Assembly (NCBI GenBank): GCA_902768105.1
Contig: CACXJZ010000010.1
Span: forward strand, 1-52,338
Direction of reading: 5' to 3'
Source of the DNA: an uncultured Prevotellaceae bacterium
GTDB lineage: Bacteria; Bacteroidota; Bacteroidia; Bacteroidales; Bacteroidaceae
Length of the DNA: 52,338 nucleotides
In this document: positions 1 to 52,338 of the stretch, one piece after another
How the letters are laid out: each line of letters opens with the position of its first letter
Numbering within the stretch: position 1 is the stretch's first letter
Notes under the pieces: model-generated
What the model saw: only the letters and a program-made list of their open reading frames with translations
Databases searched by the model: none
Told to the model about the DNA's origin: nothing
Made by a program: the position numbers and the translations under genes

Positions 1-151
1 CGGCAAACCATTTCCCCGTACGCCCTTTACCCGAGAAGAGCGCCAGTTTGTCCCCACAACTGCCGTTCTTTATCCCCGCAACTGGCGCTTTTCATCCCTT
101 CAAAACGGCGTTTTGTCATCACAAAAACGGCGCCTCTCCACAGAGAAGCGC
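1..151. repeat. Degenerate 22-bp-period tandem array, running off the left edge
   Basis: Successive units at 10-31, 32-53, 54-75, 76-97, 98-119 and 120-141 line up at exactly 22 bp. On the plus strand each has a purine/CAA start, a GGCG or CGCC core and, in most units, ends in TTT-(A/G/C)-TCC. Units differ at many positions and several are weakly self-complementary. No constant repeat with unrelated spacers is present, so this is not CRISPR. No open frame is convincing. The array is cut by the window edge. Confidence 0.5.
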
Positions 152-158
152 CGATTTT
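128..158 (+). terminator. Hairpin with T-rich tail, possible terminator for an off-window gene
   Basis: CGGCGC (128-133) pairs with GCGCCG (148-153), extended by TCTC/GAGA inside, and is followed by ATTTTAT. It overlaps the last unit of the 22-bp array, so it may be only repeat structure. Nothing gene-like is seen between 160 and 275; a direct repeat CAAAATCG lies at 205-212 and 223-230. Confidence 0.35.
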
Positions 159-275
159 ATGTGTCAGTACCAGATTCCTGTACCATCATTAAAACATTTT
201 CGGACAAAATCGTAAGGTTTTGCAAAATCGCTTAATGTTGGTTTCTTGACATTTTTGCGGAAATTAACCGTTTCT

Positions 276-307
276 CTTGCTTGATTCGAAAAAAAAAATT
301 ATCTTTG
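276..307 (+). promoter_or_regulatory. Bacteroidota-type promoter of the porin-like gene
   Basis: A TATCTTTG -7 box at 300-307 follows a CTTG -33-like box at 276-279 by 20 nt. The leader starts with a 7-bp hairpin (GCAGCGC, AA, GCGCTGC; 307-322), which overlaps the expected start site, and the ATG follows at 385. Confidence 0.6.
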
Positions 308-384
308 CAGCGCAAGCGCTGCGAAAACGGACGAGGCAAAGCCATGGGCTTGCACCGTCTTAGCACACAACAAAATTTAAAATT

Positions 385-1731
385 ATGAAACAAAAGAAAA
401 TCTTAGCAAGCTTTATTGCCCTACTGTTGCCGTTGACAAGCGTGCAAGCACAGATGGACTCTGCCCAAGTCGATAAAGTCAACACCTTGAGTTTTGGCTT
501 GAATTTCATGACACACGGAGAAATCGTGAGAGGCGGTCTGCCTGACGACCAGGATGGGAATGTGGATGAGAAGTCAAACTTCCTTCTTGGGCGTACCCGT
601 CTGATTGTAGATTATTCACGGCCCTACTTGCAGGCTCATGCGGTCATTCAGAACAAGGCCGTGTGGGGCATGAGTGGTGACAAGGCACTCAACCTCTATG
701 AGGGATGGGTGAAGATGTCGGCTAAGAACGGTCTCTTCGCACAGGTCGGTCGTATCGCCCTGTCTTATGACGATGAGCGCATCATCGGCACCAATGACTT
801 TGCCATGGCCGCTCTGTCGCACGACGTTCTACGAGTGGGATACGAAGGCCACGGCCATCAGCTTCATGCCATCTTAGGCTATAACCAGAATGGCGATTAC
901 GTGTATAAGAGCACTTACTACGTCGATGGCTCACAACCTTATAAGACCATGCAAACCGTGTGGTATCACTACGATGTGCCCAAGTTCCCGTTAGGAGCAT
1001 CTTTGCTTTTTATGAATATTGGATTGCAGTCTGGTGTTCCAGGAGACGCGTACAATCAGCCTTCGACGGAGTATCAGCAGATGTATGGTGGATACGTGAA
1101 CTATCACCCCAACTGTCTGACGCTGGAAGGTGCATACTATCGTCAGGGAGGAAAGTTTGTTGACCCCTCGGTGATGCAGTCGGGAAAAATTGAAGCCTGG
1201 ATGGCCAACGTGAAAGCCACCATCAGTCCCTCCGACAACTACGGCTTTACGTTAGGTTACGACTATCTGAGCGGCGACGATTTTGTGCCTGTTCCCCAAC
1301 CGGGCCAAACAGGCATGATACAACATCAGGTTGCCAAGGGCTTCACTCCCCTTTACGGTTCACGTACCAAGTTCTACGGCATGATGGACTTTTTCTATGA
1401 GCAAGCCTATAGTCATGGTTTCACCCCTGGTCTGCAGAATGCATTTGTAGGAGTCTTCGGCAGCCCCTTCGCCAAATTCGACTGTGGCGCGACCTATCAC
1501 TACATGGCTGTTACAACAAAGCTTAACAACCTGGATCGCACGTTAGGTCACAGCATAGACCTGCAAGCTAACTACAATTTCACAAAGGACATCTCCCTGT
1601 CGGCAGGCTACACCATGATGTTCGGTACCGACACCATGGACCGACTGAAACAAGGTAACAGCAGCAAGACCGCCCGTTGGGGATGGTTCTCGCTTGTTAT
1701 TTCGCCAAACATTTTTACAACGAAATTCTAA
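385..1731 (+). CDS. Outer-membrane beta-barrel, alginate-export/porin-like
   Basis: A 448-residue exported protein. Residues 1-22 form a signal peptide ending in VQA-Q. The rest alternates aromatic and polar residues as in amphipathic strands (for example RLIVDY, LFAQVGRIAL, FGLNFM) and ends in a C-terminal Phe, the usual end of an outer-membrane barrel. The pattern of an N-terminal strand followed by a VWG motif near residue 93 recalls the alginate-export/porin group of Bacteroidota. The substrate cannot be read from the sequence. It stands alone between a promoter at 276-307 and a convergent gene, so it is probably monocistronic. The start is fixed by the signal peptide. I am confident of the barrel and unsure of the exact family. 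Confidence 0.7.
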   Translation: MKQKKILASFIALLLPLTSVQAQMDSAQVDKVNTLSFGLNFMTHGEIVRGGLPDDQDGNVDEKSNFLLGRTRLIVDYSRPYLQAHAVIQNKAVWGMSGDKALNLYEGWVKMSAKNGLFAQVGRIALSYDDERIIGTNDFAMAALSHDVLRVGYEGHGHQLHAILGYNQNGDYVYKSTYYVDGSQPYKTMQTVWYHYDVPKFPLGASLLFMNIGLQSGVPGDAYNQPSTEYQQMYGGYVNYHPNCLTLEGAYYRQGGKFVDPSVMQSGKIEAWMANVKATISPSDNYGFTLGYDYLSGDDFVPVPQPGQTGMIQHQVAKGFTPLYGSRTKFYGMMDFFYEQAYSHGFTPGLQNAFVGVFGSPFAKFDCGATYHYMAVTTKLNNLDRTLGHSIDLQANYNFTKDISLSAGYTMMFGTDTMDRLKQGNSSKTARWGWFSLVISPNIFTTKF

Positions 1732-1741
1732 CAAACAAACA

Positions 1742-1892
1742 AAACATTAGGAGACGCTGGGCATCGGACAGTGGCTGACCCACGAGTGTGGCGGCAAGGG
1801 CTCGGCACTCCAGAATGACGTCTGGAATCTATTACTACACAGCTCAAGACCGAGACTACATCGTCAATACGGTAAAGGAGTGGCTGAAGTAA
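1742..1892 (+). pseudogene. Possible gene remnant in two frames
   Basis: One frame reads ETLGIGQWLTHECGGKGSA and on to about 1832. A second frame then takes over with YYTAQDRDYIVNTVKEWLK and a stop at 1890-1892. No start codon precedes the first piece. The second piece looks like the C-terminal helix of an enzyme (DegT-type aminotransferases end similarly), but I cannot name the parent gene. It could be chance coding-like sequence. Confidence 0.3.
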
Positions 1893-1896
1893 GGAG

Positions 1897-3891
1897 TCAA
1901 AACTTATAGGTAAGCTGGAGGTCAAGGTCGGTCATGGAGGAGTGGTCGATGAGCTGGCGATCGGTGCCGATGGTGGCGCGGTCGAAGTAGTTAGTGATGC
2001 CCAGCTTGGCGGTGAGGACAAGGCGTGAGGCGATGGTGCCTTGCGCCATGAGCCAGTAGCGGATGCCCTCGCCATAAAACATGGGGAAGGTGAACTGGTA
2101 ACGGGGTGCACGCTCGTAGAGGTAGAGCCGGGCGTCGTAGCTGTCGGTATGGAAATAGCCGAAGCCGGCATCGAGCTTCATGCTTCGCAAGGTGTAGGAC
2201 AGGCGTTCGCTGACCATGTAACCGAAGTCACGATTGTTGTAGTCGGTACAGGAGAAGTCGGCCTGCGTATGCAGCGTCAGCGCCGGGAGGACACTATAGG
2301 CGAAAGCGAAGCGTGCACGGTGCTCGGTACGGTTGACGAGCGTCTTCTTGTCGTCGGCATCACGCTGACGGATGTGCAGACGGTAACGTCCCGTCAGAGT
2401 CCAGTCGCGAGCAGTATAGGTGACCGAGAGCAGATTGTCCCACGCAAAGGACGACTGCGACACCTGGTACTTGGGGAAGGCAAACCAGGCATAGTCGGTA
2501 TAGGCCTGCAGCTGCAGACGGCGACGGGGCTGCCACGTGACACCCAGATAAAGGCCACTCTCGTTCTGGACGCGTCCGCCCTCGGCAAAGCTACGGGCAT
2601 GAAGGGCTGCGTAGCGGTAGCTGTAGAAACGTTGCAGGGCCATGATGCTGAACGTGCCTGATGGCTGGTAACTCAGGGCATTGACGGTGGCCAACGCACC
2701 ACTGCCATCGATGGCCGTCTCGCCATTGAGCGAGAGCCGATGGCTGGTATAGCGGTAGTCGAGCGAGGCATTGAAGAAATCGGTGCCGGCAGGATAGTAA
2801 TGACGATAGATGGCACTGGTGTTGGGGCGCAACTCACGAGAGAGATGGACGTAGGCAGCTGTTGCGCCCAGCCGGAGGCCACCGTGACGGTAAGCCAGAT
2901 GCAAGCCTGCATCGGTCTGCGTGAGGTTGTGTTTCTTCAGCACCTCGGCAGGCGTACGGTGGTAGCCGTCCGTGAGTAGCGTGGCTGCCGTGCCATTGCT
3001 GTTAAGCGTGGCATCGAGTGGACGGCAGGAGGCATACCCCGTAATCTGTAATCCGTAATCCTTTATCCCCAATGTGACGGCGGCGCCCTGCAGGTAGCCG
3101 TCCTCCATGCGTGAGGAATTGGGACGTATGAGCGTGTTACTGCGTCCCAAGTTCTGCAGCGTAGCCAGCTTACCGAAACTGAAACCGCCGTTCATGACCA
3201 GTCCCATGCCGAACGAGAGACGGTACTGACCAACGGCCAGCGTCTCAATAGGTCCCAGGCGGCTGAGCATGAGATACCAGGCATAATGGTCGTAGCCTGA
3301 GTTGTTGCCCTCGGCAAAGAACGGCTCGCCAGCATCCTGGGCACCCAAGAGTCCGAACTTGACACGTGTGCCGTAATGGAACTGGTAACGCAGGGTGTGC
3401 TTGTAGGGATAGCCCAGGTAGCCGTTGTCATCGCCCTTGCGCCGATAGAACGGCAGGCGGCCCGAGAAGGTCAGCTCGTGCTTCCCCCAGCGCAACAGGC
3501 TGTCAAGGCGAGGGAACGGCGGTTCCTTAGGCTGATGGCCCACATAGACGAAACACTGCAGCAGGCGGCGGCGCTCGTAGTCGAGCGAGGGAATCATCAG
3601 CAGCTCGCCCAGCGTCTGCAGTTCCCCATGCCTATGGCGATAGGCCATGATGTCTTCCACCTGCTGGTCGGAGAGGAAGGGCAGCACCTCGAGCTGCTCG
3701 CGGGTGGTAGCGTTGATGTCGAGGGGCTGGGCTTCCAGTGCATCGAGCATCTCACACGTTTCCTCCCACGACAACGACTCAGCGTCCTCAACGTCGGTGA
3801 GCTGAAGCAATGCCTGCTGCCACGACCAGTCGTCCTGGGCGCTGGCGGCGAGTGGAACGAGAAAGAAAAACACGAGCAGAATGTGTTTCAT
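1897..3891 (-). CDS. Helix-hairpin-helix protein with C-terminal outer-membrane barrel
   Basis: A 664-residue exported protein. A signal peptide (1-18, ends ASA-Q) is followed by an acidic segment and a ComEA-like helix-hairpin-helix region (about 56-115; LDINATTREQLEVLPFLSD is typical). From about residue 150 to the end the protein is rich in alternating-residue strands and closes with TYKF, like a barrel. This HHH-plus-barrel layout is common in Bacteroidota and its function is not established; DNA uptake has been inferred from the ComEA part only. Residues encoded by 3040-3067 (DYGLQIT) come from an in-frame 7-bp tandem repeat. The promoter at 3897-3927 sits so close to the ATG that the mRNA should be nearly leaderless. 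Confidence 0.7.
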   Translation of the reverse strand: MKHILLVFFFLVPLAASAQDDWSWQQALLQLTDVEDAESLSWEETCEMLDALEAQPLDINATTREQLEVLPFLSDQQVEDIMAYRHRHGELQTLGELLMIPSLDYERRRLLQCFVYVGHQPKEPPFPRLDSLLRWGKHELTFSGRLPFYRRKGDDNGYLGYPYKHTLRYQFHYGTRVKFGLLGAQDAGEPFFAEGNNSGYDHYAWYLMLSRLGPIETLAVGQYRLSFGMGLVMNGGFSFGKLATLQNLGRSNTLIRPNSSRMEDGYLQGAAVTLGIKDYGLQITGYASCRPLDATLNSNGTAATLLTDGYHRTPAEVLKKHNLTQTDAGLHLAYRHGGLRLGATAAYVHLSRELRPNTSAIYRHYYPAGTDFFNASLDYRYTSHRLSLNGETAIDGSGALATVNALSYQPSGTFSIMALQRFYSYRYAALHARSFAEGGRVQNESGLYLGVTWQPRRRLQLQAYTDYAWFAFPKYQVSQSSFAWDNLLSVTYTARDWTLTGRYRLHIRQRDADDKKTLVNRTEHRARFAFAYSVLPALTLHTQADFSCTDYNNRDFGYMVSERLSYTLRSMKLDAGFGYFHTDSYDARLYLYERAPRYQFTFPMFYGEGIRYWLMAQGTIASRLVLTAKLGITNYFDRATIGTDRQLIDHSSMTDLDLQLTYKF
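3040..3067 (-). repeat. 7-bp-period repeat inside the HHH/barrel gene
   Basis: Four consecutive heptamers on the plus strand: three fit YGTAATC and the fourth is CTTTATC. On the coding strand they read through in frame as part of KDYGLQITG. Confidence 0.65.
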
Positions 3892-3896
3892 GAATA

Positions 3897-3927
3897 CAAA
3901 AGTAGTAAATAATTGATAATGAACAAT
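3897..3927 (-). promoter_or_regulatory. Promoter of the HHH/barrel gene, leaderless arrangement
   Basis: On the minus strand ATTG (3924-3927), 19 nt, then TACTTTTG (3897-3904). Only 5 nt separate the -7 box from the ATG (3889-3891), so transcription should begin at or within about 2 nt of the start codon. Confidence 0.55.
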
Positions 3928-3941
3928 GGGTATTTGACAAT
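3907..3941. repeat. 7-bp-period A/T-rich repeat between divergent genes
   Basis: Five heptamers in register, four ending in AAT (NNANAAT) and one degenerate (GGGTATT). The repeat carries the -33-like box of the leftward promoter. Confidence 0.45.
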
Positions 3942-3948
3942 TATTTTA

Positions 3949-3956
3949 TAATTTTG
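3949..3956 (+). promoter_or_regulatory. Candidate -7 box of the DUF4294 gene
   Basis: TAATTTTG lies 8 nt before the ATG at 3965. The upstream TTTG (3933-3936) is only 12 nt away, shorter than the usual 19-21, so the -33 part is uncertain. If used, the 5' leader would be 0-3 nt. Confidence 0.35.
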
Positions 3957-3964
3957 CACGCAAA

Positions 3965-4594
3965 ATGAACACCAGAGGCATCATACTGGCATTAAACCTG
4001 CTGACCACGATGACGGCAGCGGCGCAGAGCGACCGGGCGAAACAGGACCTGGCCACAATGGAAAGTGCGTCGTTCGTGCCCCTAGTCAAGGTGGGCAAGG
4101 TGCTGGAGGACGGTGACTCCATTCAGTACATGGAGATGTATAACGTCTATGTGTATCCGGAGCTGGAGTTCAAGGACGAACGGCAGAAGCAGTCGTACCT
4201 GCGACTGGTGAAGAACGTGAAGACGGTGCTGCCCATTGCCAAGGAGGTGAACAAGATTCTCCTTGAGACAGCGGAATACTTAGACCGCCTGCCAACCAAA
4301 GAGGAGAAGGAAGCCCACATGAAACGCGTGGAGAAAGGCATCATGAAGCAATACAAGCCACGCATGAAGAAACTGACGTACTCGCAGGGCAAGCTGCTCA
4401 TCAAACTGGTGGACAGAGAGTGTAACTCGCCGGCCTACGACTTGGTCAAGGCGTTCCTGGGTCCCATTCGCTCGGGCTTCTACCAGGCCTTCGCGTGGGT
4501 CTATGGCGCAAGCCTGAAAAAGGAGTACGACCCTGACGGAACCGACCGCCTGACGGAGCGCGTGGTGCTGATGGTGGAGTCGGGACAGTTATAG
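3965..4594 (+). CDS. DUF4294 family protein, exported
   Basis: A 209-residue protein with a signal peptide (1-20, ends AAA-Q). The segment from about residue 52 (DGDSIQYMEMYNVYVYPEL) through the charged helical middle (KNVKTVLPIAKEVNKILLE) to FYQAFAWVYGASLKKEYDP matches the DUF4294 family of Bacteroidota as I know it. The molecular role is unknown. The length is normal. It runs divergently from the HHH/barrel gene; a palindromic G/C-rich element begins right after the stop codon. The first ATG is required for the signal peptide. Confidence 0.75.
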   Translation: MNTRGIILALNLLTTMTAAAQSDRAKQDLATMESASFVPLVKVGKVLEDGDSIQYMEMYNVYVYPELEFKDERQKQSYLRLVKNVKTVLPIAKEVNKILLETAEYLDRLPTKEEKEAHMKRVEKGIMKQYKPRMKKLTYSQGKLLIKLVDRECNSPAYDLVKAFLGPIRSGFYQAFAWVYGASLKKEYDPDGTDRLTERVVLMVESGQL

Positions 4595-4599
4595 GGGCC

Positions 4600-4655
4600 C
4601 CACCCCAAGACCAGACCCACCACCAACCCCTCCCTGTTGAGGGAGGGGAGGGATT
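4600..4655 (-). repeat. G/C-rich palindromic element, copy A
   Basis: CCCTCCCTGTTGAGGGAGGG forms the palindromic head (4629-4648). Read on the minus strand, a TTGGTGGTGGGTC-type tail follows, as in copy B. It fills most of the 65-bp gap between the DUF4294 and glutaminyl cyclase genes. Confidence 0.55.
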
Positions 4656-4659
4656 ACTA

Positions 4660-5742
4660 ATGATAAATGAGAAAATGAAGATGAAGATAAAGAGAATGAT
4701 GCATAAGTTATTTTCTCCCATCCCTCACAGGGAGGGGCTGGGGGTGAGTCTTTTTATTTTATTACTTTTTCTTGCCGGCTGCAAAACGACAAGCCAGAAG
4801 CCGACGGTTGACGAACAGAAACCTGTCAGCATCATGTTTATAGCAGACTCGGCATACGCCTTCTGCCAGAAGCAGTGCGACTTCGGACCGCGTACGATGA
4901 ACAGCGAGGCACACGAGAAGTGTGCGGAGTGGATTAGGCAGAAGTTCGAGGAGTTCGGCTATCAGGTGGAAATGCAAAAGGCTGACGTGAAGGGCTATGA
5001 CGGTACCGTGCTACACGCCACGAACATCATTGCGCGAGGTGCGAAGTCGGAAGCGCAAGGTACGAGGGCGAGAATACTCGTCTGTGCACACTGGGACAGC
5101 CGTCCGTGGGCAGACAACGATCCCGACCCAGCCAATCACCACACGCCCGTAATGGCCGCCAACGACGGTGCCAGCGGCGTAGGCGTGATGTTGGAACTGG
5201 CACGCCTCATCAAACAGCATGGCGACAGCCTGAACGTGGATGTGGACTTCGTCTGCTTCGACGCTGAGGACTGGGGCTTCCCGCAGTGGAGCGAAGCCAA
5301 CGACCCAGGCAACACGTGGGCACTTGGCTCACAGCACTGGGCAGCAGCCTACAGCCAGCAACAAACGGCCGACAGTCCAAAATACCAATACGGCATTCTG
5401 CTCGACATGGTAGGCGGACAAGGTGCCCGCTTCTATCAGGAATTGATGTCGAAGCAGTATGCTGGCGGCATCGTTGACAAGGTGTGGGCAGCAGCGAAGG
5501 TGGCAGGCTACGGCAGCGTGTTCCCCACCGAGGAGGGTGGCGGCATCACCGACGACCACCTGCCCGTGAACCAGGTGGCGGGCGTGCCGTGCATTGACAT
5601 CATCCCCCACTACCCCGAATGCCGACAGAGTTCCTTCGGTTCCACATGGCACACGGTCAGCGACGACATGGCACATCTGGACCGCGCAACCCTACAGGCT
5701 GTCGGACAGACAATGCTTCAAGTGTTGTTTTCTGAAAAGTAG
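4660..5742 (+). CDS. Glutaminyl-peptide cyclotransferase, M28-fold lipoprotein
   Basis: Converts N-terminal Gln of exported proteins to pyroglutamate. The M28-like metal and active-site residues are visible: CAHWDSRPWADND (142-154), D169 in AANDGASG, E203/D204 in FDAEDWG, D249 in LLDMVG, DDH (298-300) and H331 in TWHT. By alignment with animal-type cyclases D169, D204 and H331 are the likely zinc ligands and E203 the catalytic acid. It is a lipoprotein (LLLFLAGC, Cys41), but the signal peptide is unusually long because palindromic element B (4716-4753) codes for FSPIPHREGLGV in its n-region. The true start may be 4675 or 4681. A 7-bp-period repeat (5036-5070) adds GAKSEAQGTRA before the catalytic strand. 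A plain M28 aminopeptidase is the alternative. Confidence 0.75.
   Translation: MINEKMKMKIKRMMHKLFSPIPHREGLGVSLFILLLFLAGCKTTSQKPTVDEQKPVSIMFIADSAYAFCQKQCDFGPRTMNSEAHEKCAEWIRQKFEEFGYQVEMQKADVKGYDGTVLHATNIIARGAKSEAQGTRARILVCAHWDSRPWADNDPDPANHHTPVMAANDGASGVGVMLELARLIKQHGDSLNVDVDFVCFDAEDWGFPQWSEANDPGNTWALGSQHWAAAYSQQQTADSPKYQYGILLDMVGGQGARFYQELMSKQYAGGIVDKVWAAAKVAGYGSVFPTEEGGGITDDHLPVNQVAGVPCIDIIPHYPECRQSSFGSTWHTVSDDMAHLDRATLQAVGQTMLQVLFSEK
4716..4753 (+). repeat. G/C-rich palindromic element, copy B, inside a signal peptide
   Basis: The head CATCCCTCACAGGGAGGGG is followed by the tail CTGGGGGTGAGTC. It is translated in frame as part of the cyclase signal peptide. Confidence 0.6.
5036..5070 (+). 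repeat. 7-bp-period repeat inside the glutaminyl cyclase gene
   Basis: Five degenerate heptamers, roughly RAGGYNC, translated as RGAKSEAQGTRAR (about residues 126-138), in a surface position just before the catalytic CAHWDS strand. Confidence 0.4.
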
Positions 5743-5753
5743 GAGCGCAGAAT

Positions 5754-7583
5754 TTACTCCTTAACTTGCTGTACCTGAGTCATGACACGGAGGAAGTTGC
5801 CTCCCCAGATGGCCTGGATATCACGCTCAGAGTAACGGCGCAGCATGAGCTGACGGGTGAAGTTGAGTAACTCTGACGAGTTGGCTAGGCCGCGTATGCC
5901 GCCGTCGCCGTCAAAATCGGTTCCCAAACCTACATGGTCAATACCCATCACCTGGATGGCATGCTCCAAATGCTGCATGGCATCGAGGACAGTTGCCTCG
6001 CCCTCCTTGCGGAGGAAGCCGGGATAGAGCGTCACCTGCATTACACCGCCTGCAGCGGCAAGGGCACGCATCTGCTCGTCGGTAAGGTTGCGAGGATGGT
6101 CGCGCAACGCACGACAGCTGCTGTGCGAACAGACGATAGGCTGCCCGCTGATGTCGAGCGCATCGTAGAAGCTCTTTTCGCCTGCATGACTCAAATCGAC
6201 CATGATGCCCAGACGGTTCATCTCACGGATAACCTGTTCGCCGAAGAGCGACACGCCGCCATGCGTGTTACAGCCTCGGGCAGAGTCACAGATGTCATTG
6301 TCACCGTTGTGGCAAAGCGTCATATAGACGATGCCACGCTGGGCGAAATGGCGCAGCGTCTGCAGGCTGCCGTTGAGCGCCAGACCGTTCTCTATACCCA
6401 GCATGATGCTCTTGCGCCCGTCACGCTTGTCCTTATAGAGGTCGGCAGGAGTACGTGCAATACTCAGATAGTCCTTATGCTCGTCAACAATGGCTTCTAT
6501 CTTGTCAAAGATGAGGTCGGCATACTCCGTGGGGGTGATGGCTGACGGCTGAGGGCTGTCGGCTGAGGGATTATGGACCAACGACGAGAAGGTTTCGCCA
6601 ATCTTGGGCTGTGGCAGGTAGGCCACCATGATGGTGGCATCCTGATGACCTTCTGTCATCTTGTGCAAATCGACAAGGATGCGAGGGTCGCGACTGCCGA
6701 AGTCGATACCTTGCGAGAAAAGCATGGGCGTGTCGCAATGGGTATCGAGGGTGAGCACGCGCTGGTGGAGCTGGCAGGCTTCACGGTAATGAGCTGCCTG
6801 ACGGACGAGCCACTGGAACAGCGGCAGGCCTTCGTCCAAGCACTCGGGATGCCACTGCACACCTATGATGCTCTTGAACTCGCGACTCTCCATAGCCTCA
6901 ATGACGCCATCAGGAGCTGTGGCGGTGACACGGAAACGCTGTCCCGGGTCATCGACAGCCTGATGGTGGAAAGAGTTGACATAGAGGAGCCTCCCCCTAT
7001 CCCCCTCCGAAGAGAGGGGGTGCAAAACCTCCTTATATATATTATATAATGTGGACTCGGGGTCTATGGTGACGCTATGGGTGGGCTCGGAGCGACGCGC
7101 ATCCTGCGAATGCTTGAGATTCCCCCTCCCTTCGGAGGGGGTGAGGGGGAGGCTCTGCCTTACGTGGCCACCGAGTGCCATCGCCAGCGTCTGGATACCG
7201 CGACAGATGCCAAGCATGGGTATCTGACGGTTATAGGCCAGCTGGGTCAGCATCAGTTCAGGCATATCGCGCTCGGTATTGATGCCACCTAACCCTGGCT
7301 GCGGCTCCTCGCCACAGTAGAGGGGGTTGTAGTCGGCACCACCACTGAGCAGCAGACCGTCGATGTGCTCCAACGTATTGAGGATGGCATCGGTATCGCT
7401 GAGCGGAGGGATGATGACCGGCACACCGCCTGCCCGCAACACCGACTTGTAATAAGCCTCACCCAGCTTGCAGTCGGGCTCGGCATAATTGCCCGTGATA
7501 CCAATAACGGGCTTGCGCTGAGCCTCTGGGAACGTCGCATAGACGCCCGACAGCTGCGACTGCCAGTCAAACCTATTGCTCAT
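5754..7583 (-). CDS. C26-type glutamine amidotransferase-like domain fused to M19 dipeptidase
   Basis: A 609-residue two-domain enzyme without signal peptide. Residues about 20-270 are a peptidase C26 (gamma-glutamyl hydrolase) domain: GICRGIQ with nucleophile C127 and QWHPE with H245/E247. Residues about 280-605 are a membrane-dipeptidase (M19) domain: DTHCDTP, ENG, LSHAG, CSHSSCRAL and GLGTDFDGDG supply the metal site. The pair suggests hydrolysis of gamma-glutamyl and dipeptide compounds, perhaps glutathione-like or murein products. Three foreign-looking insertions are translated in frame: palindromic elements at about 144-156 and 186-199, and a 7-bp repeat at about 339-348. It follows the Lrp-type gene by 2 nt (tag-tt-atg) and is in its operon. 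Its end is 11 bp from the convergent cyclase gene. Confidence 0.8.
   Translation of the reverse strand: MSNRFDWQSQLSGVYATFPEAQRKPVIGITGNYAEPDCKLGEAYYKSVLRAGGVPVIIPPLSDTDAILNTLEHIDGLLLSGGADYNPLYCGEEPQPGLGGINTERDMPELMLTQLAYNRQIPMLGICRGIQTLAMALGGHVRQSLPLTPSEGRGNLKHSQDARRSEPTHSVTIDPESTLYNIYKEVLHPLSSEGDRGRLLYVNSFHHQAVDDPGQRFRVTATAPDGVIEAMESREFKSIIGVQWHPECLDEGLPLFQWLVRQAAHYREACQLHQRVLTLDTHCDTPMLFSQGIDFGSRDPRILVDLHKMTEGHQDATIMVAYLPQPKIGETFSSLVHNPSADSPQPSAITPTEYADLIFDKIEAIVDEHKDYLSIARTPADLYKDKRDGRKSIMLGIENGLALNGSLQTLRHFAQRGIVYMTLCHNGDNDICDSARGCNTHGGVSLFGEQVIREMNRLGIMVDLSHAGEKSFYDALDISGQPIVCSHSSCRALRDHPRNLTDEQMRALAAAGGVMQVTLYPGFLRKEGEATVLDAMQHLEHAIQVMGIDHVGLGTDFDGDGGIRGLANSSELLNFTRQLMLRRYSERDIQAIWGGNFLRVMTQVQQVKE
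6540..6567 (-). repeat. 7-bp-period repeat inside the C26/M19 gene
   Basis: Four perfect-register heptamers fitting GGCTGWS on the plus strand, translated on the minus strand as SADSPQPSA in a loop of the M19 domain. Confidence 0.7.
6984..7031 (+). repeat. G/C-rich palindromic element, copy C
   Basis: The stem CCCCCTC/GAGGGGG (7001-7007/7014-7020) is preceded by AGCCTCCCCCT. It is nearly identical to copy D read on the other strand. Translated on the minus strand as VLHPLSSEGDRGR. Confidence 0.65.
7117..7160 (-). repeat. G/C-rich palindromic element, copy D
   Basis: A perfect 8-bp stem CCCCCTCC/GGAGGGGG (7122-7129/7134-7141) with a CTTC loop, then a GAGGGGGAGGCT tail. Opposite orientation to copy C, about 100 bp away. 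Translated as SLPLTPSEGRGN. Confidence 0.65.
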
Positions 7584-7585
7584 AA

Positions 7586-8047
7586 CTAATCTATTTGTAC
7601 GGGGATTTCACGCTTGATGCTCTGCTCGAGCGAGATCAGCGTCTCGGTAGCCACCACGCCGGGGATGTCCTGCAACTGTCCGTTGAGCAGCTCCATGAGC
7701 TGTTCGTTGTCGCGGGCATAAAGTTTGACCATCATGGTGTAGGGGCCTGTAGTAAAGTGGCACTCCACAACTTCGGGAATGTGCTGAAGACGCTCTACTA
7801 CATTGCGATACATGCTACCTCGCTCGAGGGTAATGCCCACATAGGTACAAGTGGAATAACCCAGGCTCTTGGGATTCACGTCGAATCCGCTGCCCATGAT
7901 AACATCACCCTCGATGAGGTGCTGTACGCGTTGGTGGATGGCTGCACGTGAGACATTGCACTCGGCGGCGACATCCTTGAAGGGGATACGTGCATTCTTG
8001 GAGAGAATGCTCAGTATCTTTTTGTCAAGATTATCAATTTTGTCCAT
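7586..8047 (-). CDS. Lrp/AsnC-family transcription regulator
   Basis: A 153-residue DNA-binding regulator. The N-terminal winged helix-turn-helix is clear (DNLDKKILSILSKNARIPF, then VAAECNVSRAAIHQRVQHL, about residues 5-45), followed by the RAM effector-binding domain (about 68-145) with the family's GPYTMMVKL and EQSIKREIPV features. The length is typical. The start follows the family N-terminus MDKIDNLDKKIL. It is the first gene of an operon with the C26/M19 peptidase, so it may sense an amino acid or dipeptide and control that enzyme; this link is inference from position. A good promoter lies at 8070-8101. Confidence 0.9.
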   Translation of the reverse strand: MDKIDNLDKKILSILSKNARIPFKDVAAECNVSRAAIHQRVQHLIEGDVIMGSGFDVNPKSLGYSTCTYVGITLERGSMYRNVVERLQHIPEVVECHFTTGPYTMMVKLYARDNEQLMELLNGQLQDIPGVVATETLISLEQSIKREIPVQID

Positions 8048-8069
8048 ACTAATTTGTTCTTAGCGGAAG

Positions 8070-8101
8070 CAAAAGTAAGCAAAATTGATGAAACATGCAA
8101 C
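8070..8101 (-). promoter_or_regulatory. Promoter of the Lrp-peptidase operon
   Basis: On the minus strand GTTG (8098-8101), 20 nt, TACTTTTG (8070-8077); ATG at 8047. It lies in the 91-bp gap after the FKBP operon, in which I see no clear terminator. Confidence 0.55.
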
Positions 8102-8138
8102 ATTTTGCGCGAAAATTTGCGATTTTCGTAACAAAAGT

Positions 8139-9086
8139 TTACTTACGCTTCTTCTTGGCAGGCTTTTTGACCGGTTTTTTCACTTCTTTCTTCACGACGG
8201 GAGTGGTGACAGCAGGTGTACGACCTTCAATGTCAATCAGCTCCACATCGAAAATCAGAGCAGAGAAAGGTTTGATCTGTCCCTGTTCCCTCTCACCGTA
8301 GGCCAGCTCATAGGGGATGTAAAGTGTCCACTTACTGCCGACAGGCATCAGTGTCAGCGCCTCAGTCCAACCCTTGATGACCTGATTGGCACGGAAAGAC
8401 ACCGGCTGGTCGCCGTGACGTGAAGAGGCATCGAAGACGGTGCCGTCAACCAGACGACCTTCATACTTCACCTTGACTGTCTCTGTAGCCTTGGGAATGT
8501 CACCGGTACCGGCCTTCAGAACCTTGTACTGCAGGCCACTGGGCAGAACCACCACAGAGGTATCCTTGGCATTCTCAGCCAAGAAAGCACGGCCTGCGTC
8601 ACGGTTCGGTCCGTACAGACGCTCGTTTTTCAGCTCAATGTCCTCGGCCAGCGTTGCCTGGTAAAAGGCACCGGCTCCGTCAATAGTCTTGAAGATGGTG
8701 GTGTCGTTATGCAGTGCGTCCAGGAATCCTTTGTAGAACATCTCGGTATTGATGACGTCCTGTGTTCCCTTAAAACGGTTCTGCACGTCGGGCAGCATGC
8801 GGCTGCTAACCTGAGAAGCAACGTCCAGTCCGGCTGCGTAAGTCTTAAACTGAGCATCGTCGGTATGCTTCAGGAACTCCTGGAAGCCACGGATAAAGTC
8901 GTCCATCTTGGTGGTATCGACTCCTGCCTGACGGCTCAGATAGGGCATCAACCCGATGGTGCAGTTCATACCTGCCGCATAACTAACAGAGTCGCTGCGG
9001 CTTAACTCAACGTTCTGTGCACTGACAGAATGAAAAGAGGCACCCATCATGAGGATGAGTGCCCATGTGAAAAATGAATGTCTCAT
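8139..9086 (-). CDS. FKBP-type peptidyl-prolyl isomerase, exported, Lys-rich tail
   Basis: A 315-residue isomerase for periplasmic or surface protein folding. A signal peptide (1-23, ends VSA-Q) precedes an FkpA/Mip-like helical N-terminal dimer domain (about 30-175) and an FKBP domain (about 185-290; VKVKYEGRLVDGTVFDAS, VIKGWTEAL, IPYELAYGERE, FDVELIDIE). The last 20 residues are unusually rich in Lys and Pro (KKEVKKPVKKPAKKKRK), perhaps for binding a negatively charged surface. It is the third gene of a three-FKBP operon; its ATG overlaps the preceding stop (TAATG). Confidence 0.85.
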   Translation of the reverse strand: MRHSFFTWALILMMGASFHSVSAQNVELSRSDSVSYAAGMNCTIGLMPYLSRQAGVDTTKMDDFIRGFQEFLKHTDDAQFKTYAAGLDVASQVSSRMLPDVQNRFKGTQDVINTEMFYKGFLDALHNDTTIFKTIDGAGAFYQATLAEDIELKNERLYGPNRDAGRAFLAENAKDTSVVVLPSGLQYKVLKAGTGDIPKATETVKVKYEGRLVDGTVFDASSRHGDQPVSFRANQVIKGWTEALTLMPVGSKWTLYIPYELAYGEREQGQIKPFSALIFDVELIDIEGRTPAVTTPVVKKEVKKPVKKPAKKKRK

Positions 9087-10000
9087 TACTTCTTATTCTT
9101 TATCTCAAGCAACTGAATCTTGAAAATCAGAGCAGAGAAAGGCTTGATCTGACCTGTCTCACGCTCGCCATAAGCAAGCTCCTGGGGAATGTAAACCTCC
9201 CACTCAGAACCAACAGGCATGTGGGTAAGAATCTCCGTCCAACCCTTGATGACGCGGTTTGCATACATCTCGGCGGCCTGATTGCGCTGCAGAGAGCTGT
9301 CGAATACGGTACCGTCAATCAGCTTACCCTCGTAGTGTACCTTCACCAGTGAGGTATCGGCAGGAATGGCACCAGAACCTTCCTTGATAACCTTGTACTG
9401 TACGAAAGAGTTGATCTTCTTTCCGTCGGGCTGCTCAACGACAACGGGAAGAACCTTCACGCCTTCCTTCTTAGCATTGGCGGCAAGGAACTCCTCACCA
9501 GCCTTCTTGTTAGCACCAAACTCCTTCTCAACGGCCTTGCTTCTGATCTCCTGCATCTTGGTGGTAGCTGTCTCCTGAGCCTGCTCAATGGTCATCAGGC
9601 CAACCTTACCTGTGGTAGCAGTGATGAAACCTGCCATGAAGTTCTTGAGGGAAATGGTCTGTGTAGAGTCGTTGCCAAACAGCTGATGGTTAATACCCTT
9701 CATCATCTGGTTAGAAATCTGCTGACCAATCTGGATACCTGCATAGTAGGCAACCTTTCTCTTGTCGTCACCAGCATTGGCACCTTCATTCATACCCTTT
9801 ACGAAGTCGTCCATGTAAGCAGTGTCAACACCCAGTGTGCTTACCAGATACTCTTTCAGACCCTGCGTCTGAGACATACCCAGTGCATAGCTCAAGGTAT
9901 CAACATCATTCTTCAAATCGGCCTTGGGAGTGCCGTTGCCGCATGATGTGAATGCAACTGCGGCGATAGCCATAGCGGCTACAAAAGTTAACTTTTTCAT
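9086..10000 (-). CDS. FKBP-type peptidyl-prolyl isomerase, lipoprotein
   Basis: A 304-residue isomerase with a lipobox (AFTSC, Cys20), so it is membrane anchored. The N-terminal FkpA/Mip-like helical domain (about 30-175) contains DTLSYALGMSQTQG and FVKGMNEG motifs shared with both neighbours. The FKBP domain (about 205-300) has VHYEGKLIDGTVFDSS, VIKGWTEIL and IPQELAYGERETGQIKPFSA. It is the middle gene of three paralogues read leftward. The TAATG overlap with the next gene suggests coupled translation. Residue pattern and length are normal for Bacteroidota FkpA-like proteins. Confidence 0.88.
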   Translation of the reverse strand: MKKLTFVAAMAIAAVAFTSCGNGTPKADLKNDVDTLSYALGMSQTQGLKEYLVSTLGVDTAYMDDFVKGMNEGANAGDDKRKVAYYAGIQIGQQISNQMMKGINHQLFGNDSTQTISLKNFMAGFITATTGKVGLMTIEQAQETATTKMQEIRSKAVEKEFGANKKAGEEFLAANAKKEGVKVLPVVVEQPDGKKINSFVQYKVIKEGSGAIPADTSLVKVHYEGKLIDGTVFDSSLQRNQAAEMYANRVIKGWTEILTHMPVGSEWEVYIPQELAYGERETGQIKPFSALIFKIQLLEIKNKK

Positions 10001-10002
10001 TG

Positions 10003-10031
10003 TTTATAATTTAATGTTTAATGTTTTAATG
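10003..10031. repeat. 7-bp-period repeat between two FKBP genes
   Basis: TTTATAA, two perfect TTTAATG units and an 8-bp TTTTAATG on the plus strand. On the mRNA strand this is the CATTAAA-type unit also found after pnp and after the Mfa2-like gene. Confidence 0.55.
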
Positions 10032-10038
10032 TCTGATA

Positions 10039-10644
10039 TTACATCACCTTGATGAGTTCCACATCAAAAATCAGTGCGGCATAAGGAGGAATAGATGCTC
10101 CGGCACCACCCTCACCGTAAGCCAGACGGTAAGGAATAAAGAAGCGGTACTTGGCACCCTCCTGCATCAACTGCAGACCTTCCGTCCATCCGGCAATGAC
10201 CTGCTGCAAGCCAAAGACGGCAGGCTCACCGCGCTGCACGCTGGAATCGAACACCGTTCCGTCAATAAGGAAACCTTCATAGTGGCACTTCACGCTGTCC
10301 TTGGCACTCGGCTTTTTGCCGTTACCTTCCTGCAGCACCTTATACTGCAAACCGCTGGGCAACGTCACAACACCCTCTTTCTTGGCATTCTCGGCCAGAT
10401 ACTTCTCGCCAGCCTCCTTGTGCGTCTTACCTTGCTCAGCACGTTCCTTGTTCAGCTTCTCCTCTTGAGCAGCAAAATAGTTCTGGACTATCTGTTGCGC
10501 GTCACGGTTCGACACCTTCAACTCATTACCTGCCAGCACATCCTTGATGGCAGCTGCAAAATCATCGATATTCAGGTCTTGTGCACCCATCTGGGCCAGC
10601 TGATGGCCGATGCCCAGACCCAGGGCATAACTTACTTTATCCAT
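10039..10644 (-). CDS. FKBP-type peptidyl-prolyl isomerase, no signal peptide
   Basis: A 201-residue isomerase starting MDKVSYALGLGIGHQL with no signal sequence, so probably cytosolic. Residues 1-85 form the helical Mip/FkpA-like dimer region and about 100-201 the FKBP domain (VKCHYEGFLIDGTVFDSS, VIAGWTEGLQLM, IPYRLAYGEGGAG, FDVELIKV). It is the first gene of the operon behind a strong promoter at 10687-10717. Together with the lipoprotein and exported paralogues it covers three compartments. Confidence 0.88.
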   Translation of the reverse strand: MDKVSYALGLGIGHQLAQMGAQDLNIDDFAAAIKDVLAGNELKVSNRDAQQIVQNYFAAQEEKLNKERAEQGKTHKEAGEKYLAENAKKEGVVTLPSGLQYKVLQEGNGKKPSAKDSVKCHYEGFLIDGTVFDSSVQRGEPAVFGLQQVIAGWTEGLQLMQEGAKYRFFIPYRLAYGEGGAGASIPPYAALIFDVELIKVM

Positions 10645-10686
10645 TTGCTTTCTCTATTATTAATAATGTCTATATAAAAACGGGTG

Positions 10687-10717
10687 CAAAGGTAGCACAA
10701 TTTGAAGATACGGCAAA
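10687..10717 (-). promoter_or_regulatory. Promoter of the three-FKBP operon
   Basis: On the minus strand TTTG (10714-10717), 19 nt, TACCTTTG (10687-10694): an almost perfect Bacteroidota promoter 43 nt before the ATG. Confidence 0.7.
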
Positions 10718-10767
10718 ATAAATGTGGCAGCAGTTGTGTTAAATAATCATAAATATGTCCATCTTAT

Positions 10768-10795
10768 CACTTCGCACCTTTCGCTTTTCACTTAA
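10768..10795. repeat. 7-bp-period repeat overlapping the rplM leader promoter
   Basis: Four heptamers close to CRCYTTT; the same unit as the AGTGAAA repeat after rpsB, on the other strand. It covers the -33 region of the promoter that follows. Confidence 0.5.
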
Positions 10796-10809
10796 TATTC
10801 GTACCTTTG
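10779..10809 (+). promoter_or_regulatory. Promoter of the rplM leader RNA
   Basis: TACCTTTG at 10802-10809 with a weak TTTC -33-like box at 10779-10782, 19 nt upstream. Start expected near 10815. Confidence 0.6.
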
Positions 10810-10810
10810 C

Positions 10811-10985
10811 AGTCCGATTTCAAGGGGAGAGTCTTAGAATCCCCACAGGACAAGTGTGTAAATAGTGGTGTCTTTGGCCGGGCATAACGGTTTGTGAATC
10901 ACTGGTTCAAGGGCGGTGAAAGTCCGCTAAGCGTATCGTTAGACTACCATGCAGGGAGTTAGACCTCTGCGGGTTGTTTTTGTGC
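10811..10985 (+). ncRNA. Structured leader RNA upstream of rplM-rpsI
   Basis: Between a promoter and rplM lies about 170 nt with nested helices: GTCC/GGAC (10812-10815/10848-10851) around GGGGA/TCCCC (10824-10828/10840-10844); GCGG/CCGC (10913-10916/10924-10927); and a terminator-like hairpin GCAGGG/CTCTGC (10951-10956/10965-10970) followed by GGGTTGTTTTT. This looks like a ribosomal-protein leader with an attenuator, 50 nt before the rplM ATG. A leader for L13 has been described in Bacteroidia, but I cannot check whether it is this one. Confidence 0.55.
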
Positions 10986-11033
10986 GCATATAATATAAAC
11001 AATGTTTTTTAGTAGTAAAATTATTAAGTAAAA

Positions 11034-11495
11034 ATGAACACTTTAAGTTACAAGACCGTTTCCGCCAATAAGGAAACTGCTAAGAAGGAGTGGGTGGTTA
11101 TTGATGCCACAGACCAGGTTGTTGGTCGTCTCGCTTCGAAAGTAGCGAAGCTGATTCGCGGAAAGTACAAGCCCAACTTCACACCCCACGTGGATTGTGG
11201 CGACAACGTCATTATCATCAACGCCCAGAAGGTTGTCTTCACTGGTAAGAAAGAGACCGACAAGGTTTACACCCGCTACACAGGCTATCCCGGTGGACAG
11301 CGCTTCAACACGCCGGCAGAGCTCCGCAAGAAGCCCTTTGGCACCGAGCGCATCATCCGTCACGCTGTTAAGGGCATGCTGCCCAAAGGCCCCCTCGGTC
11401 GCAGCCTGCTGAACAACCTCTACATTTACGAAGGCACTGAGCACAAGCACGAGGCTCAGAAGCCCAAAGCAATTGATATTAACCAGTATAAATAA
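11034..11495 (+). CDS. rplM: 50S ribosomal protein L13
   Basis: A 153-residue ribosomal protein uL13. Recognisable segments are WVVIDATDQVVGRLASKVAK (20-39), GKYKPNFTPHVDCGDNVIIIN, the YTRYTGYPGG loop and the MLPKGPLGR motif. Length is normal for Bacteroidota. It is the first gene of the rplM-rpsI pair, 10 nt before rpsI, and follows a structured leader with a possible attenuator, so autoregulation is likely. Confidence 0.97.
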   Translation: MNTLSYKTVSANKETAKKEWVVIDATDQVVGRLASKVAKLIRGKYKPNFTPHVDCGDNVIIINAQKVVFTGKKETDKVYTRYTGYPGGQRFNTPAELRKKPFGTERIIRHAVKGMLPKGPLGRSLLNNLYIYEGTEHKHEAQKPKAIDINQYK

Positions 11496-11505
11496 ATAAG
11501 GTAAG

Positions 11506-11892
11506 ATGGAAATGATTAATGCAATCGGTCGTCGTAAGAGCTCAGTAGCTCGCGTCTATCTGACAGAAGGTACAGGTAAGATTACGATCAATAAGAAGGA
11601 CTTAACCGAATATTTCCCCTCAGCCATTCTGCAGTATGTGGTAAAGCAGCCGCTCGCCCTGCTGGAAGTTGCTGAGAAATATGACATCAAGGCAAACCTC
11701 GACGGTGGTGGCTTTACCGGCCAGAGCCAGGCTCTGCGTCTTGCTATTGCCCGCGCTCTCGTGAAGGTTAATGCAGAGGACAAGAAGAACCTGAAGAACC
11801 ACGGATTCCTGACACGTGATGCCCGTGAGGTTGAGCGTAAGAAGCCGGGGCAGCCGAAGGCTCGTCGTCGCTTCCAGTTCAGTAAGCGTTAA
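11506..11892 (+). CDS. rpsI: 30S ribosomal protein S9
   Basis: A 128-residue uS9. It has the family start NAIGRRKSSVARVYL, the GGGFTGQSQALRLAIARAL core and the basic tail ending RRRFQFSKR that reaches the P-site tRNA. It sits directly behind rplM. The 142 nt to rpsB hold a structured, CTAG-rich leader and no terminator with a T-run, so rpsI may read through into rpsB-tsf. Confidence 0.97.
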   Translation: MEMINAIGRRKSSVARVYLTEGTGKITINKKDLTEYFPSAILQYVVKQPLALLEVAEKYDIKANLDGGGFTGQSQALRLAIARALVKVNAEDKKNLKNHGFLTRDAREVERKKPGQPKARRRFQFSKR

Positions 11893-11906
11893 TATCACTG
11901 GACAAC

Positions 11907-11978
11907 GTTTAGCATCTAAACCGGTGGGACTCTGGCTAGTACTGCTAGTGCTACTAGTACAACTAGACTACCCATGGG
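11907..11978 (+). promoter_or_regulatory. Structured rpsB leader with CTAG repeats
   Basis: A small hairpin GTTTAG/CTAAAC (11907-11912/11916-11921) is followed by a long stem in which CCGGTGGG (11921-11928) pairs with CCCATGGG (11971-11978) with one mismatch and one G-U pair. Inside it CTAG occurs at 11936, 11945, 11954 and 11963, exactly 9 nt apart. A candidate S2-responsive leader; not recognised as a named family. Confidence 0.45.
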
Positions 11979-12034
11979 TTGATCTAACAAAAAGATTAAA
12001 AAGAAAGTAAACAACAATTTAAACATTTAAGAAA

Positions 12035-12889
12035 ATGTCAAGAACAAATTTTGATATGTTGCTGGAGGCCGGATGTCACTTCGGTCACCTCACACGCAAG
12101 TGGAACCCCGCAATGGCTCCCTACATCTATACCGAGCGTAACGGTATTCACATCATCGACCTGCACAAGACAGTAGTAAAGATTGATACTGCTGCCGAGG
12201 CTCTGAAGCAGATTGCCAAGAGTGGCAAGAAGATCCTGTTCGTCGCTACTAAAAAACAAGCTAAGGAAGTGATCGCTGAGAAAGCTACCAGCGTAAACAT
12301 GCCTTACGTTATCGAGCGCTGGCCGGGCGGTATGCTTACCAACTTCCCGACTATCCGCAAGGCGGTCAAGAAAATGGCGAACATCGACAAGCTGATGCAG
12401 GACGGTACGTTCGGAAACCTCTCAAAGCGTGAGCTGCTGCAGATTACCCGTCAGCGTGCCAAGCTGGAGAAGAACCTCGGTTCTATCGCTGACCTGACTC
12501 GTCTGCCCAGCGCCCTGTTCGTGGTTGACGTAATGAAGGAGAACATCGCTGTACGCGAGGCAAACCGTCTGGGTATTCCCGTATTCGGTATTGTTGACAC
12601 CAACAGCGACCCCAAGAACATTGACTTCATCATCCCTGCCAACGATGACGCTAAGGACAGCGTAGAGGTAATCCTCAACGCTTGCTGTGCCGCCATCAAC
12701 GAGGGTCTGGAGGAGCGCAAGGCTGAGAAGGCCGACGAGAAGGCTGCCGACGCACAGGCTGAGGCCGAGGCTGAAGAGGTAAAGCCCAAGCGCACCCGTA
12801 AGCCCCGCAAGGAAGAGGCTCCCGCCGAAGCTCCCGTAGCTGAGGAGGCTGCTGCTCCTGCAGAAGAAAAGGCTCCCGCCGCTGAATAA
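12035..12889 (+). CDS. rpsB: 30S ribosomal protein S2
   Basis: A 284-residue uS2. The core (about 1-228) has LLEAGCHFGHLTRKWNP, YIYTERNGIHIIDLHKT, FVATKKQAKE, WPGGMLTNF and VDTNSDP. Residues about 229-284 are an Ala/Glu/Lys/Pro-rich low-complexity tail (EAEAEEVKPKRTRKPRKEE), longer than in E. coli but common in Bacteroidota. It precedes tsf as in most bacteria. The 88-nt gap to tsf consists largely of two 7-bp-period repeats, the first beginning in the stop codon. Confidence 0.97.
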   Translation: MSRTNFDMLLEAGCHFGHLTRKWNPAMAPYIYTERNGIHIIDLHKTVVKIDTAAEALKQIAKSGKKILFVATKKQAKEVIAEKATSVNMPYVIERWPGGMLTNFPTIRKAVKKMANIDKLMQDGTFGNLSKRELLQITRQRAKLEKNLGSIADLTRLPSALFVVDVMKENIAVREANRLGIPVFGIVDTNSDPKNIDFIIPANDDAKDSVEVILNACCAAINEGLEERKAEKADEKAADAQAEAEAEEVKPKRTRKPRKEEAPAEAPVAEEAAAPAEEKAPAAE

Positions 12890-12916
12890 GTGAAAAGTGA
12901 AGAGTGAAAAGTGAAT
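12889..12916. repeat. 7-bp-period repeat starting at the rpsB stop codon
   Basis: Four heptamers fitting AGTGAAD in exact register; the first base is the last base of the rpsB stop. Confidence 0.7.
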
Positions 12917-12936
12917 AATTTGCTGCCGCTCGGAAC

Positions 12937-12972
12937 ATTTAAATTGTAAATGGTAAATTTTAAAATTGTAAA
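12937..12972. repeat. 7-bp-period repeat just before tsf
   Basis: Four heptamers ending TAAA plus an 8-bp one, reaching to 6 nt before the tsf ATG. Confidence 0.55.
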
Positions 12973-12977
12973 TTAAA

Positions 12978-13976
12978 ATGGCAATTTCAATTGACGATAT
13001 CAAGAAGCTTCGCGCTATGACCGGCGCTGGTCTGGCTGACGTAAAGAAGGCTCTGACCGAGGCTGAGGGCGACTTCGACAAGGCAAAGGAGCTGCTGCGT
13101 GAGCGTGGCCTTGCCATCGCTGCTAAACGCAGCGACCGTGAGACATCTAACGGTTGTGTTCTCGTAAAGGCTGTTGACGGCTTTGCTGCCACCATCGCCC
13201 TGAAGTGTGAAACCGACTTCGTTGCTAACGGTGCAGACTTCATTGCACTGACACAGAGCATCCTCGACGCTGCCATCGCAGCCAAGGCGAAGGACATCGA
13301 GGCTGTGAAGGAGCTGGTTCTGGCTGATGGCCAGAAGGTTCAGGACGCTGTAACACAGCGTTCAGGTATCACCGGTGAGAAGATGGAGCTGGACGGTTAC
13401 AACGTTCTCGAAGGCGACAACATCGAGGTTTATGACCACATGGGCAAGCATACACTGGCTACTATGGTACAGACCAACATCGCTGCTCCTGAGGTAGGTC
13501 ACAAGCTGGCTATGCAGGTAGCTGCTATGAAGCCCGTTGCTTTGGACGCAGAGAGCATCGACCCGAAGATTCTGGACGAGGAGTATCGCACAGCCGTTGA
13601 GAAGACCAAGCTGGAGCAGGTTCAGAAGTATGTGGACATGAAGATTAAGAAGGCTGGTATCAACCCCAACCTCGTTGACTCTGAAGACCACATTGAGAGC
13701 AACATGTCAAAGGGCTGGCTCACTCAGGAACAGGCTGACGAGGCTCGTAAAATCATTGCTGAGGCTAAGCCCGAGGGTGAGGCTCAGCTGAAGATGCCCA
13801 TGATTGAGGGTATTGCCAAGGGTCGTGTTGAGAAGTTCAAGAAGGAGAGCTGCCTGGTTGACCAGGAGTTCCAGTTCGGCGACGGCGACAAGCAGACTGT
13901 TACACAGTGGCTCGCCCAGCAGAACAAGGAGCTGAAGATTGTTGCTTTCAAGCGCTTCACGCTCGTTGCAGAGTAA
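12978..13976 (+). CDS. tsf: Translation elongation factor Ts
   Basis: A 332-residue nucleotide exchange factor for EF-Tu. The N-terminal UBA-like domain (KLRAMTGAGLADVKKALTEA, about 9-28) and the TDFVA motif (KCETDFVANGADF, about 76-88) are present, followed by the dimerisation core. The length is that of the longer Bacteroidota form. The gene ends 20 nt before a strong terminator whose T-run nearly touches the next start codon. Confidence 0.96.
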   Translation: MAISIDDIKKLRAMTGAGLADVKKALTEAEGDFDKAKELLRERGLAIAAKRSDRETSNGCVLVKAVDGFAATIALKCETDFVANGADFIALTQSILDAAIAAKAKDIEAVKELVLADGQKVQDAVTQRSGITGEKMELDGYNVLEGDNIEVYDHMGKHTLATMVQTNIAAPEVGHKLAMQVAAMKPVALDAESIDPKILDEEYRTAVEKTKLEQVQKYVDMKIKKAGINPNLVDSEDHIESNMSKGWLTQEQADEARKIIAEAKPEGEAQLKMPMIEGIAKGRVEKFKKESCLVDQEFQFGDGDKQTVTQWLAQQNKELKIVAFKRFTLVAE

Positions 13977-13996
13977 GTAATCAATAACATAGGAAG

Positions 13997-14032
13997 CAGG
14001 CATCGTCTCACAAGGCGGTGCCTGTTTTTTTA
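13997..14032 (+). terminator. Rho-independent terminator of rpsB-tsf
   Basis: CAGGCA (13997-14002) pairs with TGCCTG (14019-14024), followed by eight T. The T-run ends 5 nt before the ATG of the FAH-family gene. Confidence 0.8.
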
Positions 14033-14037
14033 AGACT

Positions 14038-14655
14038 ATGAAGATATTCGCAGTGGGCATGAATTACGCCCAACACAATAAAGAGCTCGACGGAGCGTTA
14101 TATAAACCAGAGCAGCCCGTCATTTTCACCAAGGCCGACTCATCACTGCTGAAGGACCGGAAGCCGTTCTTCATCCCGGACTGGAGTCATCAGGTGGATT
14201 ACGAGACCGAGCTGGTGGTACGCATCAGCCGATTAGGGAAGAGCATTCCCGAGCGTTTCGCCTATCGCTATTACGATGCCGTGACCGTGGGTATCGACTT
14301 CACGGCACGCGACTGGCAGCGTGAGGCACGCGACAAGGGCCTGCCGTGGGAGATCTGCAAAGGCTTTGACGGTTCTGCCGTCATCGGTGAGTGGGTTGAC
14401 AAGGAGAAGTTCCGTGACATACAGGCCATCCACTTCCACCTTGACATCAACGGCAAGACCGTGCAGGAAGGCTGTACGAGCGACATGCTCTACAAGGTGG
14501 ATGAACTGGTAAGCTACATCTCGAAGTTCTTTACCCTGAAGACGGGAGACCTGCTCTACACGGGAACACCTGTAGGCGTAGGACCGGTACACATCGACGA
14601 CCATCTTGAAGGATGGCTTGAAGACCGCAAGGTGCTGGAATTTAATTGTAAGTGA
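14038..14655 (+). CDS. Fumarylacetoacetate hydrolase-family protein
   Basis: A 205-residue member of the small FAH/YcgM group, which cleaves or decarboxylates acylpyruvate-type keto acids such as oxaloacetate. The metal site is seen as E56 and E58 (DYETELVVRI) and D87 (VGIDFTARDWQ), with GFDGSAVIG and the LYTGTPVGVGP loop further on. The start matches the family (MKIFAVGMNYAQH). No promoter fits between it and the tsf terminator, so it appears to depend on read-through. Its TGA overlaps the GTG start of porU (GTGA), indicating translational coupling with the T9SS genes. Confidence 0.85.
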   Translation: MKIFAVGMNYAQHNKELDGALYKPEQPVIFTKADSSLLKDRKPFFIPDWSHQVDYETELVVRISRLGKSIPERFAYRYYDAVTVGIDFTARDWQREARDKGLPWEICKGFDGSAVIGEWVDKEKFRDIQAIHFHLDINGKTVQEGCTSDMLYKVDELVSYISKFFTLKTGDLLYTGTPVGVGPVHIDDHLEGWLEDRKVLEFNCK

Positions 14656-17600
14656 GCATAAAACGACTGATAGGAAGCGTGATACTCCTGCTGTCATGTC
14701 TGATGACAACAAACGCACAGGAGTATTTCAACTTGACCGCCCAGGAGGTTAAGATTGACTCCCTATTGCCCGTATTCACTTACGCACGACCCTTAGGACA
14801 GCATTATTCCGACAGCATCTATACCGTCAGCATTGAGTACCCGGAGTTCATGGCGATGTCGGCAGACGATGTACGCCGTTACGAACAAATTAGCGGTGCT
14901 CCGTTGCCCGCCTTGCCTGATGTGGTGCAGCAAATCAGCATCTCACGCAAGCAGGCAACACTCGAAGTTTCTCTTATTCCATTGGTTTGGCGCGAAGGAA
15001 AATACCAGAAACTGGTCAGTTTCCAACTGAAGGTACAGGCAACAGCCAGAAACGGACAGCGAGCCCCCCGTCTCGCCCCTTGGGAGACCACACGCTCTGC
15101 TGCAACGTCATCGGTGCTTGCCACTGGTAAGTGGGCAAAGATACGTGTACCGTCAACAGGCGTCTATCAACTGACAAACGACTTGATACAGCGTGCCGGT
15201 TTCTCTAATATAAACAATGTGCGCGTATATGGTTATGGCGGCGCCATGCAACCTGAGAAGCTATATGCGAGCTACATTGATGAGACGGACGACCTGAAGG
15301 AAGTGCCTCTCTGCACGACTAACGGCCAACGGCTGTTCTGGGCACAAGGCCCGGTGTCGTGGAACGGCAAAGACCGCATCCGCAACCCCTATTCGCAGTA
15401 CGGCTACTATTTTCTCACCGAGAGCGACGGCGAAGCGGCTACGCAGTCCGAACAGGAGCTGATGAACCATTACCTCAGCACGGGCGAACTCGCCAACACG
15501 CTCTATGAGGTGGACGACTACGCCTGGTATCACGGTGGCCGTAACCTCTATGACGCGTACACTTTCACCATCGGTCAAGCCCGTGACTATACGCTTGCAT
15601 CGGCGGCAGCTGGCGGGGGAACCGTTACCATCGTGCTGACGGCCTACGACAGCAACAAAAGTTCAACGGCTACGGTCAGCGTCAACGGTGAGACAGTGGG
15701 AACCCTCAGTATTGGCGCCAGCTCTACATACAACCACGCCAGCCAAACGAAATCAATTTTTAAGGTGTCCAACCTCTCAACGACAAACACCATCCGCATT
15801 CAGCAGACAGGCGGCGGCATCATGCGACTCGACTATATCGCCATTCATGCCGACGGAGCCACATCCGCTCCTACGCTACAATCGATAAAGGCAGGCACAC
15901 CTGAGTTTGTGGGGACCGTCACCAATCAGAACCTGCATGGCGACGAGGCAACGGACATGGTCATCATCATTCCCGAATCCAAAAAGTTGCAGAAGCAGGC
16001 AGAGCGACTCAAAACCTTCCACGAGGAAAAGGACGGTCTGCGCGTACGTCTGCTGACTGCCGACGAGCTCTATAACGAGTTCTCCAGCGGCACACCCGAT
16101 GCCAATGCCTATCGGCGCTACCTGCGCATGCTCTACGAACGGGCAGCAAGCGAGGCTGACATGCCACGCTATCTATTGCTGTTCGGCGACGGGGCGTGGG
16201 ACAACCGTATGCTGTCTCCCGATTGGAGCAGCACTACCCCCAGCGACTTCCTACTCTGCTATGAGAGCGAAAACTCTTTCAGCAATACCGACAGTTACGT
16301 GACCGACGACTACTTCTGCCTGCTCGACGACGGAGAAGGCGGCAACCTGCTCAGCAGCGACCGTTCTGACGTGGCTGTGGGTCGTTTCCCTGTCCGCACT
16401 GAGGCAGAAGCCAAGATTATGGTAGATAAGGTCATCTCCTACGCCAACAACACCTACGCCGGTTCGTGGCAGAACGAAATCTGCATGATGGGCGACGACG
16501 GCAACAACAACCTGCATATGCAAGATGCCGATGCCGTAGCCCGACTGGTGGAACAGCTACACCCCGAATACCAGGTCAAGCGTATCATGTGGGATGCCTA
16601 CGAACGTGTCACCTCTGCTACGGGCAACTCCTACCCTGACGTGACGCGCCTCATCAAGCAGCAGATGCAAAGCGGCGCACTCATCATGAACTACTGCGGT
16701 CATGGTGCTGCCTACAGTTTCTCGCACGAGTTGGTGATGCAACTGAACGACTTTAGCGAAGCCGTCTCCACCCGTCTGCCCCTTTGGGTAACGGCATCGT
16801 GCGACATCATGCCCTTCGACGGCCAGGAAGACAATATCGGTGAGACAGCAGTGCTCAACAAACGGGGCGGCGCCGTCTCCTTCTACGGTACGACACGTAC
16901 GGTATATTCATCCTATAACAGGATGATGAACCTGGCATTCATGCGTCAGGCACTATCAGGCGTTGCGACGGGCGAAGCCGTACGACTGACCAAGAACTCT
17001 CTGATTATCACATCGCAAGATCTTACCACGAACAAACTGCAATACACCTTGCTGGGCGACCCTGCCCTGCACCTGGCCTACCCCACGCTCCAGGCTGTGG
17101 TTGATGACATCAACGGCGCCAGCGTCAAAGAAGGCGACCCCCTTGTGCTGCGCTCTGGCACAACGGTCACCGTGCGTGGACATATTGAGCAGAACGGTGT
17201 GAGACAGTCCTCCTACAATGGTACCGTCACAGCTACCGTCCGTGATGCCGAGGAAACAATTACCTGCCGCCTGAACGACACCAGCAAAGAGGGTGCCGAA
17301 GAGCCCTTCGTCTATAGAGACCGTACGAAGGTTATCTTCCACGGGACCGACAGCGTGCAGATGGGACAGTTCGCCTTCCGCTTCACCGTCCCACAGGACA
17401 TCAGCTACAGCGACGGCACCGGCCTCATCAACCTCTATGCCATCGATGACAGCCGCTCGGCCATTGCCAACGGACTCTGCAAACACTTCGTGCTGGGCGG
17501 TGCAACGACGGCACAACGCGACACCATCGGACCGGATGTCTATTGTTTCCTCAACTCCGAGGACTTCACCAATGGCGACAAGGTGAATCTGACACCCTAC

Positions 17601-18185
17601 TTCGTAGCACGCATCAGCGACGACAACGGCATCAACGCCACAGGCAATGGCATCGGCCATGACATCCAGCTCATCATCGACGGAATGACGTCTCAGACCT
17701 ACGTCCTGAACGACTATTTCAGCTACGACTTCGGCAGTTACACCGAGGGAATGGTAGGCTTCAGCATCCCCACGCTGACGGCTGGCAAGCACAAGCTACA
17801 GTTCCGCGTGTGGGACACCCAAAACAATTCCACAACCAAAGAGCTGAGCTTCGAGGTGGTAGAATCGCTCGAGCCCGTCTTCTTCGACGTCGAGTGTACA
17901 CGTAATCCCGCCGAGACCACCACGTCGTTCCGTATCATCCACGACCGCACGGGTAGTGAGATGGATGTTATCCTCGATATCTTCGATATGTCCGGCCGTC
18001 ATCTGTGGCAACATTCCGAGACAGGCGTTCCTACCGATAACACCTACATGATTGACTGGGACCTGACGTCTGGTGGCGGCAGCCGCGTTTCTACCGGTGT
18101 CTATCTCTACCGCGTACGCATCAGCAGCAACGGCTCCAGCTACGCCTCTAAAACAAAGAAACTGATAGTCATAAGCAATAAATAG
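14652..18185 (+). CDS. porU: Type IX secretion system sortase PorU
   Basis: A 1177-residue surface sortase that removes the C-terminal domain of T9SS cargo and joins the cargo to anionic LPS. A signal peptide (1-23) is followed by a beta-rich N-terminal region (to about 400), a C25 gingipain-like catalytic domain (about 430-820) with H684 in NYCGHG and C717 in TASCDIMPFD, and beta domains ending in a T9SS-type C-terminal domain (from about 1090; FDMSGRHLWQ ... GVYLYRVRISS). PorU is known to keep its own such domain. The GTG start overlaps the FAH stop. porV follows after 21 nt. Confidence 0.93.
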   Translation: MSIKRLIGSVILLLSCLMTTNAQEYFNLTAQEVKIDSLLPVFTYARPLGQHYSDSIYTVSIEYPEFMAMSADDVRRYEQISGAPLPALPDVVQQISISRKQATLEVSLIPLVWREGKYQKLVSFQLKVQATARNGQRAPRLAPWETTRSAATSSVLATGKWAKIRVPSTGVYQLTNDLIQRAGFSNINNVRVYGYGGAMQPEKLYASYIDETDDLKEVPLCTTNGQRLFWAQGPVSWNGKDRIRNPYSQYGYYFLTESDGEAATQSEQELMNHYLSTGELANTLYEVDDYAWYHGGRNLYDAYTFTIGQARDYTLASAAAGGGTVTIVLTAYDSNKSSTATVSVNGETVGTLSIGASSTYNHASQTKSIFKVSNLSTTNTIRIQQTGGGIMRLDYIAIHADGATSAPTLQSIKAGTPEFVGTVTNQNLHGDEATDMVIIIPESKKLQKQAERLKTFHEEKDGLRVRLLTADELYNEFSSGTPDANAYRRYLRMLYERAASEADMPRYLLLFGDGAWDNRMLSPDWSSTTPSDFLLCYESENSFSNTDSYVTDDYFCLLDDGEGGNLLSSDRSDVAVGRFPVRTEAEAKIMVDKVISYANNTYAGSWQNEICMMGDDGNNNLHMQDADAVARLVEQLHPEYQVKRIMWDAYERVTSATGNSYPDVTRLIKQQMQSGALIMNYCGHGAAYSFSHELVMQLNDFSEAVSTRLPLWVTASCDIMPFDGQEDNIGETAVLNKRGGAVSFYGTTRTVYSSYNRMMNLAFMRQALSGVATGEAVRLTKNSLIITSQDLTTNKLQYTLLGDPALHLAYPTLQAVVDDINGASVKEGDPLVLRSGTTVTVRGHIEQNGVRQSSYNGTVTATVRDAEETITCRLNDTSKEGAEEPFVYRDRTKVIFHGTDSVQMGQFAFRFTVPQDISYSDGTGLINLYAIDDSRSAIANGLCKHFVLGGATTAQRDTIGPDVYCFLNSEDFTNGDKVNLTPYFVARISDDNGINATGNGIGHDIQLIIDGMTSQTYVLNDYFSYDFGSYTEGMVGFSIPTLTAGKHKLQFRVWDTQNNSTTKELSFEVVESLEPVFFDVECTRNPAETTTSFRIIHDRTGSEMDVILDIFDMSGRHLWQHSETGVPTDNTYMIDWDLTSGGGSRVSTGVYLYRVRISSNGSSYASKTKKLIVISNK

Positions 18186-18206
18186 CCTTCTGCAACGTTT
18201 TAGAAG

Positions 18207-19370
18207 ATGATGAAGACAAATAAGATTATAGTCATTTGGGCTTGTCTGCTCCTGTCAATGACAGCAGCTGCGCAAGATAAGGTCAACGAGTTCAATGCAG
18301 TGGAACATGCAGTCATATCGCAGACCATTGCTCCCGATGCCCGTTCCGCCGGTATGGGTGATGTAGGTGCTGCCACTGACCCCGACGTCAACTCACAGTA
18401 TTGGAACCCGGCAAAGTATCCCTTCTGCATCAGTCGTGCAGGTATCTCGCTCAACTACACCCCGTGGTTGCGCAAGTTGGTCAGCGACATCGATCTTGCT
18501 TACGTGGCAGGCTACTATCGCATTGGAGACTACTCTGCCGTCAGCGGCTCCCTGCGCTACTTCTCCTTGGGCGAAGTGATGACATCGCTCGACGACAACG
18601 CCATGACAGTCAAGCCCTACGAGCTTTCGCTCGATGCAGCCTACTCACTGATGCTCAGCGACCACTTCTCACTGGCCGCCGGTATACGCTGGATCTATAG
18701 CGACCTGCGCTACGACTATACTGAGGACGCATCGCCCGCTTCAGCCTTCGCTGCTGACCTGGCCATGTACTACAACAACTACTTCGTCATGGGCGAGCGC
18801 GAATGTCAGCTGGGCTTAGGCTTGAACTTCAGCAACATCGGTAGTAAGATTTCCTACTTTGGCGATGACCGTTCACAGTTCCTGCCCGCCAATATGCGTC
18901 TGGGTGCCTCGCTGATGATTCCCATCGATGAGTACAACCGTTTCTCTATCGCTGCCGATGCCAATAAACTGCTCGTACCCACCGTGCCCAAGCAGGAGGA
19001 AGGCGAGGACAACGCCTCCTACCAGCAGCGTGTCATCGAGGAATACAGCGACGTAGGCTCCATCTCGGGAATATTCAAGAGCTTCACCGATGCCCCCGGC
19101 GGTTTCAAGGAGGAGCTTCAGGAGATTCAGTGGAGCGTGGGTGCCGAGTACGTCTATCACGACCAGTTCTCGCTGCGTGCAGGTTATCACCATGAATCTG
19201 AGAACAAGGGAAACCGTAAATACTTCACCGTGGGTGGCGGCTTCCGCATGAACGTCTTTTCGCTTGATGTGGGCTATGTTATCTCCACCGCCAAGAGTAA
19301 TCCGCTCGACCAAACCCTGCGTTTCTCATTGGCGTTCGACATGGACGGAATCAAAGACCTGTTTAAGTAA
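18207..19370 (+). CDS. porV: Type IX secretion system outer-membrane protein PorV
   Basis: A 387-residue FadL-like barrel that takes cargo from the T9SS translocon to PorU. Signal peptide 1-22 (ends AAA-Q), then the family's SRSDARSAGMGD-like start (here APDARSAGMGDVGAATDPDVN, about 31-51) and WNPAKYPF. The strand pattern runs to a C-terminal Phe-rich segment (LRFSLAFDMDGIKDLFK). porU-porV adjacency is common in Bacteroidota. A hairpin at 19402-19446 follows the gene. Confidence 0.93.
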   Translation: MMKTNKIIVIWACLLLSMTAAAQDKVNEFNAVEHAVISQTIAPDARSAGMGDVGAATDPDVNSQYWNPAKYPFCISRAGISLNYTPWLRKLVSDIDLAYVAGYYRIGDYSAVSGSLRYFSLGEVMTSLDDNAMTVKPYELSLDAAYSLMLSDHFSLAAGIRWIYSDLRYDYTEDASPASAFAADLAMYYNNYFVMGERECQLGLGLNFSNIGSKISYFGDDRSQFLPANMRLGASLMIPIDEYNRFSIAADANKLLVPTVPKQEEGEDNASYQQRVIEEYSDVGSISGIFKSFTDAPGGFKEELQEIQWSVGAEYVYHDQFSLRAGYHHESENKGNRKYFTVGGGFRMNVFSLDVGYVISTAKSNPLDQTLRFSLAFDMDGIKDLFK

Positions 19371-19401
19371 ATATTGCGCTGTTCGCGCACACAAAACATT
19401 G

Positions 19402-19446
19402 ATTTAGGTCAAGAATGAGGCGTTTTTCCTCGTTTTTGGCCTAAAT
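19402..19446 (+). terminator. Nested hairpin after porV
   Basis: ATTTAGG (19402-19408) pairs with CCTAAAT (19440-19446); inside, AATGAGG (19414-19420) pairs with CCTCGTT (19428-19434) with one U-G pair. No long T-run follows directly; the ncRNA promoter starts at the next bases. Confidence 0.45.
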
Positions 19447-19448
19447 TT

Positions 19449-19480
19449 GTTGGAGGGAATGAAAAATCATCGTACCTTTG
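19449..19480 (+). promoter_or_regulatory. Promoter of the free-standing ncRNA
   Basis: GTTG (19449-19452), 20 nt, TACCTTTG (19473-19480). No open reading frame of note follows before the terminator at 19738-19768. Confidence 0.65.
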
Positions 19481-19485
19481 CATCG

Positions 19486-19768
19486 TCAAAAGTTAATAGA
19501 TTGTTTTAGGTTAGTAGTAATATTTATAGTTTTAGGTTTTTAGTTATTGGTAAGAAGAAAGTTTTAAATGTGTTAAGGATAACAGTGGTCGCCGTGAGGC
19601 TCCCATAACTTTCTTTTCTTTTGAGAGTTAGTATTAGTTATTGATATTCCTGAGTCGGTAAAACGACAAAGGCCCCTGGCTGAAAAGCCAGTTCTTTTGA
19701 AAAATAGGATTTTTAGTTAAACATAGGCTTGAATGTCGCCGCTCGTTGATGAGTAGCGGCATTTTTTT
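19486..19768 (+). ncRNA. Candidate structured non-coding RNA of about 280 nt
   Basis: It is framed by a good promoter and a strong terminator (GCCGCT/AGCGGC, 19738-19743/19755-19760, then seven T). Internal helices are clear: AAGAAAGTT/AACTTTCTT (19555-19563/19607-19615) enclosing TGG-tc-GCC-GTGA-GGC-tc-CCA (19586-19605); GTCG/CGAC (19654-19657/19664-19667) within CCT/AGG; and CTGGCT-GAAA-AGCCAG (19676-19691). Two GNRA tetraloops suggest a folded RNA. The 5' 65 nt are A/T-rich. It does not resemble tmRNA, RNase P or SRP RNA to me; 6S RNA or a Bacteroidales-specific RNA remains possible. Confidence 0.6.
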
Positions 19769-19800
19769 GCATTTTTATCACGTGTTTCAAAATAAATTCG

Positions 19801-19808
19801 TATATTTG
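19801..19808 (+). promoter_or_regulatory. Candidate -7 box of the small secreted protein gene
   Basis: TATATTTG 34 nt before the ATG at 19843; no clear -33 box. A 3-codon frame (19835-19846) ends by overlapping the start codon and is probably chance. Confidence 0.4.
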
Positions 19809-19842
19809 CACATCCATATTATCAAACTAAAAACATGACTCT

Positions 19843-20280
19843 ATGAAAAAGATGCTGCTTGTATTTGTCATGGCTTTCCTTTCTGTCACTTTTGCCATGT
19901 CGCAGGAAATCGTTATGGAATGTACCTATTCCAGTAACCAGTCGTACAAAACCCTTATTGTCATCGACTCCTCCGGTGGTGAGGCCGTGTCAATAGCTGG
20001 CGACAAGAGATGCCACTACGACATCAAAGTGGAGAGCATGGGTGACCACATTGTCATTCTTGCTCACAATGCCAGTCTTTCTACTTGGGTAGATGACATC
20101 TACATTCTCAGTGAAGGCGACAAGTGCTTCGTGGTTTCGCCGGCCATGTCGGACGGAAACAACTTTGCCAAGCTGAACGTAGAGCAGATAAAAGGCGACT
20201 CACGGATTGCTGCCAAGAAACGGGAATACGGACTGTTGACCAGCCGCGGATCAAGTAAGGGAGCCGATTCTACACGTTAA
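19843..20280 (+). CDS. Small secreted protein of unknown function
   Basis: A 145-residue protein with a signal peptide (MKKMLLVFVMAFLSVTFAMS-Q). The mature part has short beta-prone segments (KTLIVIDSS, DHIVILAHN, DIYILSEGDKCFVV) and only three Cys (26, 60, 104 by approximate count). It lacks a lipobox and a T9SS tail. I do not recognise the family. It lies between the ncRNA terminator and the convergent ispF gene, 7 bp away, and seems to have its own promoter. Confidence 0.7.
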   Translation: MKKMLLVFVMAFLSVTFAMSQEIVMECTYSSNQSYKTLIVIDSSGGEAVSIAGDKRCHYDIKVESMGDHIVILAHNASLSTWVDDIYILSEGDKCFVVSPAMSDGNNFAKLNVEQIKGDSRIAAKKREYGLLTSRGSSKGADSTR

Positions 20281-20287
20281 TCTCCCA

Positions 20288-20770
20288 CTACCGCTCTATC
20301 AGCGCAACGGCATAGGCGGAAATGCCCTCCATGCGGCCTGTGAAGCCCAGACGCTCCGTCGTCGTTGCCTTGATGGAAATGTTGTCAGGGTCAGTACCAA
20401 TGACCTCGGCCATACATGCCTGCATCTGGGGAATATGCGGGTTCATCTTCGGCCGCTCGGCACAAATCGTCGCGTCAATGTTCACCAGTCGGTAACCCTT
20501 CGTGGCAATGAGCTCAATGGTACGGCGCAGAATCACCTTGCTGTCCATGTCCAGCGTGTCGTCGCTGGTGTCCGGCCAATGATAGCCGATGTCACGCATG
20601 TTGGCTGCGCCCAGAATGGCGTCGCAAATGGCATGTATCAGCACGTCGGCATCGCTGTGTCCCAACAGGCCCAGCTCATAGTCAATCTTGATGCCGCCCA
20701 TCCACAACTCTCTTCCTTCCACCAGGCGATGGACGTCGTAGCCCATGCCCACTCTGATTGTCTTTTCCAT
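20288..20770 (-). CDS. ispF: 2-C-methyl-D-erythritol 2,4-cyclodiphosphate synthase
   Basis: A 160-residue MEP-pathway enzyme making the cyclic diphosphate on the way to isoprenoids. The zinc ligands are D12 and H14 (GYDVHRL) and H46 (ADVLIHAICDA), with the GLLGHSDADV loop between. The C-terminal ISIKATTTERLGFTGRMEGI segment is typical of the CDP-binding trimer interface. The length is normal. It has its own promoter (20794-20824), back to back with that of the DUF3237 gene. Confidence 0.96.
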   Translation of the reverse strand: MEKTIRVGMGYDVHRLVEGRELWMGGIKIDYELGLLGHSDADVLIHAICDAILGAANMRDIGYHWPDTSDDTLDMDSKVILRRTIELIATKGYRLVNIDATICAERPKMNPHIPQMQACMAEVIGTDPDNISIKATTTERLGFTGRMEGISAYAVALIER

Positions 20771-20793
20771 ACTACTTCCTTCGTTTCTGCTGG

Positions 20794-20824
20794 CAAAGGT
20801 ACAATTAACTGGGCAAAAACCAAA
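20794..20824 (-). promoter_or_regulatory. Promoter of ispF
   Basis: On the minus strand TTTG (20821-20824), 19 nt, TACCTTTG (20794-20801). Confidence 0.7.
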
Positions 20825-20859
20825 AGAAAAGGCATTTTTTTTGCTTTCTCGAACGAAAG

Positions 20860-20891
20860 TTTGGTTGTTTCAAAAAACTTACCTATCTTTG
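20860..20891 (+). promoter_or_regulatory. Promoter of the DUF3237 gene
   Basis: TTTG (20860-20863), 20 nt, TATCTTTG (20884-20891); ATG at 20918. Confidence 0.72.
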
Positions 20892-20917
20892 CGGACAGAA
20901 GATTAATAACAACTGAT

Positions 20918-21436
20918 ATGAAAAAAGCGCTTTTATCAACTATCCTGCTGTGCCTGGCCACACTGACACTCACAGCACAAACAACACCGGAGACCTATCC
21001 TGCAGGTCCGGAGACAACATTCGTCATGCAACTCAAAGTGACACTGGGGCAAGCCTACACCGTAGGCGACACGCCACAGGGACGCCGAACGGTCATCCCC
21101 ATCACGGGCGGCACGTTTGAAGGGCCGCTGCTGAAAGGTACTATCCTCAACGGAGGCGCAGACTATCAGCTGGCCGACGGTCAGCGCTCTACGTTGGAGG
21201 CCATCTACAGCATCAAGACCGACGACGGCGTGTATATCCACATCCGCAATCGCGGCATCATCTTCCAAGGCCCCGACGAGAATGGCCAGCAGTCGTTCTA
21301 CTTCAAGGCCGCCCCGCAGTTTGAGGCACCCAAGGACAGCCGCTATGCGTGGTTGAACAATGCCCTTTTCATCTGCTCCCCCGACTTCTCGACGCAGTTC
21401 CAGGGCATCGTGTTGAATGTATGGAAAATCAAATAA
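20918..21436 (+). CDS. Secreted DUF3237-like protein
   Basis: A 172-residue protein. The reading frame is open far upstream across ispF, but the promoter and the signal peptide (MKKALLSTILLCLATLTLTA-Q) fix the start at 20918. The mature part (FVMQLKVTLG, GRRTVIPITGGTFEGPLLKG, LNGGADYQ, TLEAIYSIKTDDGVYIHIRNRG) matches the DUF3237 beta-barrel family, whose biochemical role is unknown. It stands alone; the inverted repeat at 21463-21522 may end its transcript. Confidence 0.82.
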   Translation: MKKALLSTILLCLATLTLTAQTTPETYPAGPETTFVMQLKVTLGQAYTVGDTPQGRRTVIPITGGTFEGPLLKGTILNGGADYQLADGQRSTLEAIYSIKTDDGVYIHIRNRGIIFQGPDENGQQSFYFKAAPQFEAPKDSRYAWLNNALFICSPDFSTQFQGIVLNVWKIK

Positions 21437-21462
21437 CCGACAGCTTTATTTCATAAAAAACT

Positions 21463-21522
21463 AAAAATCGTGCAAGATTCTTCGTTTATTCACGATAAAT
21501 GTAGTATCTTTGCACGATTTTT
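21463..21522 (+). promoter_or_regulatory. Inverted repeat containing the pnp promoter
   Basis: AAAAATCGTGCAAGAT (21463-21478) is complementary, with one extra T, to ATCTTTGCACGATTTTT (21506-21522). The right arm includes the TATCTTTG -7 box (21505-21512); a weak TTCG -33-like box lies at 21481-21484. The hairpin ends in a T-run, so it may also terminate the DUF3237 transcript. Confidence 0.55.
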
Positions 21523-21545
21523 TATTTTTAGATGTTTAAAACAAG

Positions 21546-23882
21546 ATGAATGTAATTACAAAGAGTATTCAATTGCCCGATGGAAGAACCATCACAATTG
21601 AGACCGGGAAAGTGGCAAAGCAGGCCGACGGAAGCGTTGTTCTCCGCATGAACAACACCGTTCTTCTCGCCACTGTTTGTGCCGCAAAAGATGCAGTTCC
21701 CGGAACAGATTTCATGCCTTTGCAGGTGGATTATCGTGAACAGTACAGTGCAGCCGGTCGTTTCCCCGGCGGTTTCACCAAGCGCGAAGGCAAGGCCAGT
21801 GACAACGAAATCCTGACGAGCCGTCTGGTTGACCGCGTGCTCCGTCCGTTGTTCCCGTCAAACTATCACGCAGAAGTTTTTGTCAACGTAATGCTGCTCA
21901 GCGCCGACGGCGTCGATCAGCCCGATGCATTGGCAGGTTTTGCAGCATCGGCAGCGTTGGCATGTTCAGATATCCCCTTCGAATGCCCCATCTCTGAGGT
22001 TCGCGTTGCTCGCGTGAACGGTGAGTATGTCATCGACCCCACGTTCGAGCAGATGAAGGAGGCCGACATGGACATCATGGTTGGTGCCTCTGCCGAGAAC
22101 ATCATGATGGTGGAAGGCGAGATGAAGGAAGTTTCAGAGCAGGACATGATTGGTGCGTTGAAGGCTGCTATGGCTGCCATCAAGCCCATGTGTGAACTGC
22201 AGACCGAGCTGAGCAAGGAGCTTGGCAAGGACGTGAAGCGCGAGTACGACCACGAGGTGAACGACGAGGAACTGCGTGAGCGCATGAACAAGGAACTCTA
22301 CCAGCCCGCTTACGACATCACCAAGCAGGCTCTCGAGAAGCAGGCTCGTGCAGAAGCCTTCGAGAAGATTCTGACTGACTTCAAGGAGAAGTATGCTGCT
22401 GAGCACAGCGACCTCACGGAAGACGAGCTGGAAGAGAAGTACGCCATGATGGACCGCTACTACCACGACGTAGAGCGTGACGCCATGCGCCGTTGCATCC
22501 TCGACGAGGGCATCCGTCTCGATGGTCGTAAGACTGACGAGATCCGTCCCATCTGGTGCGAGGTTTCTCCGCTGCCCATGCCTCACGGAAGCTCTATCTT
22601 CACCCGCGGTGAGACACAGAGCCTCTCTACCTGTACGCTGGGTACCAAACTCGATGAGAAGCTGGTTGACGATGTGCTCGACAAGAGCTATCAGCGCTTC
22701 CTGCTCCACTATAACTTCCCCCCGTTCTGCACGGGTGAGGCCAAGGCACAGCGCGGCGTAGGCCGTCGTGAGATTGGTCACGGACACCTGGCATGGCGCG
22801 GTCTGAAGGGTCAGATTCCCGAGGACTTCCCCTACACCGTACGTCTGGTGAGCCAGATTCTGGAGTCGAACGGTTCTTCATCAATGGCTACCGTCTGCGC
22901 CGGCACGCTGGCACTGATGGACGCTGGTGTTCCCATGAAGAAGCCCGTTAGCGGTATCGCTATGGGTCTGATTAAGAACCCCGGCGAAGACAAGTATGCC
23001 GTGCTGAGTGACATCCTCGGCGATGAGGATCACCTGGGCGACATGGACTTCAAGACCACCGGTACAAAGGATGGTCTGACTGCTACTCAGATGGATATCA
23101 AGTGCGACGGTCTGAGCTTCGAGATTCTGGAGAAGGCCCTCATGCAGGCTAAGGCTGGTCGTGAGCACATTCTGAAGTGCATCACCGACACCATTGCCGA
23201 GCCGCGTCCTGAGCTGAAGCCGCAGGTTCCGCGCATCGAGCAGTTCGAGATACCCAAGGAGTTCATTGGTGCTGTCATTGGCCCTGGTGGTAAGATTATC
23301 CAGCAGATGCAGGAAGACACCGGTGCTACCATCACCATCGACGAGGTTGACGGCGTAGGTAAGATTCAGGTGAGCGGTCCTAACAAGGAGAGCATCGACG
23401 GTGCCATCGCCAAGATTAAGGCTATCGTTGCCATTCCTGAGGTGGGCGAGGTCTATGACGGTGTCGTTCGCAGCATCATGCCTTACGGCTGCTTCGTAGA
23501 GATTATGCCCGGCAAGGACGGTCTGCTCCACATCAGCGAGATTGACTGGAAGCGTTTGGAGACTGTCGAAGAGGCAGGCATTAAGGAAGGCGACCACATC
23601 CAGGTGAAGCTGCTGGAGATTGACCCGAAGACCGGTAAGTACAAGCTCTCACACCGTGTGCTCGTTGAGAAACCCGAGGGTTATCAGGAGCGTCCCGCAC
23701 GCCGTGAGCGTCCCGAGCGTGGCGAGCGTCGTCCCCGTCCCGAGCGCGGTGAGCGTCGTCCTCGTCCCGAGCGTGGCGAGCACCGTCCCCGTCCCGAGAA
23801 GAACAACGACGAGTACCATGATCCCGCAGAGAATCGCGAGCCCAAGGACTTCAGCGATGCTCTCGACCACATGGACTTCTAA
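21546..23882 (+). CDS. pnp: Polyribonucleotide nucleotidyltransferase
   Basis: A 778-residue 3'-to-5' phosphorolytic exoribonuclease. Two RNase PH domains (about 5-230 and 320-545; [20 protein letters not shown] and the second-site [14 protein letters not shown]) flank a helical linker. A KH domain (about 560-620; [16 protein letters not shown]) and an S1 domain (about 630-700; [15 protein letters not shown]) follow. The last 75 residues include a basic tail of 9-residue repeats (RPERGERRP). It is monocistronic, with a promoter inside an inverted repeat and a strong terminator. Confidence 0.96.
23709..23807 (+). repeat. 27-bp coding repeats in the pnp tail
   Basis: Three full units start at 23709, 23736 and 23763 with a partial fourth at 23790, exactly 27 bp apart, coding RPERGERRP-type repeats. 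Confidence 0.8.
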
Positions 23883-23901
23883 CATTAAAGATTAAACATT
23901 A
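23881..23901. repeat. 7-bp-period repeat starting in the pnp stop codon
   Basis: Three heptamers fitting AASATTA. The first base pair lies within the TAA stop of pnp. Confidence 0.6.
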
Positions 23902-23902
23902 A

Positions 23903-23944
23903 AAAACACGGCTTACTAAACATTTAGTAGGCCGTGTTTTTTTT
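23903..23944. terminator. Bidirectional terminator between pnp and the GH95 gene
   Basis: AAAACACGGC (23903-23912) pairs with GCCGTGTTTT (23931-23940), with an inner ACTAAA/TTTAGT stem. T-runs lie on both strands. Confidence 0.85.
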
Positions 23945-23969
23945 AACCTTCAACCCTCAACCTTCAACC
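23942..23969. repeat. 7-bp-period repeat containing the GH95 stop codon
   Basis: Four heptamers fitting YTYAACC. On the minus strand they read GGTTGAA, and the GH95 stop TGA (23964-23966) is inside the array. Confidence 0.65.
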
Positions 23970-26288
23970 TTTTAGCTTCACCTCTTGTCCAGGTTTCGTG
24001 GGGGCATCGTAGATGATGCGTTCACCGTAGCGCACACGTAGCTGGCCGCCGATGCTGGAGCGTATCTTGGCTTCCGTCAGCTTGCCGTCTTTCCATTTGA
24101 TGTCAACAAAGAACCCACCACGGGCACGCAGGCCCTTTACCTCACCTGTAGGCCAAGCCGAAGGCAGGGCAGGCAGCAGGTCGATGGCACCGTCATGACT
24201 CTGCAGCAACATCTCGCAGATGCCTGCGCAGCAGCCGAAGTTTCCGTCAATCTGGAACGGCGGATGAGCATCGAACAGGTTAGGGTAAGTGCCGCCATGA
24301 GCGCCCCACTCCACCGAGTCAGGTATCAGCGTCAGCATGTTCTTGATGATCTGGTACGCATGGTCGCCATCATGCATGCGCGCCCAGAAGTTGATCTTCC
24401 ATCCGAGACTCCAGCCCGTAGCCATGTCACCGCGCTGCTTCAGCGTGGTAGCGGCAGCAGCAAAGAGCTCCGGCGTGCGATAAGGCGAAATCTGGTCTGA
24501 CGGGTACAGGCCGTAGAGGTGCGAGATGTGTCGGTGCTGGTCGTTGGGGTCATCACCGTCAATCATCCACTCCTGCAGCTGTCCGTACTTGCCTACCTTC
24601 ATCGGCGGAATCTTCTGGAGTGCAGACTGAAGTGTAGAGAGTGAGGCATCGCTGATGCCGAGTACCTCAGCCGCCTTGATGGTCTGACTCAGCACATCGC
24701 GCACAATCTGATTGTCCATTGTTGAACCTGCTGTCACAGTAGTACGCTTTCCCATAGGTCCATGCTCTGGCGATACGGTGGGAACGGTGACCAAATACTC
24801 ACCCATCGGCTGCATATAGTCAATGAGGAAGTCGGCAGCGCCCTTCATCACGGGATAGTACTTGCGCAGGAAGTCCTTGTCGCCCGTAAACAGGTAGTGT
24901 TGCCAGAGATGAGTGGTAAGCCATGCTCCACCCGTGGGGAACATGCCCCAGGTAGTGCCGTCCACCGGTCCGGCAATGCGCCAGAGGTCGGTATTGTGGT
25001 GAGCCATCCAGCCGCGACAGCCGTACATCTCCTGTGCTGTGATGGCGCCCGTCTCGCTCAGGTCCTTGATCATGTCGAACAGCGGCATCTGCGTCTCAGC
25101 GAGGTTAGCTACCAATGCCGGCCAGTAGTTCATCTCGGCATTGATGTTGATGGTGTATTTCGAGTCCCACGGGGCATTCAGCTTGTCGTTCCACACGCCC
25201 TGCAGGTTAGCGGGCTGTCCGCCAGGCTGCGACGAGGAGATCAGCAGGTAGCGTCCGTACTGCATCATCAGCGATACCATGTCAAGGTCGGTACCATCGA
25301 AAGAGGCGAGGCGCTGGTCAGTGGGAATCAGAGTATTCTGAGTATTAGTCAGGGTCAGCGATACGCGGTCATACTGCTCCTGATACTTCTTCAAGTGACG
25401 GTTCAGCAGCTTCTTATACGACATTCCCTTGATGCCAGCCAGTATCTGGTTGTTCTTCTTCACGGGATTGCCGCTGATGTCGTGGTAGTTGACGTAGTTG
25501 GTGGCAGCGGTGATGTAAAGCGTTGCTGTGGTAGCATTAGTCACCATCAGCGAACTGGCGCCACGCTCTATCTTTCCGTCAGCCTCAATCAATATGCGTG
25601 CCTCGGCTTTCAGTCCGGCCTTGATGCCTTCCTGTTCCACACCGTCCACAACGGCAGCCAGTTCATTAACAGAGCCTACTCCTTCGTGGTTGGATACGGT
25701 AAAGACCTGAGCGGGTAGCTGGCTGTCGAATCCTATGTTGAACGACAATGCCCCTTTCTTGCTGGCCGTCAGACGAACGACGATGACGTTATCAGCCTGC
25801 GAGGCAAACACCGTACGCTCATACTTTACACCTTTATATATATAAGAGGTGGTGGCAAGGGCGTTGCGGAGACTCAGCTCACGACGGTAATTCTGAACAT
25901 CCGTGTGGCCCAGCTTCAGCTTCATGCTTCCCAATGGCAGGTAGCGCATGCCGTGCGGTCCCTTGAAGAAATGCTGGTCAATGATGGCGTGAGCCGCTTC
26001 TTCTTTACCCGCAAAGATGGAGTCGCGCACCTGCTGGAGATACTGCTTTGCCTCCGGACTATTATTGTTGTGGGGCGAACCGCTCCAGAACGTTTCCTCG
26101 TTCAGCTGTATCTCCTCCGTGTCCGTACCGCCATACACCATCGCACCCATGTGACTGTTGCCGACGGGTAGTGCGTCGAGCCAGTGACGTGCAGGCTTAT
26201 CATACCATAACTTGTGGTTTTGCGCCGTGGCATTCAGCGCCGTACAGCATACCATGATGCCAATAAATACCTTGATAATTCTCTTCAT
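23964..26288 (-). CDS. GH95 glycoside hydrolase, probable alpha-L-fucosidase or alpha-L-galactosidase
   Basis: A 774-residue exported enzyme acting on fucosylated glycans or xyloglucan-type side chains. Signal peptide 1-22 (ends ATA-Q). The N-terminal beta domain (about 28-260) starts [23 protein letters not shown], a GH95 hallmark. The catalytic (alpha/alpha)6 region carries INAEMNYWP (N383, N387), QLQEW (likely catalytic E573) and QIDGNFG (D681), and a C-terminal beta domain follows. No lipobox or T9SS tail, so periplasmic. The last residues and stop are shared with a 7-bp repeat. Divergent from the membrane protein at 26403. Confidence 0.92.
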
Positions 26289-26315
26289 TTCAGGTCGGTT
26301 ATTTGGTTACAAATG

Positions 26316-26323
26316 CAAAATTA
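26316..26323 (-). promoter_or_regulatory. Candidate -7 box of the GH95 gene
   Basis: TAATTTTG on the minus strand, 28 nt before the ATG; a GTTG lies about 22 nt further upstream. Confidence 0.45.
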
Positions 26324-26368
26324 CGAAAAAACTGCGAACTAAATGCAACGTTTGTGCAAAAAAATATC

Positions 26369-26376
26369 TATCTTTG
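26369..26376 (+). promoter_or_regulatory. Candidate -7 box of the membrane protein gene at 26403
   Basis: TATCTTTG 26 nt before the ATG; the nearest TTTG (26351-26354) is only 14 nt upstream, so the -33 box is unclear. Confidence 0.5.
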
Positions 26377-26402
26377 TGCACAGAATACAAATTATTATCA
26401 CT

Positions 26403-26990
26403 ATGGAGAAGAAAGGACACTGGTTTTTAGGCTGCGGGGCAGCTGCCATCGTGGGCTCACTTTTAGGTATCATACTGGCTGTCGGAGGCTATTTCCTCTG
26501 GCATCATTTGAGTTCCTCCGACGAGACAAAGGGCGATGAAGAGACCGCTGTCGTACAGGCAGAGGAGACGCTGGCACAACTGCTGGCAAAGGCAGAATGG
26601 GAAGTGGCTGACGGCGGATACCGCTATCCGAAGTTCATGCGTCGCACCGACAGTTTCGTAGCTGACGTCCCTGCGTCAGTCAAGGTCTGCAACTGGAAGG
26701 ACGTGGATTTGTGCTACTGGCCGCTCATTGGTGCCTGGGCTGTCGATAACGAGAGTTTCCCCGTCAAGAAATGCTACGTGACGGCTTCCGCACTCATTGA
26801 CGACGTAACCTACAAGGCCGAGAGCAAGGGCATCTTCTCAGGACACACGGCCGACGGCCGCATCTTCTATCTGAAAAAGAGCTTCAGCGAGGGCGATGCC
26901 ACGCGCCACGTCAGGGTGCTGGCCATTGTCTATCCTGAGAGTCTGCAGAACGACGTCCAGCCGTTTATTGACATGATACAGAATTGGTAA
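26403..26990 (+). CDS. Membrane-anchored protein of unknown function
   Basis: A 195-residue protein. The frame is open from 26343, but the -7 box lies inside that stretch, so MEKKGHWFLG at 26403 is chosen. One membrane segment spans about residues 9-34 (GCGAAAIVGSLLGIILAVGGYFLW). An acidic helical linker and a soluble domain of about 140 residues follow, with SVKVCNWKDVDLCYWPL and TADGRIFYLKKSFSEGDATRHVRVLAIVYPE. I do not recognise the domain. It is 15 nt upstream of the esterase gene and probably co-transcribed with it. Confidence 0.7.
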   Translation: MEKKGHWFLGCGAAAIVGSLLGIILAVGGYFLWHHLSSSDETKGDEETAVVQAEETLAQLLAKAEWEVADGGYRYPKFMRRTDSFVADVPASVKVCNWKDVDLCYWPLIGAWAVDNESFPVKKCYVTASALIDDVTYKAESKGIFSGHTADGRIFYLKKSFSEGDATRHVRVLAIVYPESLQNDVQPFIDMIQNW

Positions 26991-27005
26991 TCAACACACA
27001 CTATT

Positions 27006-29858
27006 ATGAAAAAAATCTTATTATCAACACTCATGCTGTGCATGGCCATCGTTGCAATGGCACAGCCAGCCGGTGGCTTCGGCGGATTCCAGATGCCACA
27101 GGCAAACTTGGAGACTTCCCATCAGTGGAAGGACGTGAACTATGCTGGTGACGATAAGGTTTATCACACCTGCGACATCTACTTGCCTAAAAAGGAACAG
27201 GCTTCCTACCCCGTCGTTATCCATATTTATGGTAGCGCGTGGTTTAACAACAACGGTAAAGGCGCTGCCGACCTTGGCACCATTGTCAAGGCACTGCTTG
27301 ATGCCGGCTATGCCGTCGTATGCCCCAACCACCGTTCAAGCATGGACGCCAAGTGGCCTGCCCAGATTCACGACATCAAAGCTGTGGTACGCTTCGTGCG
27401 CGGTGAAGCTGCGAAGTATAAGTTCGACCCGTCGTTCGTTGCAACCAGCGGTTTTTCCAGCGGAGGACATCTAGCCTCCATCACGGCAACCACCAACGGT
27501 CTGCGTGTGACGAAAGTGGGCTCAGTCACCATCGACCTCGAAGGTAACGTGGGTAACTTCACCAATCAGTCCAGCGCCGTCAATGCAGCCTGCGACTGGT
27601 CGGGCCCCATTGACCTGACGGCTATGGACTGCGGCGACCACATGCAGATGGGCGACAACTCGCCCGAGGACGTGCTGCTGGAGTCGAAACTCTCAAAGGA
27701 GCCTGACAAATACCTGAGCCTCAGCGCTACTACATACGTTGACCGCAACGATCCTCCCGTCATCATCTTCCATGGAGAGAAGGACAACGTCGTTCCCTGC
27801 TGTCAGGGTAAGAAGTTCTACGAGGTATTGAAGGCTGCCGGTGTGCTCACCGAGGCTACTTGGGTGCCCGAGGGCGGTCACGGCATGGGAATGTACTCAG
27901 AGGAGAACCTGCAGAAGATGGTTCATTTCCTCAACATCGCACGTGGTGTGCCCGCTCCTACCGAGGGGCTGGAGGCAACTACCGTCAACCCTGACGGCAC
28001 CGTCACCTTCCGCTACAAAAACGATTTTGCAAAACAGGTGCAGGTTGACGTACAGTTTGCAGGACGTCACCCCATGACACGCGATGCTAACGGACTCTGG
28101 ACCGTCACGCTCGGTCCTGCTGCCCCCGACATGTATCCCTATTGCTTCATCGTCGATGGTGTGAGCACTATGGACCCTATGTGCGAGCAGTATTTCCCCA
28201 ACGAGGGTTTCAAGAACAGCCTCCTGGAGATTACATCGCCCAATGGCCTGCCTCACGACATCCGCAACGTGCCTCACGGACGCATTGAGTACATACACTA
28301 CTTCTCCACCAGCATCGGAGCCACTAACCACGCCGTGGTCTATCTGCCACCCAGCTACAGGCCCGACCAGGAGAAGCGCTATCCCGTGTTCTACCTCATC
28401 AGCGGAACTACCGACACGGAAGAAGTTTATTATAAGGTGGGACGCGTCAACTACATCCTCGACAACCTTATTGCTGAGGGCAAGGCGCAGGAGATGATTG
28501 TGGTCATGCCGTATGGCAACCCCACAAAGCTGGCCACCTCACGTCCGATGATGGGCGGCCGCATGATGCCCCCCGGCAGAAGACCACAGGGAACCGTTCC
28601 CCAACCACCCACGGGTTTCACCATGCCTCCCACTGGTGGAGCACAGGGAGCCCCAAGGGGTGGAGCCATGATGGGTTTTGGCGGCGACCCCTTCAGTCGT
28701 GACCTCATCAACGACCTCATGCCTTACATCGAGGACAACTACCGCACCATCAACGATGCCGACCATCGTGCCATCGGTGGCTTCTCGCGTGGCGGCAACC
28801 AGGCACTCTACAATGGCCTGACAAATCTCGACAAGTTCGCCTACCTGTGCAGCTACAGTTCGTTCACCTCGACCGACATTCCCGATGTCTATGACAAAGC
28901 AAAGAATACCAACAAGAAGATTCGCCTCTTCTGGCTGGGTGTAGGAACCGATGACTTCCTCTATGGCAACGCTCGCGATTACATGGAGTTCCTTGACAAG
29001 AAAGGCATACGTTCTGTCAAGGAGTTCACTACCGATAAGTACGGACATACCTGGATGAATGCCAAGTATTTCCTCACAAAGACACTGCCGCTGCTCTTCA
29101 ATCAGGAAGCAGCTGAAGCTGCTATGAAGAACGGAAAGCCTGCTCCTGCTGCTACTGGTAACGAACAGCAGTTCACGCCGGGCGTCATGGCACGCTTGTT
29201 CCCGCGTCCCATTGTCTCACCCGAGTATGGCGAAACGGGCATCACCTTCCGCTTCAAGGCTGACGAGGCAGACAGTGTGAAGCTGGTGTGCGGCATCCTG
29301 CCGAAGCCCATTGAGATGCAGCGTGACTCCGACGGCGTATGGAGCACCGTGGTTGACGAGTTCCTCTTCGATCCGTTCAAATACTGCTTCCTCGTCGATG
29401 GCACACCCGTTGCTGACCCCAGTAACATGTACCTCTCACCCGACCAGGGCTTTAAGTTCAGCATTGCCGACAATCCCCATTCGCCATTCAACTTCGCATC
29501 GCAGGGTAACATACGTCACGGACGTACAAGTTACGACCTGAACAGCGGTGAGGCATGGTACGTGTCACCCATGCCCGAGACACCCACGGCTCCGCTCTTC
29601 ATCCAACTGGTTCCCGGCAACGGCGACACCATGGAGAGCTGGTTCAAGATGGGCGGCGTCGATGCCATTGCCGACAAGCTGCTGGCCGACGGTAAGATTA
29701 AGCCATGCATCCTCACCACCAGTCGTCTGGAGTTTATGAACAGGGGCCCACAGCCTCCCAGCTTCAAAGTCCACACGCTCCGAGCAGCCGACTACCCCAC
29801 TTGGGCACAGCGTCGCCGCGCTCTTGTCCATTTACTGATGAGCTTAAGCAAAGAATAA
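27006..29858 (+). CDS. Multi-domain carbohydrate esterase with two active and one eroded hydrolase domain
   Basis: A 950-residue exported protein. After the signal peptide (1-19) an alpha/beta-hydrolase (about 40-315) has S151 (GFSSG), D260 (GEKD) and H292 (GGHG), like BD-FAE/acetyl-esterase proteins. An early-set beta domain (about 325-420) leads into an esterase-D/CE1-like domain (about 425-705) with S594 (GGFSRGG), D649/D650 and H681 (KYGHTW). A second early-set domain (about 735-830) precedes a 115-residue remnant of a third esterase that lacks the nucleophile region. A Pro/Met/Gly-rich insert lies at about 515-560. A role in removing acetyl or feruloyl groups from xylan-type glycans is inferred and fits the adjacent GH51. 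Confidence 0.85.
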   Translation: MKKILLSTLMLCMAIVAMAQPAGGFGGFQMPQANLETSHQWKDVNYAGDDKVYHTCDIYLPKKEQASYPVVIHIYGSAWFNNNGKGAADLGTIVKALLDAGYAVVCPNHRSSMDAKWPAQIHDIKAVVRFVRGEAAKYKFDPSFVATSGFSSGGHLASITATTNGLRVTKVGSVTIDLEGNVGNFTNQSSAVNAACDWSGPIDLTAMDCGDHMQMGDNSPEDVLLESKLSKEPDKYLSLSATTYVDRNDPPVIIFHGEKDNVVPCCQGKKFYEVLKAAGVLTEATWVPEGGHGMGMYSEENLQKMVHFLNIARGVPAPTEGLEATTVNPDGTVTFRYKNDFAKQVQVDVQFAGRHPMTRDANGLWTVTLGPAAPDMYPYCFIVDGVSTMDPMCEQYFPNEGFKNSLLEITSPNGLPHDIRNVPHGRIEYIHYFSTSIGATNHAVVYLPPSYRPDQEKRYPVFYLISGTTDTEEVYYKVGRVNYILDNLIAEGKAQEMIVVMPYGNPTKLATSRPMMGGRMMPPGRRPQGTVPQPPTGFTMPPTGGAQGAPRGGAMMGFGGDPFSRDLINDLMPYIEDNYRTINDADHRAIGGFSRGGNQALYNGLTNLDKFAYLCSYSSFTSTDIPDVYDKAKNTNKKIRLFWLGVGTDDFLYGNARDYMEFLDKKGIRSVKEFTTDKYGHTWMNAKYFLTKTLPLLFNQEAAEAAMKNGKPAPAATGNEQQFTPGVMARLFPRPIVSPEYGETGITFRFKADEADSVKLVCGILPKPIEMQRDSDGVWSTVVDEFLFDPFKYCFLVDGTPVADPSNMYLSPDQGFKFSIADNPHSPFNFASQGNIRHGRTSYDLNSGEAWYVSPMPETPTAPLFIQLVPGNGDTMESWFKMGGVDAIADKLLADGKIKPCILTTSRLEFMNRGPQPPSFKVHTLRAADYPTWAQRRRALVHLLMSLSKE

Positions 29859-29872
29859 AGGAAGGATAAAGC

Positions 29873-29910
29873 AAATAAATAAGGTGCCGAATTTCGGCAC
29901 CTTATTTATT
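29873..29910. terminator. Bidirectional terminator between esterase and GH51 genes
   Basis: AAATAAGGTGCCGAA (from about 29876) is the exact complement of the TTCGGCACCTTATTT that follows. It serves both convergent genes. Confidence 0.88.
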
Positions 29911-29928
29911 ATTATCAGCTGTTAAGTC

Positions 29929-31974
29929 CTACAGCGTATATTCCAGCATAACGAACGAATAAGGAGCAAGCTCCATCGTAAACTTCTTCTTCGCCTTGAA
30001 TGTCTCCTGCTTCGGAACGATGGGCTGTGCCTCATAGTTGTTCTCATCGTTGGGCTGTCCTGTCAAAACGGTTTTGGTAGCCATCTTCTTGATGCCGAAA
30101 CGTCTGAGGTTTACCTTCACTGTCTTGGCCTCGCTGCCCGCATTGCAGAGCTTCACATAGAGCTTGCGGGTCTTCGTGTTGAGCACCACCGACTGATCCT
30201 GCAGGTTACCGCTGTTCTGACCTTCGGGCAGTCCCTGCCAACGGGCGGCACAGTCAGGATTCTCGATGGTCACACAGTCACCATAGTAGCGGTCGCCGCT
30301 GCTGAGTCCGAAGAGCTGCTGCACGTAGTAGCTGCAGGTAAGGAACGGACGCTCGTTATCGAAATAAATCAGGTCAGGATTCCAGTTGGTGTTGGTCTTA
30401 CGGGCAAAGAGCGGAGCATAGCTGGACATGCAGACCACATCGCCATTGCGCTCGACATGCAACAGGTACAGACCTTCGGCCAGAGCATCAATGAGCTTTT
30501 TATCCTTGGCAGCATACTCACCCAGATAGACCTTCGTCTTGCGATCGCGGGGGTAGTAGTCATACTGGCGGCTGCTGACGAAGTAGGCGTTCGGCTCGTA
30601 GTAATGCTCATCAATGATGGGCATGCCCAGCTCCTCGGCCAGTTTCCAGCCTTCCTCAAAGTCGGGATTACCCGGGTGAGAGCCGGGGCCAGCGGTGCCC
30701 ACGATGACAATCTCAGGATGTACCGCCATAATCTTCTCATACATATACTTAAAGCGCTCGCAGAACTCAGGCGAAATCTTCTCCTCGTTGCCAATGCCTA
30801 AGTATTTCAGGTTAAACGGAGCGGGGTGACCAGCCTCAGCACGCACACGTCCCCACTTGGTGGTAACATCACCGTTGGCCCACTCAATGAGGTCGAGCGC
30901 TTCCTGTACCCACTCGTCCATCTCACTCATGGGCACCACATCCTGTGCCTGAGTAGGCCACATGCCCCAACCACCATTGGTACCCTGACAGCTGACGCCA
31001 CAGGGCAGGATGGGTACAGGCTGCATCTGCAGGTCCTCGCAGAACTGGAAATACTCATAGTATCCAAGTCCCATCGACTGGTGGTAGCCCCACGTGTTCT
31101 TCAAGCCACGACGCTGCTCCTTCGGACCGACGGTTGTCTTCCAGCGGTAGGTGTCCCAGAAGCCGTCGCCACCGCCATGTACCACGCAACCGCCAGGGAA
31201 GCGCATAAACTTCGGGTGCAGGTCGGCCAGTGCCTGAGCCAAGTCAGGACGCAAGCCATGTCCCTTGAAGGTCTCCTGCGGCATGAGCGACACCATATCA
31301 ACATCGAGTGTGCCAACGGTCAGCACGAGCATCTGCAGCACAGCATTCTGACAAGTGCTGTCAGGTGTGAGCACAGCCTCGAATTTCTTCCAGTTGCCTC
31401 CCGTCACGTCAATCATAGCGTCAGCCAGCAGCTTCGGGTCCTTGCCCCAGCCCTGCGGTTCCACGAGGGCGATGCGTACTTGGGTGTTGGCTGCTGACTG
31501 CTGGGTGTTGGCAGGAATACGGAAGAAGGCAGAGAAGTCATACTGCTTGCCAGCCTTCACGCTGATGCCGTCGTAGCCGTCGTTCTGGATGCCGAAGCCT
31601 TTCCAGCCCTTGTAGTCATAATACTCCTTGGCACGCTCGGTGTAGAGGCGCATGTAAGTGGGGTTGTTCGGGTGGATGGGGCTGTCCATGCGCGGTTCAA
31701 TGTGTCCGAGCGAGTGTCCGGGACGTATGGTGCGCCAGGCAGTGCCGGGGCCCCAGCCGTCACGCTCCGAAGGGCTGTACTCGAACGAGCCGTTTTGCAC
31801 GAGCTCCGCATAGAGTCCACCGTCAGCACTCATGCTGATATCCTCGAAGAAGATACCAATCAGTTCATTACTAATCACCTTGCCACCAGCAGGGGCTTTC
31901 ACGGGTTTCTGAGCCGAGAGGCCCAGTGATACTGCCAGCGAGGCAGCAAACAATGTCATACGTTTCATCATCAT
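29929..31974 (-). CDS. GH51 alpha-L-arabinofuranosidase
   Basis: A 681-residue exported enzyme that releases L-arabinose from arabinan or arabinoxylan. Signal peptide 1-21. An N-terminal carbohydrate-binding-like beta region (about 25-245, starting ISNELIGIFFEDISMSADGGLY) is followed by the (beta/alpha)8 domain with acid/base E397 (YLGIGNEE) and nucleophile E486 (VYLGEYA) and a C-terminal beta sandwich. No lipobox or T9SS tail. A 7-bp-period repeat (31481-31508) adds ANTQQSAANT at about 156-165 in the N-terminal region. It converges on the esterase gene and has its own promoter. Confidence 0.94.
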   Translation of the reverse strand: MMMKRMTLFAASLAVSLGLSAQKPVKAPAGGKVISNELIGIFFEDISMSADGGLYAELVQNGSFEYSPSERDGWGPGTAWRTIRPGHSLGHIEPRMDSPIHPNNPTYMRLYTERAKEYYDYKGWKGFGIQNDGYDGISVKAGKQYDFSAFFRIPANTQQSAANTQVRIALVEPQGWGKDPKLLADAMIDVTGGNWKKFEAVLTPDSTCQNAVLQMLVLTVGTLDVDMVSLMPQETFKGHGLRPDLAQALADLHPKFMRFPGGCVVHGGGDGFWDTYRWKTTVGPKEQRRGLKNTWGYHQSMGLGYYEYFQFCEDLQMQPVPILPCGVSCQGTNGGWGMWPTQAQDVVPMSEMDEWVQEALDLIEWANGDVTTKWGRVRAEAGHPAPFNLKYLGIGNEEKISPEFCERFKYMYEKIMAVHPEIVIVGTAGPGSHPGNPDFEEGWKLAEELGMPIIDEHYYEPNAYFVSSRQYDYYPRDRKTKVYLGEYAAKDKKLIDALAEGLYLLHVERNGDVVCMSSYAPLFARKTNTNWNPDLIYFDNERPFLTCSYYVQQLFGLSSGDRYYGDCVTIENPDCAARWQGLPEGQNSGNLQDQSVVLNTKTRKLYVKLCNAGSEAKTVKVNLRRFGIKKMATKTVLTGQPNDENNYEAQPIVPKQETFKAKKKFTMELAPYSFVMLEYTL
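31481..31508 (-). repeat. 7-bp-period repeat inside the GH51 gene
   Basis: Four heptamers fitting TGRSTGY on the plus strand, in frame, coding NTQQSAANT in the N-terminal beta region. Confidence 0.6.
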
Positions 31975-32011
31975 ATTTCGTGTTTAGTTATTGACGCTTC
32001 ACTTTCGTCTG

Positions 32012-32043
32012 CAAAGTTACGAATAAGTGAGCAAAATGCCAAA
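32012..32043 (-). promoter_or_regulatory. Promoter of the GH51 gene
   Basis: On the minus strand TTTG (32040-32043), 20 nt, TAACTTTG (32012-32019). Confidence 0.65.
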
Positions 32044-32137
32044 TATATTTACAATACTTTCTATGCAGAAAACGGAAGAAAATGTGAAAAAATATTAAAA
32101 GAATAGGGTGTGTTGCCTGATTATCAAGAAGAAGTCC

Positions 32138-32145
32138 TATCTTTG
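32138..32145 (+). promoter_or_regulatory. -7 box of the fimbrial operon
   Basis: TATCTTTG; a TTG at 32113-32115 lies 22 nt upstream. The first ATG is at 32204. I looked for inverted repeats flanking it, as in phase-variable promoters, and found none. Confidence 0.55.
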
Positions 32146-32203
32146 CGTTTAAGATAATTAACACTAATAACGAAATCAAAAAATATTTACTAACAAAAAT
32201 ACC

Positions 32204-32791
32204 ATGCGATTAAGATTGAAAATGATGGCAGTATTGGCTGTCATGTTAGGTTTTGGCTCCCTTAGCAGCCATGCTCAGCAAGTCGCGTTGAAAACCAATC
32301 TGCTCTATGACGCCACAGCGACACCCAACCTCGGTTTGGAGGTGGGTCTGAATCAAAAGCACACGCTGCAAGTGTTCTACGGACTTCACCCCTGGAAGTT
32401 CGGCCACGGCGAAGACCAGAAGTTCCTGAAACACTGGGTGGTGAACCCAGAGTTCCGCCATTGGTTCTGTCACCGGTTCAATGGTTCGTTCGTGGGCATC
32501 CATGCCTTCGGAGGACAGTTTAATGCCGCCAAGATCAAGACGCCCTTTGGCTGGTGGAAGGAACTCGAGGACAACCGCTTCGAGGGTTGGTTTGTAGGCG
32601 GTGGCGTGAGCTACGGCTACCAGTGGGTGCTCTCGAAGCACTGGAACTTCGAGGCTGCCATCGGTGTGGGTGCTGCCTACATCAAGTATGACAAGTATGG
32701 TTGTGGCACATGTGGCAAGAAACTGGACGATGGTGACAAGATCTACATCGGTCCGACGAAGGCTGCCCTGTCAATTATGTATTTATTCTAA
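32204..32791 (+). CDS. DUF3575 outer-membrane protein, first gene of the fimbrial operon
   Basis: A 195-residue exported protein (signal peptide 1-24, ends SHA-Q). QVALKTNLLYDATATPNLGLEVGL (about 26-49) and the strand pattern to the final IMYLF are those of DUF3575, a small barrel-like family that accompanies Bacteroidia fimbrial loci. Residues 167-170 form CGTC in a CxxC arrangement (GCGTCGKK). The next gene starts 14 nt downstream. A role in assembling or anchoring the pilus is inferred from position only. Confidence 0.85.
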   Translation: MRLRLKMMAVLAVMLGFGSLSSHAQQVALKTNLLYDATATPNLGLEVGLNQKHTLQVFYGLHPWKFGHGEDQKFLKHWVVNPEFRHWFCHRFNGSFVGIHAFGGQFNAAKIKTPFGWWKELEDNRFEGWFVGGGVSYGYQWVLSKHWNFEAAIGVGAAYIKYDKYGCGTCGKKLDDGDKIYIGPTKAALSIMYLF

Positions 32792-32805
32792 CACATCTGA
32801 TCATT

Positions 32806-34263
32806 ATGAAACGACACCTTATTATATTAGTAGCTATGTTGACATCGGCCATTACCATGATGGCCCAGGATGTCATCCGTCTGACAGGCGACGACAGCGA
32901 CAACCAAGTTGTAGTGAAGAACGTTCAGGTAGCCCGCACACAGGACAAGACCATACTGACGATGGACTTCATCCTCGACCAGCTGCAGGTTCCCTCAAAC
33001 CGCTACCGTGCCTTCACACCCATCATCAAGAGCAAGGACGGCCTGCATGAGCAGCGCCTAAAGACGCTCATCGTGAGCGGCCGACGCCAGAACATTGTGT
33101 TTGAGCGCGACGGCATTGACCCGCTCTATGCCGACAACTGCGAGAACATACGCCGCCTGAAGAACGAGCCGCAGACCTACGCCTACACCACCGCCGTGGC
33201 TAACGAGCCGTGGCACCGTGCAGCCGACGTCTTCGTGGAGTGTGACCTCTGCGGATGCGGTGACGTGATGAAGAACCAGCAGGCGTACCTCACCTCGCTG
33301 CTGCCCCCCGACCCCTACGACCTGATTGCCCTGACCGACGTGGTGCCCGCTGCTACCAAGAAGGAGCGCAACCTGCATGGCTCGGCATACATCACCTTCG
33401 TGGTTGACAGGTGGGAGATGAAGCCCGACTACATGGACAACCGTCGCGAGCTGCGCAAGATTACCGACACACTTGACGTGATGGCCAACGACCCGAACGT
33501 CAGCGTACGCGAAATCAAAATCCACGGCTACGCCTCGCCTGAGAGTCCCTACGAGCATAACCGCATGCTGGCCACGAACCGTGCGAAGTCGCTCACCGAC
33601 TGGCTGAAGCAGCAGTACAACCTGCCTGCCGACGTATTTGCACGCGCCGAGGCAACACCCGAGAACTGGGAAGGTCTGCGCAGGGCCGTGGTAGCAATGG
33701 GTACCGACATCCTGCCCCACAAACAGGAGATACTCGACATCATCGACGACACCAGCTTAGAGCCTGACCCCAAGGAGTGGCGCATCAAACAACGCTATAA
33801 GGACGAATACAACTACCTGCTGCGCGAGGTCTATCCCGGCCTGCGCCGTTCGGACTACGACATCTCGTTCAACTTCAGCGACTTCACGCTCGAGCAGGCG
33901 AAGGAAATCTACAAGAAGCGTCCCTACCAGCTTTCGACACGCGAGCTGTGGGATGTGGCACAGACCATGGAGCCCGGCAGCGCGGAGTACAACAAGGTGC
34001 TGCAGACCGCGGTAAACATCTATCCTGACGACCCTGCCGCCAACCTCAACCTGGCCAACGTCGCCATCCGACAGAAGGACCTGCTGAAGGCTGAGACACT
34101 GCTCGACAAGGCAGGCGACTCTGCCGAGGCGCTACAGAGCCGTGCCGTGCTGTGCATCCTGCGCCAGCAGTACGACGAGGCTCAGGCCCTGCTCAACCAG
34201 GCCGAAGCCAAGGGTCTTAACGTGACAGCCAACCGCCAGGCCATCGCAGAGCTCACGAAATAA
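32806..34263 (+). CDS. DUF3868/OmpA-like protein of the fimbrial operon
   Basis: A 485-residue exported protein (signal peptide 1-20). The N-terminal part (about 22-180) matches DUF3868 and contains a Cys cluster, C146, C149 and C151 (ECDLCGCGD). An OmpA-like domain follows (about 190-270; IKIHGYASPESPYEHNRML around 237-255), which would bind peptidoglycan. The C-terminal 90 residues look like TPR helices (NIYPDDPAANLNLANVAIRQ). It partners with the DUF3575 protein directly upstream in many Bacteroidia fimbrial loci, so a periplasmic or outer-membrane support role is likely. Confidence 0.83.
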   Translation: MKRHLIILVAMLTSAITMMAQDVIRLTGDDSDNQVVVKNVQVARTQDKTILTMDFILDQLQVPSNRYRAFTPIIKSKDGLHEQRLKTLIVSGRRQNIVFERDGIDPLYADNCENIRRLKNEPQTYAYTTAVANEPWHRAADVFVECDLCGCGDVMKNQQAYLTSLLPPDPYDLIALTDVVPAATKKERNLHGSAYITFVVDRWEMKPDYMDNRRELRKITDTLDVMANDPNVSVREIKIHGYASPESPYEHNRMLATNRAKSLTDWLKQQYNLPADVFARAEATPENWEGLRRAVVAMGTDILPHKQEILDIIDDTSLEPDPKEWRIKQRYKDEYNYLLREVYPGLRRSDYDISFNFSDFTLEQAKEIYKKRPYQLSTRELWDVAQTMEPGSAEYNKVLQTAVNIYPDDPAANLNLANVAIRQKDLLKAETLLDKAGDSAEALQSRAVLCILRQQYDEAQALLNQAEAKGLNVTANRQAIAELTK

Positions 34264-34314
34264 GAGAGAGAAATAACATAACAATAATTATTAATCTAAA
34301 AACAAAATTTATCT

Positions 34315-36207
34315 ATGAAGAAATTAAGTTTCTTGGCAATAGCAGCCTTAGGCCTGCTGTTTGCTGCCTGCTCGTCAGACAAGGACGTGGCAGATCAGGG
34401 AGGAACCGACGTCTTGAAAGGAAAGGCTGAGGGTTTCTTTAAGATTAACATCAATCTACCGACTGCACCTGTTGTTTCTACACGTGCATGGGACGAAGAT
34501 GCAACTGGGACTTTGGCTGATGGACTTGAGACAGAGTATGCTGTTGAGAAAGTTCTATTGCTCCTTTTCGATGGAACTAGTGAGAGCGCAGCTACACTGA
34601 AGCAAGTCATTGATTTAGGTGACTGGAATAAAGATGTGTATAGTGATACTCCTAACCAGATTACTACACGAAAGGACGACTACATTGCTCAACTGAAGAG
34701 CGCTCCTGCGAATAATTTGTACGCGCTGGCTGTCATCAACCCCAATGGCATTATTGCTGCTGGTACTGCTGACAACATGTTGGTAGTAAAGGGCGAAACA
34801 CTTACTGCACCAACTTTGGCAGGCATCAATGCAAAGCTTGCTGAGTCAGATGACGTTTCTACCAATGACTTTATAAAGATTGATGGTACGAAAAAATACT
34901 TCTTTATGACCAATGCTGTGCTGAGCAACACAATTGGTGGTACAACGAAGCCCGCCTCATCCATTGCTCTTCAGACGTTAGCTACAGTTGACAAGTCGTT
35001 CATCTACGACACCGAGGCTAAGGCCACGACTGGTAATGCTGCCGTAGATATTTATGTAGAGCGCGCAGTTGCCAAAGTAACTTTGAATGCTTCAGACACA
35101 AAATATCTATCTACCACGGGTTTGACTGCAAGCACTGGTCTGACACTGGATGCATCACTGGCAGGATGGTCTCTTGACAACACAAATAAAACTTCTTACA
35201 TCATCCGTCAAGTACCTTCAACCTTCTCTTGGGATCTGTGCAGCTTTAGCGCTGCAGCAGGAGTTGACAAATATCGTTTCGTAGGTGGCAATCCTGTTGA
35301 CCCAGCTGTGGCTCTTTACAGAACTTACTGGGCCGAAGATCCCAACTATAGTGGTGCATATGATGCAAATAACTTCTCGAACATAGAGGCTTCAGCTATC
35401 ACAAACACAGCTGTTGGTGAGGGCAATCCTCTCTACTGCTTTGAGAACACCTTTACAGTTCTCAACCAGACATTCCAGAACACCACACGCACCATCATTG
35501 CCGTGAAACTGACAACTGGCGACGATAATTTCTATGTTATCGGTGCTGACCGCAAGACTCTATACACCGAAAATGATGTCAAGAATAAGATTAAGGAATA
35601 CATTATGTCTCAGCCTGCATTTGTTGAATGGTACAATGATCCTGCAGATAATAAAGGTGGTAAAGGAACTCTCTCTGGAAACAACTTGACCGTTACCTTT
35701 GACAAGTCTACTGCTGGTAAGCTAACTGTTGTTTCATTTACAATTCCCGCAGCTAATACCGATGCCAATACAGCCATTACGATCACATCTTCTTCTAACG
35801 ACGTTGAAGGCCACGATTTGAGCGGTGTCATCGCTACACTGAACACTCAGCTGAACAACGTTGAGCGTTTTGTTGGTGGTATTGCATACTATAGTATTCG
35901 CATTAAGCACTTCGGCGATGATTTGACACCATGGAATAACGGTGAGTACCTGACTGCTCCGAAGGAAAGCGGCATTGATGACATCTATCCTGATGATGCT
36001 CGCCGCGATGCCAACTATCTGGGTCGCTATGGTATGGTTCGTAACAACTGGTACGACCTGAACATTCAGGAGATTTTGAAGATTGGTAGCTCTACCATTC
36101 CTGAGTTGACAACCCATCCTGATGACGAGTTGGAAGATCTTTACATCAAGGCTCGCATCAACATCCTGTCGTGGGCTAAGCGTCCACAGAACTGGCAACT
36201 GAAGTAA
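34315..36207 (+). CDS. Major fimbrillin, Mfa1/FimA type
   Basis: A 630-residue lipoprotein precursor (Cys19 in LLFAACSSDKD). A first strand (GFFKININLP) is followed by VSTRAW with R57, matching the site where arginine-specific proteases trim FimA/Mfa1 precursors to allow strand exchange. VEKVLLLLFDG, NLYALAVINPNG and VDIYVERAVAKVTL are fimbrillin strand motifs, and the C-terminal segment (NNWYDLNIQEILKIGSSTI ... ARINILSWAKRPQNWQLK) fits the fimbrillin C-terminal domain. It is longer than Mfa1. The codon use is more A/T-rich than the genes before it. A stable stem-loop follows the stop. Confidence 0.85.
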   Translation: MKKLSFLAIAALGLLFAACSSDKDVADQGGTDVLKGKAEGFFKININLPTAPVVSTRAWDEDATGTLADGLETEYAVEKVLLLLFDGTSESAATLKQVIDLGDWNKDVYSDTPNQITTRKDDYIAQLKSAPANNLYALAVINPNGIIAAGTADNMLVVKGETLTAPTLAGINAKLAESDDVSTNDFIKIDGTKKYFFMTNAVLSNTIGGTTKPASSIALQTLATVDKSFIYDTEAKATTGNAAVDIYVERAVAKVTLNASDTKYLSTTGLTASTGLTLDASLAGWSLDNTNKTSYIIRQVPSTFSWDLCSFSAAAGVDKYRFVGGNPVDPAVALYRTYWAEDPNYSGAYDANNFSNIEASAITNTAVGEGNPLYCFENTFTVLNQTFQNTTRTIIAVKLTTGDDNFYVIGADRKTLYTENDVKNKIKEYIMSQPAFVEWYNDPADNKGGKGTLSGNNLTVTFDKSTAGKLTVVSFTIPAANTDANTAITITSSSNDVEGHDLSGVIATLNTQLNNVERFVGGIAYYSIRIKHFGDDLTPWNNGEYLTAPKESGIDDIYPDDARRDANYLGRYGMVRNNWYDLNIQEILKIGSSTIPELTTHPDDELEDLYIKARINILSWAKRPQNWQLK

Positions 36208-36227
36208 GAATCATTTTTCCTATACTG

Positions 36228-36259
36228 TTGTGTGGCTGCCCAAGGCGGCAGCCACACAA
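36228..36259 (+). other. Stem-loop between major fimbrillin and anchor genes
   Basis: A perfect 13-bp stem, TTGTGTGGCTGCC with GGCAGCCACACAA, and a 6-nt loop. It is followed by TAAAC rather than a T-run, so RNA stabilisation or partial termination is more likely than a full stop. A second small hairpin CCCC/GGGG lies near 36295-36311. Confidence 0.7.
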
Positions 36260-36349
36260 TAAACAAAAAGAATAATCATCGCTGACGCGGAGCGTCCCCA
36301 CGAAACAGGGGAAACGGCTTCCGCCAAAGGGGATAAAACAGACAATCGC

Positions 36350-37423
36350 ATGAAACTGAAGAAATATCTTGTAGCACTTGTATCACTCGCAATGCTTGCC
36401 AGCTGCGACATGATGAAAGAGGATGAAGACCTGACCAACTGCGGACTCTTCGTTACCTTCAAGTACGACTATAACCTGCAGCGCTCCGACATGTTCGGCG
36501 ACCACGTAGGCGGCGTAACGCTGTATGTATTCGACAGCGACGGACGCTTTGTCCGTACCTACGAGAACAACAACATCCCCAGCATGGCGATGATGCTCGA
36601 CGGCACCTACACTCACGCCATGCAGATAATGGACCTGCCTGACGGCAAGTACCGCCTCATAGCACTGGCCAACCAGAAGAGCTATGAAGCGACGCTCGCC
36701 ACACCGGGCGCCAAGTATCGTCGCACGCAGCTGGCACAGGGCGACGAGAACGAGAAACTGACGGTAACACTGGACCGCACCAAGAAAGAAGGAGCTACCG
36801 CGATGGTCAGCAACGTGGCTCCGCTGGATACGCTGTGGCACGGCATGACAGGCGTTGAAACTGTCGAGGTACGTAGCAGCGACAAGACCATTGCAAACAT
36901 CTCGATGGTTCGCGACACGAAGATGCTGACCATCGGACTGCATAACCTGGACGACCCTGCGGACATCACGACCGAGGAGTTTGACTACTTCATCATTGAC
37001 AAAAACGGAAAGCTGGCCTACAACAACAGCCTGTTGGCCGACGAAGACCTGACATATACCCCATTCTACAAGTGGGACACTGACAACAGCGAACTGAACA
37101 GCGGCGTGGCTACGGAGCGTACTGCCCATGCCTGCCTGACCTTCAACCGCCTGATATGGCACGAGAAGAGCGACGACAACGCCCTGCTCATTATCCGCAA
37201 CCGCACGACCGGCAAAGAGGTGTGCGCCATCGACCTGGCCTACTTCCTGGCACAGGGGCGCAACGCCTACGACCTCTTCGCCTACTCAAGGCAGGAGTAT
37301 CTGGATCGTGCGTACGATTTCTACATGGACTTCTTCATCCGCAACGACAAGTGGCAATATGCCGAGGTGCGCATCAACGTCCTCTCGTGGGCTATGCGCA
37401 TACAAAATGTTGATTTGGAATGA
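36350..37423 (+). CDS. Fimbrial anchor/length-control protein, Mfa2/FimB family
   Basis: A 357-residue lipoprotein (Cys19 in LAMLASCDMMKED). The start of the mature protein, CGLFVTFKYDYNLQRSDMFGDHVGGVTLYVFD, is the hallmark of the Mfa2/FimB family, which caps and anchors the base of Mfa1/FimA pili. The C-terminus again ends in INVLSWAMRIQNVDLE. Unlike the fimbrillin-like neighbours it has no TR-A/G processing site after the first strand, as expected of a base subunit. It follows the major subunit after 142 nt of structured RNA, so its level is probably lower. Confidence 0.88.
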   Translation: MKLKKYLVALVSLAMLASCDMMKEDEDLTNCGLFVTFKYDYNLQRSDMFGDHVGGVTLYVFDSDGRFVRTYENNNIPSMAMMLDGTYTHAMQIMDLPDGKYRLIALANQKSYEATLATPGAKYRRTQLAQGDENEKLTVTLDRTKKEGATAMVSNVAPLDTLWHGMTGVETVEVRSSDKTIANISMVRDTKMLTIGLHNLDDPADITTEEFDYFIIDKNGKLAYNNSLLADEDLTYTPFYKWDTDNSELNSGVATERTAHACLTFNRLIWHEKSDDNALLIIRNRTTGKEVCAIDLAYFLAQGRNAYDLFAYSRQEYLDRAYDFYMDFFIRNDKWQYAEVRINVLSWAMRIQNVDLE

Positions 37424-37426
37424 GGA

Positions 37427-37468
37427 AACATGAAAGATTAAACATGAAACATTAAAGATTAAATTATA
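37427..37468. repeat. 7-bp-period repeat after the anchor gene
   Basis: Six heptamers in exact register; five fit AASATKA and the last is AATTATA. It begins 4 nt after the stop and ends 6 nt before the next start. Confidence 0.72.
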
Positions 37469-37474
37469 GAAACG

Positions 37475-38950
37475 GTGAAACTACGGGCGATATATATAGG
37501 AATGATGGCGGTGCTGCTGACGGCCTGCACTGCCGTGACGGACGGCGATACCGACGTCACGGAGCCTGAGGTGAACAAGCACTTCATCAACCTCTCCATT
37601 GTTGTCAGCAACAACAATGGTGCGGCTACCCGTGGCACACCAGCAGGCGGCGAGAACGGCGACGGACGTGAGGCAGGCTTCGAGCGCGAGAATGCTATTA
37701 CGGGCATCACGTTGATACTCTACCAAGACGCTACTGGCATCAACACCACGTCAGACCCCGTCATTGACTTCGTGGCCTACTATTACGTATCGCGTTCTGG
37801 AGATCCTGCAACGGCAGGCACATCATACACCGAAAAGACGGCTGAGGCAACCTACCAGACAGGCAACCAATTGGTGCCACCTAACGCCATCGACTTCACC
37901 AAGACGTACCACGCCATCGTCGTAGCGAACACAGACCTGACGAGTAGCATCATCGCTGGCACATCGTCTCTGAACGACCTGCGCAACATGACGCTCAACA
38001 AAATCTACAGCGGCGACGAGACGCGAACGGCAGCATCCTGCGGCAACTTCGTCATGTCGTCGGAGCAGAATCAGACGCTGACGTTTAGCGGACACGGTAC
38101 TCAAGATGCTACCGGTGACTACTACTACGACCTGACCACGCAGCCTCTGGTCATCGAGCGCATGGCTGCCCGTATCGACTTCTGGGCAGTCAACGGAACC
38201 TACAACAGCGACAAGGCAGGCTATGTATATAATGTAGAAGGCTGCGACGACAAGTTCGTTGTGACTGCCATCATGCCGTTCAACCTGACACACAAGCACG
38301 CCACCTATGGCAACGAATATCTGCTGAAGCGACTGACTACCAGTCTCAGCACCATCACCCCCCAGTGGCTCATCAATGAGACTACTACCAACTATGTGCT
38401 TGACCCCATGACGGTAAATAAGTCTGCAGAACCCTTGCTGACCAATTCACGCGAGAGCGTTAAAGGCTTGACAACGCATGAGGCATTTGCAGCTAACAGT
38501 TACTACAAGAGTATAACCGATATGCACAGTGCGGTAACATCTGGCAGCACGTCCGGCTATTCAACTTTGACTGACTTGACTATGACAGGCGAGGACGTGA
38601 TCGTGGCCTACCCCATGGAGAATACGCTGTTGCCGCAGTCTAAGCTTTACTATTATGCCACAGGCATTGCCATTGAGGGATATTACTACGTCAATGGGCT
38701 GACCGACCCCAATCCGCAGCGCTACGTCTATTACGGCTATCTGCGCCACCAGGGCGAAGGCGAATCATACGACATCCTGACCACAAACGAGACAACGGAG
38801 GTTTCATCAGCCACGCCAATGAACTTTGGCATCGTGCGCAACAATATCTATCGTGTGTGGATTGGCAGCATCGACACGAAACTCAACATGCAGCTCCGTA
38901 TCGTCGTCAAGAAGTGGGACCCGTTCACGCATGAGACAATTTACATGTAA
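37475..38950 (+). CDS. Fimbrillin-like accessory lipoprotein
   Basis: A 491-residue lipoprotein precursor beginning with GTG (MKLRAIYIGMMAVLLTAC, Cys18). The ATG at 37502 would leave too short a signal peptide without its basic residues. After the strand HFINLSIVVSNN comes ATRGT with R53, the position of the arginine processing site in the major fimbrillin. MERMAARIDFWAV-type (IERMAARIDFW) and the late NIYRVWIGSIDTKLNMQLRIVVKKWDP segments are typical of Mfa/FimA-like subunits. Probably a minor or tip-proximal subunit, judged from gene order after the anchor. Confidence 0.78.
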   Translation: MKLRAIYIGMMAVLLTACTAVTDGDTDVTEPEVNKHFINLSIVVSNNNGAATRGTPAGGENGDGREAGFERENAITGITLILYQDATGINTTSDPVIDFVAYYYVSRSGDPATAGTSYTEKTAEATYQTGNQLVPPNAIDFTKTYHAIVVANTDLTSSIIAGTSSLNDLRNMTLNKIYSGDETRTAASCGNFVMSSEQNQTLTFSGHGTQDATGDYYYDLTTQPLVIERMAARIDFWAVNGTYNSDKAGYVYNVEGCDDKFVVTAIMPFNLTHKHATYGNEYLLKRLTTSLSTITPQWLINETTTNYVLDPMTVNKSAEPLLTNSRESVKGLTTHEAFAANSYYKSITDMHSAVTSGSTSGYSTLTDLTMTGEDVIVAYPMENTLLPQSKLYYYATGIAIEGYYYVNGLTDPNPQRYVYYGYLRHQGEGESYDILTTNETTEVSSATPMNFGIVRNNIYRVWIGSIDTKLNMQLRIVVKKWDPFTHETIYM

Positions 38951-38955
38951 CGAAT

Positions 38956-40605
38956 ATGAAGAAGAAATTACTATACGCATACCTATTGATACTGGGACTC
39001 CTCATAGCAGGGTGCTCGTCGGACAGCGAAGTCACCACAGAGTCTCCCACCCCGGCAGACGGAATGGTGCAGGTGAAGCTACACCTCTCTACAGGCGCTG
39101 TCACCAGGGCGTGGACTGACACCAATGCCGAGGATGCTGAGATGATGAACATCTGGGTGGTGGTGATTACCAACAATAGTAACGTTGTAGAGAAGGTCAT
39201 TGCCTGCAAGCCTACCGGCACAGAGCGCGAGATTGACCCCATCGTCTCACTGCCCATAGGTACGCATAACTTCTATTCGTTTGCCAATATGTCGGTGGCG
39301 AAGGTTGCCGAACTGTTGGGCATTACCGTTACTATGCCCACAATGACAAATAATGATGAAATCTATACGGCAGAGATAGCCAGCGGTACCGTCGATGCCA
39401 ACAAGGCAGTAACAGTCAATGGCAACAATTTTACTGCGCTGACATCATCTGACAATAACGGCTTCGACTCTTACGGAATCCCCATGAGCAACGTGCAGAC
39501 AGCCAACATCAGCAGTAACACCACAATGGACCTTGTCGTAGTACGCATGCTGGCAAAGATGAAAGTCACTGTGAAGAACGAGACAGGAGCAGCTCAGTAC
39601 ATCAAATATGCTTCCATCACAGGCATCACCGACAATGTCGACAACAACCTGAAGCTGCTGCCCAACTATACGACAGCCAGCAGCGCCAACACGATGGAGG
39701 CTGTTCACGGTGACATCCGGCCTAACCTGAACGGAACGCCTGCTACTGTAGAATTGGCTATCCCTGGCATGGCAACAACAGAGGCACTGGCTAATAATGC
39801 CACACGCGAAGTGACGTTTTACATCAACGAGTGCAAGGCTGGCACGGAATTCTACCTCACCATCGGCCTGGGCGATGACTCATCGACACAGGAATACCGC
39901 TATGCACTCATTAACCAGAAGGGAGCAACCACTGCCGACGATGACAAGTGGGACTACATTGCCCGTAACGACTACCGCATCATCCCCATCATCCTCGACG
40001 ACTATAAGTTCGAGATTATCCCTTACGACTTCCCGCCCATCGGCGTATATCCTGTCAGTGTGAGTGAGGTGGATACGTATAACCACATCTACAACTTCAC
40101 GTTCCACGACTACGGACACTTCCACCTGCTGCCCCACGTGACGAAGGGTGGAACCACGCAGGTGAAGTATAACGTTGGCTCGGGCGACTACTGGACGCTG
40201 AACACCGACTGGGCAGGCTCATGGACTACCTACGACGTGAAGGGCGGCACACAGCAGACGTCAGGCAACTATAACGGATTCTATCGCAACCAGACTGCCA
40301 CAGCTGACGGCGACGACGTGGGTGGAGTACCTTACTGGTACCTTAACGACGGCGATGCAGGACCTCAATGGGATCCATCGGCTTCTGGTAACTACGAGCC
40401 CTTCATCTTCGGCTACATTGCCGACCCAGGAGGAACAATGGCTGCAGACAAGAAGATTTACCATGAGATGAAGATACAGCTCTATGTCGAAGGTAACTAC
40501 CGCCGTGACATGACATACCGCTTCTATATGACGCTCTCAAGCGACCAGATGCTCTACGCGCCAGCCCTCTATGCTGGTCCGCGCCACACTCATATTTTGC
40601 ATTAA
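38956..40605 (+). CDS. Fimbrillin-like accessory lipoprotein
   Basis: A 549-residue lipoprotein precursor (Cys20 in LLIAGCSSDSE), 5 nt after the previous gene. Following MVQVKLHLSTG is AVTRAW with R51, the same processing site as in its neighbours. The N-terminal domain has fimbrillin features (NIWVVVITNNS, MDLVVVRMLAKMKVTV, NDYRIIPIILDDYKFEI). The C-terminal 150 residues are rich in Trp, Tyr and Gly (GVPYWYLNDGDAGPQWDPS) and look like a separate, possibly ligand-binding domain. It is directly upstream of the giant T9SS protein. Confidence 0.75.
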   Translation: MKKKLLYAYLLILGLLIAGCSSDSEVTTESPTPADGMVQVKLHLSTGAVTRAWTDTNAEDAEMMNIWVVVITNNSNVVEKVIACKPTGTEREIDPIVSLPIGTHNFYSFANMSVAKVAELLGITVTMPTMTNNDEIYTAEIASGTVDANKAVTVNGNNFTALTSSDNNGFDSYGIPMSNVQTANISSNTTMDLVVVRMLAKMKVTVKNETGAAQYIKYASITGITDNVDNNLKLLPNYTTASSANTMEAVHGDIRPNLNGTPATVELAIPGMATTEALANNATREVTFYINECKAGTEFYLTIGLGDDSSTQEYRYALINQKGATTADDDKWDYIARNDYRIIPIILDDYKFEIIPYDFPPIGVYPVSVSEVDTYNHIYNFTFHDYGHFHLLPHVTKGGTTQVKYNVGSGDYWTLNTDWAGSWTTYDVKGGTQQTSGNYNGFYRNQTATADGDDVGGVPYWYLNDGDAGPQWDPSASGNYEPFIFGYIADPGGTMAADKKIYHEMKIQLYVEGNYRRDMTYRFYMTLSSDQMLYAPALYAGPRHTHILH

Positions 40606-40625
40606 CATCCAAACAGCATAAAACG

Positions 40626-43600
40626 ATGATGAAGTCAATGAAACTGATGAAGTCACAACATCATAACATAGTAACCAGCACGACAGGTCTTGCCCGCCGA
40701 GCCACCCTCCTCCTGCTCATGATGGTCATGAGTATTGGTAGCGTGTGGGGACAACTAGCTAATATTAACTTGGATGCCAGCAAGTACAATAAATCCTCGT
40801 GCTATTATAGTCTGAATACCTCTACAGAGAAGGTCTATGGTGATGCTGATAATGTTCACTATAATAACTATGCAGACCTGATTAATTATAAGGTGTTGGA
40901 GATTGTTGTTACGGAAGGTACTCCACGTTTGTTGTTCAATAGACTCAGTGGCGATGGTAATGGAGGGACTTTTCTGGAAATAAATTCCCCAAATGATCCT
41001 TATGTAACGAAACAAGGCAACATTTGGAGAATCGATTTGCAGAAAATCAGACTAAACGATGCTAATCATTATGTCCATCTGAATGCTATCAAGGCACCCT
41101 ATCAGCAAACGGTAACCATCACGTCAATGAAGCTGTATAGTTATCCGAGCAATTCATTGACTCCAGACATTTATTTCGCATGGCTATCTGCTGGCCAATC
41201 GGCAGAACGAGATTTGGTAACAACTGCTACTTGTGCTAATGAATTTGGGAATAGTAAGAGTAACAATGATATCATATATGGTCATTGGAATGTTGAAAGT
41301 CTTCAATATGCTAACCTTTCATCCTATAGCAAGCTGCAGTTAGCTTATACTGGCGATTTCCCCCGTATCTTGTTCAATCGTCAGAATATGGAATCATCAG
41401 GCAACGGAATGATTGAAATATCCTCCGCTGGTACGTATGCTACAGTTGCTGACGGAATCATTACCATTGACCTTGCGGCATTGGGTGCTGCCAATGGTGG
41501 ATATGTACATCTGAATGCTATCAAGGCACCATGGTCTGGTACTACTACAGTTTATTCTGGCCGTCTTTATACGGAAGCCGATTGGGCTTCTATCAACCCT
41601 GTTTTGATAAAAGGAATACCTGGTGCTATTCAAGAAGAAGAGTTGGTAATTCCATCAAATAATCAGTTCACTATTAGCGCCGCCTATTTCAATAATCTGT
41701 TAGGTAGCTATCCACGCTATCTGCGTTTTACGGCGTATAACAGCGATGACGAAGCGATAGAGATTCTAAACGTATCTTCTCCGTATAATGAATCAAACTG
41801 GCATTCCTTTGGTGAGGATGGTTATGCTTATAAGGGAGGGTATAATAATCTGCTTTGGGATGGCGCAAATGTCGTAGTTACTTTGCCTTCTGGAACAACG
41901 AAGTTAGAGTGTTATGCTTTGACCAGCGTGTATAATTGGACGAACAACTGCGTGGAACCCAACGAGGGAACACTAATTACGTATATACCTGAGGCCCCTG
42001 ATGCTTTTGAATCTTCCTTGAAAACGGGAGGGAAGACGAGTCTTTATCTGAAGGACTATGTGGAGACTGAGACGGCTTCAACGGTAGTGGAGTTTACGAA
42101 GGCTTTGGAATTGTTGGGCAGTACGCCAAAGTATGCTCGTTTCGTTCTGACGAAAGGTGGAAAGGCCGTTGATCCGACAGGCAAGTTGGTTATTACTGGT
42201 GCCACACCTGCACCTCAGCAGACAAGTAAGCCGAAACAGGGCTACTACCTCTATAATAGTGGTAACAATTTGGATTTAAGTGGCATCCTCGTCACTTTGA
42301 ATGGGGCGGATTATGGTGACTACCGCGTGGTATGTGTGCTCTCCGCGGATGCGGCAGCTGCTGCCACAGGGAATGTCGTAGAAACTGAGCCTCAATGGGA
42401 TGTGCAATATACGTATTCCTTCACCAAGGTAACCATGTTGCCTTACTCTCAACTGACCAATCCCTATTTGCAACTAAATATCCATGACCAAGTGTTGAAC
42501 TACTTCGGAAAGACTGAGGAGGAGATGAAGGACTCTTGGCATGCCGACTGGAGTGTGCGTGACAAGAGCAGTCGTGCCATTCAGTCTTTGAGAAAGGGCA
42601 ACACACAAGGGGACGATGTTTGGAGTGCGTATGTCGGTTATAACGGAAATTTCTTTGATGGTAGCTATTATGGAGCGTCACTGAATCAGAACTATATCTA
42701 TGCCGGGTGTCAGACAACAACGACGGAGAACAGGTCGGATGCTGTCCATCAAATGCTTGGCTACCTGCAGCTCTATGCTCCGACGGCTTATTCCACCATT
42801 CAGGCAGCTTCCGACTATGAGATAATGTATCAGGTAACTGATGACTATCAGGGTGGTATGCCAACGATGACCTCACGCTTTGTGTTTAGGATTTCACCAT
42901 TTGAAAATGAGCCAAACACTGGCATGGTGGAGGCAACAAAGCCGCAGACTGTTTCAGATCGCAATGCTGCGTCGTTTACGTTGGGTGATATGCCGACAGA
43001 CGCGAAGTATGCCCGTTTCTACCTGACTGACGTTGATGGCAATCTACTAGATCCGACGGGCATCCTGACAGTTTCTGGCGGTACACTTTGTAGTAATGCT
43101 AAGAGCGGATACTATATTTATAATAGTGGTGATGTAGTGTCACCGACAGTTACCATTGCAGCCCCCAAGGCATACAAGACCTATAAGGTGGTAGGACTAT
43201 TCTCGACAGCCCTTGAAGACATGGTTGTTGATGGTTCAATAGTGTCTCATGAGCCGAAGTGGGACATGAAGTGGACCTATATCTTCGACTATAACATCAC
43301 AACTTATGAGCAGACACCACAGATAGAGTGGAATGCTGCCTCAATGACAGCCGATGCCACCGCTGCTAATGGTATTGATACCGATTGGAACACATCTTTA
43401 GCAGAACTGGCTGCAGGGCAGTGCATCAAGTGGTATGTCACCGATGGTAGTAGCAATGTGCAGCCGTTAGCTATCGGTACAGAGCGACAGAATGGCACGT
43501 GGACCATCAGCCTACCGACTGGCTTTGTTATCGATGGTAACGTGGCATTCCTTAACGGAAAGAAGACCATTGAGCCCGAGCAGTTTGCATCATGGGTGGC

Positions 43601-46600
43601 AGCTAATGTCTATGCACCTGCAGAGGCTACCTACGCTGATGTTAACAACCACAAGATTGTCTTCGAGATTTATACCAACGATGCCGGTACGGGCAATCCC
43701 AATGCCCGCTACACCTTCTCTATCCATAAGGGATTTGTTGGTTCGCTGAAGAGCGGCAAGACTGCTACTACGATTCGTTTAAATCCTGATGCTGGCGCAA
43801 AGACATTTACCTTTAACGCAACGATTCCTGCAGGGACAAGACATTCGCGCTTCTACCTTACTGATTTGAACGGTAATCCGATAAATTATACGATTGCTGG
43901 TATGGATGCTCAGTATTCAACACCAGTAAGCAACACCGTGGAAGGCTACAACATCAGCCTTGGAACCTATCGCTATGCTGCAGACCCCATTGGCAATGCT
44001 ACTGAGCAGATTACACTTACACTTTCTACTGCTACGCTCGACCAGTATCAGGTGGTGGTTGTCACTTCTGGCGATGCTGCTGTTTTTAGTGGCGATGTGA
44101 TGACAAGCGAACCCGACTGGGACACGAAGACCACCTATTGGTTCAAGTATCCAGCTTCCACAACAAAGGCGCTGGAGGCCAATGTAGAGTGGAGTGCACA
44201 GTCGATGCAGATTGTGGCTCCCGATATTGAGGCTACAGAGAATCTTGGTGCCGATTACCTTAACAACAACAAGTCACACTATACCATGCAGTGGTATGTT
44301 GTTGACAAGAATGGTAACTTGCAGGATCTAACAAAGGGTAGCAGCCGATTGTTAGACCGTTGGGCTATCAATGTCAATGGTGATCCATTTACCATTTCAG
44401 GTAATATTGCCTCTGTTACTAACAATGAAGACCTAAGTAGCACAACCTTTGCTAACTGGGCAGCCCCCGTATTCTACGCTCCTTCAAACCTAACAATGCG
44501 CGAAATGGCAGAGAATGGTATCACCTTCGTTTGCAAATTCTACGAGGATGACCAAACACCTCTTACCGAGAATCTTTGTGTTATGACCTATACGGTATAT
44601 ATCAACAAGCAGAATCCGCACGCGCTGTTGAAGGATGGTGGAAAACGTGGTGGTGAGACCATTACAGAAGGACTGACTTCTACAACAACTGACTTGGCAC
44701 TCGACCTAACGAGAGCTACCACTGCCTTCCAGGCAGCAATCGGCAAGCCTGCGACATACGCCCGAATCTATCTCACCAAGAGTGATGGGACCGTGGTTGA
44801 TCCGACGACAGCCCTGACAGGTATTACGGGCAGTACTGCCTTTAATACAGCTACCTATGGCTACTGGCTATATAACACCGCAGGCATAACGCTGCCTACT
44901 GCTGCTTCTTTGAAATTAGAGGCAAGTAAGTACAGCTTCTATAATGTTATCATCGCCATGTCGGGTGACACGGACGAGCAGGGACATACCCATAATTTGG
45001 CTCCGCGTCGTGTAGCCGATGTTCGTGAGACATACGAGCCTGACTATGACTATATTTATACCATCAAGTTTGCAGAGACCTCCAACTTCCCTGGTACGGT
45101 GACAGCCAATGCCTTTACCCATTCGAAGGAGATTTTGGTAGCAAACGATGGGGTTGCCAGCGTAACCATACCGTTGGCTGAGAATATTAATAAGATTAAG
45201 AAAGAGTTAGGCGAGTCTAACTTTGCTTCATTGCTTACTCACCTGCATATTCGATATTATATGACCAAGAAAGGCGAGGACGGCACTTTCGATAAAATTC
45301 CAGGATCTGAAAACTATCTTAGCGCATCAGGTGGAGATTGGCTGAACTATCGTTCAGAACAGGATTATGGTATCTACTGGAATACTGAGACCAGTACAGC
45401 TGGTGGTGACGAGACGATGCTGAACGTTACTGTGTCCAAGCCCTTTGCTGCTGGTGGTTCATGGGAAGACTACAAAGTTGTCATTGTGATGACTAATGAT
45501 TTGACAGGTCAAACTGACGATGGCGGCAATCCAAAGAAACTAACGCATGAGCCTGACAACCTGAACATGGTCTATACCTATAGCTTCTTCAAGGAGGCTG
45601 CCTTCCTGTTTGTCCATGACAAGGGGGCATCCGAACGTCCATACTATACGCAGGGAGACTTTACTGATCCTATTCAACAATACAGTTGGAACAACGAAAA
45701 TAGTACACGAGAGACTGTCAGCGATAAAATACGCCAAGGAGTGCATACGGTAGAGTACGACATCTACGTTGATCCTACAAGTAGCACACCTATCAATCTA
45801 AAATTGCCGTTTGAGGATTACTATGGTAGTGGTGACGTATTGGAGCCTACTGCTTATATCCGCTGGTACGACTGGATGACTGACATCAATAACAGCCGCC
45901 TAGCCATTGCCGGTGGCAGCAGCTCCATACTGGAGGACAAGGAAGAGACCAACCAGGGTGCTACCGTCAGCCGTGGCTTCTTTATGCTGAACAACAGCGT
46001 GGGCGGTATTGAACCGACACATGCCAAGGTGGGTGTTACCTTTAATCCTGCAGGGCTAAATGAAATGGTAACCATCGCCTGTGATGTCAGTAAGTATTAT
46101 GATGGTATCTATAGCGGTTCGGCTGATGACAATCGCCCAGACTTTACCGGTAAGAAAAAACCCTATCTGATGCATGAGCCTACACTGAGCACCCGCTACA
46201 TCTTCCATATCCGTCCAGCTGCTGTCATTGCTACCGACATCCAGATTGGCCATGACAAACTGAATGCCGGCGGTTCTGATATGTTCCAGTTGGCAGAGGA
46301 CAATGGTCGCGTCAGTGTGGCTATGAAGAATGCCAACACTGAGTTCTCTATCCGCGCAAACCTTTCAGAGTTGGACTACTATTATATATACAATGGTACG
46401 TCACCTACTGTATGTAACAAAATAGCGTGGTATGCCTACTATGAAGACGAGACAGGAATCTACCGTAACGATACCAAGTTGACGCTTCACGAATCAGAAG
46501 AGACCAATCGTATCTCTCGAATTCTGGTAAGTGCGTTGAACGGCACCTATAATGCCATTAGTGGCAGTGGTTCCAAAACTGTCGTGGCCAATTTTGGTCA

Positions 46601-49600
46601 GCGTTTCCATCTGGTGGGTTATATTGGCGACGGAAGTTTGATGGCACCCGTAGTTCACTACGAGGTGAACCTGATTAACGCCCCTGCATACGCTATCGCA
46701 AATCTGCCATTGGAGCGCACCGAAGCTTATCTCCGTCAGCACATGACGCTACAGGCTACCGTTGATTTTGACGGACTCTGCGGCACAGAGTTGAGTGAGA
46801 CCCTAACCTCCCAAAGACAAAACCATTCTACCGAGCCTATGCCTTGGCTAAACGCCCAGTATGGCTTCTGCTATCCTGATGTACGCCGCATCTGGGCTAA
46901 TGCCAGCACTGATTATATGGGTATATCGCCCCTGCACGGTGACTATATGCTGCTGCGCTCGATGAACAAAGCAGGTGTTTCGCAGTCGCTGACTTACGAC
47001 TACTACTATCATTGGTGGGCAGGAGAGCAGCTATATGACTATACTTATAGTTACGGTCTTGGGCTTGATGGTCGTGGTAAGACAGGTGAGTATGGGTCTT
47101 TCCTCTATGTGGATGCCTCTGACGAGTCGCGTACCATAGCCCAGATGGACTTTCAGGCTCAGTTGTGTGCTGGCTCGGAACTATGCTTCACTGGTGTTGT
47201 TGCCAACATGACGGATGGTAATGTGCAGCCACAGCTGATGGCTACGGTATATGCCGTGAAGACCGATGGCACCAGAACACGTGTGGTATCGTTCCATTCA
47301 GGTAACCTCAGTTCTAACACGGTGAGTTCTTATTCAAAAGGTGTATGGTATCAGATATATGGTCGCGTAGCCATTCCATCATCAGTTGATTTGACAGGCG
47401 TTGACCACTACGAGGTGGATATCGACAACTACTCTCCTGGTACGAAGGGTGCGGACTATGCCGTTGACCAATTACAGTTCTACACCAGCAATGCCAAACT
47501 GAAGGTGAAGCAGGAAGATGTGGAGTGTGGCGACTTAGCGGTGAAGATGAATGTATATGTTGATGCAGATGCATTGATAAGCAAAAGAGGACATAACCTC
47601 TACTGGCGCATTTGCGATAGTCATGGTAACGCCTTGACAGATGCCACGTTGTACGACGGCACGAACCTGTATGGAACAACGCTTGTTCATGCCGATTATC
47701 CTGCCACCATTCCGACAGAGGCAGAGTATAAAGCCTCTACAGCTACGTCTGGTTACTTTACGGGCACTGACGGTAATCTCTATTTCTCATTGACAAAAAA
47801 GCCATTCAAATTGGAACAGGGTGAGCAATACTACGTATCGGTATATCTGTTATCTGAGACTGGTGCTCCTACCGACGAGGACCTTTGGGGTAAGAATACT
47901 GATGCTTGTGACATCTATAGCCCAATCTTTATTCCGAAGATGATGTATTTGGAAATGCAGGATGGAGAGAACAACGTTGTAACTACCGTCAATGGTAACT
48001 GTTCTGATGGTGAGGCAGCAATCAATCTGAATGTTGTGCTGCAGATGCCTGACGATGACGAGATATCTGGTTTTAAGCCCTACGATGGTGTACACTTCGA
48101 CTTCTTCAAGGGAACACTGGCAGAGTTTAATGCCTACAAGATAACGGTTGAATCTGTGGACTACTATCTGTCGGATGCACTGAAGAATTATCGTGGTAAA
48201 GAAGAGTTTGCCACAACACCTCCTGGGGTAGATTATAAGACATCTAATTCACTGAATAGTGCCTACGAAAGTGTCAATGCCAACTACTATGCTGTCATCA
48301 ACCAAGCCATCACTGAAGGACTGCTCTTCCTATCATACTCCAACAACTTCAGCGGCACGGTGAATAGTGCACATCCCGCTATTGCCGCACTTCCTGTTGA
48401 AGACAAGGTGAACAACGGTACGACAGACTTTAATATCTGTACGCCATTAGAGTATGTATTCACCATCAATACGTCTGGTAATGCACCTACCATCGTTTTG
48501 GGCTTCGAAGATGTCACCTATCCTGAAGGTGTCCGTGTAGTGCGTGTTGGTAAGGAACAGCTATTAAACATGCAGAATGGCGACTACATGTTGCACATCC
48601 CCGTCAATACATTCAAGGTGAATGACGGTGCTACTGCTAAGACGGGTACATTGAACATTGTGGGTGATCTCGACCTGTTGAAATATGACATGACAGATGG
48701 TTACCAGACCACCGACTCGAAGGTAACTGTTAATGTGGACAAGGTGGCTACCTTTGCAACGACAAGTATCAGTGGTAGCAGCATGTACATCGCGGTTAAC
48801 TTCCATGGAACAGGTGTAACGAAACCTACCTTCTATGAGGGTTATGCCTATAGAATGTTCTTCCAGGTGAAAGATGCTGATGATGCATCAGCATGTGAGG
48901 GCAATGTAGAATTCCTGCTGAAGATTGTGCCTGAGTTCGTAACTTGGAACGGTACAGGCACAAACTGGAACAATGACACCAACTGGGGACGCTCAACACG
49001 TGCAGAATTAAACAAGAGTGCTGATGCCACGCAGAATACGGCCACAACAGCACAGGAAGGCATTTATAAGGAAAACTCCGAGTTGAGAGGAAATAATACA
49101 ATTCCAAAGACATACGCACCTATGAAGTTTACGTATGTTACCATACCCTCTGGCTTGCAGGCTCCGAACCTCGTTAATTTGGCATACAGCAGCGAAGGCA
49201 TATATAATAACATTGGAACTGGTGCTACAACAAACATCCAATATGACTTGATGGTTCGTTACACGGAAACGACATGTCAGGATCATAGCATCGGTGGTAA
49301 TGTCTATGACTGCGAGAAATTCTATGGCAACTGGGCAAAGGAACTATATATGAAACCACGTGCTGAGCTACTGAACCAGCAATACCTGACATACGAAAAG
49401 GTGTGGGTTGAGAAGGAACTGAACGCCAATACGTGGACGTTGATGTCCACACCGTTGCAAAATACATACGCTGGTGATATGTATGTGCCTGTTACCGATG
49501 ATGCAGAAACGAACGGCCGTCAGCTGACAGAGGCTTTCCAGCCCATCAGCTTCTCAACGACGGCCAATGCTGCTGGTGTGAAATACAGTCGCACACAGTA

Positions 49601-50915
49601 TCCTATCTACCAGCGTGGATGGACACAACATGGTGTATATGTCTGGACTAAGACAAACGACATCCGTGCTACAAAATATAGTGCCAATATTCCTGGCGGT
49701 GTCAGCTTAGTGCTTAACCAATGGAGTCATGCCTATAATGATGTCACGGTACCTTACAGCACGTGGACAGCATTCTCAATCAAGCCTCACAAAAAAGGCC
49801 AAACGGCAATGACCTTGATTCGTCTACCGAAGGCAGATATCAGCTACGACTACTATCAGTGGGACAACACATCGCCTGCAGATGGAAAACTGTCACAGAA
49901 CGTCAGCAAACCTACGATTGGCAAACTACTGACTGATGGTACTGCTAACATTAGTGGCGTAACCTATGGTACACAATATAGAACTACGGCACGTACAGCA
50001 GGTAGCGGAACGTTCAATGCTGCCGTCGCAAATATACAATCCTCGCCAGCCAACTACCAGTTAGTGGGCAATCCTTACCTATGCTCTATTGATATGGAAA
50101 CTTTCTTGGCTGAAAATACTGATAATCTGGAAACATCGGCATATTGGACTTACACGAATAACAATACAAGCCATGGCCTCACCAATGGAACAATTGGTCC
50201 CATGCAGTCATTCTTTGTCAAAGCGAAAGGAAATGCCACAAATATCACCTTTACACCTAACATGATGAGAGACGGACATTCTGCTACTCCAACTCCTGCA
50301 CCTCAATACTCCATGACGCTGAGTGCTCACAACGAGCGTGGCGGGTCAGTGGCCAGCGTGCAGTTGGGCGATGAGAGGAAGAGCGTGGAGACGCTGTTCG
50401 ACTCAAACCTGGAAGATGTGCCGATGGTTTATACCGTGGCTGATGGAATGGCAGTAAGCGTGAACCAGATGCCGGAACTCACGGTGGTGCCATTTGGTGT
50501 GACCTACAACAGCGATGAAACCGTGGAAGTTGAGATAAGCGGTATTGAAACCATAGGTAGTGAACTGTATGTCTTTGATGCCATGACAGGTGAATCGACT
50601 GCGGTTAGCGAAGGCGAGAGCATCAGCATACAGCCCAATGACTACGGCCGCTACTACCTAACACGTAGCAGCACGATTGGCAACATGAATGAGGGCGTTA
50701 CCAACGGTATCATCATCAGCGTTCGTGGTGGTGTGGTGACGGTGACGGCATCAGAGAGTCTTGGTCAGGTACATGCCGTGAGTGTCAGCGGCGCATCGGT
50801 ATGGCAGGATACAGACTGCGGCACGAACGCACAGTTCCAGCTACGACAGGGCACCTACATCATCGAGGTAGATGGTCAGGCTGGTCGTAAGACACAGAAA
50901 ATCCTGGTGAGATAA
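40626..50915 (+). CDS. Giant repeat-containing surface protein with T9SS sorting domain
   Basis: A 3429-residue protein, the largest here. A long basic n-region precedes a signal sequence (to about 43, VWG-Q). Two similar modules sharing VHLNAIKAP (residue 151 and 295 starts) are followed by five modules of the type YARFYLTDVDGNLLDPTG ... EPKWDMKWTY (about 495-600, 785-890, 1065-1180, 1370-1485, 1535-1660), with a second module type between some of them (EWNAASM, EWSAQSM). Later parts are beta-rich and unrecognised; TWNGTGTNWNNDTNW is near 2775. The end (residues about 3340-3429, closing GTYIIEVDGQAGRKTQKILV) is a T9SS type-A-like sorting domain. There are about 27 cysteines. Probably an adhesin displayed with the pilus. 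Confidence 0.85.
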   Translation: MMKSMKLMKSQHHNIVTSTTGLARRATLLLLMMVMSIGSVWGQLANINLDASKYNKSSCYYSLNTSTEKVYGDADNVHYNNYADLINYKVLEIVVTEGTPRLLFNRLSGDGNGGTFLEINSPNDPYVTKQGNIWRIDLQKIRLNDANHYVHLNAIKAPYQQTVTITSMKLYSYPSNSLTPDIYFAWLSAGQSAERDLVTTATCANEFGNSKSNNDIIYGHWNVESLQYANLSSYSKLQLAYTGDFPRILFNRQNMESSGNGMIEISSAGTYATVADGIITIDLAALGAANGGYVHLNAIKAPWSGTTTVYSGRLYTEADWASINPVLIKGIPGAIQEEELVIPSNNQFTISAAYFNNLLGSYPRYLRFTAYNSDDEAIEILNVSSPYNESNWHSFGEDGYAYKGGYNNLLWDGANVVVTLPSGTTKLECYALTSVYNWTNNCVEPNEGTLITYIPEAPDAFESSLKTGGKTSLYLKDYVETETASTVVEFTKALELLGSTPKYARFVLTKGGKAVDPTGKLVITGATPAPQQTSKPKQGYYLYNSGNNLDLSGILVTLNGADYGDYRVVCVLSADAAAAATGNVVETEPQWDVQYTYSFTKVTMLPYSQLTNPYLQLNIHDQVLNYFGKTEEEMKDSWHADWSVRDKSSRAIQSLRKGNTQGDDVWSAYVGYNGNFFDGSYYGASLNQNYIYAGCQTTTTENRSDAVHQMLGYLQLYAPTAYSTIQAASDYEIMYQVTDDYQGGMPTMTSRFVFRISPFENEPNTGMVEATKPQTVSDRNAASFTLGDMPTDAKYARFYLTDVDGNLLDPTGILTVSGGTLCSNAKSGYYIYNSGDVVSPTVTIAAPKAYKTYKVVGLFSTALEDMVVDGSIVSHEPKWDMKWTYIFDYNITTYEQTPQIEWNAASMTADATAANGIDTDWNTSLAELAAGQCIKWYVTDGSSNVQPLAIGTERQNGTWTISLPTGFVIDGNVAFLNGKKTIEPEQFASWVAANVYAPAEATYADVNNHKIVFEIYTNDAGTGNPNARYTFSIHKGFVGSLKSGKTATTIRLNPDAGAKTFTFNATIPAGTRHSRFYLTDLNGNPINYTIAGMDAQYSTPVSNTVEGYNISLGTYRYAADPIGNATEQITLTLSTATLDQYQVVVVTSGDAAVFSGDVMTSEPDWDTKTTYWFKYPASTTKALEANVEWSAQSMQIVAPDIEATENLGADYLNNNKSHYTMQWYVVDKNGNLQDLTKGSSRLLDRWAINVNGDPFTISGNIASVTNNEDLSSTTFANWAAPVFYAPSNLTMREMAENGITFVCKFYEDDQTPLTENLCVMTYTVYINKQNPHALLKDGGKRGGETITEGLTSTTTDLALDLTRATTAFQAAIGKPATYARIYLTKSDGTVVDPTTALTGITGSTAFNTATYGYWLYNTAGITLPTAASLKLEASKYSFYNVIIAMSGDTDEQGHTHNLAPRRVADVRETYEPDYDYIYTIKFAETSNFPGTVTANAFTHSKEILVANDGVASVTIPLAENINKIKKELGESNFASLLTHLHIRYYMTKKGEDGTFDKIPGSENYLSASGGDWLNYRSEQDYGIYWNTETSTAGGDETMLNVTVSKPFAAGGSWEDYKVVIVMTNDLTGQTDDGGNPKKLTHEPDNLNMVYTYSFFKEAAFLFVHDKGASERPYYTQGDFTDPIQQYSWNNENSTRETVSDKIRQGVHTVEYDIYVDPTSSTPINLKLPFEDYYGSGDVLEPTAYIRWYDWMTDINNSRLAIAGGSSSILEDKEETNQGATVSRGFFMLNNSVGGIEPTHAKVGVTFNPAGLNEMVTIACDVSKYYDGIYSGSADDNRPDFTGKKKPYLMHEPTLSTRYIFHIRPAAVIATDIQIGHDKLNAGGSDMFQLAEDNGRVSVAMKNANTEFSIRANLSELDYYYIYNGTSPTVCNKIAWYAYYEDETGIYRNDTKLTLHESEETNRISRILVSALNGTYNAISGSGSKTVVANFGQRFHLVGYIGDGSLMAPVVHYEVNLINAPAYAIANLPLERTEAYLRQHMTLQATVDFDGLCGTELSETLTSQRQNHSTEPMPWLNAQYGFCYPDVRRIWANASTDYMGISPLHGDYMLLRSMNKAGVSQSLTYDYYYHWWAGEQLYDYTYSYGLGLDGRGKTGEYGSFLYVDASDESRTIAQMDFQAQLCAGSELCFTGVVANMTDGNVQPQLMATVYAVKTDGTRTRVVSFHSGNLSSNTVSSYSKGVWYQIYGRVAIPSSVDLTGVDHYEVDIDNYSPGTKGADYAVDQLQFYTSNAKLKVKQEDVECGDLAVKMNVYVDADALISKRGHNLYWRICDSHGNALTDATLYDGTNLYGTTLVHADYPATIPTEAEYKASTATSGYFTGTDGNLYFSLTKKPFKLEQGEQYYVSVYLLSETGAPTDEDLWGKNTDACDIYSPIFIPKMMYLEMQDGENNVVTTVNGNCSDGEAAINLNVVLQMPDDDEISGFKPYDGVHFDFFKGTLAEFNAYKITVESVDYYLSDALKNYRGKEEFATTPPGVDYKTSNSLNSAYESVNANYYAVINQAITEGLLFLSYSNNFSGTVNSAHPAIAALPVEDKVNNGTTDFNICTPLEYVFTINTSGNAPTIVLGFEDVTYPEGVRVVRVGKEQLLNMQNGDYMLHIPVNTFKVNDGATAKTGTLNIVGDLDLLKYDMTDGYQTTDSKVTVNVDKVATFATTSISGSSMYIAVNFHGTGVTKPTFYEGYAYRMFFQVKDADDASACEGNVEFLLKIVPEFVTWNGTGTNWNNDTNWGRSTRAELNKSADATQNTATTAQEGIYKENSELRGNNTIPKTYAPMKFTYVTIPSGLQAPNLVNLAYSSEGIYNNIGTGATTNIQYDLMVRYTETTCQDHSIGGNVYDCEKFYGNWAKELYMKPRAELLNQQYLTYEKVWVEKELNANTWTLMSTPLQNTYAGDMYVPVTDDAETNGRQLTEAFQPISFSTTANAAGVKYSRTQYPIYQRGWTQHGVYVWTKTNDIRATKYSANIPGGVSLVLNQWSHAYNDVTVPYSTWTAFSIKPHKKGQTAMTLIRLPKADISYDYYQWDNTSPADGKLSQNVSKPTIGKLLTDGTANISGVTYGTQYRTTARTAGSGTFNAAVANIQSSPANYQLVGNPYLCSIDMETFLAENTDNLETSAYWTYTNNNTSHGLTNGTIGPMQSFFVKAKGNATNITFTPNMMRDGHSATPTPAPQYSMTLSAHNERGGSVASVQLGDERKSVETLFDSNLEDVPMVYTVADGMAVSVNQMPELTVVPFGVTYNSDETVEVEISGIETIGSELYVFDAMTGESTAVSEGESISIQPNDYGRYYLTRSSTIGNMNEGVTNGIIISVRGGVVTVTASESLGQVHAVSVSGASVWQDTDCGTNAQFQLRQGTYIIEVDGQAGRKTQKILVR
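41076..41530 (+). repeat. Duplicated module in the giant gene with exact 23-bp match
   Basis: The 23 bp at 41076-41098 are repeated without change at 41508-41530, 432 bp (144 codons) apart, within two similar protein modules. The codons around VHLNAIKAP are therefore conserved at DNA level. Confidence 0.8.
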
Positions 50916-50916
50916 G

Positions 50917-51408
50917 ATGAAGGATGTAAGGATATTTATCATAATGCTGCTGTGTCTCGTATTGACGGGATGCAGCAGCATGAGTGATGAGGAGGAGGCG
51001 GTGGAACGCGTGAAGGTTGGCGACCATGTTCCTGCGTTTACCGTTTCCATGACTGACGGAAGTTCGCAATGGACCTTCAACAGCAACCAGTTAAAGGGCG
51101 AGACCGTCATCGTGTTCTTCAATACGACGTGTGGTGACTGTAAGCGCGATCTACCACTATTGGAACAATACTACCAGAAGCATCAGGAGGAGGAGGGTTT
51201 CCAGATGATTGCCATCAGCCGCGAGGAGGAGGATGCCAGCATTGCAAAGTTCTGGAAGGAGAACAACCTGACCATCCCCTACTCTGCCCAAAAGGACCGT
51301 AGGGTGTATAATCTGTTTGCGACAAGCATCATTCCACGCATCTATTTCTGCACAAAGGAGGGAATTGTTACAAGAATTGATGTAGAAAAGTTCAATTTGT
51401 ATTTATGA
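50917..51408 (+). CDS. Thioredoxin-like (TlpA/AhpC-TSA type) lipoprotein
   Basis: A 163-residue lipoprotein (Cys19 in LVLTGCSSMSD) starting 1 nt after the stop of the giant gene. VGDHVPAFTVSMTDGSS is the family start and FFNTTCGDCKRDLPLLEQYY holds the redox pair C72-C75 (CGDC); the cis-Pro region is SIIPRIYF. It should exchange disulfides outside the inner membrane. Its position as last gene of the fimbrial operon, behind a Cys-rich giant protein and two CxxC proteins, suggests those as substrates (inference). Confidence 0.87.
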   Translation: MKDVRIFIIMLLCLVLTGCSSMSDEEEAVERVKVGDHVPAFTVSMTDGSSQWTFNSNQLKGETVIVFFNTTCGDCKRDLPLLEQYYQKHQEEEGFQMIAISREEEDASIAKFWKENNLTIPYSAQKDRRVYNLFATSIIPRIYFCTKEGIVTRIDVEKFNLYL

Positions 51409-51423
51409 TACAAATAGACAATA

Positions 51424-51445
51424 AAAATAAAAGCGATTTTATTTT
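51424..51445 (+). terminator. A/T hairpin at the end of the fimbrial operon
   Basis: AAAATAAAA, GCGA loop, TTTTATTTT: a perfect 9-bp stem with a GNRA loop. Its last bases are the TTTG of the next promoter. Confidence 0.5.
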
Positions 51446-51473
51446 GTTTTGTCCTCACTTATTCGTACCTTTG
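51443..51473 (+). promoter_or_regulatory. Promoter of the ComM/YifB gene
   Basis: TTTG (51443-51446), 19 nt, TACCTTTG (51466-51473); ATG at 51497. Confidence 0.72.
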
Positions 51474-51496
51474 CAGCATTATAAGCTAATCTTACT

Positions 51497-52338
51497 ATGC
51501 TGGTAAAAACATATTGCGCGGCAGTCAACGGACTGGAAGTCACAACCGTCACCGTTGAGGTGAACATGACGAGAGGTGTGCAGTTCCACCTGACGGGACT
51601 GGCAGATACTTCCGTGCGTGAGAGCTATGACCGTATCAAGGCCGCACTCATCAACAACGGATTCAAGATGCCGACGATGGACATCACGGCCAACCTGTCA
51701 CCTGCCGACATCAAGAAAGAAGGTTCTGGCTATGACCTCCCCCTGGCCATCGGCATCATGGCTGCCAACGATAAGGTGGACTATGGCATGCTTGACCAGT
51801 ATATGCTTGTGGGCGAACTGGGACTTGACGGCAAGCTGATGCCCATACGCGGTGCACTACCTATCGCCATCCGCGCCCGCAAGGAAAAATTCAAGGGACT
51901 CATTGTTCCCATACAGAACATCCATGAGGCAGCCGTGGTGAACAATCTGGAGGTCTATGGCATGGAGAACCTGATGGATGTCATCAATTTTTTCAACGGC
52001 AAATCCACCATTGAGCCGACACACATCGACACGCGCAAGGAGTTTTACGAACAGCAGAACCAATATGAGCTTGACTTCTCGGACGTCCGTGGACAGGAGA
52101 GCGTCAAGCGCGCACTCGAAGTGGCTGCGGCAGGTGGCCACAACCTGATTATGATAGGCCCGCCAGGCAGCGGCAAGTCAATGATGGCGAAACGTCTGCC
52201 CAGCATATTGCCCCCACTATCCTTGGCCGAGAGCTTGGAAACCACACAGATTCACTCCGTAGCGGGAAAGTTGGCACGAAACACCAGCCTCATCAGCCAA
52301 CGCCCCTTCCGCTCACCCCACCATACTATATCGCAAGT
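51497..52338 (+). CDS. comM: YifB/ComM-family Mg-chelatase-like ATPase, 3' end outside window
   Basis: The first 280 codons of an AAA+ protein; the full family length is about 510 residues. The N-terminal Lon-protease-like ChlI fold is recognisable ([72 protein letters not shown]), followed by the Walker A motif GPPGSGKS at about residues 220-227 and the FRSPHHT motif near the window edge. ComM homologues aid branch migration in natural transformation. It has its own promoter. Confidence 0.93.

Follow-up and report, generated by a model that had tools for sequence, protein, structure and literature searches.

The window (the whole stretch of 52 338 nucleotides that was analysed) carries the genes for ribosomal protein S2 and elongation factor Ts. 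The spacer between them holds an array of four heptads, a conserved core and a second, A-rich array that is similar to the array at the same site in a congener (G051). A decayed arm lies just upstream of a −7-like box (TACCTTTG) and an L13 leader; this leader was the one known RNA family recognized in the window, and none was recognized at elements from any of the five sources searched. A terminator-like hairpin separates the array at the polynucleotide phosphorylase stop codon from the array that overlaps the GH95 gene. Coordinates are given in Table 1.

Table 1. Genes, arrays and element parts located in the window.
Feature	Position	Strand	Remarks
CGTAATC array	3041..3068	.	Inside minus-strand ORF 1897-3891 (HHH_3 motif)
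GGCTGAN array, 14-bp higher order	6536..6569	.	Inside minus-strand ORF 5754-7583
AACATTA-family array (plus strand: TTTAATG)	10010..10032	-	Between two FKBP-type isomerase genes
Decayed arm without core, AGTGAAA-like	10768..10795	-	Below score threshold
rpsB, ribosomal protein S2	12035..12889	+	PF00318, E 1.5e-90
Four heptads AGTGAAA AGTGAAG AGTGAAA AGTGAAT, array of one arm	12889..12916	+	First base is last base of rpsB stop codon
Conserved 13-bp element core AATTTGCTGCCGC	12917..12929	+	
Second period-7 array, A-rich, TAAATTG-like	12940..12974	+	Between core and tsf start codon
tsf, elongation factor Ts	12978..13976	+	TIGR00116
AACATTA/AAGATTA array	23881..23903	+	Begins at polynucleotide phosphorylase stop codon
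GGTTGAA-type array	23945..23971	-	Overlaps end of GH95 gene
AACATTA/AAGATTA array	37425..37463	+	Spacer 3' of Mfa2-like gene

Arrays were scored by identity at lag 7 (match +1, mismatch −2, threshold 10). In the window the threshold was reached by exactly eight arrays, starting at 3041, 6536, 10010, 12888, 12940, 23884, 23945 and 37425, compared with 0.0 in shuffled sequence (ten order-3 Markov shuffles); the counts at lags 4, 5, 6, 8 and 9 were 1, 0, 1, 0 and 1, respectively. The initial annotation had listed twelve heptamer sites, four of which (3040, 5036, 6540 and 31481) lie inside long ORFs. The coordinates and units of the twelve are present in the sequence and eight pass the score, but those at 3907, 5036, 10768 and 31481 fell below the threshold, and Tandem Repeats Finder listed none of them with period 7; the site at 10768 nevertheless has the look of a decayed arm. 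Outside the window, 14 stretches of the same genome (280 kb, chosen arbitrarily and with no randomization) contained 1, 3, 23, 11 and 12 arrays at lags 5, 6, 7, 8 and 9, respectively. A crude gene caller, which over-calls ORFs, placed 12 of the 23 lag-7 arrays between genes and 11 within ORFs, as well as most of the lag-9 and lag-12 arrays within ORFs. When scoring was confined to intergenic pieces, nine arrays were observed at lag 7 (0.1 expected), five at lag 8 (0.0 expected), four at lag 4 (0.15 expected), two at lag 9 and none at lags 5 and 6. The excess of period 7 therefore stands in this genome, since period 7 was commoner than its neighbours in the window, in the intergenic pieces and in the 280 kb sample; an excess of period 8 was seen as well.

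The same scoring gave four arrays at lag 7 and three at lag 8 in other Bacteroidota families (18 stretches, 306 kb) and none at either lag in Escherichia coli MG1655 (50 kb). Congener genomes with the core (ten stretches, 200 kb) had 11 at lag 7 and six at lag 8; those without it (nine stretches, 180 kb) had more at lag 8 (seven) than at lag 7 (two). Since period 8 occurs too, and in some congeners outnumbers period 7, the length measured is 7 to 8 bp rather than 7 bp. The difference in unit from site to site noted in the initial annotation holds in part: several units occur, but they group into families (AGTGAAR, AACATTA/AAGATTA, GAGGAGA and others).

The AGTGAAR arrays belong to a larger structure. 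An arm consists of four heptads (AGTGAAR and variants, 28 bp) followed by a 13 bp core, AATTTGCT[G/A]CCGC; the genome (2.70 Mb) has 22 exact copies of the core (reversed control, 0). Upstream of the core the information content is 1.14 bits at −28, 0.62 at −29 and 0.26 at −30, and lag-7 identity is 0.78 within the 28 bp and 0.29 in the preceding 28 bp. An array (lag-7 identity of at least 0.6) was found at 150 of the 173 core sites, which include seven chance matches from unrelated species, and 29 of the 34 AGTGAAR arrays in the own stretches contain four units (length divided by seven, rounded). In relatives, two arms stand in inverted order around a loop and form a hairpin of ∼41 bp; single arms also exist. 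Distinct two-arm elements number 39, most of them at loci retrieved for containing a pair; each has 82 bp of arms and a loop of 11–59 bp (127 bp in one), and the loop measures 22–31 bp in 28 of the 39. All eight two-arm elements chosen for folding fold, with z scores of −10.6 to −17.7. The element is a dispersed palindrome of about 100–150 bp with a long stem-loop, as are the Rickettsia palindromic elements (RPE), and its 41 bp arms provide terminal inverted repeats, as in a MITE. Copies are numerous, lie on both strands and occur in pairs and tandem clusters. Various heptad units fill one slot ahead of the identical core, and the arms match better within an element (0.842, a value reached in 18 of 2000 permutations) than class-matched arms of other elements do (0.810). 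Both arms and the loop together (82 bp plus loop) come to a multiple of three in only eight of the 39, so the size of the element gives no bias towards keeping frame.

With the own genome included, the exact core was found in 19 of 60 genomes of the genus (some as single matches without an array); the count for the family is 23 of 201 genomes, in eight of 30 genera, and that for a phylum sample is two of 395 genomes. One genome (G213) has 75 sites at two mismatches or fewer. The element is patchy and scattered within one bacterial family, by inference the Bacteroidaceae. The carriers are some gut bacteria, apparently Prevotella. The element was also found in IMG/VR viral contigs. A 45-residue element peptide gave no tblastn match in known plasmids (PLSDB) or isolate phages (INPHARED), searches in which low-complexity filtering may hide matches. 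An 18-mer core scan of named genomes returned eight stretches, of which only one (L105, an uncultured Prevotella from a rumen assembly) has partial element context, with a decayed array; the remaining seven were rejected as chance matches.

Among 175 arms (counted singly, not as elements), 39 sit within frames that stay open for at least 40 codons to either side, although some of these frames may be spurious in GC-rich genomes. Nine proteins with in-frame copies were compared with solved structures, and all nine align on either side of the element: GSIII (glnA), a nitrilase, CarB (carB), RNase R (rnr), HisRS, DnaE, LacZ (lacZ), IspG and an epimerase. Like RPE, the element therefore has in-frame copies within unrelated conserved genes in addition to intergenic ones. 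The translated arms read mostly SEE(L/C)RVKSEEFAAA and AAANSSLFTLHSSL, and in read-through copies the heptads with an in-frame TGA are altered. The GSIII insert is absent from 29 congener GSIII loci, among which paralogues are unsorted. In GSIII and CarB the element stands in place of residues that close relatives possess, which a clean insertion would not do. The native CarB loop has 16 residues in close loci (L301–L310, L313 and L314) and is longer in L311 and L312, and more distant loci have a shorter turn at this position (27 of the 29 other loci were viewed; L315 and L317 were missed). In DnaE and IspG the element lies within a longer unaligned stretch, and the net gain with the element is about 11 residues in HisRS and about nine in the epimerase. 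In these two closely compared genes, GSIII and CarB, the element would stand in for a variable loop and not simply be added.

We consider it highly probable that the best array of the window (12889..12916) belongs to a short mobile palindrome of the non-autonomous kind, of which it forms one arm. The principal alternative is pure slippage, in which DNA polymerase tends to duplicate loops of 7–8 bp, mismatch repair misses them and frame-breaking lengths survive mainly between genes, so that all arrays, AGTGAAR included, arise without a mobile element. Length-measuring slippage is discussed in PMC4679880 and PMC4692102, both of which credit a 2007 survey. It accords with the intergenic excess of periods 7 and 8, with the range of three to eight units across 19 AACATTA arrays (a variable copy number, as in slippage-generated simple repeats) and with the spacers between rpsB and tsf, where the unit varies between species and a significant array was found in 15 of 30 loci (the best period being 7 at six loci, 8 at another six and some other length at three); this count is too low because automatic assignment of the rpsB stop shortened some spacers (e.g. 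L149 and L156). It leaves unexplained the common 13 bp core, the preference for four units, the inverted pairs with a loop, the patchy family-wide spread and the in-frame copies in unrelated genes, and as an account of every array it is unlikely. For arrays without a core slippage is probably right, and length-measuring slippage of 7 or 8 bp is the best reading of them, because copy number varies and the unit differs between species at the rpsB–tsf site. The AACATTA arrays were also considered as a second element with a core of its own; 20 loci inspected by eye had no common flank. By inference, the other period-7 and period-8 arrays in such spacers arose by slippage and are tolerated at places where little depends on length or sequence. 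The initial annotation had favoured a copying process that measures 7 bp over a mobile sequence. That view is half right: slippage of this kind serves best for the remaining arrays, but the view is wrong for the AGTGAAR arrays, which make up the four-unit arms of an element that is dispersed and has a conserved core. The heptamer question is thereby divided between two look-alike causes, four-unit element arms and arrays of variable length.

Copies of the element abut gene ends, directly after stop codons, and intergenic copies are also seen. The rpsB–tsf site is element-filled in the own genome (G000) and array-only in G051. On the array side of 17 of the 22 own exact cores there is a −7-like box (9.0% of 5600 background windows), with 35–38 bp between box end and core in 16 of the 17 and 23 bp in the other; nine of the 22 have such boxes on both sides. 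This near-fixed spacing fits promoter-cassette copying, or function, as well as it fits insertion. It would also suit a regulatory site, in which heptads and core form a protein-binding array of divergent promoters that was multiplied by selection and is not mobile. That explanation is quite unlikely, given that the element also occurs inside coding genes, between rpsB and tsf, after stop codons and in IMG/VR contigs, and that the exact core is missing from 41 of the 60 genomes of the genus.

A target-site duplication was not seen: 4 nt direct repeats flank one of 39 two-arm elements (0.72 expected), and the mean shared word at the flanks is 2.97 (3.08 when shuffled). Duplications wane with age according to PMC10969869, so older copies may have lost theirs. 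No transposase was recognized by eye in the ORFs of five own stretches with nearby arms, and no partner enzyme was found for the element. A palindrome of the REP/BIME type, mobilized by a RAYT (Y1) transposase, would share the palindromic form, the high copy number on both strands and the pairs and clusters, and GTAG is contained in the A-type core read backwards, but this identity is very unlikely, as REPs are described as 20–40 bp long (PMC3733652) and Y1 (PF01797), although matched above the cut-off in eight of 16 element-bearing relatives searched (including G041, G031 and G059), had no match in G000 (86.5% complete), G213, G172, G056 or G032, matched only below the cut-off in G186, G140, G073 and G022, and was above it in four of ten zero-copy genomes searched, so that there is no clear association.

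All site comparisons are between species, and no movement was observed. The element would spread by site-to-site copying, with transfer between hosts perhaps through phages, and the copying would be carried out by a transposase or replication machinery. One speculative mode, which we regard as unlikely, is movement by patching: the element would replace dispensable DNA (spacers, promoter upstream regions and variable enzyme loops) where an ordinary insertion would add itself and duplicate its target, and its four heptads would be rewritten as a block, so that the unit changes (AGTGAAG, AGTGAAA, AATGAAG, GAGGAGA) while number, position and arm complementarity stay fixed. The missing GSIII and CarB loops, the lack of a target duplication, the differing units ahead of the core and the match of arms within an element fit patching without proving it.

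REP/BIME sequences are likewise high-copy palindromes in pairs and clusters, and CGTC-tagged repeats have been reported from several groups that include Bacteroidetes, Rickettsia and Wolbachia (PMC3733652); the present element differs from both in its gene-internal copies, its larger stem, the lack of CGTC in arm and core and the failure of Y1 to track it. The heptamers TAACTGA (Beggiatoaceae, Cyanobacteria and five Bacteroidetes) and GGGAATC (Xanthomonas) also form short heptad arrays between genes, most of which directly precede start codons in one genome; they differ in length or sequence between related strains, and in two Bacteroidetes other heptamers are found in those spacers too (PMC4679880, PMC4692102). 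Heptamer repeats of this phylum were already in print (PMC4679880), contrary to the initial annotation, which knew of no described system there. In the sections available no core or inverted arm is reported for them, whereas here one of the unit families is part of a hairpin element. The BrickBuilt MITE of Porphyromonas gingivalis, in the same phylum, is dispersed, based on tandem repeats and equipped with promoter elements, but its repeats are of 23 nt and always intergenic (PMC4596501), in contrast to the 7 bp repeats, palindromic arms and in-frame copies here. The 107 bp Correia/NEMIS form of Neisseria, ERIC/RU-1, YPAL/RU-2 and RU-3 are small mobile repeats with in-frame fusions, as here; they are proteobacterial, and the accounts available mention no tandem heptads in their arms. 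Two further papers concern a palindromic repeat coding sequence (PMC2996958) and, in mitochondria of Nematomorpha, coding palindromes (PMC6649704); a literature search of open-licence papers found no protein-coding palindrome of Bacteroidota.

The element works most like RPE and their Wolbachia counterparts, although we do not call it an RPE. Those are also short (about 100–150 bp) dispersed palindromes with long stem-loops, located between genes and in frame within unrelated conserved genes, with DNA polymerase III alpha a host in both cases (PMC3767692, PMC2229807, PMC10969869). The present element differs in its phylum, in arms built of four 7 bp direct repeats and a 13 bp core, in its single-arm promoter form and in its viral-contig copies. 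Annotators should bear in mind that SEELRVKSEEFAAA, AAANSSLFTLHSSL and similar peptides of these proteins derive from the repeat. In-frame small repeats are already in print, most strikingly RPE, for which spread and protein tolerance are still treated as open questions; both would become testable with a counterpart from gut-type Bacteroidota that reaches 75 sites in one genome, has copies in viral contigs and lies in housekeeping genes with solved homologues.

The array at 12889–12916 is followed directly by AATTTGCTGCCGC, a 13-bp core that occurs in 22 exact copies in the window's draft genome (2.70 Mb, 86.5% complete); its reversed control is absent. Heptads precede most of the 30 copies viewed in this genome (22 exact and eight with one mismatch). 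Across 173 core sites, conservation begins at −28 (1.14 bits, versus 0.62 at −29 and 0.26 at −30), and lag-7 identity drops from 0.78 over the 28 bp next to the core to 0.29 over the 28 bp further out. The array is present at 150 of these sites; seven of the 23 array-less sites are chance matches in unrelated species. Of 34 AGTGAAR arrays in stretches of the window's genome, 29 comprise four units, and AACATTA arrays range from three to eight units (19 arrays). An array formed by slippage would not obviously be limited to four units; the four heptads plus core form a defined arm. The unit is AGTGAAG in most copies of this genome and GAGGAGA or TTTAAAG in a few; among relatives it is AGTGAAA in genome G041 and genus g14, and AATGAAG in G056 and G059.

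In relatives, arms occur as inverted pairs separated by a loop. We collected 39 distinct two-arm elements, 28 of them with loops of 22–31 bp; 18 aligned loops from genus g14 share a weak common pattern. Eight chosen two-arm elements fold into hairpins at −54 to −72 kcal/mol (z −10.6 to −17.7). The heptad match between arms is 0.842 within an element versus 0.810 for class-matched arms of different elements; 18 of 2000 permutations attain the within-element value. Direct tandem clusters with a step of 46–48 bp were also found.

Some copies reside within genes. Of 175 distinct arms, 39 sit in a reading frame that stays open for 40 or more codons to either side. When nine of these proteins were set against homologues of solved structure, the alignment in every case extended to both sides of the element (see table). 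In FeoB of the window's genome the element lies in the linker between the Pfam domains FeoA and FeoB_N. Translated arms read mostly SEE(L/C)RVKSEEFAAA and AAANSSLFTLHSSL, with another frame used in some copies (GSKFFTLHSSLFT); where a heptad would bring in a terminating TGA, AGTTAAG or AGTGTAG stands in its stead. Relatives have a native variable loop at the element site in glutamine synthetase GSIII (29 congener loci) and in CarB (close congeners), so that the element takes the place of residues and is not just an addition. At locus L128 (11331–11975), the N-terminus and lipobox-like stretch of a short secreted-type protein are seemingly built from element arms (FTLHSSLFTLSSC).

Ribosomal leader in the window and in-frame copies of the element compared with solved homologues
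Feature	Reference	Position	Observation
L13-Bacteroidia ribosomal leader	RF03127	window 10824–10900	68 bits; decayed arm (10768) and −7-like box lie immediately upstream
GSIII, window's genome	3o6x	residues ~510–544	extra
Nitrilase, window's genome	6mg6	residues 227–269	replacing ten residues
CarB, G006	5dot		aligned both sides of element
RNase R, G041	8cdu		aligned both sides of element
HisRS, window's genome	6nhi		gain of ~11 residues
DnaE, G033	2hpi		element inside longer unaligned part
LacZ, G059	6sd0		aligned both sides of element
IspG, window's genome	3noy		element inside longer unaligned part
Epimerase, G022	4zrm		gain of ~9 residues

Other copies lie at gene borders. A −7-like box, called with a presumed consensus, stands on the heptad side of 17 of the 22 exact cores of the window's genome versus 9.0% of background windows. 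The distance from box end to core is 35–38 bp in 16 of the 17 and 23 bp in the remaining one. Boxes flank nine of the 22 cores on both sides, and at several of these a T-rich period-8 array precedes the second box. Period-8 arrays (ATTTTTAC, AAAAAGGT) were seen at loci L025, L026, L027, L030, L039 and L040, several between the core and a forward −7-like box, where they might provide the −33 region. The two ORFs behind the L13 leader (11034 and 11506) are probably rplM and rpsI. In the window an arm lies directly behind the rpsB stop codon. G020 and G037 have one immediately after the end of the PNPase gene, at its stop codon, where the other 28 loci examined have none. At this gene end in G039 (locus L235), where G020 and G037 carry the arm, an array of TTCTAGATG/TTCTAGATA has a period of 9 and a higher-order period of 18.

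The distribution of the element is patchy within one family. Among the 201 family genomes, 23, the window's included, carry an arm with core (at most one mismatch), and these fall in eight of 30 genera; with two mismatches allowed, 75 sites were counted in one g14 genome. Within the genus, the exact core occurs in 19 of 60 genomes, again including the window's, and several of the single matches have no array. An exact match was found in two of 395 genomes of a phylum sample, one being the window's and the other having a single site. Among named Bacteroidota records, the core was found only in that of an uncultured Prevotella from the rumen (L105). Together with PorU and the L13-Bacteroidia leader in the window, this record suggests Prevotella or a close genus as the host, and the family would be Bacteroidaceae. 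The element is probably mobile, and phages may be its carriers. IMG/VR holds 59 stretches with the element pattern, comprising 68 core sites, one two-arm pair and 18 sites in open frames. In three sampled viral stretches, six of eight proteins match a PHROG family, including a head maturation protease, and one stretch has the element in frame within a DarB-like antirestriction gene. Many viral arms show at most three clear heptads. In viral contigs L375, L380 and L353, one heptad or none stands before the core and other short repeats (AATTCGTTA-like) precede it; these copies may illustrate the shortening of arms or a switch of unit.

The initial annotation listed twelve sites with a 7-bp period. 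The heptads are present, and eight sites reach the lag-7 score (match +1, mismatch −2, threshold 10), while 3907, 5036, 10768 and 31481 fall below it. By this score the window has no further arrays, and ten order-3 Markov shuffles gave none; lags 5, 6, 8 and 9 gave zero, one, zero and one. In 14 arbitrarily chosen stretches of the same genome (280 kb), lags 5, 6, 7, 8 and 9 gave 1, 3, 23, 11 and 12 arrays; an earlier sample of 20 stretches, partly selected for matches, was left out of the rates. By a crude gene caller, 12 of the 23 lag-7 arrays lie between genes and 11 in ORFs. Intergenic pieces alone gave nine arrays at lag 7 (0.1 expected), five at lag 8 (0.0) and four at lag 4 (0.15). Lag 7 leads in congeners with the core (11 versus 6 for lag 8; 200 kb), and lag 8 in congeners without it (7 versus 2 for lag 7; 180 kb). 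Other Bacteroidota families gave four lag-7 arrays in 306 kb and E. coli none in 50 kb. The excess is therefore real and strong in the window's genome, and belongs to periods 7 and 8.

Core-less arrays are best explained by slippage with a 7–8 bp preference, tolerated in A-rich spacers. Two earlier papers already give a period-7 preference and a polymerase explanation (PMC4679880, PMC4692102). The rpsB–tsf spacer has a significant array (shuffle p ≤ 0.05) in 15 of 30 genomes of the genus, with a best period of 7 in six, 8 in six, and 6, 9 and 12 in one each. Units include AAAAAGGT, AACATTA, TAAATAG, AATTAAG and AGTTTAA; the array slot is often retained and the unit is not. At 20 loci viewed, AACATTA arrays often span from stop codon to next start codon. 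At 23881–23971 in the window, period-7 arrays of different units (AACATTA, GGTTGAA), each beginning at a stop codon, flank a terminator-like hairpin between convergent genes. A further recurrent unit family, AACTCGTC with period 8, was seen in a congener without the core (G029, locus L186, 148–220 and 8319). The window contig also encodes the T9SS sortase PorU, and a 3429-residue ORF (40626–50915), downstream of Mfa2-like and unassigned genes, is probably a giant surface protein.

A partner machinery would act on the element. Y1 transposases are unlikely to be its mover, as their presence shows no clear association with it: they exceed the cut-off in eight of 16 element-bearing and four of ten zero-copy relatives, and none was found in the window's genome, G213, G172, G056 or G032. 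No target duplication was seen at the element.

The element is a protein-coding palindrome whose arms are made of heptads; no report of it from Bacteroidota was found in the open-licence literature searched. Among known kinds, it comes closest to the Rickettsia palindromic element (PMC3767692, PMC2229807, PMC10969869), which it resembles in how it works. Further small repeats with in-frame fusions are described from Neisseria, enterobacteria and Yersinia (PMC2229807).
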